Source: Rhizophagus irregularis (taxonomy: Eukaryota > Glomeromycota > Glomeromycetes > Glomerales > Glomeraceae). Taken from it: a stretch of 64,000 nt of DNA. The position numbers and the translations under genes are program-made. This document shows positions 1-64,000 of this stretch, piece by piece. The notes below the pieces were generated by a model. The model made no database searches. It worked only from the letters and a program-made list of their open reading frames with translations, and had not been told where the DNA came from. Position 1 is the first letter of the stretch; every line of letters starts with the position of its first letter. The stretch is taken from the NCBI RefSeq assembly GCF_026210795.1, contig NC_089440.1, forward strand, positions 1,364,001 to 1,428,000, in the 5' to 3' direction.

Positions 1-1939
1 ACCGTTACCATTCGTCAGTGATGCACGTGATACATAAAGGATCAGCGGATGACGTCGATTATCAAAATAACAACATTGCATCATGCTCATTTCCATGCTT
101 TTCATGCTTTTTTTTTTTTTGACTGTACACGTAATCTGTTTTCTTGAAAGAAGGTTGATGTAAAATTATGAAATAGTACATTTTTGGTTTGTCTCACTCT
201 GATTGCGCTGATTGGCCATAAAAATCAATAAAAAAAAAAGAAAAAAAAAAGATCAAAATAAAGAAAATCATGAGTACAACGGAATCACAAAGCCGATATG
301 TAAGTTTTAAGATTGTAAATTTTCAAAAAGAGAAAAAAAGAATGTAATTTATGCAAAGAATAAATTATTCACATAATATAATGTAATATTTTACTCCTTG
401 ATTGATATTTATATTTCACACAATACGAAGATTATCAACTAAAAAACCTGAGTTGTTATGTTTTCCAAAATCGAAAACTAGTTTGTGTATAAAAAGAACC
501 GTTATCATAAACAAATCTATCTTCCAATCAAGGGTCTATTACACATGATTAGTGACTTCGCGTATATATATTTTAACTGGATGAATGTAGCGCGTTACAT
601 ATTTTTTTTTTACTTGAATCAAATACTTCATACATTGTTTAGATTTGTTTGGAATTTTAAATCTTTTCATAGAAATTCTAATTTAGGTTCCATTGACCAT
701 TATTAAATCACCAGCCAAAATTAATTTATCTTTTTCTGTAACAAGTTCTTCTTCATTTGATTACATTCTATTTTTTTTTTTCTTTGTTTCTTTATATTAT
801 TTGAGAAAGTTTCACAATGAGAAAATACTGATGAATATCATATGTAAAATAGTAGAAATTAAATTAAGGGTTTCACGTACAAACAAAATAAATCTTATAT
901 ATATATATAATAATATATATATAATATATTTTTTTATATATGCTAGATAACATTTCAACGCGTTTATTTATTTTTGTTTAGTTATTTTTTATTTCCTTTT
1001 AATTTTATCACATATACAAATATATATCAAGTTATATATATTTGTTGATCATAGATTAGATCACAAAACTAAATTAACCAATATTCTTAATATACGTTTA
1101 TATGATGGCGTAAAGTTAATCGATAAAGTTGATGATACAGTCAATACATTTACTTTTTGAAGCCCAAATTAGTTTATCGGGATTCCCGAAATAACCATCA
1201 ATATAAATAATTTAAATTGTTCTTGTAACATTTTTTTATTTACGATTTCGCGTGTTTACAATTATTATATAAATATTTTTAAAAAAATGTATCATACAAG
1301 TTATTCAAGTTTTTTACATAATTATTCGTAACTCATTTAATCCTTTTAATTGGTAATAGTTTTATAGTTTTAGTCTAAGATAATATAATATACATTCAGA
1401 ACATTCCATGTAAGGAGTTCAATATGTCCGGCTTAAATCGTTTTAATAAAGTCCGTAAGTCCGTTAAAACAATACTAACGATAGATAAACAAATATCGCA
1501 ACATATTTATATGAATGATTCTAAAATTATTTTTTTTTAATGATGCGTAGTTATTTGTTTAAACCTTAAGTGCATAAATGCATAAATTAATAAATATAAA
1601 AAAATAAAACGAAAGGTACATAAAAAAAAAATAATAATATTTAATCCGCAGCTAAGATAATAATCAACCATGATCATGTGATACCCCAAACAAAAAAACT
1701 CGCGCTATTTTTTTTATCCCGTTCATAATTTTTTTTTTACTTACATATCTTAATTATTATAAAAAAAAAGCATAATTTTTTTTCTTATAAAATATGAAAT
1801 TGTGATTCTTAAATATTTTATATATATTTTTTTAATCATATTAAAATTGTACGTAAATGAATTATGTATTATTATGTTTATACTATCGTTTATATATTTA
1901 TATATAATTTTTTTTTTTATAGTGAAATTTATAATAAGA
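1..1939. other. AT-rich intergenic DNA, no gene recognised
   Basis: I see no supported gene. Open frames here (for example 485-706 and 693-950) encode low-complexity F/Y/I/N-rich peptides and overlap AT tracts. A short ATG-initiated stretch at 270-299 is followed by a GTAAGT donor-like site, but I could not find a matching downstream exon. Poly-T runs and (TA)n tracts (about 898-930) are present. Confidence 0.6.
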
Positions 1940-2791
1940 TTAATGAAATTCGTTCCCTTGTTGACATGCCAAATTCCCGTTGCCATTATTAATACACGGA
2001 TCGTTCATATTCCAATTATATGGAACATATATATTTTCATAAACAAAATTACTAAATCCCGCCGAAGAATTATAAATCGGATTCAAATTTTGGTCGCAAA
2101 GGTTATATAAATCGTAAGTTTCTTCTTCTGATTCGTTCGATTGAGATTCGTAGGAGTTATCATAATTCATAACATCGTATCCTGCTGGAATAATTCCAGG
2201 AAAACTAATAAGCGGAGAAGCAGAAATTGGAGAATTTTGTAAACTGGTTTGAGAACTCATTTCTCCAGATGATCGATTAGGTTCATTAATTGGGATTGAA
2301 TAATTTGGTGATTCAAATGCAATTTCTGTTGTATTTCTGAATTTAGTTGAAGAATTATTTGTTGAATCATTATTTTTTGAGTTTCTTCTTGAACCTCTTT
2401 TTTGTTTTTTGGATTTTTTATCAATTTTCCAAATAACTGGACATTTTTTATCATGTTTTCTTTTTTCTTTTAACTCTACATCAATTTTTTTTGCAATTTC
2501 AGCGTAAGCATCTTTGACTTCTTTGGTTTCATGTTTCCAAAAATTACTAACTAATCTAGATACATCAATCATCGTTAGTTTATAATTTAGACTTGTAAGA
2601 TTATTCGTAAAAGCCTTACGATAAATAAAAAAGGCGTTTGGACTTTTACGAAAAATTCTTGAGGAAGATTCTCTTTTATTAATAAAATCTGAAACGGTAA
2701 TGAATGTTGGAGGGAAAGGGGGTCGAATATTAGGAAATGGAATAACATTGCTATTTTGTGAATCAAAATATGGAATGCCTTCAAATGACAT
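1940..2791 (-). CDS. HMG-box protein (MATA_HMG type), copy 1
   Basis: A single-exon ORF of 283 residues when started at the ATG at 2791. An in-frame ATG at 2875 would add a hydrophobic 28-residue leader unlike the sister genes, so the downstream start, which follows a run of A on the coding strand, is preferred. A PPFPP motif (about residues 24-28) precedes the HMG-box at about residues 48-112. The box contains KSPNAFFIYRKAF and a conserved W (FWKHE) followed by a basic helix ending EKRKHDKK. The C-terminal 150 residues are S/N-rich and probably disordered. HMG-boxes of this class bind the DNA minor groove; in fungi they occur in mating-type and related regulators. The match to the fungal MATA_HMG family is by motif, and the targets are unknown. 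Confidence 0.85.
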   Translation of the reverse strand: MSFEGIPYFDSQNSNVIPFPNIRPPFPPTFITVSDFINKRESSSRIFRKSPNAFFIYRKAFTNNLTSLNYKLTMIDVSRLVSNFWKHETKEVKDAYAEIAKKIDVELKEKRKHDKKCPVIWKIDKKSKKQKRGSRRNSKNNDSTNNSSTKFRNTTEIAFESPNYSIPINEPNRSSGEMSSQTSLQNSPISASPLISFPGIIPAGYDVMNYDNSYESQSNESEEETYDLYNLCDQNLNPIYNSSAGFSNFVYENIYVPYNWNMNDPCINNGNGNLACQQGNEFH

Positions 2792-2875
2792 TTTTTTTTT
2801 AAAAAAAGTATGTTTATTAAAAAAAAAAAAAGAGAGAAGTGTAGGAAAAAAATATAAAGATAAATAAATGATCAA

Positions 2876-4831
2876 ATATTTTATGTATAAAAAAAAATTA
2901 ATTATTTTATTTTTTTTTTCTCAAAACATTTATTGTGTCTAGTTTCAAAATATTAATTTTTTCTTTTTTTTTTTTAAGTAAACCGTGTCGGTATTCAGTG
3001 TCCGGTAGACAGATTTTTTTAGGTTGGTTTATATAGAATTTATAGAAATTTTTTATCTCTATTATCTTTCTTTATTAGCCAATCAATTATTTGTTGTACT
3101 TACTTAATTTGAAATTAAAAATTTGTAATTAATAAAAAAAAAAAGAAGAAAGAAAAAAAGATTGTGTTTAAAGGATTAAATTCCCTTGCATGTATGTAAA
3201 CCACATTAGCCACATATATGAAAAATTTATACGTAGGTTACGCCATTTTTTAATTAATTTCTCCTTTAAAAAATCCCCGTTGCTTTCTTATCGGTTTAAA
3301 GAAAGTTAAACGGATAAATATTTCATCCAATAATTTAAATAAAAAAAAAACTTTTTTTTTATATTCGGCCGTAAATCCGATACTTAAAGCGAATATTTCC
3401 GCCACTTTTGTGTTGCACGAACATAATAAAGTCACATGATCTCAACCCGTCACCGCAGGAATATTTTTTTTTTTTTTTTAGTAAAATTCTTATATTTGGA
3501 ATTTTTGAATGAAATTTTCTTGATCCTGCACAAGATTATTATATAGGCACCAATGTAATTTTAACGATAAAAAAATCTCTTCTTTTTATAATTAAAATGG
3601 AAAAAAGGGAGAAATGGGATGATTCTTTTTTTAAAAATATCGACGACGATCATTTATTAAAAAAATTGTGTGAGTCGTTTCAAAAATAAATTTAAATAAT
3701 GCAAAACATTAATTAAAATTCCTAATAAGTATTTAATGAATTGAAATCATTTAAGGGACGGTAATGATCTGACTTTTTGGTTTAAATTTGATAACAAGAA
3801 AGATGATTATAAATTAAGGTTGTTTTGTTTGTACGGTTCTACCGAACTTTTTTAGCCGATCCTAAAAATGGTTAAATAGAAAATCTTCTTCGGGTGGTGA
3901 AACATTTTGAATTAAATGCGAATAGAGATATTTTTCGACATCGCCACTTTTAAATGGCTGAAATAAGTTATAGCCTCGGTCGTTAAAAAAAAAAAAATTT
4001 GAGTCGAATTTTAAAGAAATCATTAGCTAATTACATATTTTGTATAATTTATTTAGTTTCTTGCATAAATGTTTATTTATCTCTTTAATGTTTATTTTCT
4101 TATAAATCTGTAATTCATTCTCTTGATAAAAAAATGATTATTTAGAAGACGGCAATCAAATGTACTACCAATAATAACATCTCTTTTCCAAAGATATCTT
4201 TATAATCTACCAATCCTAAAGATTATTATAAATATATATATAAAAAATTAAAATTGAATGCAAATGCATTGTTGATGATTGATCGTGCGAAAACATTTCA
4301 TCACTGAAAAAAAAAAAAAATTTTAAAAAGATTGTTTTTAAAAGGAAATAAAAATAATGTAAATAATGAGTTGCATTAAAGGGAGCATAAAGTTTAACCT
4401 TAATTGATTTATTTGAAAAATTTTTTAATTGGAAATTTCGGATATTAAAATTTTTTTTTACTTCATTATTTTACTGTACACGCTTTATTTCCAATTCTTT
4501 CGAACAAGATGATTTTCAAATTTTTATTCACGCGTTGCGTGGATTAACTTTTTCTACTTAACGTGTTTGTTTGTAATTATGTCATTTTATAGGGGGTATC
4601 ACAACCTTAAAACTGATAAGCGATTCAAATTTCTTTGTATTGTTTAAAAGGATTTTACAACCAAAAAAAATTTATTAAAATTGAAAAAATCGAAGTAATT
4701 GATTTGAAATCAAGAACATGTGCCGAAAAATGAGAAGGTTATGGGATATTTATTATATCATTTTTTGTAACAATAAAAAAAAAGAAACACTTTATTAAAG
4801 AATTCTTAATTATATTATTATAATTTTTTTT

Positions 4832-4873
<42 letters not shown>

Positions 4874-5185
4874 ATATCATAAATCTTAATAATATTATTA
4901 ATTCTTAATTGTAAAGTAAGAAGAGTTAGAAGTAGAGTAACGTTTCGTATTAAAGTATTAAAACAAACATATTGTTATTACCGATGAAATATTTACTAAA
5001 AATTATTTATTTTGTTGTTATTTTTTTTTTGAATATTTTCGAATTCCCGTTTTTTATATCGTAAATATGCATACAGCATATACAGTATATGCATTTTCAT
5101 TAATTCGTCGAATATAATGATCATGATCATTTCGATGAAAAATTTCGTAAATTTTCTTCATATTTTGCCATGTATAATACGTAAT
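2876..5185. other. Intergenic, no gene seen
   Basis: AT-rich spacer between the first two HMG-box genes. It contains homopolymer runs and the (TA)n tract at 4839-4871. A short minus-strand frame at 3250-3435 has no recognisable domain or conserved start context and is not called. Confidence 0.6.
4839..4871. repeat. (TA)n microsatellite
   Basis: About 16 uninterrupted TA dinucleotides in the spacer between HMG genes. Confidence 0.95.
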
Positions 5186-6004
5186 TTATCTAGAATAATT
5201 CGGTGGTGTAAAATAATCTTGCGAATTTTGAGAAGGTACGACTACTTGGTCGACATATGGAAGGTAATTTGTAGTTGTAAAATGTCTACTATATGACGAC
5301 GACGTAACAGGCGTGACATTTCGGATATATTGATTATGATTATATGGCCAAGAAAAATATTCTTGATAAGTTGATGGTAACCTAACATTATTTTGATTAT
5401 TTAAAAAAGTATTCATATTATCGGAATTACTTAAGGATAATTGTGGTAAATGCAAATTATTAGGATCTGTTGGAGAAGGTACAGAATCATCTGTAGATGA
5501 TTCATTGGATTCTGCTTTAGAAGCTTCTTTAGCTTCTCTTTGTCTTTCAATATTAAATATATGCTCGACTTCCCTGGCCAATCTTCTATATTCATCTTTG
5601 ACACTTGGTTTCTGTTTGTGCCAAGACGTAGATGCTAGTGATGATACCTTGGTTTGTCTTGGATGAAGATTTTGTCGTTTAAGTTCGCGAACAAATTCCT
5701 TACGAAAAAGAAAGAATTCGTTTAGCATCTTCTTGCTTCGTTTTCCTCCTTTATTAAAAAGTTCTAGTGCCAAAACTTTTGGTTCTATGTTCGGAGGAAA
5801 TGGCGGACTAATAATAAGATTATCGTCGGGATTTTGTGGTCTGATTGAGGTTGTGGAGGTTGTTTTATTCTTGTGGGTAAAATTTTCAGCTACCATAGTA
5901 AAATTTGCAGTTCTTTCGAACTGAACGGATTCTGTTGAAGCAGGATATTCAAAGTTAAATTCGGTAAACGTAACTTCATTACCGTTAATATTGTTAAGGT
6001 CCAT
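5186..6004 (-). CDS. HMG-box protein (MATA_HMG type), divergent copy 2
   Basis: A single-exon ORF of 272 residues, starting MDLNNINGNE. A SPPFPPNI motif (about residues 66-73) precedes a divergent HMG-box at about residues 86-158. The box core reads KKMLNEFFLFRKEF rather than the KSPNAFF(I/V)YRKAF of the other copies, but the spacing to the conserved W (TSWHKQKP) and the Y/L helix (DEYRRLAREVEHIF) is kept. The N-terminal 65 residues are longer than in the other three HMG genes here. The C-terminus is S/N/Y-rich. Loss of the SPNAFF signature suggests altered DNA specificity or relaxed constraint, but the frame is fully open and reads as coding. Membership in the same family is inferred from the box and the PFPP motif. 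Confidence 0.8.
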   Translation of the reverse strand: MDLNNINGNEVTFTEFNFEYPASTESVQFERTANFTMVAENFTHKNKTTSTTSIRPQNPDDNLIISPPFPPNIEPKVLALELFNKGGKRSKKMLNEFFLFRKEFVRELKRQNLHPRQTKVSSLASTSWHKQKPSVKDEYRRLAREVEHIFNIERQREAKEASKAESNESSTDDSVPSPTDPNNLHLPQLSLSNSDNMNTFLNNQNNVRLPSTYQEYFSWPYNHNQYIRNVTPVTSSSYSRHFTTTNYLPYVDQVVVPSQNSQDYFTPPNYSR

Positions 6005-6300
6005 ATTTACAAGCGTAAAAAATTTTTTATACTAAAAATATTTTATATATATATAAAAAAAAAAAAGATATTAATTTTGATCTTTTAATTTTAAAGAAAG
6101 TAACCAGGAAATACAAATGCGACAAATTCAAAAATAAGAAAAAGAAAAAAAAAATTTTTAATACGAACATGAGCGATAATTTTTTTTTAAAAAAAGAAAA
6201 AAAATTCAAGATCCAAAAGTATCAGTCAAATAAGATGAATTCTGTTGTTATTTATTTGTTTTTTTTTTTTAGTCTGAAAAGAAAAAAAAATGAAGCTTTT

Positions 6301-6308
6301 CCTTTTTT

Positions 6309-6357
<49 letters not shown>

Positions 6358-6379
6358 CTTAAAAAAAAAAAATTTTTTT
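6301..6379. repeat. Long poly-T / poly-A homopolymer block
   Basis: A T-run of about 47 at 6311-6357 is followed by A and T runs. The plus-strand frame through it is low complexity and not a gene. Confidence 0.9.
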
Positions 6380-7780
6380 TTTATGAATAACGGAAAGAAA
6401 CAGAGGAATCAGGATAAATAAGGTAAGATACTTTTGATATGAATCGCGAAAATTATTATCTAAATCGTTAAAGAAACTGTTATTTTATAAATTTATTATT
6501 TTTTTTTTTAAAAAAAAATAAAAATTTTATTGGAATAACAGTAAATTCTCATGAATTTTTTTTTTTTGCTGATGCCTTCTTATCGTTCCTTAAATAACAA
6601 TCCCGACATCCCGACACTCCTGTACAGCACTAATCTAAAAAATAATTTTTTTTTTTTTTATGAATGATATAAAATGGTGACATTTATATTTCGGACGTGT
6701 ATCTTCCGAATATTATAATTTTATTTCAATTTAAAAAAAAAAAAAAAAATTTTATAATATATATTTTATAGCAAAGCCAAACAACCAAATATATTTTATT
6801 ACATTCACAGTTAGAATACTAACTTTATTTGAAAATTTTTTTAATGTAAACCTAATTTGATCCTGAGTTTGAGGTTGAGTCTTACAAACAAAATGAGGGT
6901 GATGAGCTCATGCCAGGGCACGCCAAAAATTTTACGGAGAATTTTGATCCTTGTATCCATAATAAGTAGATAAAAAAAAAAACATAAATAAATAAACATA
7001 ATCAGGGACTTTTAGGAAACGTTGAAAGAAAAAAATGATTAAAGTGGAAACAATTATTGATTATGTGCTCATTCATTTGAAAGTGGGGATTAAGAAATAA
7101 TGAGTAGCCCATTACTTTGAATTAATACAAATTCGGGAAAAATATAGAAAATTCCAGCGTTACATAAAACGTGGTATATCAGTGTTCATCATAATAAGAA
7201 ATGGAAATACGAGTTTTTATAAAAGAGAAATTGAACGAGAGAACTAACCATTATGTTTTGATAATCATGTGCTCAGTTAAAACCATTTTAACTAATTCAA
7301 GTATGCTATATAGGAATTGAAATTCCTATGTAATTTAATATTACATAATCCGAAGATCTACCCCTTATATATTGTGGTTTAGTTTAAAAGATCATCTAAA
7401 AAATTGGCATGGAATCAAAATTAGAATGATTTCCGAATACTCCGTTCTTTCATATTTAGTAATAATAAAAAATATGCAATAATATGCCACTTAGCAAATC
7501 AGCTTTGTTACTATAATTACCTTAATTTATTATAGATAGAAAGAAAAAAAAAAGAAATAAATAATTCCGCATAGAACATGAGATCAAATATGCTAGAATC
7601 ACGGCGAAAGGTATTATCAACCTTATTTCCTGCCTTATATTTCCTATAATGTAAAAATCCACTGAAAATCTACACGCGTAAATTTAAAATTCTTTAAGTC
7701 ATGGAAAAGAACGGAAAGAACGAGTCCTCATCGTTTCATTCGAAAGAAATAAGTATGATCCTAATTTAGAAAATAAGATT

Positions 7781-7868
7781 TTATCGTTTATTTATTTTAT
7801 CGTTTATTTATCTTATCTGTTATCGTTTATTTATCTTATCGATTATTTATTTTCATCGTTTATTTATT
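7781..7868. repeat. 16-bp minisatellite, about 5 units
   Basis: Five imperfect copies of a unit near TTATCGTTTATTTAT(T/C), varying by single-base changes and one short insertion. Confidence 0.85.
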
Positions 7869-9212
7869 AAACTAAAATTTTTTAAACTTACTCAAAATAT
7901 CCATCATTCATCATATTAAAAAACAATATGTTTAATATCCAAAATAAGATTAAAGTCTCTTTAAAATGAATTATTTTTAGAAATGATTTGTCATAATGGC
8001 AAGAAACTGCGCAAGATCAAGAAATATCATAATGGAATCAGTTGTCACTTGACATATTACCAAATATTAGTCATTTGCATTGTTTTGATTGAAATTTTTC
8101 ATCATTGTCTTGAAAATGGAAAAATGGGTACGTGCGTGAGAATTTGAGGAAATGTTGAGCATAATGAGAACGAGTGGACCGCAATAATTTGAAAGTTAAA
8201 ATTTTTTTTTTTTTTCTGCGTTTGTGAAACCATTTCTAAAATACGCTTAATATGAAATTTTTAAAAGTATAATCGGAGTTTATTTTTTTTTTACATTCAA
8301 AAAACTTTTATTTGGGTAAAAATTTACTTTGCCCCATTATTTTGACCAGATTTATAATTATTATTGGCCAAAATTTTTAATAAATGTTGGTAAATAACCT
8401 TAAAATGATTTTTATTAGGCGTAGTAAAATCTTATTGAACGCTGTTCGCCCAACGTTACTTTACATTTTGCATACTGTAATAATAAGAATACGGTTAATA
8501 ATCGACCTTTTTATTTACCAAAATCGATCTGCCATTTATATTTATTGTTTTAAATAGATGTAAATAAAACGCCAATTTACTAACTATATATGCTCGTTAT
8601 TTGAACAATTTTATAATGATTTTAAACAGACATTTTATAATCGCAATCCAAACAACATTTTGTATTGTTCTCATTAATATATATATACGTCCTACACATA
8701 TTTACAATATTTTACAATACATTTTATCGTTAAAAATTCTAGGAATTCTAGATGTAAATTCTTCCATAATTTCTCATTTGATTAAATTTCTTTATATGTT
8801 AAGATGTTCTATTAAATACATTAATCACTAGTCTAATCAGTACTAGGAGCTAATCCGGCCTTATTTTATTTTTTATTATTATTAATGGTAATGTACATAC
8901 GTATATTTTTACGAATTTTAATATAATGCTTTTAAGTACAAATTTGAATAACCGTTGAATGTTATTATTATTATTTTTTTTTGATGTCAATATATATTTA
9001 TTCATTTATTAGCATGTACGGTATCTTTTACTATTTAGGTTAACAAATCCAAAATTAGTACGATGACATTTTCAAAAGAACTTTGTAATATCATATGATA
9101 TTCTTAAAATTGAATTAATAATAATAAAATTATTAAGTTCAATAGTCCAAATTGACGAAAATATTCGTTAGAAAGGTAATACGTAACGGAATTAGGACTG
9201 GGACGGAATCTA

Positions 9213-9316
9213 TTCTATATAACGGATTTTATGATATAACGGATTTTTTGATATAACGGATTTTATGATATAACGGATTTTATGATATAACGGAATTTTG
9301 ATATAATGGATTTTTA
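9213..9316. repeat. Tandem repeat of about 17 bp (ATATAACGGATTTTATG)
   Basis: About six consecutive units of ATATAACGGATTTT with 2-4 variable bases between them; the last unit drifts to ATATAATGGATTTTT. The flanks carry GGACTGGGACGG (left) and ACTGGTCCAGTATA (right), which are only loosely inverted, so a subterminal region of a pogo/mariner-type element is possible but not shown. Confidence 0.85.
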
Positions 9317-9516
9317 GAAAATTTTACTAATGGAATAATGGAACTAACTGGTCCAGTATATTGAATTTCACTGCATATATATTCAAAATATTTCTTTGAT
9401 AAGTAAGTAACTAAAGCAAACTTGTTTTATTATTATAGACGTATTAGTTGCTCGAATTATATTATAATTAACTGTAACGTTATAATTGACAAAATTTTAT
9501 AACATTTACAAGGAAA

Positions 9517-9633
9517 TTCCCTATAAAAAATTTTTTCAGAAAAATGATCACATGTCAGAGTTTCCTCGGAACAAAAAACTGGAAAAATGATCATTTATCG
9601 GAGTTTTTTTTCCAGAATTTTTTTTATAGGGAA
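9517..9633. mobile_element. Short inverted-repeat element (MITE-like), about 117 bp
   Basis: The left end TTCCCTATAAAAAATTTTTT pairs with the right end, whose reverse complement begins TTCCCTATAAAAAAAATTCT. The interior carries two direct copies of AAAAATGATCA. No transposase or clear target-site duplication is visible. Confidence 0.55.
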
Positions 9634-10740
9634 AGTAATTATCATGTGAACTAGCATTTTCTTTTTTAAGTTCACAGTCAATTCTCAAATCCAGGTTACA
9701 TTCATTATCAATCAAGGAAACGTTATTACGTAAGTCTACATGAGTTTAACTTATTTAATTTTTATCTTTTGTTTTCTCAATTTCCTAAACAAAGATCAAA
9801 AAGTATAATTTTTTTTGCGGATAAAGGTATCTAATGTTAATAACAATCAAACATATTCGATCATAACATAATATTTTATATGTAATATTTCTTTGGATTA
9901 AAGGTGTGAAAAATAAGGAAAAAAAATTAAAATAAAAATACCTCGTATTAATAATAACGTTCGAATGCTTACATGTTTTTTTTACTCTCTCTTAAATAGT
10001 AATTCATTACTATAGCAGTTTTCCATTTTTATGTCAATAAAGGAACGCCAGTGGCGCTCATACAACTTCCAGTATTTGACCCAACGAATTGGGAATTAGA
10101 AACAAACTGACAGCCACCCTAAAATATAGGCAGCTTAGGTGCGACCAGGTCCAGCCAAACAGCCAAATAGTTGTTTAGAAGGATGTCCATAATGGTTTTT
10201 TTTATAGTATTTTATTTGTATTTATATTACGTTGAAATCATGTGATTGCAAGCCCCCTTTTTCGTGGGACAATATTTGACAATACTAATCTTATCATTTT
10301 ATTCCATAAATCGTAACGGGAAACCATAATTACACACTCATACATAAAAAAATTACAAGCATAAATAACATAAATAATAAACAAATATTAGCATATCAAA
10401 GCAGCAACAGCTCATATAATACATATGATCATAAATCATATTTGTTTTTTTCCTTTTTTTAAAAATTAAAAGAAAGAAAAAGAAAAAACGACTGCCATTT
10501 CTTTGTAATATTTTTAATAATCTTAAAAGAAAAAAAATTTACATACGGTGGGGAAATTCTACAAAAAATTAAAGCTAAAAGCTAAAATATTTAAATAATA
10601 AATAATAAATAATATAATAGTAATAATTTTTTCTTTTTTTTTTCAAAATGAAAAAAGAAAAAAATTTAAAATTTTAAACGATTTTAACGATTTGAAAAAT
10701 TTGAACGATTTAAATTTTTCTACTAATTTTTTTTGCCAAT

Positions 10741-11397
10741 TTAATAAAACATATTATCGAGATTTATGCCATTATTGTAGTTATTATATAAATTAAAAGA
10801 AGGTTGTTCTCCTTCTAAACGATTAATTGAAGGTAATTGTATATCTTCGAATGCTGGAGATAAATTATTATCATCTGATGATAAAGTCGGGGAAATTTGA
10901 TTATTATTGTCGAAATAATTATTCTCAAAATTGAAATTTACGAAATTTTGAGTAGGCACGAACGGTTGCGGTTGATAAAAAGTAACATTATAATAAGGAT
11001 TTCCAGCAGCAAAATTATTATGACTATAATTATTATTAACATAATTATATGGTTCAAGATAAACTGGTTCTGGTGGTTGTGAACGTTGAGCGAGAGCTTT
11101 TTGTCTTGCTTCTATGACTAATCTTTCAACTTTACGTGCAAGATCTTTATAAGTAGCCTTGACATTTGAAGGTTCTTTCTTCCAAGAAGCACTAACATAA
11201 CCAGACATATCAGTCATTTTAACTCTAAAGTTATGTAATCTTAATTGATCCAAATATGCAATACGATAGATAAAAAATGCATTTGGACTCTTTGCTGATT
11301 TTCGATTTTGTCTACGTTTTTCGAGAATATCTTCTGCTTTGATTTGAGGGGGGAACGGTACTTTTATGTCTTCAGGATTCGTTAAGCTCATTTTCAT
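10741..11397 (-). CDS. HMG-box protein (MATA_HMG type), copy 3
   Basis: A single-exon ORF of 218 residues, starting MKMSLTNPED (the second M, at residue 3, is equally possible). A VPFPPQI motif at about residues 13-19 leads into an HMG-box at about residues 33-98, with KSPNAFFIYRIAY, MTDMSGYVSASWKKE and a basic third helix (YKDLARKVERLVIEARQK). The tail is N/Y/Q-rich with repeated NYNN-type motifs. It is the shortest of the four, with the box very near the N-terminus. It is likely nuclear and DNA-binding by family; regulation and target genes cannot be read from sequence. Confidence 0.85.
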   Translation of the reverse strand: MKMSLTNPEDIKVPFPPQIKAEDILEKRRQNRKSAKSPNAFFIYRIAYLDQLRLHNFRVKMTDMSGYVSASWKKEPSNVKATYKDLARKVERLVIEARQKALAQRSQPPEPVYLEPYNYVNNNYSHNNFAAGNPYYNVTFYQPQPFVPTQNFVNFNFENNYFDNNNQISPTLSSDDNNLSPAFEDIQLPSINRLEGEQPSFNLYNNYNNGINLDNMFY

Positions 11398-14300
11398 TTT
11401 TTTTTATTTCTGAAGATATAAAAAGTTGAAAAAAATTATGAATATATATCGCCGAAAGAAAGGAAGTTAAAATAAATATTTCAACGTGAAATAAAAAAAT
11501 TCGAAGTAATCAAGAAGAAAGAAATTTAATTTCTTATATTTATACAAAAATGAGATTTTTTTTTTTTGTAATTCCGATAATGTACTGTGCGTGTGACTCA
11601 GAATTTGTATACTTAGTTGCTTAAAATATTATAAAGTAACCTTTTAAACTTGTCTATAGAAGTACAACAATAGATAAAATTTGGTAAAATTGGGTCTCGG
11701 ACATCTCTTCCGTAAATTTTATCAATGTGCCACGTTATGTTTCACAAAATACCTTCTTTTGCTTATCATCAAAAAATGATGAAATTTTTTCCCAGATTTT
11801 TTACGCAGTAATTTAAAATATATATTGACGCGTTTTTATATGTAAGTATTAATATTATTTATATAAATAAAAAAAAAAGTTAACAATTCATTTTATATCG
11901 GGATTCTGTGAAACATAATAAAAAAATATTTAAATAAATATATACACTAAATCAATTTCAAGGATTGAATGTTAAACCAATTTTGGGCACTTTTTTTTTT
12001 GGTGATATTTATAATTGTTTCACGAGAATAAATATAAGAAACCAAGTAAAACCAAGTAAACTCGGCACTCAATTATACTTTTTGATTTATGTAACAAAGT
12101 ACGAAAAAAGGTTCCTCCCCTTTTCTCATAGATCCCCAAGTGTTAATTCTTTGTCTTTGCAGGTAATCACATGCTAAATTTATACTTTCTTTCATTATCA
12201 AACTAGTTTGTTTTCCTCAAATGGAATGCTTCGACGATAGATTTGGATGCTTCTTTTTTTTTTTTTTTTTACGCGTGATGAGATTTTACATAAACTATTA
12301 CTAAAATACCAGAAAGTACCAGAAGATCGATTATAATAGATTTGTATTCGTTCTTAATCTAAATGCAGAAAGAACCAATGGAATTTTAAATTGTTTTAGA
12401 AGATTCTTTTTATGCTAAATTTGTCATAATTCATTTTTCCTAATAAATAAAGTAAGTTAAACTAAAATTTATATAGTCATTTTATACTGTATGTCAACAT
12501 AATGTTATACCCCCAACCGACAGATAGACCCCAAAACATCGATCAAAAATTTTAAAAACTACCGGGTAGTCCACGTACGTTTAATTTATAGAAATAAAGA
12601 TGGCTGATTCTGATTGGGTGTGACAGGGTTGCATTTCACAAAAACAAATATGGAAATATGAATCAAATTTTCTGCGTGAAAAAAAAAAGATTACCGGAAA
12701 TGATTTCCGAATCAGAATTAATTATTATGACATTAAAAAAATTCTTCGCTTTCATAAATATGATGAAATTAATCCATTTCAATGGAAAAAATGGCGTAAC
12801 GGAGTTCTTGGAGCTGCGCAGCTGAATAACAAAAAAGGAAACGATCTTTCTACGTTCAACCCCTTTATGTGTGGCTAATCAATACTAGTATTTGTGGCAC
12901 ACGCTTTATTTAAAGGCGCAGCAATAAAATATTTGATTGGCTGGTGTAGCCGTATCGTAAAAAAAAATGCCAAAAATACATATGATATTTTTAGGTCAAT
13001 ATATTCCGTTTCTTTAACATTTCTTCCTGGAATTCGAAACGAAATTCGATAATTACGATATTTCCCTTGATAAATTCGACTAGAACTGAAAAGGAATAAA
13101 AACAATGTGTTCAATACGCCAGTCTTCCCCAAGAATTCGTCTTTTTATTCAGAAAAAAAAAAATAATTATTTCCCATTAATGAGTTAGGCGATTCGGAGA
13201 TATAGTCTGTCAAAAGAATACTCCGATTTATTGGAATTTACTTAATAGGAAACAATATCAAACATAAAGACAAAATGCAAGAATTGCGCAAATTACGCAA
13301 ACAATTGATAAAGGAATCATAAAGAAAGCTATTGCGCATAATCATAATAAAATTTGTGGGGTTTTTCGAGACGATAATGGACAAGAAATTTTTATATAAA
13401 ATGAAAAAATACTTTGATAAAATTTTTTTCATTCATCGAATATATCACATGATTTCAGTAATTAAATGTCTTTAGGGTTAATATTTTTAAAATATGTAAT
13501 AAAAATGTAACAGGGTAAATTATTCTACTATAAGTTTTAATATATGCGTCGTTATGTTTCCGAACTATTTTTCATAAATAAAATAAAATAAAATAAATGA
13601 AATAAAATAAAATAAATGTAATAGATTTGAAAATTGAAATAGGTATAAACTTATTTTCTTGATATTGTTTCTTACTTTACTATATAATTCTCTAAATCTA
13701 GCAACCTATATTACCTTTAAAAAATAATTCTATCTCCGGAGCGGTGTTTTGCCGAAAAAACTCCTTCAATCGATCAAATACATGATTTAAAACTTTAAAC
13801 GGTAAGGCTCATCTAATAAATTCCCGTTTTTCCTTCTTTTTTTGATTATTAAAAGAAAAGGTTTATTTATTTATATTTATTTTTAATACAATTTTTTTTT
13901 TTATAAAAATTTAAAGTTACATCGATCTTTTATATTAAATATCTGTTATATATATATATATATATTAATTAACTGATTTTGTCCCTTTTTGAGCGCGTCA
14001 CGACGTCACGTACGTAATATGTAAATAATTATTGGTTTAATTTTCATTATTATTGAAGCATTTATAATGTGCATTATTACCTTGTTAACTAATAACACTC
14101 ATAATATAAAGATGTTTATAAAGATTTTATATTTTCTATGCACTACAATTGAATTACACATATTTTGTACTTTTTTTCGATAACCAAATTAGAAATCTGT
14201 TATCAAAGTGTTAAACTTTTTTAAATAATAAAGAAATTATATCTTTTATGGTGAAAAATGATGCCAATATTCGTTTTAGTTGCCATATTAGATTATGTCA

Positions 14301-15106
14301 ATAATAATTGAAAGTCCAATCAATAATAGTGTAAAGTAAAATTGATCAATTGATTTTCTCTTTTAATAATTAAATTAGTTCGTTGTATAATCAATCCATT
14401 TCAATTTTTTAAGAAAAAAACCATCACAGCCACCACAGGAAATGAAAAAAAAATTTCTTGTTTTAATTTGTTTATCTTTTTTGGAACGAAAGTTCAGTGG
14501 CTATGCATTATTGTGGTGTTATTGTGGTGTTTATACTCCGTTTATTACAAAAATTATTATTTAAATTGTAAGAGCTATAATTCCTATATAATGGTTCAAA
14601 CTAATTAGTCAATAAATGATATATATTTTTTTTTTATAGAAAACTCTCTATAACACACATTATTTGTATCTTTGAGAAAAAAATATAGTTTAAATTCAAT
14701 TGGTTTCAATATTAAACAATAATATCAAACAAAAAAAACTTGGTGTTCTTCCTAAAAACAATTTAGGCCCGAAAAATTTGCGGAATAAACGATTAATTCC
14801 GACAATTATTTTTAATTATTGAATTTAATTACAATTTGGCGGCATATATGTACATTGTGTACAATTTTTTTTAATCTTTTTTTTTTTATATTTATACACA
14901 ACTGAACCTATCAATAAGATAATCATCTTTACTATTATTCAAAGATTTTATTCAATTGTTAAATAAAAAAAAATTTTATAAATTAGATATAAATAAAATC
15001 TTTTTTTCTGAAAATCAAAAAGTGGGATTGTTAAAATTTTCTCATTCCTTTTTTTTTAAAAAAAAAAAAAAATTCACAAAAAAAAAGGTTAACCTTATGA
15101 TAAAAA
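11398..15106. other. Intergenic, no gene seen
   Basis: About 3.7 kb of AT-rich spacer. Short frames at 11965-12177, 12875-13132 and 13238-13432 show no domain, no conserved start context and no partner exons. An (AAATA)n tract lies at 13576-13620 and (TA)n at about 13950-13967. Confidence 0.55.
13576..13620. repeat. (AAATA)n short tandem repeat
   Basis: Repeated AAATA/AAATG pentamers in the spacer downstream of HMG copy 3. Confidence 0.8.
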
Positions 15107-15868
15107 ATGGCATCACAAAATTCCGATAACAATTCTCCAACTACCCAAATTATTACTCTCCCTTTTCCTCCAATTATTTCGGCACAGGATCTTATCGATA
15201 AAAGATCCCCTGAAAGAGTGACAGCTAAAAGTCCCAATGCTTTCTTCGTATATAGGAAAGCTTTTGTAAATTATTTACAAATTTGTAATCATAATCTTAA
15301 AATGCGCGACGTGTCTTCCATGGCAGGATTATCTTGGAAAGCGGCTTCCAAGGAAGTTAAAGAAGCTTATAAACAGATTGCTCGTGAAGTTGAAAGAATT
15401 ATAATTTCTCAACGTCAAAAAAGATATAAAGAATATAAAAACAACCTTAACAATCTTAATAATCTTAATAATAACGCCATGATTAGATCAAATTATTTAG
15501 GATTACCTTATCATTTTCATAATTCAACATCTTATATTCCACAACAGCTTTCGACTATGCCGACGGGAACTTGGTTCCCTGCTATCGCTTCTAATAATTC
15601 TAATCAATATCAAGTTTATGATATTACTACTCAATATAATTCATTATCTTCAAATCTTGGTGATCAGGCTATTTCTGTGCAACAATACGATCAACAACAA
15701 CAATTTGATCAACAATTTGATCAAGAATTTCCAGCATCCCAAGAATTAATTCAACAGAATTTTGCACCAATTAATTCAGCTATTGATCAATTCACTACCG
15801 ATTATTTTAATGAAAATGATTATATCCTTTGGTCACCACAAAATAGCGAAGAAAAACAACAAATTTAA
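15107..15868 (+). CDS. HMG-box protein (MATA_HMG type), copy 4
   Basis: A single-exon ORF of 253 residues, starting MASQNSDNNS after an A-rich stretch (ATAAAAAATGG), a favourable fungal start. A LPFPPII motif at about residues 18-24 precedes the HMG-box at about residues 40-106: AKSPNAFFVYRKAFVNYL, MRDVSSMAGLSWKAA, then a basic helix ending SQRQKRYKEY. A short NLNNLNNLNN run follows the box. The C-terminal half is Q/N/F-rich (QQFDQQFDQEF), like low-complexity activation regions. It is the only one of the four HMG genes on the plus strand. Nuclear DNA-binding is inferred from the family. Confidence 0.87.
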   Translation: MASQNSDNNSPTTQIITLPFPPIISAQDLIDKRSPERVTAKSPNAFFVYRKAFVNYLQICNHNLKMRDVSSMAGLSWKAASKEVKEAYKQIAREVERIIISQRQKRYKEYKNNLNNLNNLNNNAMIRSNYLGLPYHFHNSTSYIPQQLSTMPTGTWFPAIASNNSNQYQVYDITTQYNSLSSNLGDQAISVQQYDQQQQFDQQFDQEFPASQELIQQNFAPINSAIDQFTTDYFNENDYILWSPQNSEEKQQI

Positions 15869-17683
15869 GAAAAAATTATATATATATATATTTATAACGA
15901 TACACGTGAATTTTCAATATGATAACTCTTGTCGACAAAATTAAGATTATTTACTTTCGATATTCTTTTTTTATTTATTTTATTTCGTTTTATTCGGGGA
16001 AAAAGCTTTCTTAATTATTTGGCAAAGCCAAAAATATGTTTTTATATAGTTAATCTATTAATAGATAATAAGGTTTTTAAGTTTTCAAATATGTTAAATA
16101 TGTTATAAGTATGCTTATGTTTTATTTTATTTATATTTCGCGTTCGCTTTTATGTTTTCGTATTTTATCGTACTAGTATCTATCGTCGATATTTTTTTTC
16201 TCTAATAAATTTAAATTTCTTACCGTGAAAAAAATCATACATCACGTGATTTCAGCGCGTCAAAAAATTCTTTAAATAATTTATGCATAATAATAATTTA
16301 TACAAGTATATTGTATATTTTTGTTGTTTCACAATTATATTACATCTCATGCATTAAGTTTCAGGAGCAAATAATGATAAAAATAGTAAAAACAATTCGT
16401 ACCGTATTAAATAAAATAACATTAACTATTTTTCTTTGGAAATAGTTTCACAACATATATATTATATATATATATATATATTGTTTTTTTTACAAATATT
16501 CTGAATAATAAATAATCTTATATACTTATGATTTGTGTAATAAACGAATGTTAGTACATAAACCTTAAAAATCACGTACATTCTTTTCTTCATTAACTCA
16601 TAGTACCTGCAGTAGGAATGGAAAAGGGTACGATCAGAATTTGTCGTCCATTTTTATCGTTCATTTACCAAATTTCTCGTTAATGTTTGGTAATTGATTC
16701 ATCCTTTGTTTATCTCCCCTTGAATTAATCTATAACATTCAAAATAGTCCCTTTGATAGAGCATGCATAAGATTCGAGAGTAAACATAATCCGGCTATCT
16801 TTTTTTTTTTACGCCCATTAATTAATTGTCAAAGATAAAGAACAATCCAATTTATTTTTTTAGATCTGTTTTCACGAGTGGTGATTTGATTGTGTAATCT
16901 TTCGCGTTTCTCTTATGAAAACGCCAAGTAAACAATCTAATATTTATATAAAAAGGTTCATTAAATTCTTTACTGTATAATAAATAATATTTAAACCCTT
17001 TTATAAATTATTATTATTATTTATTATTATTTATTATTATTATTTATTATTATTATTATTATTATGTAGTCATTTAATCAAGAACGCGCTTTAGTCTAAG
17101 AATCTCACTGGTACAAATATAATTTGATTTACATTTCTATATTTAGTTACGTTATTATATTTAATATGGTTAAATATGAATATTATTTAAGTATGGTTAA
17201 GGGGAATCGTGGGGTATGAGATCTCTGAAAGGGAAGGGGGAGGGGGGGTCTTTATTTTATATATATATAAAAAATTATTTTATTTTATATATATCAATTA
17301 TTTATTTGTTATTTATTTGTTTATTTATTTATTATTATTATATTTTTTTTTTATTATTTTATTATTTTTTTAAAAAAAAGGTCATAAAAGAAGTCACTGA
17401 TTTTTTTTTCAAAAAAAAAAATCAAACGCCAAATTTTGAATAAAAAAAAATAACAATGAAATCACCGAATATGTTTCAGAATTTATAAATAAATAAAAAC
17501 TTTAATTTTTTTTAAAAAAAAATATATTAATATACATAAATAATTATATATATTTATATAAAATTATATAAATTTTTTTTTTTTATTTTATCAAATTTAC
17601 ATTTCGTTTTTCCCCGAAAATGAACTACATTAAATAAATATATATATATATATATTTTTTAGTAAAACAAAAGGAAAGATACC
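15869..17683. other. Intergenic with microsatellites
   Basis: No gene recognised. Contains (TA)n at about 16458-16482, the TTA/ATT tract at 17002-17064, a G-rich patch (GGGAAGGGGGAGGGGGGG, about 17229-17248) and poly-T/TA runs just upstream of the AT-hook gene. Confidence 0.6.
17002..17064. repeat. (ATT)n microsatellite with ATTT interruptions
   Basis: About 20 ATT/TTA triplets periodically interrupted by an extra T. Confidence 0.9.
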
Positions 17684-19003
17684 ATGTCTAACGTAGAAAA
17701 TAACAGTAACAGATCTGTTAAAGATGACACAAATGCATTTTCAGAGTTAATAACCGCAGTACGAGGTAAAAATTTCAAATTTTATAATTTTTTTCTTTCT
17801 TTCTTTCTTTTTTTTTTTTTTAAAAAAAAGGCAATATATTACTCATACATATACTTTTATTAGTCATATTAATCGTTTCATTTAACATTTTAGATGTTCG
17901 TGATAATGCTGATAGATTCCTAGGGTCTCTTGTGAGATTTGATAATATACGTCACGAAGTAAACATTGGATCACTAAATAATTTCATACAAGGCATATTA
18001 AATACTGATTATGACGAAGTAGAAGAAGTTATTGCTGCTGGTACTTCTTCTACTAGTCAACAATCGAGCACTCCAACGACTATAACAACGGCAAAGACAT
18101 CTCCCCTTCTTACGGAATCATTTACAGAATCTCTCCTTGTTACTCATAGTATGTCATCCTATATACTAACTACAGATATTATGTCAGCGGATATTCAAAT
18201 TAACAGTAAATCTTCGATTGTAACAGGATCTCAATCGGATTTTTCATTGACTTCACAAGATGATCGCTCTGATGTTACATCATCAACAATGACAACAACG
18301 ACAAATTCAGCGACAACACCGACTTCTAGAATTTCTTTTAAGAGACCAAGAGGTCGTCCTCGCAAATTTTCTAATAATTACGTTACTATTATTGATGAGG
18401 TGGTCCCTACTAAGTCTGGTCGCAGATCTTCACAAAAAAATGCTTCCAATGTTGGAACTAATCGTATTATAGGAAAATCAACCAATTCTTCAGAAATTTA
18501 TTATAGTGATACATCTGATTCATCTGCTATTTATTCCTCGGATGATGATTCTCATTTAGATAAAGTCATGGTAATAATCTAATTTACAATGAATAATTTA
18601 ATGAATTATTTTATTAAATATTTTTATTTATTCAAAATAGAACCTTGTTCGAACTTATATTAGTACAACAAAATCCAACATTCTTAAAGATGGTATTTAT
18701 ACTTGGAAGAATACGAGACCTATATTTATAAACGAACATCTTATCAAAGTTAAAAAATTATTCAGGAATAATAATATACCATCTTCAACAAATGAAGATG
18801 ACGATATTATAAATGCATTCAAAAGAATTCACACTTCTAGAAGATCGATGTATCTCACTAGACAGAAGTGTGTTCATACAAACTCTAACTCTAACAAAAG
18901 TACTATTATTAATGTTGTTAATAGTGATGATAATAAAAGGAATAGGGGTAGACCTCCAAAGAGTAATAATAATAGTAGTAAAGGGAAACAAAGTATGCGA
19001 TGA
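17684..19003 (+). CDS. AT-hook DNA-binding protein
   Basis: Three exons, 17684-17765, 17894-18570 and 18641-19003, with GT..AG introns give a continuous frame of 373 residues starting MSNVENNSNR. The start context is ACCATGT. Two AT-hook cores are visible: KRPRGRPRK at about residues 177-185 and NRGRPPK at about 354-360, the second near the C-terminus. AT-hooks bind the minor groove of AT-rich DNA, so a nuclear chromatin or transcription role is likely. Residues 80-170 are S/T-rich and probably disordered. The N-terminal region (about 15-75) has no family I recognise. Exon 3 adds a region of mixed charge (NLVRTYISTT... KKLFRNNN). The exon structure is deduced from splice sites and frame, not from transcript data. 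Confidence 0.8.
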
Positions 19004-20114
19004 TTTTATGGTTTAGAAGAAAGATTTTTTTTTTTAAAAAAAACGATAATTTCGAGGATACCCTTTTTCTTATTAGCCGTTTTCTGCTTAATTTTATTCG
19101 TGGGTTTGGTTACATCTATTTTCATTTCAAACATGTTAATTTCGTATTTGGTAATTACTACTAGTTAAGCTTTTCTATTGATATAACTCTCCTGATTTGC
19201 TTGTAAGTTGTAGCTAATTATATATTATATAAGCAATTAATTTTAATAAGGCCAAATAAATCGATTCCGATTCTTTTTTTTTTTTCAAATGAAAGTTCAA
19301 TCTAATCCCAAAATTAAAATTCTGCGCATTAATTCTGATTAACCCCAGTATCGCCCCCCCAAAAAATCATCCCCATGTGACCGACGAGGTTTTTTCACCA
19401 CAAAAATTTCGACCCCAGAATAAAATGACAATTATATGATTTCACGTGGAGTAAATAATTTTGGATATAATTCCTGTGCCAAATAAGTAAAATAGATTAG
19501 AACGTGCAGCGGATTTCAGAATTCCAGTCATGTGACTCAATTCGGAGATATCCCGAAAACTCCGGAATTGTTATAATTGTAAGGTTAAGATTAAGATTTA
19601 TCCATTAAAATTTAAAAAGTTATATTTAGTATTTTAAACAATGGAAATTGATGATAAGCTACTATGATGTTTGACTCAACTTAAAAGATTTAATTGAGTG
19701 CCATTTGGCATTTGGTAGCGTATGTAGCGTATTAGAAATTTAGGTTTACTCATATGAACACATTCGAATAACTATCTTATGACTCTAGTCATAATTAAAA
19801 TCAAGATTTTACATCAAGAACAATTTTTTTATTAAGCTGAATGCTACTGAGATAAGGTAATTTGTAATCTGCCAAAATATGGAGCCAATTTGTCGAATTA
19901 AGACTTGGCATTGGTGATCATACTTAGTGTGCTTTTATTATTTTTTTGCGAAACATATTTTACATGTTGTGTTCCCAAATCAATGATATGTGGCTAAAAA
20001 TCAATTTATAAAATGAATTAAAAAATATTGCATAACTTTTCACGGTATCTCACATTCTTTGATTGTAAAATCATAATATATTAGTTTAAAATTCAATAAC
20101 GATAATTAAAAATT
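19004..20114. other. Intergenic, no gene seen
   Basis: About 1.1 kb between the AT-hook gene and the tectonin array. I find no member or clear remnant of the array here, so P1 appears to be the left boundary of the array. Confidence 0.6.
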
Positions 20115-21280
20115 ATGGTTTTCTATCAAATATCTTTAAACAAACTTTTACGCTTTATCGGAACAATCATTATATCGATATTAATTATTTACTCATTTTT
20201 TAATGATATTAATAATTTTAATAATCGAATTAGTAAAATTGAAGTAATTTCATTGCCTGGGAATCAAAAAAAGATTGATGTAGGTTATGGAGATGACTAT
20301 TGGATTTTAACTGAAAATAATGAGGTAATAATCAGTACATAATTTTTTTCTTGTATTTTTAAGTGATATAATTAATTAAATTCAGATTGTATCGACTTAT
20401 GCATGACTTAATTTTTTAAATAGCTTTATCATAAGAGTATGATGCTACAAAAATTTGTTTATAAGAGAAGTGATGTTTTAGATTTTGCCGTCGGATTAGA
20501 CGGAACCGTTGCTTACATTGATATAAATAATGAAGTATATGTTAGAAGTATGAATGCTGATTGGTGGTAAAATATTCCGTCAATAAATTAACTACCGGTT
20601 ATAACTTTAAAAGTTTATAAACTATACTATTTATACTGTAGGTATAAAATAGCTGACGGAAGTTATGCTCATCAAACAATTTCTATTTGTGATTACAAGA
20701 CAATATTTACAACAAATGATAATTTTGATTTCATCAAAGGTGTTTATGATTATAAAATAGATGACAAACTCGACATGTACAATTGGGAATATGGTAAATT
20801 ATTAAAAATAATATGTATATGTATGTATGTATATACTTAATACTGCATAGCATTAATTTTTATTTTATAAATTTTTAGTTGATTATTATTATACTTATTA
20901 TCAAGTTAGTTGTGCTTTTTGGGATCATTCAATATGGATTAGAGGTAGCGAAGAATATGCTTATCTTTACAAAGATAATTATACACAGTAAGTCATAAAT
21001 TTATTTATTATTATGTATTATATTTTTTTTTAATTTATTATTAATCCTCACAAAATTTCCTAATAGTATCCCTAGAACAGAAGTTGAATTAAAACAAGTT
21101 AAAGCGCTCTCTGAACAATATGCAATTGGAGTTGATTATTCTAACAATTTATGGGAACTTACTATGGGTACTTGGACTTGGATCAGAAATAATGTTAAAA
21201 GTGCGACCATTAATTATAATGGAAACATTTTTTATATTGATAATACTAACAGTTTTGTTTATAAATTAAGCAAAAATTAA
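20115..21280 (+). CDS. Membrane-anchored tectonin-like propeller protein, array copy P1
   Basis: Five exons, 20115-20324, 20424-20566, 20642-20793, 20879-20987 and 21067-21280, close in frame to 275 residues, with intron phases 0,2,1,2. Residues 11-29 form one hydrophobic helix after a short N-terminus bearing K10 and R13, consistent with an uncleaved type II signal anchor. The rest is built of tectonin-like blades of about 35-40 residues. Recognisable pieces are KKIDVGYGDDYWILTENNE, VLDFAVGLDGTVAYIDINNE, ISICDYKTIFTT, VSCAFWDHSIWIRG and KALSEQYAIGVDYSNNLWE, followed by TWTWIRNNVKSATINYNG. Tectonin repeats fold as beta-propellers and known examples bind glycans; a glycan ligand here is inference. 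Introns 2 and 4 fall near blade ends, and intron 2 splits a Trp codon TG|G. This is the first member of the array and more divergent than P2-P5. Confidence 0.82.
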
Positions 21281-21519
21281 TTTAGATTTTTAGTTTTTAT
21301 TATTTTTATATACTTGTATATATATTATATATTTATTTATCATACATTTTTTTTTGTTTTTAAAAAAATAAAAAATAAAGTTACAAATTGAAGATCATCG
21401 CAGAGCTTTCTAATTGAGATAAAAATCTTGTATTGAAGTAGTCATAGTCTGTTTTAAACGTCCTCCTGATCGTAAACAAACTACAATTGGTATTAGTGTT
21501 ACATATATCCTTTACTGAA

Positions 21520-21530
21520 TATATAAAAAG
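21520..21530 (+). promoter_or_regulatory. TATA-like box of copy P2
   Basis: TATATAAAAAG ends 58 bp before the P2 ATG, inside a block of about 130 bp (about 21400-21545) that is repeated before P3, P4 and P5. The block includes CTACAATTGGTATT and GAACGCAATTTTAT. Confidence 0.55.
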
Positions 21531-21587
21531 TATGAACGCAATTTTATTTAAAAAAAAAATATATATATATAAATTATTGAAATTGAA

Positions 21588-22737
21588 ATGACTTTTCACC
21601 TATTTTTAACGAAAAAGTTGCGTTTTATTTTTATTGTAGCGTTTATTATTATTTTTATTATTTTGAATATTTGCTCGTTTTATCAAGATGTTAATAGCTT
21701 TAATAAAGAGGTGAACTTGCCGTTTCCTAATAATACTGGAATAATGAAAATTGATGTTGGTCAAGGAGAGGACTTTTGGATTTTAACTGAAAATTATAAA
21801 GTAATGCACTTATGTCATATGAAATATTAAGTCTTAAATATAAACGTAATCATTTAAATTATATATTTATATATATATACTTTATTATGATATTAGCTTT
21901 ATCATTGGAATGCAATTAAGAGAAAATTTATTCGTAAAGCAAAGGATTATGAACCCATTTATGATTTTTCTGTAGGATCAGATGGAACAGTTATTATTTC
22001 TGATTATTATCATGATATAAATATTCGAAGTTATATCGATTCATGGTAAAATATTTTATTATAATTTTGTTTTGTTATAAATTATCATAACTAAAATGTT
22101 AAATGTTTGTTGATAGGAATATAATTTATGGACATTATGATAATAGAAATATTTCCATTTGTGATCTAAACAAGATTTTTACTACAAATAATTATATGTT
22201 ATTTGTAGGTGGTTATTATAAAGATATATATTTCTGGGACGAACGTAAGAAAATTATAAATTAACTATCATATGCGTTGTAAAGAAAGGTACTAATATTA
22301 GTTAAAATCGTTATAATTTAGTTGATCGTAACGACTATTATCAGATTTCCTGTGCTTTTCATGATAAATCATTATGGTTCATAGGTTATGGTCATTATAT
22401 TTATTTATATGTCAATAAGTATAGAAAGTAAGTTTAACAAAATTTTTCCTTTTTATTAAAAACTGAAAATGTAAGGGAAAAAAATTTAATATTTTAATAT
22501 TTTTATAACCTTACAGATTTTTATAGGATTATTCGATCAGAAGTTCCATTTAAACAAATTAAAGCACTCTCTGAACAACATGCGATCGGAATTGATTATG
22601 ATTATATTTTATGGGAATATATAAATGGTACTTGGACTTGGATCAGGAATAATGTTAGAACTGCATCTATTAATTATAATGGTGATATTTTTTACATTGA
22701 TAATGACAATTTTATTTATAAAATAAGTAAAAATTAG
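21588..22737 (+). CDS. Membrane-anchored tectonin-like propeller protein, array copy P2
   Basis: Exons 21588-21800, 21897-22045, 22117-22244, 22322-22427 and 22527-22737 give 268 residues with phases 0,2,1,2. The anchor spans about residues 11-32 (LRFIFIVAFIIIFIILNICS). The blades are recognisable from IMKIDVGQGEDFWILTENYK, YDFSVGSDGTVIISD, ISICDLNKIFTTNN, YYQISCAFHDKSLWFIG and KALSEQHAIGIDYDYILWEY. The last blade, TWTWIRNNVRTASINYNG, is the best-conserved part of the family. The upstream TATA-containing block is shared with P3-P5, so these copies duplicated together with their promoter. All splice sites are canonical and I see no break. Confidence 0.83.
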
Positions 22738-22950
22738 TTTGAAAATTTTTGGTTATTATTATTTTTATTACCGATATTATTTTGTCATTATTATGTTATT
22801 ACAAAAAACAAAAAATTTTTTATTATTGAAATGCTAGAATATCGAAAAGATCATCACACAGAGCAGGATAAATCTTGTATTGGAGTAGTCAAAAGACTAC
22901 CTCCTGATCCTAACAAACTACATTCGTGCTACATACATCCCTTTACTGAA

Positions 22951-22960
22951 CATATAAAAG
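22951..22960 (+). promoter_or_regulatory. TATA-like box of copy P3
   Basis: CATATAAAAG ends 56 bp before the P3 ATG, in the same position within the repeated upstream block as in P2 and P4. Confidence 0.55.
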
Positions 22961-23015
22961 GTTACGAACGCAATTTTTATTGTTTTTTACTTTAAGAAAA
23001 ATTTATTGAATTGAA

Positions 23016-24141
23016 ATGGCTATTTATCAATTATTTTTTATAAAAAATTTGCGTTTTATTTTTATTGTAGCATTTATTATTATTTTGAATATTTACGATG
23101 TTAATAGCTTTAATAAAACGCAGAACTTTCCGTTTCCTGATACTACTGGAATAATGAAAATTGATGTTGGTCAAGGAGAGGACCTTTGGATTTTAACTGA
23201 AAATTATGAAGTAATGCACTTAAGCTATTAAACGTAATCTTTAAATTATATATATATATATTTATATATATACTTTATATATTTTCTTGATACTAGCTTT
23301 ATCATTGGGATGGAATTGAAAGAAAATTTATTCGTAAGGCAAAGGATTATGGACCCATCTATGATTTTTCTGTGGGACCAGATGGTTTAGCAGTTATTGT
23401 TTCCAGGAGTCCCATTAATAACAACGTATTTATTAGAAGTGACATTGATTCATGGTAAAATATTTTATTATAGCTTTGTTTTATTATAAATAATCGTATC
23501 TAAAATATCAAATGTTTGTTTCTTAAAAAGGGAGTGGATTTATGGATCTGATGTTCGAGTTCCTATTATAAGTATTTCCAATTGCGATTACAATAAGATT
23601 TTTACTATAGAAGATAGAAAGTTAATTGTATGTAATTATGACAATGCATACTCCTGTGATACACGTAAGAAAATTATAGATTAATTATATTTCGTTATTT
23701 AAAAAGAAACAAATAACTAATATTAGTCAAATCATTGTATTTTAGTTAAATATGGCATCTATAATCAGATTTCCTGTGCTTTTAATGATAAATCATTGTG
23801 GTTCATAGGTTCTGGACATTATATTTATTTATATATCAATAAGTATATAGAGTAAGTTTATTTCTTATAAAAAAAATGTAAGGATAAAATAATTGACATT
23901 TTAATATTTAACCTTATAAATTTTTCTTAGAATTATTCGATCAGAAGTTCCATTTAAACAAATCAAAGCGCTCTCTGAACAACATGTGATTGGAATCGAT
24001 TATGATTCTACCTTATGGGAATATATTAATGGTACTTGGACTGGGATCAGTAATAATGTTAAAAGTGCATCTATTAATTATAACGATGACATTTTTTATG
24101 TTGATAATGATAACATTATTTATAAAATAAGTAAAAATTAG
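23016..24141 (+). CDS. Membrane-anchored tectonin-like propeller protein, array copy P3
   Basis: Exons 23016-23210, 23297-23454, 23531-23664, 23746-23851 and 23931-24141 close at 267 residues, phases 0,2,1,2. The N-terminus MAIYQLFFIKNLRF precedes a slightly shorter anchor helix (about residues 12-27) than in P2. Exon 2 is 158 nt rather than 149, adding three residues in the loop VSRSPINNNVFIRSD. The last blade reads GTWTGISNNVKSASINYN, replacing the usual TWTWIRNN with TWTGISNN, so one otherwise conserved Trp and one Arg are missing. Whether that affects a binding site is unknown. The closest relatives by eye are P2 and P4. Confidence 0.82.
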
Positions 24142-24277
24142 TTTGAAAGCTTTTGGTATTATTATTTTTATTACCAACATTATTATGTTATTTATAAAAA
24201 ATTATTATTGCAAAAATGTTATATCGAAAAGATTGTAGTTTTAAATGGTATTCGTGTTACATAATCCCTTAACTGAA

Positions 24278-24288
24278 CATATAAAAAG
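24278..24288 (+). promoter_or_regulatory. Orphan TATA-like box of the P3/P4 micro-remnant
   Basis: CATATAAAAAG with the shared upstream block lies 55 bp before the deleted mini-ORF at 24343, so the promoter survives without its gene. Confidence 0.5.
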
Positions 24289-24342
24289 TACGAACGCAAT
24301 TTTATCATTTTTTTACTTGAAAAAAATTTTTATTGAATTGAA

Positions 24343-24366
24343 ATGGCTCTTTATAAGTAAAATTAG
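24343..24366 (+). pseudogene. Deleted array copy: start and stop fused
   Basis: The family start ATGGCTCTTTATA is joined directly to the exon-5 tail and its 3' flank (AGTAAAATTAG, then TTTGAAAGCTTTTAGTTATT). Upstream and downstream flanks match those of the full copies. This looks like an entire array gene removed by a deletion of about 1 kb between short matches at the first and last codons. Confidence 0.75.
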
Positions 24367-24587
24367 TTTGAAAGCTTTTAGTTATTATTATTTTTATTAC
24401 CAATATTATTATGTTCAGTTATTTATTACAAAAAAAAAAAAATATTATTATTGCAATAATAGAATCACACAGAGCATTCTAATTAGGATAAAATCTTGTA
24501 TTGAAGTAGTCAAAACTTTGTTTTAAACGTCCTCCTGACCGTAAACAAACTACAATTGGTATTCGTGTTACATAATCCTTAACTGAA

Positions 24588-24597
24588 CATATAAAAG
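24588..24597 (+). promoter_or_regulatory. TATA-like box of copy P4
   Basis: CATATAAAAG ends 57 bp before the P4 ATG, in the repeated upstream block (about 24478-24612). Confidence 0.5.
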
Positions 24598-24653
24598 TAT
24601 GAACGCAATTTTATCATTTTTTTTACTTTAGAAAAAAATTTTATTGAATTGAA

Positions 24654-25940
24654 ATGGCTCTTTATCAATTATTTTTTATAAAAAATTTGCGGTTTATTTT
24701 TATCGGAGCATTTATTATTTTGAATATTTACTCGTTTTATCACGATGTTAATAGCTTTAATAAAGCGGAAACTTTTCCGTTTCCTGATAGTACTACTGGA
24801 ATAGCGAAAATTGATGTTGGTCAAGGAGATGACATGTGGATTTTAACTGAAGATTATGAAGTAATGCACTCAGGCCATACGAATACTGAGTCTTAATTTA
24901 AACGTAATATATATATATATTTAAATATACTCTTTGTATATTTTTTGATACTAGCTTTATCATTGGGATGCAATTGAAAGAAAATTTATTAACAAGGCAA
25001 GCCCAGTAAATAGTTTTTGTATAAATTTATACCAAATGGGCTCATCCATATATAATTGGCTCTAGATTGGCTTAAATTTGGATTATTTTTTGCATAAATT
25101 TGAGCTAATTTCGAGCCAATGAGCCCGTTTGGTATAAATTTATACAAAAACTATTTACTGGGAAGTAGTAATGAACCCATCCATGATTTTTCTGTGGGAC
25201 CAGATGGAACAGTTATTACTTCCGATAGTGTTGAAGACTTATATATTAGAAGTAACATTGATTCATGGTAAAATATTTTATTATAATTTTGTTTTATTAT
25301 AAATAATCATAACTAAAATATCAAATGTTTGTTCTTAAAAAAGGAGGAGATTGATGGAAGCTATTTTCATAGCAATATTTCCATTTGCGATTATAATAAG
25401 GTTTTTACTACAGATAATTCCAATTTATTTGTAGGTAGTTATTATAATAACGTATACTCCTTGGAAATACGTAAGAAAATTATAAATTAATTATATTCGT
25501 TATAAAAAAGAAAACAAATATACTAATATTAGTCAAATCATTATATTTTAGTTGACAGAGGCACCTATTATCAGATTTCCTGTGCTTTTCATGATAAATC
25601 ATTGTGGTTCATAGGTTCTGGACATTATATTTATTTATATATCAATAATTATAAAAAGTAAGTTTAGACAAAAATTTTCTTTTTATAAAAAAAAATGTAA
25701 GAAAATATATTTTACAAGATTTTCCTTAGAATTATTCGATCAGAAGTTCAATTTAAACAAATTAAAGCGCTCTCTGAACAACATGCGATTGGAATCGATT
25801 ATAATTATACCTTATGGGAATATATTAATGGTACTTGGACTTGGATCAGGAATAATGTTAGAACTGCATCTATTAATCATAATGGTGATATTTTTTACAT
25901 TGATAATAACAATTTTATTTATAAAATAAGTAAAAATTAG
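24654..25940 (+). pseudogene. Broken array copy P4, exon 2 interrupted by a MITE
   Basis: Exon equivalents are 24654-24860, 24955-25267 (with the insert 25002-25162), 25344-25470, 25552-25657 and 25730-25940. The inserted element brings an in-frame stop about 20 codons into the insert. Without the insert and one AAG target duplicate, exon 2 would be 149 nt, as in P2, so the element landed in an open exon. A second defect is independent: exon 3 is 127 nt where phase needs 128, a 1-nt loss at the acceptor junction (AAG|GAGGAG against AAG|GGAGTGG in P3). Exons 1, 4 and 5 remain very close to P2 and P5, which argues for recent inactivation. Skipping of exon 2 in a transcript cannot be excluded. 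Confidence 0.82.
25002..25162. mobile_element. MITE, 161 bp with near-perfect terminal inverted repeats of about 44 bp
   Basis: The ends are CCCAGTAAATAGTTTTTG and its inverse; the arms match over about 44 bp with a single mismatch (AATGGG against AACGGG). It is flanked by AAG on both sides (24999-25001 and 25163-25165), a 3-bp target duplication. There is no coding capacity. It sits inside exon 2 of P4. The superfamily is not assignable from this alone; 3-bp duplications fit Harbinger-like or CACTA-like groups. Confidence 0.92.
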
Positions 25941-26161
25941 TTTGAAGGTTTTTGGGTATTATTATTTTTATTACCAACATTATTATGTTATTTATTACAA
26001 AAAAAAATTATTATTTTATCAGAGCATTCTAATTAGGATAAAATCTTGTATTGAAGTAGTCAAAACTACTATGTTTTAAACTTCCTCCTGATCGTAAATA
26101 AACTACAATTGGTATTCGTGTTATATAATCCTTAACTGAACATATAATTTATTGAATTGAT

Positions 26162-27288
26162 ATGGCTCTTTATCAATTATTTTTTATAAAAAATTTACGG
26201 TTTATTTTTATTGGAGCATTTATTATTTTGAATATTTACTCGTTTTATCACGATGTTAATAGCTTTAATAAAGCGGAAACTTTTCCGTTTCCTGATACTA
26301 CTGGAATAGCGAAAATTGATGTTGGTCAAAGAGATGACTTATGGATTTTAACTGAAGATTATGAAGTAATGCACTTAAGCCATACGAATACTGAGTCTTA
26401 ATTTAAACGCAATATATATATTTATTTATATATACTCTTTGTATATTTTTTTGATTCTAGCTTTATCATTGGGATGAAATTAAAAGAAAATTTATTCACA
26501 GGACAGAGAGTTATGGAACCAGCTTCTATGATTTTTCTGTGGGACCAGATGGATCAGTTGTTTTTTCTTACTATGATATTTTTACGTATTAGAAGCTACT
26601 ACATTGATTCATGGTAAGATATTTTATTATAATTTGTTTTATTATAAATAATAATAAATAAAATATCAAATGTTTGTTTCTTAAAAAGAGAGTGGATTGA
26701 TCATGGAACTTATATTCATAAAAATATTTCCATTTGTGATTATAATAAGGTTTTTACTACAGATAATTCCAATTTATTTGTAGGTAGTTATTATAATAAC
26801 GTATATTCCCGGGAAATACGTAAGAAAATTATAAATTAATTATATTCGTTATAAAAAAGAAAACAAATATACTAATATTAGTCAAATCATTATATTTTAG
26901 TTGACAGAGGCCCTTATTATCAGGTTTCCTGTGCTTTTCATGATAAATCATTGTGGTTCATAGGTTATAATCATTATATTTATTTATATATCAATAATTA
27001 TAAAAAGTAAGTTTAAACAAAATTTTCTTTTTATAAAAAAATGTAAGAAAATATATTTACAAGATTTTCCTTAGAATTATTCGATCAGAAGTTCAATTTA
27101 AACAAATCAAAGCGCTCTCTGAACAACATGCGATTGGAATCGATTATGATTATACCTTATGGGAATATATTAATGGTACTTGGACTTGGATCAGGAATAA
27201 TGTTAGAACTGCATCTATTAATTATAATGGTGAAATTTTTTATATTCATAATAATAACAATTTTATTTATAAAATAAGTAAAAATTAG
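26162..27288 (+). pseudogene. Broken array copy P5
   Basis: Exon equivalents are 26162-26365, 26461-26613, 26689-26819, about 26902-27007 and about 27075-27288. Exon 2 is 153 nt, which breaks the phase series: a 1-nt shift near DIFTY puts a TAG in frame, while the downstream frame resumes the family RSYYIDSW. The Trp codon split across intron 2 would read TG|A, a stop, because the first base of exon 3 is A where P3 has G. The spacer between the TATA-like sequence and the ATG is also shortened from about 56 to 12 bp. Exons 1, 4 and 5 are almost identical to P4, so P4 and P5 are recent duplicates that decayed by separate routes. Confidence 0.8.
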
Positions 27289-27544
27289 GTTAAAAGATTT
27301 GGTTTTTATTATTTTTATTATTGATTTTATATTATGTTATTTATATATTATAAAATAAAATAAATAAAATAAAATATTTAATATAATTCATTATTGCGCT
27401 AATGTTAGCTGAAAAAGGATTATATAGGCATTTTAATATGATATAAAATCTTATTGTAATAGGATAAATCTTATATTGAAGTTTGCCGTACTTGTTTTAA
27501 ACGTCTTCTTAACGTTTTTCTTTAAAGAAATAATTATTATTAAT

Positions 27545-28172
27545 CTTAATTATTCTTCGCATATAAAAGTTTTTATAGAAGCGATTATTATTTTGGATAT
27601 TATCATGATGCCAATTGCTTTAATAACTTTGTTCTAGCTTTTCCAACGAGAAATTCCAATTTACTTTTATTAAATTATAAAATCGAACACTGAACTGAAA
27701 TTAAAAAAAAATAGAATTGCGTTAAGAAATCGTTGAAAATTAATCGCTATTTATTTATTATTAATTATCTTTATTTTACAAGAAAAATTTATCTCAAAGT
27801 CAGAGATAATTCATCTTAAGAAGTTTAATCTAAAGTGTAACAAGTTTAAAAGTAACAAATGTTAATAGTATTGAAAATAATAAAGTTAACGAAAGTAATT
27901 TATCAAAAATAACGTATGTACACTTGATCACGTGTGTGAAAGTCACGTGAGAACGGACATGCTTTTGCGTAGAATGTAAAGTCTTCCGCTTCGCTTCGGA
28001 CAACTATAATTTGTTTATTAGAAGTGATATTGATTACGGTATTATTTTGTTTATTATATCTAAATTTAAAAACTTTCCTCAGAGTCCCTCGATCAAAAGT
28101 TTCATTTAAGCAAATTAAAACGCTTTCCGAACAACATGTGCTTTATGAGAATATATTTACAGTACTTGCATA
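27545..28172 (+). pseudogene. Decayed array copy P6
   Basis: Order-preserved fragments only. There is an exon-1-like anchor segment with a TATA-like CATATAAAAG upstream (27559-27660), an exon-2 end resembling LFIRSDIDS (about 28010-28040), and an exon-5 start resembling VPRSKVSFKQIKTLSEQHV (about 28085-28140). CACGTG occurs twice between them (about 27927-27948). Confidence 0.7.
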
Positions 28173-28573
28173 GTTAATTAGGAGGGTTGGATTCTTTTTA
28201 ACGATTACAAAATTATTTACTTGTTAAATCCCGTATTGTTTTCAAATTTGTTTAAAAACGTCCTTCTATCTGCCATAGCCAAACTACAATTATATTCGAT
28301 TGAGCATTATTTACTTAATTAAAAGTACGAAATTTTTTTTTAAAAAAAACATTATTGATTTGAAATGACTTTCAATCAATTACCTTTTATGAAAGTTTTG
28401 CGTTTTATTTTACTGGAGCGATTATTATTTTTATTTATTTACTTGTTTAGAATATTGAGTACTTAAATATAATAACGTAATTATGATTATATTATGTTTG
28501 ATAGCTTTATCGTTAGATACGATTCAAAAATAATTCATTCATATTAATGAATCCGTTGTTGATTTTTCTGTTG

Positions 28574-28847
28574 CCCTTCTAAACTAAAATCCGGTTTCTA
28601 AACTAGTTTCGAACTTCTAAACTAATTCTAAACTAGTTCAAACTTCTAAAACTAGTTTGAAATTAATTTAGAATTCTGAATTAATTTAAAAACTAATTCT
28701 AATTTTTAAAAACTAATACAAAACTAATTTAAAACTTTGAAACTTGCTTGAAATTATTAAGTTTAGAAAGTTTCGAAATTTGAAATAATTTTCTAAACCA
28801 ATTTCAATTTAGAATGATTCTAAACTCATTAGTTTAAAGGGCAGCTT
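28574..28847. mobile_element. MITE-like insert in P7 exon 2, about 270 bp
   Basis: The left arm CCCTTCTAAACTAA pairs with the right arm TTAGTTTAAAGGG. The interior is a run of variants of CTAAACTAGTTT that largely folds on itself. Flanks read TTCTGTTG (28566-28573) and TACTGTTG (28848-28855), an 8-bp near-duplication that would fit a hAT-type insertion. The exact right end is uncertain by several bases. Confidence 0.7.
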
Positions 28848-29102
28848 TACTGTTGGGTCAGATGAAACAGTTATTACTTCTAAATGATAATTATACATAT
28901 GTATGTTAGAAGTTACATTGATTCATGTTAAAATATTTTATTATAATTTTGTTTATTACAATCGAAACTTTTAAAAATATCAAATTTTGTTCGTTTCTTA
29001 AAAAGGATAGAATTTTCCATTTGTGATTACAATAAGAATACTATATATTATTAGTAGGTTATTATCGTAATAAATATTCTGGCAACAACGTAAATTAACT
29101 AT

Positions 29103-29407
29103 GGGTACATTCACACAAGATCAATTAGATTGTATTTGAGACTTTGAGTTCACCCTTGATCCCGGTTCCCGAACTATATTTATATTCATTTTGATTTGGA
29201 TTGGATTGTCGACAATGATAAATTTCCAATCTAGGGTATTACCACGATCGACTAAACCACCACCACCAACCACCTTTCACCACGCGTCAATTTTTTTTTT
29301 TAATCTTTAGGAATTAGGATATATTAAAAGTCTTGTAACACAAATCTAACTTATTTGTAAAACACAATCCCAACGGTTAATCCATATTGAATTTGTGAAT
29401 TGCACCC
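29103..29407. mobile_element. MITE in P7 intron 3, 305 bp, TAT target duplication
   Basis: The left end GGGTACATTCACACAAG and the reverse complement of the right end GGGTGCAATTCACAAATT form imperfect terminal inverted repeats of about 30 bp. TAT flanks both sides (29100-29102 and 29408-29410). It interrupts a sequence that in P2 reads AATTAACTATCATATG. GGG-type ends with a 3-bp duplication suggest a Harbinger-like MITE. No ORF. Confidence 0.82.
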
Positions 29408-29723
29408 TATAAATAAACATACCAATATTAGTTAAATCATTATATTCGATCACCGTGCTCGATAATTATTATAAAAAGCAAGTTTAACAAAATTTTCTTT
29501 TTATTAAAAAGAAATTGTAAGAAAAAGTATTATATTTAATATTTAATAAAGTTTTCCTTAGAATTCTATGATCAGAAGTTAAATTAAACAAATTAATTAA
29601 AACGAACACATGTGCTCCTTATGGGAATATCTTTAGAACTTAGGTCAGAAGTAATGTTAAAAATGCATCTACAGTATTATTAATTACACAGAATTTAATT
29701 TTTCTTTGTTCAAAACGCCAAAT

Positions 29724-30405
29724 ACTCGATGACAAATCATTATGGTTTTCATTTACTTATTTGTCAAATTCAATATTCATTTAATAGATTACGTGAACGC
29801 CAATTTATCATACCTTTGTGTAACCTTTTGTTTATACCTACTCTCTAGCATGCTATCAATGAATTCTGGAATAAAAGAATTTTTGTTTTTATTGTTCGCA
29901 GAACTCGTCAATTGGCTATGATTATTATTATTAGACGGTAAATATTTACTTTTGGTATTTTAGTTATAAAACAATACCCCTGAAATTATCAACTGTTATA
30001 ATTTGCGACGGCGAAACCGAATACATTCGTATTCTAATGATAAAGCTAAAACACAAGGTTTCTATATTATATTTTAGGAAAACGGAAACCGTTTGTAATT
30101 TTATGGATCATTCGAAAAGGAAATAGTACGATCTGGGGAACATTTAAAAAAAAAAAGGAATTTTTAACATTTTTTTATTATAACGTTATTGCTACGCAAT
30201 AAATTTTACTGAAATTAGATGATACTGATAATCTGTTATACAAAAATAATTCTTTCTTTAAAGAAAAATTATGTATTCATTATGTTCATTCTGTTCATTC
30301 TGTTCCTGCTGTTCCTGCTGTTGCTGCTGTTGCTGCATTGCATATTTAAGAATTCCTCGATATTTAAACAAATTTAAAGTGCTAATCAATGACTACCGTT
30401 AAAGT
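29724..30405 (+). pseudogene. Scattered array remnants between P7 and P8
   Basis: An exon-4-like segment (GATGACAAATCATTATGGTT, about 29729-29748) and an exon-5-like segment (AGAATTCCTCGATATTTAAA, about 30349-30368) are recognisable. Between them lies a CTG/TTC-rich short repeat (about 30289-30338). The rest is not assignable. Confidence 0.5.
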
Positions 30406-30552
30406 TAAAAGATTTGATAGATAATCCAGATCATCTAACTAATCTTTTGATTAGATTCATTAGATTCATCTATTATTGTATTACAAATTTACAATTACAA
30501 TATAAAATAAATATAATTAGAAGCGTAATAAAAAGTTGTTTAATAAAAAAAA

Positions 30553-31635
30553 ATGGTTTCTAAAAAATTATTAAAATTATTTTCACTTAGTTTAGTTATA
30601 GTTATTATTGTTTTCTCCATTTACTATGATGTAAATAACTTTAGCGCGTATATTAGTAAGGTTAGAAAGTCGGAAGAACCGCCATATCCTAAAGTTCCCG
30701 GAATAAAAAAAATCGATGTAGGAGAAGGCGACGATACTTGGATTTTAACTGACAAAAATGAAGTAACGTAGTAGTTTTTTTTTTCATTTTAAATAATATT
30801 AAGATTTTCATACGAATCTCGAGTCTTATATATATTCAATTCAAACTCAGCTTTATCACTGGAACCGTTTTAAAAAGACGTTCCTGTATGAGAGGAACCA
30901 TGTTTTCGACTTCGCAGTTGGATCAGATGGCAGCATAGTTTATATTGATGTTTACAATAGTGTACACATCAGAGATTCAATTAGTTCGTGGTAAAATATT
31001 TATTTCAATTTTATACATATCATTTTATTATTATTCATTTACGATTAAATACTAAATAATTGTTTCATAAATTTTTTTTTAAAAAGGCATATTATTTATG
31101 ATTCGAAATATTACAAAATTTCGCGGATTTCGATTTGTGATTATAATACAATTTTTCTTGTGGACACCTTTCATAACTTAATTAAAGGTGTCTATGATAG
31201 TGGAACTGATCATTATAGCTGGGACTTAACACCCGGCCATTTTTATCAAGCTTCCTGTGCTTTTCATGACTATTCGTTGTGGGCAATATGCGAAGATTAT
31301 GTTTATCTTTATATAAATAAATTTAAAAAGTAAGTTTTAAAAAATTTTTTTTTCTCTTTTTTTAAAAAAAAAAGAAAATCATTTTCAACGATTAATCTTT
31401 ATATTATCTCTCCAGAATCCTTCGATCAGAAGTTGTATTTATATACATTAAAGCACTCTCAAAACAACATGCAATTGGAATTGATAGTGATAATACCCTA
31501 TGGGAATATATTAATGGGACTTGGACTTGGGTTAGAAGTAACGTTAAAAGCGCCTCGATAAATTATAGCAATGATATTTATTATGTTGATAATAACAATT
31601 TGATCTATAAAAAACCAAAAGATTTAAAAAGTTGA
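30553..31635 (+). CDS. Membrane-anchored tectonin-like propeller protein, array copy P8 (intron 3 lost)
   Basis: Four exons, 30553-30762, 30851-30990, 31087-31329 and 31416-31635, give 270 residues. The third exon equals exons 3+4 of the relatives fused without an intron: the frame runs straight from TDHYSWDLTPGH into FYQASCAFHDYSLW. This is a clean intron loss. The anchor spans about residues 8-25 after MVSKKLLK, a more basic N-terminus than in the others. Blades include GIKKIDVGEGDDTWILTDKN, VFDFAVGSDGSIVYIDVYN, ISICDYNTIFLVD, KALSKQHAIGIDSDNTLWEY and GTWTWVRSNVKSASINY. It ends KDLKS, lacking the usual KISKN tail. It is the last plus-strand copy and faces the AT-rich core. Confidence 0.85.
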
Positions 31636-31700
31636 AAACTTTTCGTATCATTATCACGTGATCATTGCAAAATTTTTTGAACATAATCAAAAAAAATTCA

Positions 31701-31905
31701 CAAAAATCGGCCAGCATTATGACATTGGCTCACATTAAAAAATTAGCATAATGCAATTAATGCATGAAAAATAGGATTTTATGCACTGAAAAACATATAA
31801 TTCAAATTACTGTAAAGTCCCGATATAAGCATTGAAAATAAGCATCCCTTACCAGAATTATGATAATTTTGGCCTACATTATGATGTGCTCGGCTGGCAT
31901 TACAT
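31701..31905. repeat. Pair of diverged direct repeats of about 30 bp (GGCC..CATTATGA)
   Basis: GGCCAGCATTATGACATTGG (about 31708) and GGCCTACATTATGATGTGCT (about 31872) share GGCC-N2-CATTATGA, then GGCT-N2-CATTA a few bases on. Between them lies TACTGTAAAGTCCCGATATA, similar to ends of pogo/mariner-type elements. A related CGGCTGGCACTA occurs near 54122. Confidence 0.5.
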
Positions 31906-32953
31906 ACGAAACAGGGTGCTTATTATCAGAAATGTTTTTAGAAATTAGCTTTTTTATACACTATACCATTATTTGCCACAAATATATCAAATTTGATAAT
32001 TGATAATATAAATATTTTTCAATTATATTATACTTTTTCATTTTTATACTAATTGAAATTTATATAAACATTAAAAAGTAAAGAAATAAACTCAAAATTA
32101 TGCAAAAAAAAATAAATTAAAAATTAATATTATTGTTAAACTTAACTATAATTACTATAATTATCATAATTATCTAATTATTTTACCAGTTTATATAATT
32201 ATAATAGTTAAATATAGAAAATTGATACATATTACCAGAATTCTGAACAAATACTGTTACAACTCACATTTGAGTTTACTTAGAGTTTATATTAAAATTT
32301 TTCAAACATTGTGTATTATAGAAGTATTTCAAACTTTCATTATTCTATATTTAACACAACTAATAATTCAATTTTAATAAAATTTATATTATTGAATTCA
32401 TCTCAATGAGAAAATTCTAATAATAGTAAAATCACATTTATAGTTTTAATATTAATAGAGTTATGCTATAAAATGTATTTTTACTTTTGTATTTAAAGTT
32501 TATTTGCAAATTATATTAGTATTATTTAGAGTATTACAATATTTATATAATTATTAACTTTGTACTTTTTATATTTATTTAGAGGTATCTTTGAAAATCA
32601 CAAAAGAAGAATTATCATATAAGTGGTTGATTGATATATTTATTAAAACAATTTAACAATTTGTTAATATTTTTAATAAGTAAATGCCTTTTACTAAATA
32701 TTTCTTTTTAGATTTTTTCATTTCATTTTTTTTATTTTAGGTAAATAAAAAAACTAAAAATCTTTTTCTCAAATATGAACCAAATGCATTTGAATAAGTT
32801 ATTTAAATCCTTAAATTTTTATCAAATTACAAATATTATTATAATGAATTTAATAAATAAAAATTTTGATAAATTTATATAAGATGAATAAGTCAAAAAT
32901 TAATAAGTAAAAGATTAAAAAAATTTATATTATATAATTAAATAAGAGTATAT

Positions 32954-34432
32954 CATATGTGCCGATTTTTGGAATTAGTCTAAATTAAGATTTTTATAAA
33001 AATTTAATATTTTAGTAAGATTAACATTACACAAATCTAAATTAAATGTGTTACATATTTACGTAACTCAGATTTAATAAAAAATAAAAAAAATTTTTTT
33101 AATCAATATTCAAAAATAACGGTAATAACCACTTCTTTTTCCCCATCACTGCCCATCACTTTTCCATTATTTTTCTATTCACTTTTATTAAATATGACAA
33201 AAAAGTTTATAAGCAAATATAGCAGTTATTTTTAAGTGGTAAGTAAAAGAAAAAACTTAATATTTTATATACATAGATAAGATATATTTTTTCATAATTT
33301 TTAGCTTTAATTTATTGTTTTTTCTTTGTAAAAAATACATGCAAATAAAAAATAATTATGATGTAAAATAGTTGTAAAATGAATAATAAGATATTCTTTT
33401 TTTTCAAAATAACTAATTATATATTTGTTTTTTATATTTTAAAATTATTTTATTAGATTTATTCTATTAAAATCCTTAAATGGCAAATAAAATCTTTTAA
33501 ATAAAGTAAAAGAATTTGGGATTCTCTTATGAAAGCATTTTTTGGTAAGAAATAAAATTTTCAGATCGGACTTTATGCAGGTGACAAAATCGTGCATTAT
33601 TATTCCTGGAGATATGCTAACGTCATCATTTTACATTCATTTGAAAGCTGAGAATTTGCTCTATCGTAAGAATCAAAGATCAGGAAAATTGGATCACTGG
33701 ATGAGGCGTAATTAACGATCAAAGTCAAATCAAATTTAAAAATTAAAAATAAATATATTAGACGTAATTATTCACAATCCAGTGATTCAATTCATTCGAT
33801 TTTAGGCTTATTAGATAGACCTCAATTTTCTCTTTCAAATGAATATAATTTCATTCGTGTAGCTTGCATCTACAGGTATTTAATAAATTTTTTTATATCA
33901 GATTTTATCAAACTTATAAAATTTTATATTAATAATATAATTGATGATTTCTAAACATCTACATATATTAAACGAATTATTTTAAATTTATTTTAAAGAT
34001 AAAAGTTGGCATCACCTTAGGGAGCAAAGATCATTCAAATTGAATCACTACATGTGAAGTAATTAATGATCAAATTCAGATAAAATTCAATAAATATACT
34101 GAACGTGATTACTGAACAACTAGTGATTCAATTCACTTGATTTTAGATTCATTAGATAGATCTCGATTTTCTCTTTCAAATGAATGTAAATTTATTTGTA
34201 TAGCTTATTTCTACGAAGAATTATCAATGATTTTGTCATGAGAGTTATATTTGATCTTTTAAATTTTAATGATATCTTATATTAAAAAAAAATTAAAAAT
34301 TATATAATTAATTAGTTTTTTTTGCATTATCTAGTATAAATTTATTATTCTTATATAAATGATAATTTATATTTGCTTTAATAAAATTATTTTTGTGTAA
34401 AAAAATTAGATTCCAAGGATCGGCCCATATGT
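32954..34432. mobile_element. Candidate non-autonomous DNA element of about 1.48 kb with terminal inverted repeats
   Basis: The left end CATATGTGCCGATTTTTGG and the reverse complement of the right end CATATGGGCCGATCCTTGG match over about 27 bp with a few mismatches, continuing GAATTAGTCTAA / GAATCTAAT. CATATG at both ends may be part of the arms or a target duplication; because it is palindromic I cannot tell. The interior has no transposase frame and contains the hairpin unit at 33636-33846. Confidence 0.55.
33636..33850. repeat. Long imperfect hairpin of about 210 bp, partially repeated at 34015-34205
   Basis: Arms run TTCATTTGAAAG...GGATCACTGGAT and ATCCAGTGATTC...CTTTCAAATGAA, each about 75 bp with small gaps. 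A second degenerate unit at 34015-34205 keeps GAATCACTAC / CTAGTGATTCAATTCA and TAGATAGATCTCGATTTTCT. A third relative (ATCCAGTGATCC, GATAGGTCTCG) lies at 38777-38825. Confidence 0.7.
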
Positions 34433-37400
34433 GAATTATTTAAATAATAATATCTTTATTTTTTTAATACTTATGTAATACAATTTAAAGTTTAAAAAAC
34501 TTTTTATTTCATATAATATAAATGGAATAACAAATGTATTAATTATAAATATTATAAATAAAACTTTTATAATGTTTTAGATTATTATAACGAAATTTAA
34601 ACTGTATTTAAATTAAAAAAAATAATTTAAGATCTTAATATTAATAATTAAACTATTGCAAAGCTTATTATAATAAATATTTTTTCAAATTATACCATTT
34701 TTTTTAGTTTTTAATATTTTAATAGCTTTCAAATAATAAACAATTATGATATTTTAAAACTATCAATTTCAATAATACTTTTAATATTATTAAGAGAGCA
34801 CTTACTGAAAATCCCATTTTTATTATAATTACTACAACTATTGACTCTAATTTTTCTATTAATATGAGAATTCATCATTTGAAAAATTTATAAAAAGAAG
34901 CATTAGAAAATGAGATAAAGAATTTAGACTTATTTTTACATAAGCTTAAAATTCAATTTGAATTTAAAAATAATGTCATAAATATAAAAGATATATTTGA
35001 TGAGATGATTGAAAAGAAAATAAAAGTTAAAAAGTAAGATAAGATTAAAGTTTTTGAATAAAACAATTAGATAAAAATTATATAAATATATATTTATAAT
35101 TAGTATATAAAAATAATATTAGTTAAATTTTTAATTGCATCTAGTTAACTATTTTTTATTTATAAAATTTTAATAAAACTATTTATAATTTCACTTGTAT
35201 TAGGCTTTATTTTTTAAATTTATATGTGATATATTTGCTTTTACCAATAAATATAAAAAATTTAAATAATATATAGCTTTTTATTTTCAACTTAATAAAA
35301 TCTCAAAAAATAAAATTAAAAATATTTAAATATTTTTCTGTTATAATTTTATAATCTAACAGACATAATGAGCTAATTGTTAAAAAACTATTGTATTATA
35401 ATATTTTAAAAAGCTGTTTAAGTACTACATAATTTAATAATTTTATAAAAAAATGAAAAAAACTATATTTAACAATTTATACAAGTTTTTGCTTAACTGT
35501 TAAGTCTAAATATTGAGATAAGGCAATTATATAAAATTAAACATCTGAAATATATTAATAAAATTCTTGCTAAAGGAATAAGAACTGTATAATATAAGAT
35601 TTATATATATATTTTGCATTTTTTTAAAAAATTTACATTTATTTTAATATTTATAACTAAGTTAACTAAGTTCAAGTTTGAGAAATTAAATTTAAAATAA
35701 TTAAAGAAAGAGTTATAAAATTAAAAGAAAAGCAGTTATAAAATATAGTAACTTTTAACTAAATTTATCATTACTAATTGAAATTAAATACAGTATTAAA
35801 AAGCTATAAAATTTAAATAAATTGTCAGAAAATATAATCAGATTTTTTTGTAATACAAATAATATTAATAAAATAATATTTTTTTTTCCAATAATTATAA
35901 TTTTAAATATAAGATTTGAAAATATGTATAGTAATTTTAAAATCATTTTTATTAATTTGTAAAAATTAAATAGCTATTATAAGAAAATATAGGTGAATTT
36001 TATATTAGTGATAATAGGATATAGAAGTAATTTATAGAATAGTCAAAGTTTTAATAGATTAGTTATGCACATAGCAAAAATTTCTGTAATTTCATATAAC
36101 TAATACACTTATGAATTACACTACTTTGCAAAAAAAAAAAAAAAATTGTTAAGAGTTAAAATACTATATAAAATTGTTAATGAAAATTTGAATATTACTT
36201 TCTTTTGAACATTTCTATATTAAAAAATAAATCAATATATTTTTTTTGCTTAAAACTCTTTAGTTATATACGAATATACTTAAAGCTATATATATACAAT
36301 TCTCATCAGAGTTTTTGCAGTTAATATTCTTAAAGAAATAAATGTTTTTTTTGAAAACACTGTTTTTTTTGAAATAAATCTATATTTATTTATTGCATAG
36401 TTCTTTAGTAATAAAAAAGCTACAAAGTAATGTATATATATGGATAAGTTTTTAATAAAAATCTATAGAATTTAACCAATACAAAGACATATTTTTATTA
36501 ATAAAAAAACTATAAACAGTTAGAAAAATTATCATTACTAAATTATTAAATCATTATTATATTATAAAATTATATAAATTAATACTTTATAAAGTAATAT
36601 TATGAAATTACTAAAATTAATATATTATAATATAATAAAAATTCAAGTTGCTGGTTATTCTTGTAACTAATTAATTTTAAGAATAATTAGTAACTAAAGT
36701 ACTAAACCTGATTTAAAAGATTAAAATTAAAGAATTTTTTTCAAAATTGAGATTTTTATTGCATTATATCTTTTGATATAATTAGATTAAATATAATAAC
36801 TTTTAAATTTTAACTAAAAAATTCTTTTACTTTGATTTTTTAAATCAGATTTCATATAATTTTTTAAAGAAAATTTATAAAATTAATATATATATTTTTA
36901 AAAAAATAATGAATTAATAAAATAAAAAAAACAAAAAATATTTTTAAAAGAATTTTATAATTTATTATTATAGTAATATATTACTAGTAATGTTATATAC
37001 TAAATTATAGTAAATTACCAGATTTTTAAATTTACTTAATAATATAGGCATTTTGTAATAAAAAAGGATAAATCTACTGAAAAATTCAAATTTTCTTTTA
37101 TATGCTAAAAATATTCTAAATGCTATAATTTGTTCAGATTTTATATTAACTCATTTTTAATTTTTTTTAGTAGTTTCATTCTTTTTTACTGCCAAATGCC
37201 TATATATAATAAAATTAAAGATTTTTAAATTGCATAAAAGTTTATAAACTTTTAATAAAGTCAGTCAAAAATTCTTTTATTTAAAAACTAATTTATTAAT
37301 TTTTTTTTTTCTTTGTAAAGGCGTGATCATGTTTATTAATAATAATGTTAAAGTAATACAATATATTTACAAAAGTAAAATAAAATAAAGTATTCTAAAT

Positions 37401-38673
37401 TAATTTAAACATTATCAATATACTGCCTTTTCTGAAGGAAAAGACTGACCTATCACTTTGAGATTAAAGATGACTTGTCATAATAGATCTAAAAATTTGA
37501 CCAATAATCTTTCTTGTCGAACATTAAGCTATTTCATAATTCCTAACATGAACTTACTATTTTATCTAATTTATTGATCACTAATTTAGTTTTGTTGGTC
37601 GACTTTTTCATCTTAGCATTAATCCTTTTCTAATATTTTAAATCAACTAATTTAACATTCCTAAAAAACTAATTATTAATAGTTATTAAAATATGATTAA
37701 AAATATCCAATTTTAAGAATGCAGAAAATAATTTATTTACTATAAAGTAATAGATAAGATAATTTTATATGTAGTAAAATGAGAAAAACATATAGAAGAT
37801 CATTACTTATACTTTGCAATAAGAGAATTTTTTTTTTTGTTTTAATATATAAAAACTAAAAATAATTAGCTATTAAATAAAAAAATTGGCTAAATTTATT
37901 GAAAATTTATAAACTTTTATATAATATAAAAATCTTCAATTTTACCATATATTACTAAGTAAATTTTATAAATTTAATAATTTATTGTATATTATCAATT
38001 ATCAAATTTTATAAATTATATAAAAATTATATAGTAATATAGTAGATAGAATTTTGTATACCAGCCATACTATAAATAAAAAAAAAAAATTTTGTATACC
38101 AAAAAATTCAAATTTTTGGAATAAATAGGAAAAATGAATTATAATAAAAATATAGTTATATAATACTAATAATTAGTATCTTACATATGCAACTTGAAAT
38201 GACTTGTATAGGACAAATTTTATTATATAAAAAATTGATTTAAAACTCAATTTAATTCAAACTCGTAAGGAACACTACTAATAATAATATATTGCTATAA
38301 TAATAAACTATAAATTTTTTTTTAAAAAAGTAATTATATAATAAATTATTTTTTTTTTAAAAAAAAAATAAATAAAATTTTTTAAATGAATTTTTATTTA
38401 AATGATTAATATTTTTTTATTTAAAATTTTAATTTATATTAAAAGTTTATATTTAATTTTAATTAAAAAAACAAACTTATTTTTTTTATATTTTTTTTGT
38501 TTTATTTACAAAGTTTTAATTAAATTTTTAAAAATAATAAAATAAATAAATATTTTACATTATATTTTTTTAATATAGATAAAACATAGAATTAAATTTA
38601 ATGAAAAAAAAAAGTTATATTTAAAATCAACTTTGATGCTTTAAGTAAATTTGTATCTCTTAAACTGTAAGCA

Positions 38674-38960
38674 ATTGTGGGTAGTGTTCCGTATGAATCA
38701 AATTTCTTCTCTGAAATTCGATTCGATTTGGACTTGATTCAGACTCGATTTGACCTCCAAAAATTATTATCTCAGGATCCAGTGATCCAATTTTGATGAT
38801 CTTTTTTTAATCGATAGGTCTCGTTGCCCTAATCAAAATAAAAAAAAATCATCGAAATCAGACTGCTAGATTAAAAGATATTCGCAAAATACGTTTTTAT
38901 TATTCAGGAGCAATCAGAGTCATACCGTGTCATGAATCGATTTGTGCGGAACACTAATTG
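38674..38960. mobile_element. Inverted-repeat element with TAGTGTTCCG / CGGAACACTA ends
   Basis: The left end CAATTGTGGGTAGTGTTCCG and the right end CGGAACACTAATTG are inverted; GTATGAATC and GATTTGTG follow inwards. Another GGAACACTAC at 38269-38278 is inverted relative to 38681-38690 and may be a second nested end. The interior carries ATCCAGTGATCC, as in the hairpin units at 33.6-34.2 kb. Confidence 0.5.
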
Positions 38961-40735
38961 CGAGCAAATTTGCCTGCAATTTTATTAAAATTTCAGCTTT
39001 CATATAATTTTATGAAAAATAAAGCAATTTTAATAAAATTTTTTCCAAAATAGTTTAAATTATATATTGTGTAGCAATTATTATCATTTATTAATTATAT
39101 ATTAGAAAATCGAAAATTACCTATTGGTCAAAAGTTGTATTTTAAAATAATCACAAAATTTTAAAAAACTTTGCATTTAACTTCAACGATTTCATTGATA
39201 ATTAATTGTAGCTATATAAAAGCTTAATAGAATATGTAGAATTTGGTATGAGAAATAGCTTTTATTAATATGATTTTTAATGTTTAAAAGTAGGATTTTG
39301 ACTTTATATAGAACCTTAGTGAAAATTTTATTATACATTTTAATTATAATATTATACTCATAAAAATTAATTTTTTTTCCTCTATTTTGTTTATTATAAT
39401 GCAAAATTTTTATAATGAAAATAAAAAGTTATAATAAATATTCAAATAGAGAAAAAAATATAATAAGAAAAGTTAAGATTTTACTATATAAAAATTCTGA
39501 TACTATTTTTGTAGGTTAATTTCTCATCCAATTTTAATGATCAATTGCATATCTAACTCACATAATTTATGGCCAGAATGTAGATCAATTTGGCTGCAAA
39601 ATTATGTGATGATCTGGCCAAAATTAAAGAATTTTTTATAGTGTCATTTATCCTAATTTAGAAATTGCAGGCACAATACAGTTTAAGGGATAATAAACAA
39701 AAATATACATACTGCATGTTTCTCTTAAAATTAAATTTTTTTATATAAATTTTCAATAAAATCATATAATATATATATGAACATTTCATGTAATTTAAAA
39801 AATTTTCTTTAATATATATATATTTTTATAAAATTATTATATTTAAATACTTTATAGAAATATTTTAAAATTTTTCTGATGTAAATATATTTTTATTAAA
39901 AAAAAGAAATTTATATTTAAATAAAACACAATGCAATATAATAAGAAATTAAATAAAAAATTAAAAAAAAATTCAATAAATTATAAAAAATCTGGAAACC
40001 ATTAGATTCTTTTTATTAAGATAAACTTATTAATATAATTTTATTAAATTTGAATTGTATATATTTTGAAAATACCTTTAAAATAAACAATTTTTTATGA
40101 TTAATAAGTAAATTCCAATTGTATTCTATATATAAATTGTTTGGAATTTTGTTATAAATTATTAAGTTAAATTTTATAAAATACATGTTAATATATATGT
40201 TCTACTATTTCAGATATTATAATTCTTTATTTAGGAATTTGAATTAACTTATCTTTAAGCTGAAATCCAGTTCCAGAAAGGTGTTTTCTAAAAAAACAAA
40301 GTAAAAGGAATGTTCTAAGTTGTTTAAACCAAATTCTGAAGGGGAAGATCAAAGGAGAAGATCAAAGACATTCCAGACTGCTCTATTTAAAGATGTGTTT
40401 CCATACCCTATCTTATGATAATACTTGCCCAGTTACTTGCTCAGATCTTGATTTTAAAAAGTTTTTTATACTGCCCTTAAAAATTCCATAATAATTTTAA
40501 AAAATTCATGGAAATTTAAGTAGGGTGAAAATAATTCTATGTATATTAATTTTTGTTTCAATTGTATTTTGATTTTTTGATTTTTTGAATTTTTTGAGAA
40601 AAAATACCTGTTCTTTTTATAAGACCTTCTAATAAATACCAGATATATCATAATGGAAGATATTTTTTAATCAGTTCTATACATTCAATATATTTATTTA
40701 TTTTATTTTTACATATGATATAAATTACAAAGCTT

Positions 40736-41845
40736 TCAACTTTTCATTTTAAAAACTAAATTATCATTATCAATAAAATAAATTTCACGAAGATAATTAA
40801 GAGTTGCATATTTAACATATTTCCTAATCAAAACCCAATTTCCATCACGATATTTCCATAAGTTATTATTGATATCAATTCCAATTATATATTGATCATT
40901 AAAAACTTTAATTTGTTTAAATGGAGATTCTGATATAGCAATACTATTAATAAGGTAAAAAAAATTATTAATTACTCATCTTAAAAAAAGAGAGATAAAT
41001 AAAAAGGTTTACATACTATTTTTTATTAGTAGAGTATTTATAAATATAATGATCACTGCCTATGATCCATAATGACCTATAATCACTATAATCATCATCC
41101 ATTTGAGAAATAGGACAAGAAATTTGATAATATTTTTTTAAACAATCCACTAAAAAAAAAAATGAATGTCAATTGTATTTACAAAAAAAACAATTCATAA
41201 TATACTTTACATACAACATGCCCAGCTATATGTGTCAGGCGAATCATAAAAAGCTTGAATTAAATGATTACGAGAATCTATAGTATAAATCAAATAAGAA
41301 CTATAAACGGAGACATTTTTATGTTCATAATTTCCATAACTAATTCGTTCCCTTTAATAAACATGTTAACTTATTTTAATCAATATTATTTTAAAACAAT
41401 ATTTGATATTTGTAAATAAAAATTGAAAAACCTTTTACCATTTATCAGTTCTAATATATACTTCATTATCTTTTTTAGTAATAGCTATAGTTCCATCAGC
41501 TCCAATAGAGAAATCTAAAACATCAGATTCCTTAAATATCAAAGATTCTAGGACCGGATACCAATGAAAAAGCTATGTAATATATTAAAGTGCATGTTGA
41601 TATTATATTAAAAAGGCAATAGAATCATTTTGTACATTACACTTTACTTCATTCTCTTCTGTCAAAAACCAAATATCTCGTCCATAACTATCAATTTTTT
41701 TCGGATTTTTAGGATGTGGAATTTTACTAACTTGTTGATCACTCAAATCATAACTACTATTAAAAAATAAATAAATGAACAAAATAACAATCGTTCCAAC
41801 TTTTAAGTGTAAAAGTTTAATAAATGAAAATTGGCAAAAAGCCAT
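40736..41845 (-). CDS. Membrane-anchored tectonin-like propeller protein, array copy M1
   Basis: On the minus strand, exons 41845-41648, 41572-41439, 41351-41215, 41149-41017 and 40943-40736 close at 269 residues with phases 0,2,1,2. MAFCQFSFIKLLHLKVG leads into an anchor helix at about residues 15-29 (GTIVILFIYLFF). M1-M3 share the linker KIPHPKNPKKIDSYGRDIWF in place of the FPFP...KIDVGQGED of the plus-strand copies, defining a subgroup. Other blade pieces are VLDFSIGADGTIAITKKDN, NVSVYSSYLIYTIDSRN, YYQISCPISQM, SLWIIGSDHYIYKYS and QYIIGIDINNNLWKYRDGNW. Exon 4 is about 24 nt longer than in P1, giving an acidic insert (QMDDDYSDY). CACGTG lies 75 bp upstream of the ATG. Confidence 0.82.
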
Positions 41846-41919
41846 GTTTCTTTCAAAATCTAAAAATTTTTACGTTTCAAATAAATAGAGATAACCAATG
41901 TCGTACAATCGGCTACTTA

Positions 41920-41925
41920 CACGTG
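41920..41925. promoter_or_regulatory. CACGTG motif upstream of M1
   Basis: ACACGTGAT, 75 bp before the M1 ATG, in a block (TGTCGTACA...ACACGTGAT) also present before M2 and M3. CACGTG is the E-box bound by fungal bHLH factors; use here is inference. Confidence 0.5.
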
Positions 41926-42079
41926 ATATATCTTCATCAGCATCCTTAAAGTATCAAGGTAAAAATGGTACAATGTCTTATGATTATAAAGTATCTAAAC
42001 CCGAGAGTTTTGATCATATTTCACATATATATTTATTTATTTGTTGTATATTATACATATTTACAAATCTTTCTGCTTT

Positions 42080-43185
42080 TCATTTTTTAATTCTAAAAAC
42101 TAAATTATCGTTATCAATAAAATAAATTTCACCAAGATAATTAAGAGTTGCACTTTTAACATTACTCTTAACCAAAACCCAATCTCCATCACGATATTTC
42201 CATAAGTTATTATTGATATCAATTCCAATTATGTATTGATCATTTAAAACTTTAATTTGTTTAAATGGAGATTCTGATATAGCAATACTATTAATAAGGT
42301 AAAAAAAATTATTAATTACTCATCTTGAAAAAAAAGAGATAAAATAAAAGATTTACATACTATTTATTAAAAGAGTTTTTACAAATATAATTCTTGCTAT
42401 CTATGATCCATATTGAATTAAAATTATCTTCATCACCCATTTCAAGAGGGCAAGAAATTTGATAATATTTTTTATTACACTCTAAAAAAAAATTATTATG
42501 AATGAATGTTAATTATATTTACAAAAAAATAATTTCTAATATACTTTACATACCGCAATTCCAGTTATATGTGCTAGACATCAAATCATAAGAAGCTTTA
42601 ATTAAATGATTACGAGAATCTATAGTATAAATCGTATAATAATCATAAACGGAGATATTTTTATGTTCATAATTTCCATAACTAATTCGTTCCCTTTAAT
42701 AAAAATATTAACTTGGTTTAATCAATATTATTTTAAAACAATATTTGATATTTGTAAATAAAAATTGAAAATCTTTTACCATTTATTAGCATGAATAGTT
42801 CTGATATATACTTCATTATCTTTTTTAATCATAGCAACAGTTCCATCAGCTCCAATAGAGAAATCTAAAACATCAGATTCCTTAAATATCAAAGTTTCTA
42901 GGACCGGATACCAATGCAAAAGCTAATATAAAATGCATATTAATATTATATTTAATAAGACAATAGAATCATTTCATTTTGCACATTACACTTTACTTCA
43001 TTCTCTTCTGTCAAAAACCAAATATCTCGTCCATAACTATCAATTTTTTTCGGATTTTTAGGATGTGGAATTTTACTAACTTGTTGATTACTAAAATCAT
43101 AACTACCATCAAAAAATAAATAAATAAACAAAATAAATATCGTTCCAACCTTAAGGTGTAAAAGTTTAATAAATGAAAATTGCAT
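42080..43185 (-). CDS. Membrane-anchored tectonin-like propeller protein, array copy M2
   Basis: Exons 43185-42997, 42922-42780, 42693-42554, 42481-42361 and 42287-42080 give 266 residues, phases 0,2,1,2. The start MQFSFIKLLHLKVG lacks the three residues after Met that M1 has (MAFCQ...), a small deletion that re-used the same ATG position. The anchor spans about residues 12-26. Exon 2 retains the longer RTIHANKW end that M1 lost. Exon 4 is 121 nt against 133 in M1, so the blade insert varies in length. The last blade, DGDWVLVKSNVKSATLNYLG, is close to M1. The CACGTG block is 81 bp upstream of the ATG. No defects seen. Confidence 0.82.
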
Positions 43186-43265
43186 TTTTTTAAAAATTTT
43201 ATAACTAAAAATCTGATATAAACAAATGTCGATCGTACAAAAACCTTATTTAACTCTGCTACATA

Positions 43266-43271
43266 CACGTG
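43266..43271. promoter_or_regulatory. CACGTG motif upstream of M2
   Basis: ACACGTGATATCC, 81 bp before the M2 ATG, in the same context (TGTCGATCGTACAAAAA on one side, CGCATCCTTGAAGTATCAA on the other) as M1. Confidence 0.5.
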
Positions 43272-43389
43272 ATATCCTCATCGCATCCTTGAAGTATCAA
43301 TTTATGTTATAAAGGCAAATTGTATTTTTTTTAAAATATTACACGCCCATACATATCTATCTATTTATTTATCGTAATATGATACATAT

Positions 43390-44526
43390 TTACAAAGCTT
43401 TCGACTTTTCATTTTTAATCCTAAAAACTAAATTATCATTGTCAATAACATAAATTTCTTCAAGATAATTAATAGTTGCACTTTTAACATTACTCCTAAC
43501 AAAAATCCAATTTCCATAATGATATTTCCATAAGTTATCATTCATATCAATTCCAATTAAGTATCGACTACGTAGAACTTTAATTTGCTTAAATGAAGAT
43601 TCTGATATAGCAATACTATTAATAGGTAAAAAAATCATTGTTACTTATTTTTGATGAAAAAAGAGATAAAATAAAAGATTTACATACTGTTTTCCATTAT
43701 CTATGTATTTATAAATATAATTTTCGCTACCTATAGTCCACAAATGACTATAAATATAATCCATAAGGACATCATGTCGAAAAGGACAAGAGACGTAGTA
43801 ATGATTATTTAAACAATCAACTATAAAATATTATGAATGAATGTTATTATATTTACGAAAAATAATTCATAATATACATAATATACTATACATACTACAC
43901 ATCCAGCCATATGTGTCAGTATTCATATTATAATAACCTTTGATGAGATGATTATGAGAATCTATAGTATAGATCTCAAGAATATTACAAACGGAGATAT
44001 TTTTATGTTCAAAATTTTCATAGTAACTAACTCGTTCCCTTTAATAGGAAAGTTAACTTGTTTTAATATATATTATTTTAAAACAATATTTGATATTCGT
44101 AAATAAAAATCCTTTACCATTCATTAGCATTAATAGTTCTGGTATATACTTCATTATCTTTTTTAATAATAGCAACAATTCCACCTTCTCCAATAGAGAA
44201 ATCTAATACGTCAGATTCTTTAAATATCAAAGTTTCTAGGACCGGATACCAATGAAAAAGCTAACACAATAAAATGCACGTTAATTATTTTTAAAAAGGG
44301 TAATAGAATCATTTTACAAACGATTGAACATAAAATGGTTACACTTTACTTCATTCTCTTCTGTCAAAAACCAAATATCTTGTCCATCACAATCTATTTT
44401 TTTCGGATTTTTAGGATGTGGAATTTTACTAACTTGTTGATCACTCAAATCATAACTGCCATTAAAAAGTAAATAAATGAACAAAATAACAATTACTCCA
44501 GCTTCAAAGTGCAAAAGTTTAATCAT
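43390..44526 (-). CDS. Membrane-anchored tectonin-like propeller protein, array copy M3
   Basis: Exons 44526-44350, 44260-44118, 44038-43896, 43820-43688 and 43615-43390 give 273 residues, phases 0,2,1,2. An in-frame ATG at 44613 would add 29 residues. I prefer 44526 because it aligns MIKLLHFEAG with FIKLLHLKVG of M1/M2 and keeps CACGTG at 87 bp; the upstream ATG would sit next to that motif. The anchor is about residues 8-21 (AGVIVILFIYLLFN). The family linker reads KIPHPKNPKKIDCDGQDIWF. The C-terminus is extended to RIKNEKSKAL, slightly longer than in M1/M2. In the last blade YHYGNWIFVRSNVKSATINYLE is conserved. Confidence 0.8.
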
Positions 44527-44612
44527 TTTTTCAAAAAGAAAATATTCCCAATTAAACACGAATAAACCAGATCTGACAGCATCAATGTCGTACAAAAATC
44601 TTATACGCAACA

Positions 44613-44618
44613 CACGTG
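44613..44618. promoter_or_regulatory. CACGTG motif upstream of M3
   Basis: ACACGTGATGCC, 87 bp before the preferred M3 ATG, following TGTCGTACAAAAATCTTAT as in M1 and M2. Confidence 0.5.
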
Positions 44619-44868
44619 ATGCCTTTTCTTATTCATGCCCATGGGTTGAAGTTTTTCTAGTTTAGTTACTTTGTTCCTTCCAACTACGATGTACTTACCA
44701 CCTGTATCTGTCATTATTTCAAAAAAAATCCATGTTATAAAGGTAAAAAATGGTATAATATCTTTGAAATTATGAAGTATCTAATTTTAGTTTAAAAAAA
44801 TATTACATGTATATTTTTTTTGTGGTATAACACATTTTTACAATGATCATTTTTAATCATTTTTAATC

Positions 44869-45960
44869 TTAAAAATTTAAATTATCATTATCAATAACAT
44901 AAATTACTCCAAGATAATTAATAGTCGCACTTTTAACATTACTTCTAATCTGAATCCAAGTTCCGCTATTATATTCCCATAAATTATCATAGTAATCAAT
45001 CCCAATTACGTATTTTTCATGTAGAGCCTTAATTTGCTTAAATACAATTTCTGCTACGGGAACACTAAAAATAAAATATGATTTCATGATGTAAGCTATA
45101 AATTTTTATTTTAATTATAATAAAATAAATAAAGGTTTACCGTATAAAATAATTAACATATAAATAAACATAACTATCGGGTCCTATGATCCATAATGAA
45201 TTATCAGGAGCACAAGAAACATAATAATATCTTGAATTATCAACTAAATTATTTAAATAGTATTTAAATTAATGCCATGCATATTAGATAGCAAATTTTT
45301 TTTTAAAAAAAAGCAATAATCATACCGTATTCCCAATTATATGTATTGGAATTAATATCATAGACACCTTTAATAAGACGATTATTATCATTTATTGTAT
45401 AAATTGTTTTATAACTACAAGCAGAAATCTTATTGCTAAAATAATAACTTCCATCATCGATTTGATTCCTTCATAAAATATAATAAATTAATTAAATTTT
45501 AAAAAGAAAGAAAATGATAAGAAACTTACCATGCATTAAGATAATAATTTCTAATATATATTTTATTATCTTTTTGAATACAAAAAACTATTCCATCTGA
45601 TCCAATAGTAAAATCTAAAACATCGCTTCTAACGTAAAGCAACTCGCTTCTAACACTAATCCAATGATAAAGCTATTAAAAATGTAAAACCTTAAGGATT
45701 TATCTTTCATGACAGCGATGTAGCTTAAAAAATTTTTACATTACTTTATCATCATAAGTTAAAATCCAAAAGTCTTCTCCTTGTCCAACATCAATTTTTT
45801 TGATTCCAGGATTATTAGGAAATGGAGGTACATTCACTTTACTAATTTGCATGTTAATGACATTTAAATCATTGAATATCAGATAAATAATCAAAATGAT
45901 AATCGCTCCAATAGAATTAAGCCGCAAAAATTTAACAAATGGTAATTGATAAAAGGCCAT
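44869..45960 (-). CDS. Membrane-anchored tectonin-like propeller protein, array copy M4
   Basis: Exons 45960-45745, 45672-45530, 45468-45326, 45243-45141 and 45064-44869 close at 266 residues, phases 0,2,1,2. The N-terminus MAFYQLPFVKFLRL and anchor (about residues 13-29, SIGAIIILIIYLIFN) are followed by VPPFPNNPGIKKIDVGQGEDFWILT. M4 therefore resembles the plus-strand subgroup more than its neighbours M1-M3. Exon 4 is the shortest of the array (103 nt) and lacks the acidic insert: YYYVSCAPDNSLWIIGPDSYVYLYV. The last blade ends DNDNLNF, about eight residues earlier than in most. No CACGTG block is found upstream. Confidence 0.82.
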
Positions 45961-46392
45961 TTTTTTTTTTGATAGAGAAAATTGTTAATCTTACAATAAA
46001 CTTTATTTAAACTTTATTTAAATGAATATGTTTGTAACACATAAAATCTTGATTTTTAATGCAGTAACTGTGGCAATGATATGCATTTTGTATCCAAAAA
46101 ACCCCCAAAATATGAGCTCGAATCAACTTTATTTATTTATTATAAGAAATTTTATGTACAACTGATAATAATGTTATTGTTCAGTCGATTAGAAATAGGC
46201 AGAATTTAAATACCGATATTTTTATGAGACGTTCAATATTGAAATCAATATTAGTAGCATTAATTCCCTATTGGTCACCGCTGAATGAATGAACTTATTG
46301 GATGGGTCTTCTCTATTCTCCCATCAAGTAACTATAATTATTAAATAATAATAATTTGATAATAATTTGTATAAAAATACAAAGATGTATTA
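45961..46392. other. Intergenic, no gene seen
   Basis: About 430 bp between M4 and the end of M5, without recognisable features. Confidence 0.6.
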
Positions 46393-47471
46393 TCAATAAT
46401 AAATGATAAAAATTTCTCCACCAGCATAATTAATGGATGCACTTTTAACGTTCTTATTTTTCCATTGCCAATTACCATCTTTATATTCCCATAAATCATT
46501 AGTATTATCTATTCCAATAGCGTGTTGGTCAGAAAGAGCTTTGATATACTTAAATAGAGCTTCCGATCTAACAATACTAATAAATTAAAAATAAATAAAA
46601 ATTAATTATTAAAGAAAAACGAAGCAAATTATTTGATTTATAAAATAACATACTGTTTATTATTAGATATATATCTGTAAATGTAATCACCATCACCTCT
46701 GATCCACAATGAATAATCATGAGGAGCGCAAGAAATTTGATAATAATCATTTTTACAATCAACTAAAATATGTAAATGTTAATTTATAAATTCTTTCCAG
46801 ATATCATTTTTCTTTAAGTTTCATAATACATACCGCATATCCAATCATATCTATCAGTTTTAATATCATAAATACCTTTAATGAAATGGTTTTCAGAATC
46901 AGTAGTAAAGATCATATTGTAATCACAAATGGAAATTTTTTGATGTTTAAATTGTCCATCACTAATTCTACTTTCCCTTTAATAAAAATGTCAACCCAAT
47001 TAATTAATATTATTAAAACAAACTTGATATTGTAAAAAATGTTTTACCATTTATTAGCATGAATAGTTCTGATATATACTTCATTATCTTTTTTAATAAG
47101 AACAACTGTTCCATCTGATCCAACAGCAAAATCTAAAACATTGGAATCCTTATATATTAAATGTTTTATGATTGGGCTCCAATGATAAAGCTAATATAAT
47201 ACATAATATTAAAAAGAGAAATAGATTCACTCGAAAAGAAAATCTTAATTGAACTTAGATTAGAAAGATACACTACTTCATCGTTATCTGTTAAAAACCA
47301 AATATCTTCTCCTCGACCAATATCGATTTTCTTTGGATTCTCAGGGTATGGAATTCCTCTAACCTGTTGATCACTAAAATTATTAAAAAACAAATAAGTG
47401 ATGGTAAAAAGAATAATCGCTCCAATTTTAAAATTCAATAATTTAATAAATGATAAATGACAAAAGATCAT
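46393..47471 (-). CDS. Membrane-anchored tectonin-like propeller protein, array copy M5
   Basis: Exons 47471-47277, 47190-47048, 46976-46834, 46762-46654 and 46576-46393 give 257 residues, phases 0,2,1,2. The start at 47471 (MIFCHLSFIKLLNFKIG) aligns with M1; an in-frame ATG nine bases upstream is possible. The anchor is about residues 14-29. The linker GIPYPENPKKIDIGRGEDIWF is intermediate between the M1-M3 type and the plus-strand type. The stop comes early: a short indel in the last blade turns the expected YIDN into IFIIYY followed by TGA, removing about 12 residues. The blade core (KNKNVKSASINYAGGEIF) is kept, so the product may still fold. It is counted as intact with a shortened C-terminus. 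Confidence 0.78.
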
Positions 47472-47480
47472 TTTGATCAT

Positions 47481-48329
47481 TTATTCAATAATAATTTTTT
47501 TTTTTAAAAAAAAAAAGAGAGTACTTAAAATAGGTTGATATTCGTCAGTATTTACGGTAAATTCATTCTAATAAGGTGTTGATTTGATTGTTGTACGAAA
47601 AGCGGCTTGAACTGGCTAATAACAGGTTAACTCGGCTAACTTAGACTGGTGTGGATCTAAGTTAATGAAAACTATGTTTGTGTATAAAGCATTATTTTAA
47701 TAATGTTTTAAAATATTTGTCTAGGTTCCTTTAATAAACGCGAACGCGAATTAAATGATTTATGCTTTAAAAAGTTAACCGTACTAAAGTAGTCAATTTA
47801 CCAATTACGCTGCTCATTCTTTAATGATAAGCCCATAATCCAACCATTTAGAGACTTTTGTTTTAAAAGTAATTCATTATTTTGATCATAAGGTAAACAC
47901 AAAACGGAAAATATTATAATACCACTTGGAAGGATCTGCCATACCGCAGCGTTTATTAACCTTAAATTGGTTTATTATGCTTAATTTGTTATTTTTACTT
48001 ATTTGATAGGTGCAAAGCTTTTAGAATATAAAACAACTTGTCATTTACGTAATTAAGTTAAGTCATATGACTTAATTAAGGTTATTAACCCTAAGGGGAT
48101 AAGGCTGCACCTCTATAAATTGATCTGTTTTTTCAATTTGTACTAATTAGCAGCAAAAAAAAATTCATATAATTAATTACATTAATAAATGATTTTGGAG
48201 AAAAAAAAGACTGTAAAATAAAATTACAACTATTTATAACATCATTTAGATTACTTTTAATAAAAAGATTTTCCAAAAATTCATATTTATTTATTATAAG
48301 ATAGTGTAATAGATAAACAAATAAAATAA
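47481..48329. other. Intergenic, no gene seen
   Basis: About 850 bp of higher-complexity spacer between M5 and M6. It contains a perfect palindrome, TTAAGTCATATGACTTAA (about 48058-48075), and no coding signal I can support. Confidence 0.55.
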
Positions 48330-48587
48330 TCAGAAATTCGAATTTTTAATATTATAGATAATATAATTATTATTTTTATCAAGGAAAAAAAGATCTCCAT
48401 TATAATTAATAGTTGCACATTTAACATTATTTCTAATCAAAACCCAAGTACCTTCAATATATTTCCATAATCTGAAATAATAATCAATTCCAATTGCATA
48501 ATTTTCAGAGAGAACTTTAATATAATCGAATGGAATTTCTGCTAAAGGAGTACTAATAACAAATAAAATAAATAATAATAATAAAAA

Positions 48588-48618
<31 letters not shown>

Positions 48619-49538
48619 AAAAATAATAATAAATATAAAATATATTTCAAAATATATTAAAGTAAACAATAAAATAACTTACTGCTTGTTTTTATTAATA
48701 TATTTATAAATCAAATTATAACGATCTTTAATCCATAAAGAATGATCATGATAAGCACAATAAATGTGGTAATAATATCCTATGTCATCAACTTTTAATA
48801 AAGAATTTAAAAGAAAAGGTTAATATGTATTAATATTGATAAATTATAAATATTATTATTTGAAATGGTTAATATATACCAGATTCCCAATTATATGTAT
48901 TAAATTCATCATGATAAACACCTTTATTGAAATCAGCATAATCATTTGTTGTAAAAATTGTTCTATGATCACATAAGGAAATAGTCCGATGAGTGTGATG
49001 ATCATCATCTATTTTATCCCTAGTAAAAAATGAATATTAACATTATCATTAATAAATAGAAAATCATTAATTTATTTTTATTTTACCATGAATAAACATA
49101 TAAATTTCTAATATATATTTCATTGTTTTGATTAATATAAACGGCTGTTCCATCTGATCCAATAGAAAAATCGGTGACATTCCTTCGCATAAATGTCATT
49201 TGTTTCAAAATTGTACTCCAATGATAAAGCTATAATATATATATATTTTATTTTTTTCTATCACAAAAATTCAAATTATCATATAACTATAATATAATGA
49301 ATTACTTTTAATAATACATTACTTTATTTTCATCTGTTAAAATCCAAAAGTCTTCTCCTCGACTAACGTCAATTCTCTTTATCACTGCATTATTAGGAAA
49401 TGGTGGTAATTTTATTTGGCCAGTTTTTATGTTTGGGTTATTTATGTCATTGAAAATCATATTGATAATTAAAATTATACATATTACAATTAAAATCAAA
49501 CGAATTTGTTTAGTAATTGACAATTGATAAAAAGTCAT
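48330..49538 (-). CDS. Membrane-anchored tectonin-like propeller protein, array copy M6
   Basis: Exons 49538-49323, 49229-49087, 49019-48880, 48791-48683 and 48552-48330 close at 276 residues, phases 0,2,1,2. The anchor is about residues 13-29 (RLILIVICIILIINMIFN). PPFPNNAVIKRIDVSRGEDFWILTDEN replaces the VGQGED motif with VSRGED. Exon 3 carries TRTISLCDHRTIFTTNDYAD. The last blade reads ENYAIGIDYYFRLWKYIEGTW, then a longer tail (YIIYNIKNSNF). Intron 4 (48553-48682) is the longest in the array and contains an (AAT)n/(AAAAT)n tract; read in the exon-5 frame it would give a false poly-Leu stretch, so the splice acceptor at 48553 matters for annotation. Confidence 0.8.
48570..48636. repeat. (AAT)n microsatellite within M6 intron 4
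   Basis: AAT triplets with periodic AAAAT units; about 65 bp, entirely intronic. Confidence 0.85.
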
Positions 49539-49847
49539 TTTATTTTTTTTTTTTCGAACGGTAAAGAAACCATTTAAAAATTATTTTAGAATGTTAGTGT
49601 ACTTAATAAATTGGCGTTTTGTAACCACAAAAAAAAATCCTGTTTTTATCTCGTCAATCTCAATTTCTGCAGTAACCTGCAGGCTGCAGCATCTCGCAAC
49701 TTTGGTTTTAGTATATAAATTAGTTATATAAAATTGATTTCTTACATAATAATTAGAAACAAAAATAATTATTTAGAAAAAGAGAATTTTATTCAAAAAT
49801 TTTATAACTCAATAAATATAATAAAATTACACAATTATTATTAAAAC
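49539..49847. other. Intergenic, no gene seen
   Basis: About 310 bp between M6 and M7. It contains CTGCAG-rich TTCTGCAGTAACCTGCAGG (about 49664-49682). An inexact relative of this segment (GGCGTTTTGTAACCAC, 49613) recurs upstream of M7 (51110-51180) and upstream of M8 (52125-52150), so these copies share an upstream block. Confidence 0.5.
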
Positions 49848-51046
49848 TTAATTTTCTTTGATGGTAAAAATAAAATTATCAGAATCAATAAAAAAAATGT
49901 CTCCATTATAATTAATGGTCGCGCCTTTAACACCATCTCTTATTAAACGCCAAGTACCGTAAGAATATACCCATAACCTATTAGAGTAATCAACTCCGAT
50001 TACGTATTCTTCAGATAGAGCTTTCATTTGCATAAATGCCATGTCTGATCGAACAATTCTACAAGGTAAAAAGGTTTATTAAAGTGATAAAAAAAAAATT
50101 TGTTCATAAGTAGTATTAAAGTATTTAACTTACTGTCTATGTTCACTTATATATCTAGAAATGTAAGAATATGGACCTAATAACCACAATGATTGATCTC
50201 GAGAAGCGCAAGAAGTTTGAAGGAAAATGCGATATCCACCAGAAGTAACTTTAAAAACAGTATGATCGATAATTGATTAAAATTTATATTTATTATCGTA
50301 AATTTAAAAATTATAAACTGTAAATAGTAACTACCTATACTTACCATATTCCCAATTATACGTATTTGTATAACTATTATAAACCCCTTTAATTAAATCT
50401 AAATTAAAGGTTGTGATAAAAATCGTATTGGAATCGCAAATTGAGATAGAATAATAAACATCATATCTCACTTCATTTAATCTTTGCCTATAAAATGAAT
50501 TAATTATTATATAGAAACATATAATATTTAAATGTAAAATAACAAATCATAAAAGTACTTTACCACAAAACATTCATATTTCTAATGTACAAAAACTTAT
50601 AAGATGTAATAACAGCAACTGTCCCATCCATTCCGACAGCAAAATCAGTTACACTCTTGGCCATAGTAACGATCTCTTTTCGAATTGTGCTCCAATGATA
50701 AAGCTATTGTAAATCAAAAAAAAAATAAATAAATAAAAATAAATAAAAAACGTAATATCCTGTTTTTTCATTTATTTCCTTGAAATACAATCCCTAAACC
50801 TTTTAAGAATATAATTTTATACATTACCACACCATCATCATCTAAAATCCAAATATCTTCTCCCTGGCCAACATCGATTTTTTTTATTCCTACATCTTTA
50901 GGCAATGTAGTTATTAAATTCACTTCATTAACTTGCCTATTTAAGTTACTGATATCATTGAAAAAGAAGAAAATGATCAAAATTATAATTGCTCCAATAA
51001 AAATAAAACGCATAAGTTTAATAAATGATAATTGATAAAAAGCCAT
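49848..51046 (-). CDS. Membrane-anchored tectonin-like propeller protein, array copy M7
   Basis: Exons 51046-50828, 50703-50564, 50487-50345, 50248-50134 and 50058-49848 give 275 residues, phases 0,2,1,2. MAFYQLSFIKLMRF leads into an anchor at about residues 12-29 (IFIGAIIILIIFFFFN) very like the P4/P5 anchor. GIKKIDVGQGEDIWILDDDG is retained. Exon 4 has ILRTSC-type sequence replaced by IFLQTSCASRDQSLWLLGPYS. The last blade is KALSEEYVIGVDYSNRLW, then GTWRLIRDGVKGATINYNG and IKEN at the C-terminus. It is the outermost intact minus-strand copy; beyond it only remnants (M8, M9) remain. Confidence 0.83.
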
Positions 51047-51389
51047 TTTTTTCGTTTTTTGCTTAGAGAGAAGATAATCGAAGTTACACGCATAAACATA
51101 TTTAAATAAATTGGGAGTTTGTAGCTATATACTGTAAAAATCCTGTTTTTCTTGATAATCTAATTTCTAAATGGCCCGCAGGAAATGAAATCTAGATAAA
51201 ATTCAGCTTTTTAATAAAAGTTTTCCCATCAATTATACATACTAACCTAATATATCTGTCGGTATATACAGTACTTGATCGTATCATATGACATAATAAA
51301 TAATGTGTAACAAATAATTTCACTCCAAAACCATTGTTAATAAATCCCCAGTAAGTAATAATAAAAAATAATTTCGTATAAATCAAATT
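51047..51389. other. Spacer between M7 and remnant M8
   Basis: About 340 bp. It includes the upstream block shared with M6 and M8 (AAATTGGGAGTTTGTAGC, about 51108-51125) and otherwise nothing recognisable. Confidence 0.5.
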
Positions 51390-52075
51390 ATCATCATCGA
51401 CTAATTAACGGACGTACTTTAACATTACTTTTTATCCAATTCCAAGTGTCACTACATGATTCCATAAGTTATTATTAAAAATCAATTCCATGATCGGAGA
51501 GTGATTTAAATTACTTAAATTAAATATCTGATCGAGGAAATCTACAAGGTACGATAATATAAAGTTAAAAATAAATAAATGTATGAATAAAGCAGCAACT
51601 GTACGGTATATAAATAATGTAGTTTTGTAACTTACCGAAAATATAAAATATATCTCGATGGACCTCTGAACCATACCGAAAAATCATGAAAAGCACAATA
51701 AAATTGATAATAAATACTTCTTAATTCTAAATATATAGATGTTAAAATCATAATTAACAATTGATAATTTAATATATACCATAACTCCATTTATACGAAC
51801 TAGTTGCAATAAAAGCAAAACCATAGTATTAAGTTTTTGAAAAATAAAATCCTTTAAACCTATTAAAAAATATACATGTAAATATATAAAGATAATTAAT
51901 ACACTACAGCGCCACTATCATCCAAAATCCCAATGTCTTCTCTCCGACCAACATCAATTTTTTTGATACTTACATTTTTAGGAAATGTAACTGTTACATT
52001 CACATTATTAATTTGCGTATTGATATAATTGCTCCGGCAAAACTCAAACTCAAATGTTTAAGGTAAATGAAAAGT
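51390..52075 (-). pseudogene. Decayed array copy M8
   Basis: Minus-strand fragments in family order: an exon-1 remnant (about 52020-51905, resembling VTFPKNVSIKKIDVGRREDIGILDDS, with part of the anchor lost), a short exon-3 end, an exon-4-like piece (about 51725-51640, FYCAFHDFSVWFRG-like) and an exon-5-like piece (about 51545-51395, SDHGIDF... LWNHVVTLGIG-like). Exon 2 and most of exon 3 are missing. Confidence 0.7.
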
Positions 52076-52219
52076 CTATTTTTTTGAGAGAATTTGAGCT
52101 ACACATTAGTATACTTAAAAAGTAAATTGGGCGTTTTGTGATCATATTTCTGAGTTTGTACGCATTTCAATAAGAAATTCATTTTGTAAAATTTTGTAAA
52201 CCAAATCACCAAGAGTAAA

Positions 52220-52745
52220 AAAATTGTAATTAATGGCTGCGCTTTTCAGTTGCTTAAATGATATGTCTGATCGGTACATAAAGCGGATTCAACGGAGATA
52301 AAAGGTAAATATATAAAGTTAAAAAATCAACAATTTGTTCATAAATAATTTAAAGTAATTTAATTTATTGTCTGTGTTTATAGAAATATAACTAGATGGA
52401 CGTGTATTTTTTAAAAAAATTATAATATTAAGTACTACTTTTTATACGTATCAGTATAATCTTAAACGCCTTTAATTAAATCTAAAATAATGGTCGTAAT
52501 AAAATCGTTTGTTATCTCAAATCGAGAAAGAAAATAACATAGTTTTCTTTCCCTTTTATAAGAAATGGTTGTCTGATCCGGACAATAATCAATTAAATGA
52601 AATAATTGATCGAGAAATTTTAAGACATTGAAATTATATTATAAATTTTAAAATATTAATTCATGTATAAATTTATCTAAAAATGTACAGTATCTCAATG
52701 GACATGTAAAGCACAAAACATTTGATAATAAATATTTAAATGTAT
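52220..52745 (-). pseudogene. Decayed array copy M9 (and possibly a second fragment)
   Basis: Minus-strand pieces resemble exon 3 (about 52540-52430), exon 4 (about 52410-52365) and exon 5 (about 52290-52225, RSDISFKQLKSAAIN-like). A further exon-4-like piece at about 52735-52685 is out of order, suggesting that two remnants are juxtaposed. No open frame. Confidence 0.6.
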
Positions 52746-52964
52746 GCATTACATTTTTTTTCGCTCATGTAATACAATTATTATATTCAGATTGGTTTGT
52801 CTCACATGATTTTATTAATGACTGATTACAATTATGTAACGACTGTAACGTAACAAAAATGTGCCAAGAGTAAATCACTTAATTTAGACAACAATTAATT
52901 TAAATTTTAATTTAACATTTTTTTTTCTTTCGTCAATAATTTTATATACGTAGGTAAAAAAAAA

Positions 52965-53951
52965 ATGAGTTGGAAACAAATTGACGGATACTTACAACAA
53001 CTTGATATTGGTCCCGATTATGAATTATGGGGAGTTGACGATAATCAAGTAAGTAAAAAGATTTAAATTGCGAGGATTTATAAGGGTTTATTAATTCTTT
53101 AATTATAAATTTGTTTAAATTATTTAGGTTTTTAAATGGAATGTTAAATCTTGGATTCATGCGAAAGGAATTACAGTTTCAAATATTTCAGTTGGAGCTG
53201 ATTTTAGTATTTGGTGTACCACTAAAGATCATAAAATCTATAGATTAGTAGGTGGAATTGATGGTAAATGGTAATTAAGAATATATATAGTACAGTGTAG
53301 TATATTCAATTCTTTCTTGAAAAATTATAGCTTATATTAATTACTTTTATAGGATGAGAATTGATGGATTCTTAAAACAAATTTCTGTCGGAGATGAAAA
53401 TAATGTATGGGGAGTCAATTCAAAAGATGAAGTTTTTTATAGAAGAGATAACATTTGGGTTCAAGGTATGATTATATTCTATTTCATAATTTTTTATATA
53501 TTTATTTATTTATTTACCTATTTATCTTTTAATAGCTCCTGGTAATCTTTCTCAAGTTTCTGTTGGAGCAGATGGAACTTGTTGGGGTGTGAACGCAAAT
53601 CATGAAATTTTTAGATGGGACGGAGAAAAATGGTAATTTTTAATTGTTACAGTATCTCCTTTTTAGTTTAACTTTATTTTTTTTAAAATTTGCTTTTTTT
53701 ATTTAAGGATCCCAGTTGATGGAAGTCTCAAGCAAATTAAAGTTGCTTCAATTCATCACATTGTAGGAGTAAATGATAAAAATGAAATATATTTATGGGA
53801 AAATGGTGATTGGAATCTTATTGAAGGCGGTTTACTTAAATATGTTTCAATTAGTCCTGAGGGTAATATTTGGGGGATTAATAATAATGACGAAATTTGG
53901 CATTTAACTTATGATGAAAGAATAGCTAATATTCATGTTCTTGACATTTAA
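52965..53951 (+). CDS. Soluble tectonin (beta-propeller lectin-like) protein
   Basis: Five exons, 52965-53048, 53128-53270, 53353-53465, 53536-53632 and 53708-53951, close at 226 residues with phases 0,2,1,2. There is no signal peptide or membrane helix: it starts MSWKQIDGYLQQLDIGPDYE. Six tectonin blades of about 36 residues fill the whole protein, each with the pattern (K/Q)x(I/V)SVGxDxxxWGVNxxxEI(F/Y)xWxxxxW: LQQLDIG, VSNISVG, LKQISVG, LSQVSVG, LKQIKVA and LKYVSIS. Length and repeat number fit the classical tectonin/TECPR single-propeller lectins, which bind methylated or acidic glycans in other fungi and slime moulds; ligand specificity is not readable here. It lies just beyond the array remnants, divergently oriented, and its intron phases equal those of the anchored genes, which argues for common origin. 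Confidence 0.88.
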
Positions 53952-54164
53952 TATCTGTATATCAAGTACTGTATGTATATGAGGAATTATGCTGTGGCAA
54001 CTGGGCAGTACGAATTATTGAATTTAATTTAATAAAATGAATCATATTGAATAATTTCAAAGATAATTTAATCAAGAAGCATGTATCTTGCAAATAGTGC
54101 TTACCAGAATCATATATATCGTGCGGCTGGCACTAAATAATATCACGTGACAAAATTTCAAATT

Positions 54165-54463
54165 CAGTAATACTTAATATTCCTTTAGAAGTAATAATTG
54201 TCCAAAACATTAAAACTAATTACGAACGAGAAATATTACCTATTGTTATTCCTAAGATTTCGGTAAGTTAAAAGAGAAAGATTGGTATAAAGTTATGCTT
54301 AAAAAGTTTTGATAAAATTCAAAAACTCTCGTTTTTTCTTTTATTGAAATGAAGGAACAAGCAGAAGAAACTTATCTGAAAATACGTTAAGCGGCGAAGA
54401 ATTTGGTCCAAATCAACTTGAGGAAGACGATAGAGATGAGCGGGAAATTCCAGATGTTTAGCA
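54165..54463 (+). pseudogene. Possible fragment of a host gene, family unknown
   Basis: One stretch reads VILNIPLEVIIVQNIKTNY... and reaches a GGTAAGTT donor near 54262. A second stretch downstream reads NLSENTLSGEEFGPNQLEED and ends DEREIPDV plus a stop at about 54461. The phases of the two do not match, so they do not form one frame as they stand. The amino-acid composition of both is gene-like rather than AT noise. No family recognised. Confidence 0.35.
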
Positions 54464-54829
54464 TTTTGTCGATGCTCGTTCAAATTTCACATCCACATAT
54501 CATTCTGTTTGTCATGGAAGAGTACATCGATAATGTAATAATATAATCGGACTCTCCTGAAAACCTCCTTAGAGATGAACAACAAAAAAGTTTATAATTA
54601 TGCTTAATGATCGAGAAAATCATACACTATTGTAATGGACTTTCTTACACATAACATCTCCTTATAATGTTAAAATATAACTTGGAAATATATATATAAT
54701 ATAATTTAAGTATATAACAATTTTGTATTTAGCATTTTAATTTAAATTGTTTACTATATTCACGAGTTTTAGATATAACGGAATGAACAAAATTTTTAAC
54801 TTTATTCTTATTTCAGGATAAAGTGCGGG

Positions 54830-54860
54830 ATCACCCGAGGGGATTCGAACCAAATCCCTT
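54830..54860 (-). other. tRNA/SINE-like B-box
   Basis: On the minus strand GGTTCGAATCC matches the RNA polymerase III B-box exactly, followed by CCTCGGGTGATCCCGC. The surrounding T-stem does not pair as in a tRNA and no A-box is found at the right distance, so this is a tRNA-derived remnant at best. Confidence 0.4.
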
Positions 54861-57071
54861 ATTAGCATATGATTATTAAAATTAGGAACAAAATAAAGTG
54901 ATAATTTAAGATTTAATACAGTTCCATTAAATTTTCGTTAGAACAGCATCAAGGTTGATCACACTTATACAAAAGAGGAAAAATTTAATTTTTGAATATG
55001 AAATTTAAGGTTTTCAAGACATGAGATTTCTTGTATCTAGGATCAATTGTTCCCCTCCTTTCATCTTCCTTCTCTTTCTGTCTTTTCTCGTCCTTTACGG
55101 AAAAATAACCAACATAGAGATTAGAGATACAACAAATAAAAAAAGTATTTAATCGTTAACATAGTGCGGACAATTAATGAGACTTCTAAATTTTATATTA
55201 TATATTATTCTGGGGAAAATAAGAAAATTAAATTTTTAGAAAATATATATATTTATTTATTTTTTTAAAGAAAATGAAAGAAATAAATTATCTCAGATTT
55301 TATTTAAATTTCTTCAAATTTTAACGTACTTAAGCACAAAATTGTATGAGAACTGTGATCAAGTTCATGAGCATTTAAAGGACTGATTTTTTTTTTTGAT
55401 TTTTTTAATTTATAAATTCTGAATTAAATCCTCTAAAAGAAATAATGTATTTACATTTACTTGTAGATATATGTTCAGACTTTTTGATATGTAAAAAAAT
55501 GTTTACTTCTAATTTCCATTTGCCAACAGGTTTGGCCAGAGTTATGCAGAGTTATGCACGAGCACGTGATCAAGTAAACCAGTTGTCAGTACTTGCGGTA
55601 CTGGTTGAGTTCTTTTAAATGGGCGTACAGTGGGTATTAGCATACAAATGGCCCGAGTTTAGGAGTTGTACTATCTCAAATGTATTTTTATACAGATCAA
55701 TTTTGTGTAAATTTGATTCAATGAATGCTAGTGTCGTTAATCTCCTGAAAGGCATGATATTAAATTGTTAATTGAAAATTAACCTTAATATAATGAGATC
55801 AAATTGATGCGAGCAATCTGAACTACTTTTTGAATAAAAAGAAAATATCAATCGCAAGTATTTCTTTGTTGAAATATAAATTAATAATATTAGTAAAAAG
55901 AACGGTATTCCTTATCCTATTGTTTGGATATCACCAGTATTAATATGGTAAATAATAGTTAAAAGTTTATATTCAAATATTGTATAATATCGAATGACAA
56001 AATAATATTTTAACAAGCGTCTAAATGTTTACTATTTAAACCTTTTTATAATAAATTTTGTGACCCTTTAATTGTATTAGAAATTGAACAACATTTCCTT
56101 TTTGTTTCTTTCGGTGAGGGGGAAAGAAGATAATTTTATAAGTTTTCTATTTCGACTTTAGAAGTAGCATACATTCTTCTAGAATATATTATGCTTTATT
56201 TTCAAAGACACCCTATTATGACCATATTTATATACTGTATAATAAATAACGCTGATTTTCTGAATTAGTAATTTTCACGGAATAATATACATATTAGAAT
56301 TAGAATTATTAATATTGTCAATCAGAAAAAAAATGTAACATTAGTTATTTACCTCATGATAAGGAAATTAATTATATCTCATAAAAAATATTCACAAATT
56401 TGTTGAGCAAGAGAAAGCGCAAATATTCTTTAAAAAACTTTCCTGAAAACGTCGTAAATTAAACTGAAAAGTCCGAAATTCCGAAGCGAGATTCCGAAAT
56501 TAAACCGAAATTTATGAATAAAATTTCATTATGTTAATATTCGTCAATTTCGATTAGATTTGATTACATAAGTTTTATTATAGAATGAATTGATCCAACA
56601 TTTAATACGAATATATACAGTATTTAAAAATGATTTACAATTGTTACAACATGTGAAAATATAGTATCCTATTTAATTTAACTAATGCTATAAAAAAAAA
56701 ATATTAATAATAGAACCTAGAAACATTTAAAAGATCGACCAGCTACATAACATGTTTTTTGATCTTTTTATTTTCTTTCTCATTAAATTGATAGGACGAT
56801 CCTAAATGAAAGATTTACAAAATACGAGTTCTAAAAATAATAATTATTTTTTTTTTTTACTTAAATATGGGGAATAACCCAAATTGTAGTATTTCACCTT
56901 TCTCCCTATTATCGTTAATGAATTATACATCATAAGAAGAGTTATTTAACTCTCGTCAGTTGATTCTTCATTCTTTGTTATCGACTTTAATATTTTTTTT
57001 CATTTGTTTTCTTTTATACGAAAAAAAAAAAAATAACGCTTGGGTATTATCATATTTTAGAGTCGTTAACA

Positions 57072-58364
57072 ATGGATAAGGATCAAAACACCGCCGCCAT
57101 CCCCATTACCACCAATAATGTTTACATAACGATAAATTATGTCTTTAATTCTATTTCAATACTATTATCATTATTATTGATGGTTATAATAATCCTTCTT
57201 AGAATTAAAGATATTAATTATTCAAATAGAATTTCACTTAATTTAATTATGTATGTTTCCATAACTGAAATATTTTTCTCAATCTCACAAGTAAGTATCA
57301 TAATTTTTTTTTTACTTTTTTTTCAAAAAAAAAAAAAATTTTAATCTTAATTCCTTATTTTCATTTTATAGATGTTTAGATTTGATAACAACTTTTTTTC
57401 AGTATGGAATTCTTACTTATCATCATGGGGATATATTTTCACCACATTATTAATTTGCTTTTTAATAATATCAATATTAATTAATATACAACTTACATTT
57501 ACATATAATCATAAAGATATAATTAATATAAAAAAATACTATTTAATAATTTCATTTTGTCTCACTGTTATTTTAAGCGTGTTGCCAATTACTTTTAATA
57601 ATTTTTCTTTCGATAATGAAAGAAATTATTATTGGTACGACTCAATTATTTGGGAATGGGCAACATATACTGGATGGGTTACATTTACCATTTTGTATTG
57701 TTTAATTTCATTAATCTACATGCTTTACCGTTTAAACAAATCCCCTCAACCCATTTCTCAAATAAGATTATACAACGTTTCCTTGGGTATCTCCACTACT
57801 TTAACTTCTACTATCCTCTCCGAAAAACACGCTCAATCAAATCTCGTTTCAAAATATATTTCACATATAATTTTTTATTCACTTATCCCAATTTTATCAT
57901 ATTTACCCTCTCTTATATCGACTTTAGTCTATTATAATACAAATAGATATTCCTTTTCCTTAAATTTATTTTCATTGATTTGTATATCATCACAAAGTAT
58001 ATTCACCTTTATTATATTCTTATTTGATCCTATTATTGATGAAGTAATCTTGGAACATAAAAGAAATGCTGATCATAAAAAACACGTTTTGGATAACATA
58101 AAAAAAGGTGTTTACGTTGATAATATTTATAATATTGATCGTGAATTACCTAGTAATAGAGTTCAAAATGATAAAATAAATGAGAATAAAAAGAGGAACA
58201 CAATTTATAGTTATGCAAAGAATGCAAAGAATAGAATATCTATCTTAACTTCTACTGTTCTTCATAATAAGAAGAAAAGTATAGATGGTAAAGATGGTAA
58301 GAAGGACGTAAAAGATATTTTTAATCTTGACAATGAAGTAGATGACATTTTATCTCTTCTTTGA
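57072..58364 (+). CDS. Seven-transmembrane receptor (GPCR-like)
   Basis: Two exons, 57072-57290 and 57372-58364, joined by an 81-nt GTAAGT..AG intron in phase 0, give 403 residues starting MDKDQNTAAI. Seven hydrophobic helices are visible at about residues 20-43, 54-72, 92-114, 128-147, 170-191, 236-261 and 265-285. The N-terminus is short and probably extracellular. The fourth/fifth loop is aromatic (NYYWYDSIIWEW). The long C-terminal tail (286-403) is Lys/Asn-rich, as in G-protein-coupled receptors with a regulated tail. The topology and FDPIIDEV at the end of helix 7 recall the cAMP-receptor/Git3-like fungal class; this is a topology-level match and the ligand is unknown. The second exon also begins with ATG, so a truncated protein could start there. 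Confidence 0.75.
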
Positions 58365-59792
58365 ACTCTCTTTTTTTTTAATTAATAAAATTAATGAAAA
58401 AAGTGAATAAATAAACATATATAATTCTAAACGATAATATAATTTTATTAATAATGTATGATTAATTCTTCAAATTTGTAAAGTCAAAAAATAAATTGCT
58501 TCGAACAATAATTAACGTGTTTTTTTAAAATTGCCGAATGATTTAATATTTACAGCAATCTTAAAGATTTCATGTAATACTGCTGCTCACACTCGCTGTT
58601 TCGAATATATACATACATATATATATATAGGATTCCAAATATGACAATCCCGAAAATTTAAATCCCGGATCAACTTGTTCCACAGAGATGTATGCCAAGG
58701 AAAATCCTGAGGATAATATGTTGGGTAAGGATTTTAAATTATTATTTTGGTCATCGGATTTTCGATCATAACAAATTGATGTCCAAATTCTAGTTTGGTA
58801 TTCCGGATCCGACACTTCAATTTGGGAAGTCCGAAACAACCTAATATAGATATCATTAATTTGCATTATGAATAGAAAAATTTAAAAGGAAAATACTATA
58901 TAAAGTTGACATTTATTACATCAGGATTCAGAACGTTTATTATTAATTATTTTTAATACTTTTACACTATCAACATTTATTATATTACAGGAAACAAGTA
59001 TGGGGGTGTCCCTTATCCCGAGGTTCGAATTTAATTGAAATTAAAAATTCCATGTTTAAGGGGATACCTTAAAATGTCTGTATAGATCCTTCCATAATAT
59101 TCTCCCCCTTTTTCATGTATAGCATATAGTATAATTTCTTCCTTCTCCCTGAAATTTATAGAATGTCGTACAGATATAAATTTTAAGCCCTTATTTTAAG
59201 CCTTATTTATTTTATTATTTTTGGTATTTAGAGTTACCGAGAATGCGTACCTTGCTTTAACTAATGCCCCAGCAATGCTTATATTAAAAAAAATCTAAAT
59301 CCTAATTCACATCAATTCAAAAGTAGAAAATTTTGAAAATGTAATGAAAAAATGAATATAAACCGTTCATTTTCAATTTTTTTCAAAGCATTTCTCTTAA
59401 AGTTTTTTTTGATTAATAAAAGATCTGCTAAATGGAATATAATGTACTATGAAGCGATTTGAAGCGTCATACTGATCAAAAGTCTGGAATTAAACCCTGA
59501 TCAAATCCCGGATTTATCTGGGGTTGAAATGGATCCATGTTTCATCCCGGATTTTCCTATATTTCATCCCAGATCTTCTTATATTTATCCTGGATCTGAA
59601 TTTACAGTTCCGCACGGATCGGATCGGAAAATTCGAAAAAAAATTTTTTCTGATCGACAGTCATGTGCATGCTAAGGCACGTCATGGTTTTGTGCTATTG
59701 GCTTAATCTCATCTCTATAAAGCGATCAAAGATTATTTTGATGAGAAGAATGGTCGTATCTTCACTTTTTAAAGTTTTTTGAGCCCATCATT
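58365..59792. other. Intergenic with CCGGAT-type repeats
   Basis: No gene supported. Scattered TCCCGGAT/ATCCCGGATTT words occur at 58660-58675 and 59460-59600, with GAGGTTCGAATTT near 59020. These look like decayed repeat copies. Confidence 0.45.
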
Positions 59793-61000
59793 ATGTCGAG
59801 TGTAGAGGCAACAAAAGATGCGGATAAAGGAACATGGAGGAAGAAATTCGTTACACGCTTAGAAAAAATTGTGAATGACGAACAACGAAATGAAAGGTAT
59901 TTTATTTTAATATTTATCTTTTTCTTTCAGTCTGTTATGACAGTTTTGCACAGCCAAAGGAGGGTTTCGTTCCCGCCTGAGGTGATGGTGGTTTCGTCCC
60001 ATCGTATGTCACCTGATTGTTTAAGCTTCTCGGAATATGATTGTTCTGCACGGCTACTTACCATTTACCACATTTTTCAAGAACTTATCATGTGTAGATA
60101 ATTTTTGGAACAAAATTGAAGGAAAAAAACGGAATTTACGTGAAGAATTGGAAGTAGAATAAGATGATGAGTCTAACCTACTGCGTATAATAATATATTA
60201 CGTTGCTCTAACACGTGTACACCCCTAGAATTCAGTCCGCAACAATGCAGAAATAGAAGTCCAGAAGTCCAGAACTATTAGATACTGCTCGCACAGAAAA
60301 ACGAAAGCAATTTTGAACTCACTGAAGTGGAAGCCTGAAAATGTAGTAAATGTTGGAAAACGTCGCGAATTACCCAAATAAGAATACGTAGTACAAACAT
60401 TTATTTAATATCCTGTCTATTGAGCTCATTGCTTCTTATAATAGTAGAGGAAATTCTGAATATGATAAATCTAATGATTCAGCGGTGAGTGATACGGAAG
60501 AGAGTGATATAGAAGAGAGTGATATGGAAGTTATTGATGCAGGACAAAATTCAAAAGAGATTGATGACCTTTCTCAGGTATTATTTCTTTATTACCTTCT
60601 TTTTGTATCAATTTATGCTTACATCTGTCTTTCTCTTAGGACGAAACAGGAATTCGAAACAAGTTACTCAAAATATTGGTTGCCCGTCAAGAAAAAGACA
60701 CAAAGTCCGGCAAAAACTTTATGACGTCAATCCATCTTAATGGGATATTAGATTTTTCTATGATGTGATACGCGAGAAGATAAAAAATTCTTTGGATATT
60801 GGTCAATTTACTTGGCTTGAAGAGGTACTTCGGAAAAAGACTTGGAATCCAATTCCCGAATTTACACAGTGCATTAATCAATTTACCGAGGTGAATGCAC
60901 CCGAGCTAAAATTCCAACAATTGTTCGCAAGTCATGTATTATCGGAAGATTTGATTCTAGCTATTACGAGGCACATGATATTGCCCAGCAAATACTAACA
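59793..61000 (+). pseudogene. Decayed multi-exon gene, family unknown
   Basis: Coding-like pieces in one orientation. An exon starts ATG at 59793 (MSSVEATKDADKGTWRKKF to about NDEQRNE, then a GTATTT donor near 59897). An acidic stretch lies at 60485-60577 (SDTEESDIEESDMEV...SKEIDDLSQ) with a GT donor. A following piece, about 60640-60740, reads either RNKLLKILVARQEKD or CPSRKRHKVRQKLYDVNPS depending on frame. A longer stretch at 60744-61000 reads WDIRFFYDVIREKIKNSL... LRKKTWNPIPEFTQ and ends ITRHMILPSKY. At least one stop and several phase mismatches separate them, so no complete frame exists. I do not recognise the family; it looks like a host gene rather than a transposon. Confidence 0.5.
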
Positions 61001-61289
61001 CACTTGTAAGTATTTTTTTATGTTAGCCAATTCTTCCCATTTCTTCACATCAATATTATTACAGTCTTACATCTACAAGGTAGTTCTGTATACCTGGAAA
61101 CACCAATTAGGATTTAATCAAAAGTCTTAATTTTAAAAGAATGTATGCTATAAATACTACTGTGTATATTTTAAATTGATTGTTTAAAATGCATCAGGAT
61201 GTATTAGATGTTAGATAGTAAGTATCAATTATAAATTTTGAAGTATTTAATAATTATACCCATTAATTCTTTATTTATTTCACTTAGGA

Positions 61290-61344
61290 TCAAATTAACT
61301 ACTCTTATATATATATATGTGTGTATATATACATATATATATAT
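61290..61344. repeat. (TA)n / (TATG)n tract
   Basis: TATATATATATGTGTGTATATATACATATATATATATG in decayed DNA. Confidence 0.85.
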
Positions 61345-61759
61345 GACACAAAATAACAAAAGTTTGATGGAATTTTTAAGATAATTAAGACAATGTAAAA
61401 AAATCAAGCTATTATTATTATGGAGATTTCATTCGTTAGAAAGGCAATCTGTAACAAAAGAAGATGATGACCAGGTCAAACTATGTCGAAATTCCATGCG
61501 AATTCTGAATTTCCGCATGAGATGTTATTATTGATAAACGGGATGATGGAACAGCATATTCATATACATGCGATAGATGTTTATATTTAGAATACATATT
61601 CTTATTGATTTTTAAATTATACTAGTTTAATTTAGCATGATAATTATTTGATAAATTTCGTAGTCACTGATATAAAGAATACTTTATATCGGTAAAGCGT
61701 TCTTAAATTTGGAAAAATTATAGAAGTAACATTCAAATAGGTGGTATTCATATATTACC

Positions 61760-62620
61760 AAGCTTTAATTATTACTCGAGAGAAGATGGCACCAAAGCTC
61801 CAAGACAGTCGGTTCCAGATTTTTTTTTCGCATTATGAATTTAAAATTTAAGATAAGACAATTTACGATGGACCCGCTTATTAAGGCAGTAGAAATGTCA
61901 TCATTAAGTGTGCCAGCAGCTGCAGCTGCTCCAATATCGTATGGCAATTCCAGGACAGATGCTTCCTGCAATGATACCGGGTATGACACCTAGACCAGGT
62001 TTGTCTCCTGTTATGGGTAGTATGCCTCCAGCTGATATAGAGGAGGAAGATATCTTCAAATATAGACAATGAAGATGTATCAAGACAAGGTAAACTATAA
62101 AGATTATTTTTCTATTTATTTATTTATATTTATCAAACATCTAACTTTTTCCTTTATCTGCTTAGGCTATAATCAAATAATGTACTACTACTGTAAATCA
62201 AGTTTATAACCACCAGATGATATCGTTAGGAGCGATTTGGATTTCATCTGAAAATTCAATAAATTTCGCAGATATTATCAAAATTCAACAAAAATTATTT
62301 ATTGCCTACTTTATCAATTTCGGAGGAAAATCTCATGAAAATTTTGCAGAACAAATTAATCAATTCTTAGATGATAACTGAAGATATTGTAATTCAAGAA
62401 TTTAATGAATAGGGTGATAGCGAACGGGATGAATTTAAAGGAAAAATATATCACGAACTTTTCTTAAAGCGACTATCTTTGGAATTACTATATATTAAAG
62501 TCGTTGGAATTTGCAGAGAAGGAAGAAATTGACATTGGAGGATTGATTAATCAAGAAAAACCGAAGAATAAATTTCAATTTTAAAGGAGACATGACAAAA
62601 TATTTAGAGCAATATACATT
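61760..62620 (+). pseudogene. Fragments of one or more host genes
   Basis: One stretch (about 61870-62070) yields SSLSVPAAAAAPISYG in one frame and PGQMLPAMIPGMTPRPGLSP, then ADIEEEDIFKYRQ, in another; this is P/M-rich, like several RNA-processing proteins, but not enough to name one. Another (about 62290-62520) yields KLFIAYFINFGG, NFAEQINQFLDD and ERDEFKGKIYHELFLKRL with stops between. Nothing is intact. Confidence 0.35.
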
Positions 62621-63314
62621 ATTTTTAATCAAACGGTCGCTGGACAATCGACGAAATTGGCGATGGCTTTTGAAATGTGGTCGAATTATTTTAAAAAGTA
62701 ATCTGTAATTATGTTATGACGGGATGGGAGGGTATGTTGTACGCAGAATATTTCATCAAAATAATCCTAAATTATTCAGTTTTATAAATTAAAATAACAA
62801 TTTGAACTTTTTGAACTTTGTTTTTTTTGAAACTTGAAATTATTTTTGTCTGTCAAATTATATTAGAAAAATATACTTAACGGGTATCAAAGCTTGATCG
62901 ATTTTTGATCGATTTATTGATTCATCGATTCATCGATCAAAAATAACAGAAGAGCATTAATTAAGAAAAATGGATTAGAGGATTTGGATAGAGATTTAGA
63001 ATTAATGATTATAATTAGGGATTACTAATTCTCACACTCATACTTTTTTGATTTTTGAAATAAATTATTCTACTCATATCTATAAAATTTTCATTTATCT
63101 ATATTGTATGTGTATGGTATGGTTTTTTATTTATACAGTATAATTTTTTTATATACTAAAGTTACTTTAAATCTTCCTAATTTCTAACCCAAGCAAATCC
63201 TAACCCTAATACTAACATTAATCCTAATCTTAATATACCTATCTTAATATACCTTAATCCTAACCTAGTACTAATTCTAATCTAACTCTAACCCCAATAG
63301 ATGCAACGAGGGAC
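62621..63314. other. Spacer with telomere-like degenerate repeat
   Basis: No gene. Contains TTGATCGATTTTTGATCGAT and TCATCGATTCATCGATC short repeats (about 62896-62938) and the C/T/A-rich array at 63178-63300. Confidence 0.55.
63178..63300. repeat. Degenerate telomere-like CTAA(C)n repeat
   Basis: Repeated variants of CCTAA/CTAAC/CTTAA units including CCTAACCCTAAT (63199-63210), the complement of TTAGGG. Drift is too high for a functional telomere; an interstitial remnant or a chance CTAA-rich repeat are both possible. Confidence 0.55.
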
Positions 63315-63869
63315 TTATTTATTATCGATGTAGACGTTGTATATTAATAATTCTATATTTTTATTTTCAATATTAATTTTTTTATTATTAAAATGTATTC
63401 CCTTAATAATTATTTCAGTAGTAAGTTTTATTTTTTGTTTCTTCATTTTTATATCACGTATTTCATGGATATTATTTAAATCAAATAAATATACATTTTC
63501 TTGTTTACATAAATCTATTATACCTGATGGTACATGTTTAATTATATCTGTAATAATTATTATTGGTATTGCTTTTAATCTTAACGCTGCCTCCTTTACT
63601 TTATACACATTCCTTGCTTCTAATAATGATTTATTTAATACATATCCTTTACATTCAATAACCACTACACTCCCTTCTTTATTTATTCCAAATATATCAA
63701 TTCCTTCATCACCCATTACCTTAGGCTGATTCCATATTCCTTCGATTTTTGGTCGCTTCCATGTCGTTTTTGTTTTTCTAAGATTTAATTTTTGAAGATT
63801 TCCCAAAATCATATTTTGCCATGTTGGCTGTATTTGTAACCTATCAAAATCTGATTTTAATCCTTCCAT
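63315..63869 (-). CDS. PD-(D/E)XK nuclease-like protein
   Basis: An ORF of 184 residues starting MEGLKSDFDRLQIQPTW. The catalytic core of the PD-(D/E)XK fold is visible: GDEGIDIFG (Asp58), a strand GSVVVIECKGY with Glu72 and Lys74, and a following helix SLLEARNVYKVKEAA with Glu and Arg in the place of the family's helix motif. The next strand, AIPIIIITDII, is typical of Mrr-like/restriction-endonuclease-like domains. Substrate is unknown. The C-terminal 50 residues are N/I/K-rich. Only 2 nt separate its ATG from the TAA of the upstream ORF on the same strand, very tight spacing for a fungal nuclear gene; see findings. Alternatives are one gene interrupted by a stop, or DNA transferred from a compact genome. 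No intron seen. Confidence 0.7.
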   Translation of the reverse strand: MEGLKSDFDRLQIQPTWQNMILGNLQKLNLRKTKTTWKRPKIEGIWNQPKVMGDEGIDIFGINKEGSVVVIECKGYVLNKSLLEARNVYKVKEAALRLKAIPIIIITDIIKHVPSGIIDLCKQENVYLFDLNNIHEIRDIKMKKQKIKLTTEIIIKGIHFNNKKINIENKNIELLIYNVYIDNK

Positions 63870-63871
63870 TT

Positions 63872-64000
63872 TTATTTAATATAGATACTTGCAATTCTTT
63901 CAAAGTGCCCTTCTATTTCCTGAGTAAGGTTTTCAATTTCACTATATATTTTTTGTTCTAATGGTGTAAATCCACTAAGTAATGGTCTCAATACTTTTAA
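63872..64000 (-). CDS. 3' end of an ORF running off the window
   Basis: The last 42 codons before a TAA at 63874-63872 are open to the window edge: LKVLRPLLSGFTPLEQKIYS, then EIENLTQEIEGHFERIASIY and IK. The composition is gene-like, with a probable amphipathic helix. No family recognised. It is followed after 2 nt by the nuclease-like ORF in another frame. Confidence 0.55.
   Translation of the reverse strand, partial: LKVLRPLLSGFTPLEQKIYSEIENLTQEIEGHFERIASIYIK

What the first reader, a model, noticed from the sequence alone, without database searches (positions are those of the whole stretch)
20115..52745. Large two-sided array of membrane-anchored tectonin-like propeller genes
Eleven intact genes, two broken ones and at least four remnants encode the same architecture: basic N-terminus, one anchor helix, then about 240 residues of tectonin-like blades. 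Known tectonins are mostly soluble lectins; a tandemly amplified single-pass anchored form is not something I know as described. High copy turnover next to a soluble relative is the pattern expected of recognition or adhesion receptors. The glycan-binding role is inference.
Basis: partly seen in the sequence, partly recalled or inferred. Interest (0 to 1): 0.88.

Follow-up and report, generated by a model that had tools for sequence, protein, structure and literature searches.

The report
Array of membrane-anchored tectonin genes
A root-symbiotic fungus carries one cluster of eleven fast-changing genes that join a sugar-binding type of protein fold to a membrane anchor; they could be sensors or adhesion proteins on its cell surface, but what they bind is unknown.

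Summary
Confirmed. The window (contig C12 of an assembly that matches Rhizophagus irregularis DAOM197198) holds 11 intact genes, 2 damaged ones and 4 remnants of one family, in two arms facing each other. Each intact gene encodes a short N-terminus, one hydrophobic anchor segment and about 220 residues that align end to end with tectonins. Descent is shown by four introns shared in position and phase with the anchorless tectonin gene next door, and by profile comparison; only 2 of 11 pass Pfam's tectonin cut-off. Six searches of the genome found the family only here; the only other clear tectonins are a pair on C13 with a membrane segment at the other end. Close copies keep their frame (16 of 16 exon indels are multiples of three, against 2 of 26 in introns). 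Exons 3-4 (blades 3-4) diverge faster than nearby introns in two of three comparisons. Most sugar-contact residues known from Laccaria tectonin 2 are lost or changed, so sugar binding is unproven. Best reading: surface recognition or adhesion proteins made by anchoring and amplifying a tectonin.

The parts
20115..21280 (+). gene A, intact, 5 exons, 275 aa
21588..22737 (+). gene B, intact, 5 exons, 268 aa
23016..24141 (+). gene C, intact, 5 exons, 267 aa
24654..25940 (+). gene D, damaged: repeat insert 25002-25162 in exon 2
26162..27288 (+). gene E, damaged in exon 2 at the conserved splice sites; an open path through other splice sites exists
28085..28184 (+). remnant (exon 5)
   Evidence: E 1.5e-9
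28365..29688 (+). remnant (pieces of exons 1, 2, 3, 5)
   Evidence: E 1.5e-8 to 0.0099
30553..31635 (+). gene F, intact, 4 exons (intron 3 absent), 270 aa
40736..41845 (-). gene H, intact, 5 exons, 269 aa
42080..43185 (-). gene I, intact, 5 exons, 266 aa
43390..44526 (-). gene J, intact, 5 exons, 273 aa
44869..45960 (-). gene K, intact, 5 exons, 266 aa; best Pfam tectonin score of the array (39.7 bits)
46393..47480 (-). gene L, intact frame, 5 exons, 260 aa, shortened end
48330..49538 (-). gene M, intact, 5 exons, 276 aa
49848..51046 (-). gene N, intact, 5 exons, 275 aa
51380..52074 (-). remnant (exons 1, 4, 5)
   Evidence: E 4.1e-18 to 2.3e-9
52443..52527 (-). remnant (exon 3)
   Evidence: E 1.2e-5
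52965..53951 (+). gene S, anchorless tectonin, 5 exons with intron phases 0,2,1,2, 226 aa

Best explanation
A tectonin gene gained an N-terminal anchor within its first exon and the anchored form was amplified by local duplication at this one locus. The product is most likely a type II single-pass membrane protein: short N-terminus in the cytosol, six-bladed propeller outside the cell or in the secretory lumen, probably with an added disulfide between blades 3 and 4. It most likely works as a surface recognition or adhesion protein: blades 1, 2, 5 and 6 are the conserved frame, and blades 3-4, which in a six-bladed ring lie opposite the tethered end, are the fast-changing face. Shown: the gene models as open frames, shared introns, tectonin profile match, one locus within the search's reach, selection for open frames, fast change of exons 3-4. 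Inferred: fold geometry, topology, disulfide, surface display, recognition. The ligand is unknown; if it is a sugar, the specificity probably differs from that of Lb-Tec2.
For: Four introns shared with S in phase and in position: introns 1 and 2 at the same column, 3 and 4 within two columns. Array and anchorless profiles align over 204 columns, E 2.1e-12. Array and tectonins S/T1/T2 separate at 100/100 support and neighbours cluster. Frame-keeping indels 16 of 16; neutral simulation leaves no stop in 0.05-0.8% of runs. Codon-model omega 0.31 outside exons 3-4 and 1.00 inside, 2dlnL 50, split chosen. Exons 3-4 differ more than introns 2-4 in I-H (16.7 v 6.7%, p 0.0011) and J-I (29.1 v 13.4%, p 3.6e-5). 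N-side charge positive in 10 of 11. Cys in 11 of 11 and 9 of 11 at two columns where S, T1 and T2 have none.
Against: The array profile against the PDB gives only E 1.4 for its best hit, Lb-Tec2. Most Lb-Tec2 sugar contacts are not kept. In B-C exons 3-4 are not significantly faster than introns (p 0.14). Synonymous differences are raised in exon 4 as well, so mosaic exchange or misalignment may explain part of it. By a simple residue rule 7 of 11 have at least one possible signal-peptidase site. No expression, topology or ligand data.
Confidence: 0.5

Rival explanations
1. The hydrophobic segment is a cleaved signal peptide, so the products are secreted soluble lectins, a diversified defence set against nematodes, amoebae or bacteria, as proposed for Lb-Tec2.
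For: 7 of 11 proteins have at least one residue triplet allowed by a simple (-3,-1) rule. Lb-Tec2 is described as a nematotoxic defence lectin (PMC6272156 passages).
Against: 4 of 11 (N, M, K, I) have no such site. Lb-Tec2 contact residues are mostly changed. The rule is crude; no signal-peptide predictor was on hand.
Confidence: 0.2
2. Resident protein of the fungus's own secretory pathway (for example a luminal lectin handling its own glycoproteins), not a surface receptor.
For: A type II anchor with a luminal domain is the usual layout of such proteins (general knowledge); the same topology evidence applies.
Against: Eleven intact copies, four remnants and fast exons 3-4 are unusual for a housekeeping role.
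Confidence: 0.12
3. The array is mostly under weak constraint: redundant copies drifting and exchanging pieces, with no special role for blades 3-4.
For: Two damaged genes and four remnants. Omega in exons 3-4 is not different from 1. Synonymous change is raised in exon 4 too. B-C shows no significant excess over introns.
Against: Frame-keeping indels 16 of 16 and absence of stops; overall omega below 1 for B-C, J-H and J-I, though not for I-H.
Confidence: 0.12
4. The propeller faces the cytosol and the segment only tethers it to an inner membrane, as an intracellular sensor.
For: The models of S, T1 and T2 start without a signal peptide.
Against: Charge is higher before than after the segment in 10 of 11; conserved added cysteines.
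Confidence: 0.06

Closest known systems
Laccaria bicolor tectonin 2 (Lb-Tec2, PDB 5FSB/5FSC)
   Same: Tectonin family; gene S in this window matches it at E 1.7e-42 and it is the best PDB hit of the array profile, though at E 1.4.
   Different: No anchor; binds O-methylated sugars (PMC6359319 and PMC5238581 passages); its contact residues are mostly changed in the array.
Tectonins (PF19193) of Glomeromycotina
   Same: Tectonin genes were reported in Glomeromycotina (PMC10481521 passages); S, T1 and T2 here are such genes.
   Different: The passages seen mention neither an anchor nor an array; 9 of 11 array proteins score under the Pfam cut-off.
T1/T2, tectonins on C13 of the same genome
   Same: Same four introns plus one extra; also have a membrane segment.
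   Different: Segment at the C-terminus after a Ser/Thr-rich linker; 18-22% identity to the array.
Physarum tectonins I and II
   Same: Linked to bacterial aggregation and phagocytosis by amoebae in PMC4208408 (passages, citing Huh 1998); surface location is recalled.
   Different: Not known to me as an anchored tandem array (recalled; not tested).

Membership tests
Tectonin (PF19193) | Sequence profile above Pfam's gathering score (30 bits) | tested here: inconclusive
   2 of 11 pass (K 39.7, I 33.0 bits); 9 of 11 match at E 0.01 or better; B and M do not. Gene S passes at 194.3 bits
Tectonin (PF19193) | Co-linear homology over the whole domain | tested here: met
   hhalign 97.7%, E 2.1e-12, 204 columns against S/T1/T2
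Tectonin (PF19193) | Common gene structure with accepted members | tested here: met
   Four introns in matching phase and within 0-2 columns of those of S, T1 and T2 in 10 of 11; three of four in F
Tectonin (PF19193) | Six-bladed beta-propeller fold | not testable with these tools
O-methyl-sugar-binding tectonin (Lb-Tec2 type) | Contact residues Asn216, Tyr222, Trp3 and their equivalents in the other blades | tested here: not met
   Asn 5 of 65, Asp 32 of 65; Trp aligned in 11 of 11 at 2 of 6 sites; an aromatic residue at the Tyr position is common at five of six sites; numbering taken
Type II signal-anchor protein | N-terminal hydrophobic segment with positive side inside and no cleavage | tested here: inconclusive
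   Segment 11 of 11; positive N side 10 of 11; possible cleavage triplet in 7 of 11 by a crude rule
RCC1 repeat | RCC1 profile match | tested here: not met
   RCC1_2 in 1 of 11 at E 0.1

The most novel reading that the evidence does not exclude
The array is a variable self/non-self or partner recognition system of an arbuscular mycorrhizal fungus, inherited together with the large cluster of mating-type-like HMG-box genes that ends about 4 kb away.
Probability: 0.06. Interest if true: 0.92.

Novelty: new variant of a known kind. Interest (0 to 1): 0.6.

Why it matters
Arbuscular mycorrhizal fungi meet roots, bacteria, nematodes and other hyphae, and few candidate surface recognition proteins are known for them (general knowledge). 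A family made by anchoring a tectonin, amplified at one locus and changing fastest in two blades, gives a concrete set of proteins to test for ligand and location. Since 9 of 11 fall under the Pfam cut-off, such families are easy to miss in annotation.

Tried and rejected
Kelch, NHL and RCC1 readings: single members only, E 0.1 or worse. A search of the genome with PF06462 found nothing, nor did its controls, so it shows nothing. NCBIfam gave six families, each in 1 or 2 of 11 members, best E 0.00027, unrelated by name. Scans of prokaryote genome contigs and viral contigs with the array alignment: 63 and 15 pattern matches, none confirmed. Positive selection from raw NG86 values (I-H 1.30) was dropped after the codon-frequency model gave 0.78. 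Literature searches: tectonin+Rhizophagus 0 papers; tectonin+Glomeromycotina 1; tectonin+arbuscular mycorrhizal 3; tectonin+transmembrane+fung 15; tectonin+propeller+lectin+methylated 11; tectonin+Physarum+lectin 5; Rhizophagus+propeller 24, 15 listed; Rhizophagus irregularis+lectin+expanded+receptor+tandem 7. In these listings and in the passages read I saw no anchored tectonin array; the library lacks most subscription papers and preprints, so this is weak evidence of absence. For every paper cited I saw passages or the listing, not the whole text.

Full report
SOURCE. The window is C12:1364001-1428000 of a genome of 146,748,485 bases in 32 contigs. C13 is 5,085,394 bases long, exactly the scaffold N50 given for R. 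irregularis DAOM197198, GCA_026210795.1, with 32 scaffolds and 146,773,001 bases (PMC10234402, passages). I take the source to be that assembly or one almost the same.

GENES. Ten of 11 have intron phases 0,2,1,2; F has 0,2,2. D holds a repeat insert in exon 2. E is out of frame in exon 2 at the conserved sites, but the aligner found an open path through other splice sites. Exon profiles from 10 of the 11 intact genes find all 13 genes in all five exons and four remnants, and give two weak hits on gene S; the reversed window gave none. A possible further scar near 24339-24372 was seen only by eye.

DESCENT. Gene S is an ordinary tectonin (PF19193 E 2.4e-57; Lb-Tec2 E 1.7e-42). Its four introns have phases 0,2,1,2 and lie at the same column (introns 1, 2) or within two columns (introns 3, 4) of those of the array. 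The array and S/T1/T2 profiles align over 204 columns at E 2.1e-12, although identity is only 18-25%. Directly against the PDB the array profile reaches only E 1.4, with Lb-Tec2 on top. In a tree of 14 proteins the array and S/T1/T2 are separated with 100/100 support; B-C and H-I-J group together, but the - strand arm is not one group.

HOW MANY. Genome searches with S, A, J, T1 and two exon baits gave array matches only in this window. Other clear tectonins are T1 and T2 on C13, about 17 kb apart and 95% identical, with a Ser/Thr-rich linker, a C-terminal membrane segment and a basic tail. One search also lists six weak hits elsewhere (E 0.037-0.54), over the C-terminal part of T1. The tool scores only its best candidates and searches exon by exon, so very divergent copies could be missed.

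PROTEIN. A hydrophobic segment lies near the N-terminus in 11 of 11; the residues before it are net positive in 10 of 11, and 7 of 11 have at least one possible cleavage triplet by a crude rule, so cleavage is not excluded. Two alignment columns have Cys in 11 of 11 and 9 of 11, where S, T1 and T2 have none; L, J, I and H have Cys at two further columns. This fits, but does not prove, an oxidising compartment. Against the Lb-Tec2 contacts (PMC6359319 figure legend; numbering placed), Asn216 equivalents are Asn in 5 of 65 positions and Asp in 32 of 65; the Trp aligns in 11 of 11 at sites 2 and 5 only (at site 3 a nearly invariant Trp lies a few columns away); site 5 has invariant Asp, Trp and Trp. 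Altered specificity, or no sugar binding, is more likely than the Lb-Tec2 specificity.

SELECTION. Between close copies (B-C, I-H, J-I), 16 of 16 exon indels are multiples of three against 2 of 26 in introns (p 9.2e-10). Neutral simulation of the observed substitutions, all placed on one copy, leaves no stop in 0.05-0.8% of runs. NG86 gives a median omega of 0.71 over 55 pairs. The codon-frequency model gives 0.43 (B-C), 0.78 (I-H), 0.49 (J-H) and 0.47 (J-I), all but I-H different from 1. Pooled by region, omega is 0.31 (anchor part), 0.30 (exon 2) and 0.36 (exon 5), but 0.70 (short blade-1 part), 0.68 (exon 4) and 1.27 (exon 3), the last three not different from 1. With shared time over B-C and I-H, omega is 1.00 in exons 3-4 and 0.31 elsewhere, 2dlnL 50; the split was chosen. 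Exons 3-4 differ more than introns 2-4 in I-H and J-I, not significantly in B-C (p 0.14), where exon 3 alone does (p 0.025, chosen after seeing the data). I-H and J-I share gene I. Synonymous change is also raised in exon 4, so mosaic exchange or misalignment may contribute. Selection for change is a fair reading, not a proven one.

LOCUS. Between the arms lie a ~1.5-kb repeat (32949-34453, against two fetched copies), for which 40 of 271 candidates were scored, own copy included, all at 99% or more, and an AT-rich stretch with dispersed repeat pieces. For the insert in D, 40 of 105 candidates were scored, own copy included, all at 96% or more. Left of the array are four HMG-box genes in the window, the end of a run of 12 HMG-box matches at C12:1323777-1379418, of 99 in the genome at E 0.001. 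A study of this species reports a five-gene HMG-box tandem holding a gene induced when two isolates meet (PMC7490403, passages); I could not tell whether it is this cluster. Nothing but closeness links the HMG-box genes to the array.

VERDICT. An anchored, amplified, fast-changing tectonin family is a new variant of a known kind. Surface recognition or adhesion is the best guess, at about even odds.

Noticed in passing
window 1940-2791 (-), 5186-6004 (-), 10741-11397 (-), 15107-15868 (+); C12:1323777-1379418: Four HMG-box genes beside the array are the end of a run of 12 HMG-box matches in 56 kb, of 99 matches in the genome; possibly related to the HMG-box tandem of PMC7490403.
   Followed up: partly
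L024 1984-3230 (-), L025 1555-2797 (-): Two nearly identical tectonin genes on C13 with a C-terminal membrane segment after a Ser/Thr-rich linker: the same fold apparently anchored at the other end.
   Followed up: partly
window 32949-34453: About 1.5-kb dispersed repeat with many nearly identical copies, between the two arms; one copy also lies about 3.6 kb from T2 on C13.
   Followed up: partly
window 25002-25162: About 160-base repeat with imperfect inverted symmetry, inserted in exon 2 of gene D; 40 scored copies at 96% or more.
   Followed up: partly
window 34450-40200: Very AT-rich stretch (15-18% GC) with pieces of dispersed repeats.
   Followed up: partly
window 57372-58364 (+): 330-residue ORF with several membrane segments by eye and no Pfam match better than E 0.23; could be a receptor-like protein.
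   Followed up: no
window 63315-63869 (-): 184-residue ORF that looks by eye like a PD-(D/E)XK nuclease; only a weak Hjc match, E 0.088.
   Followed up: no
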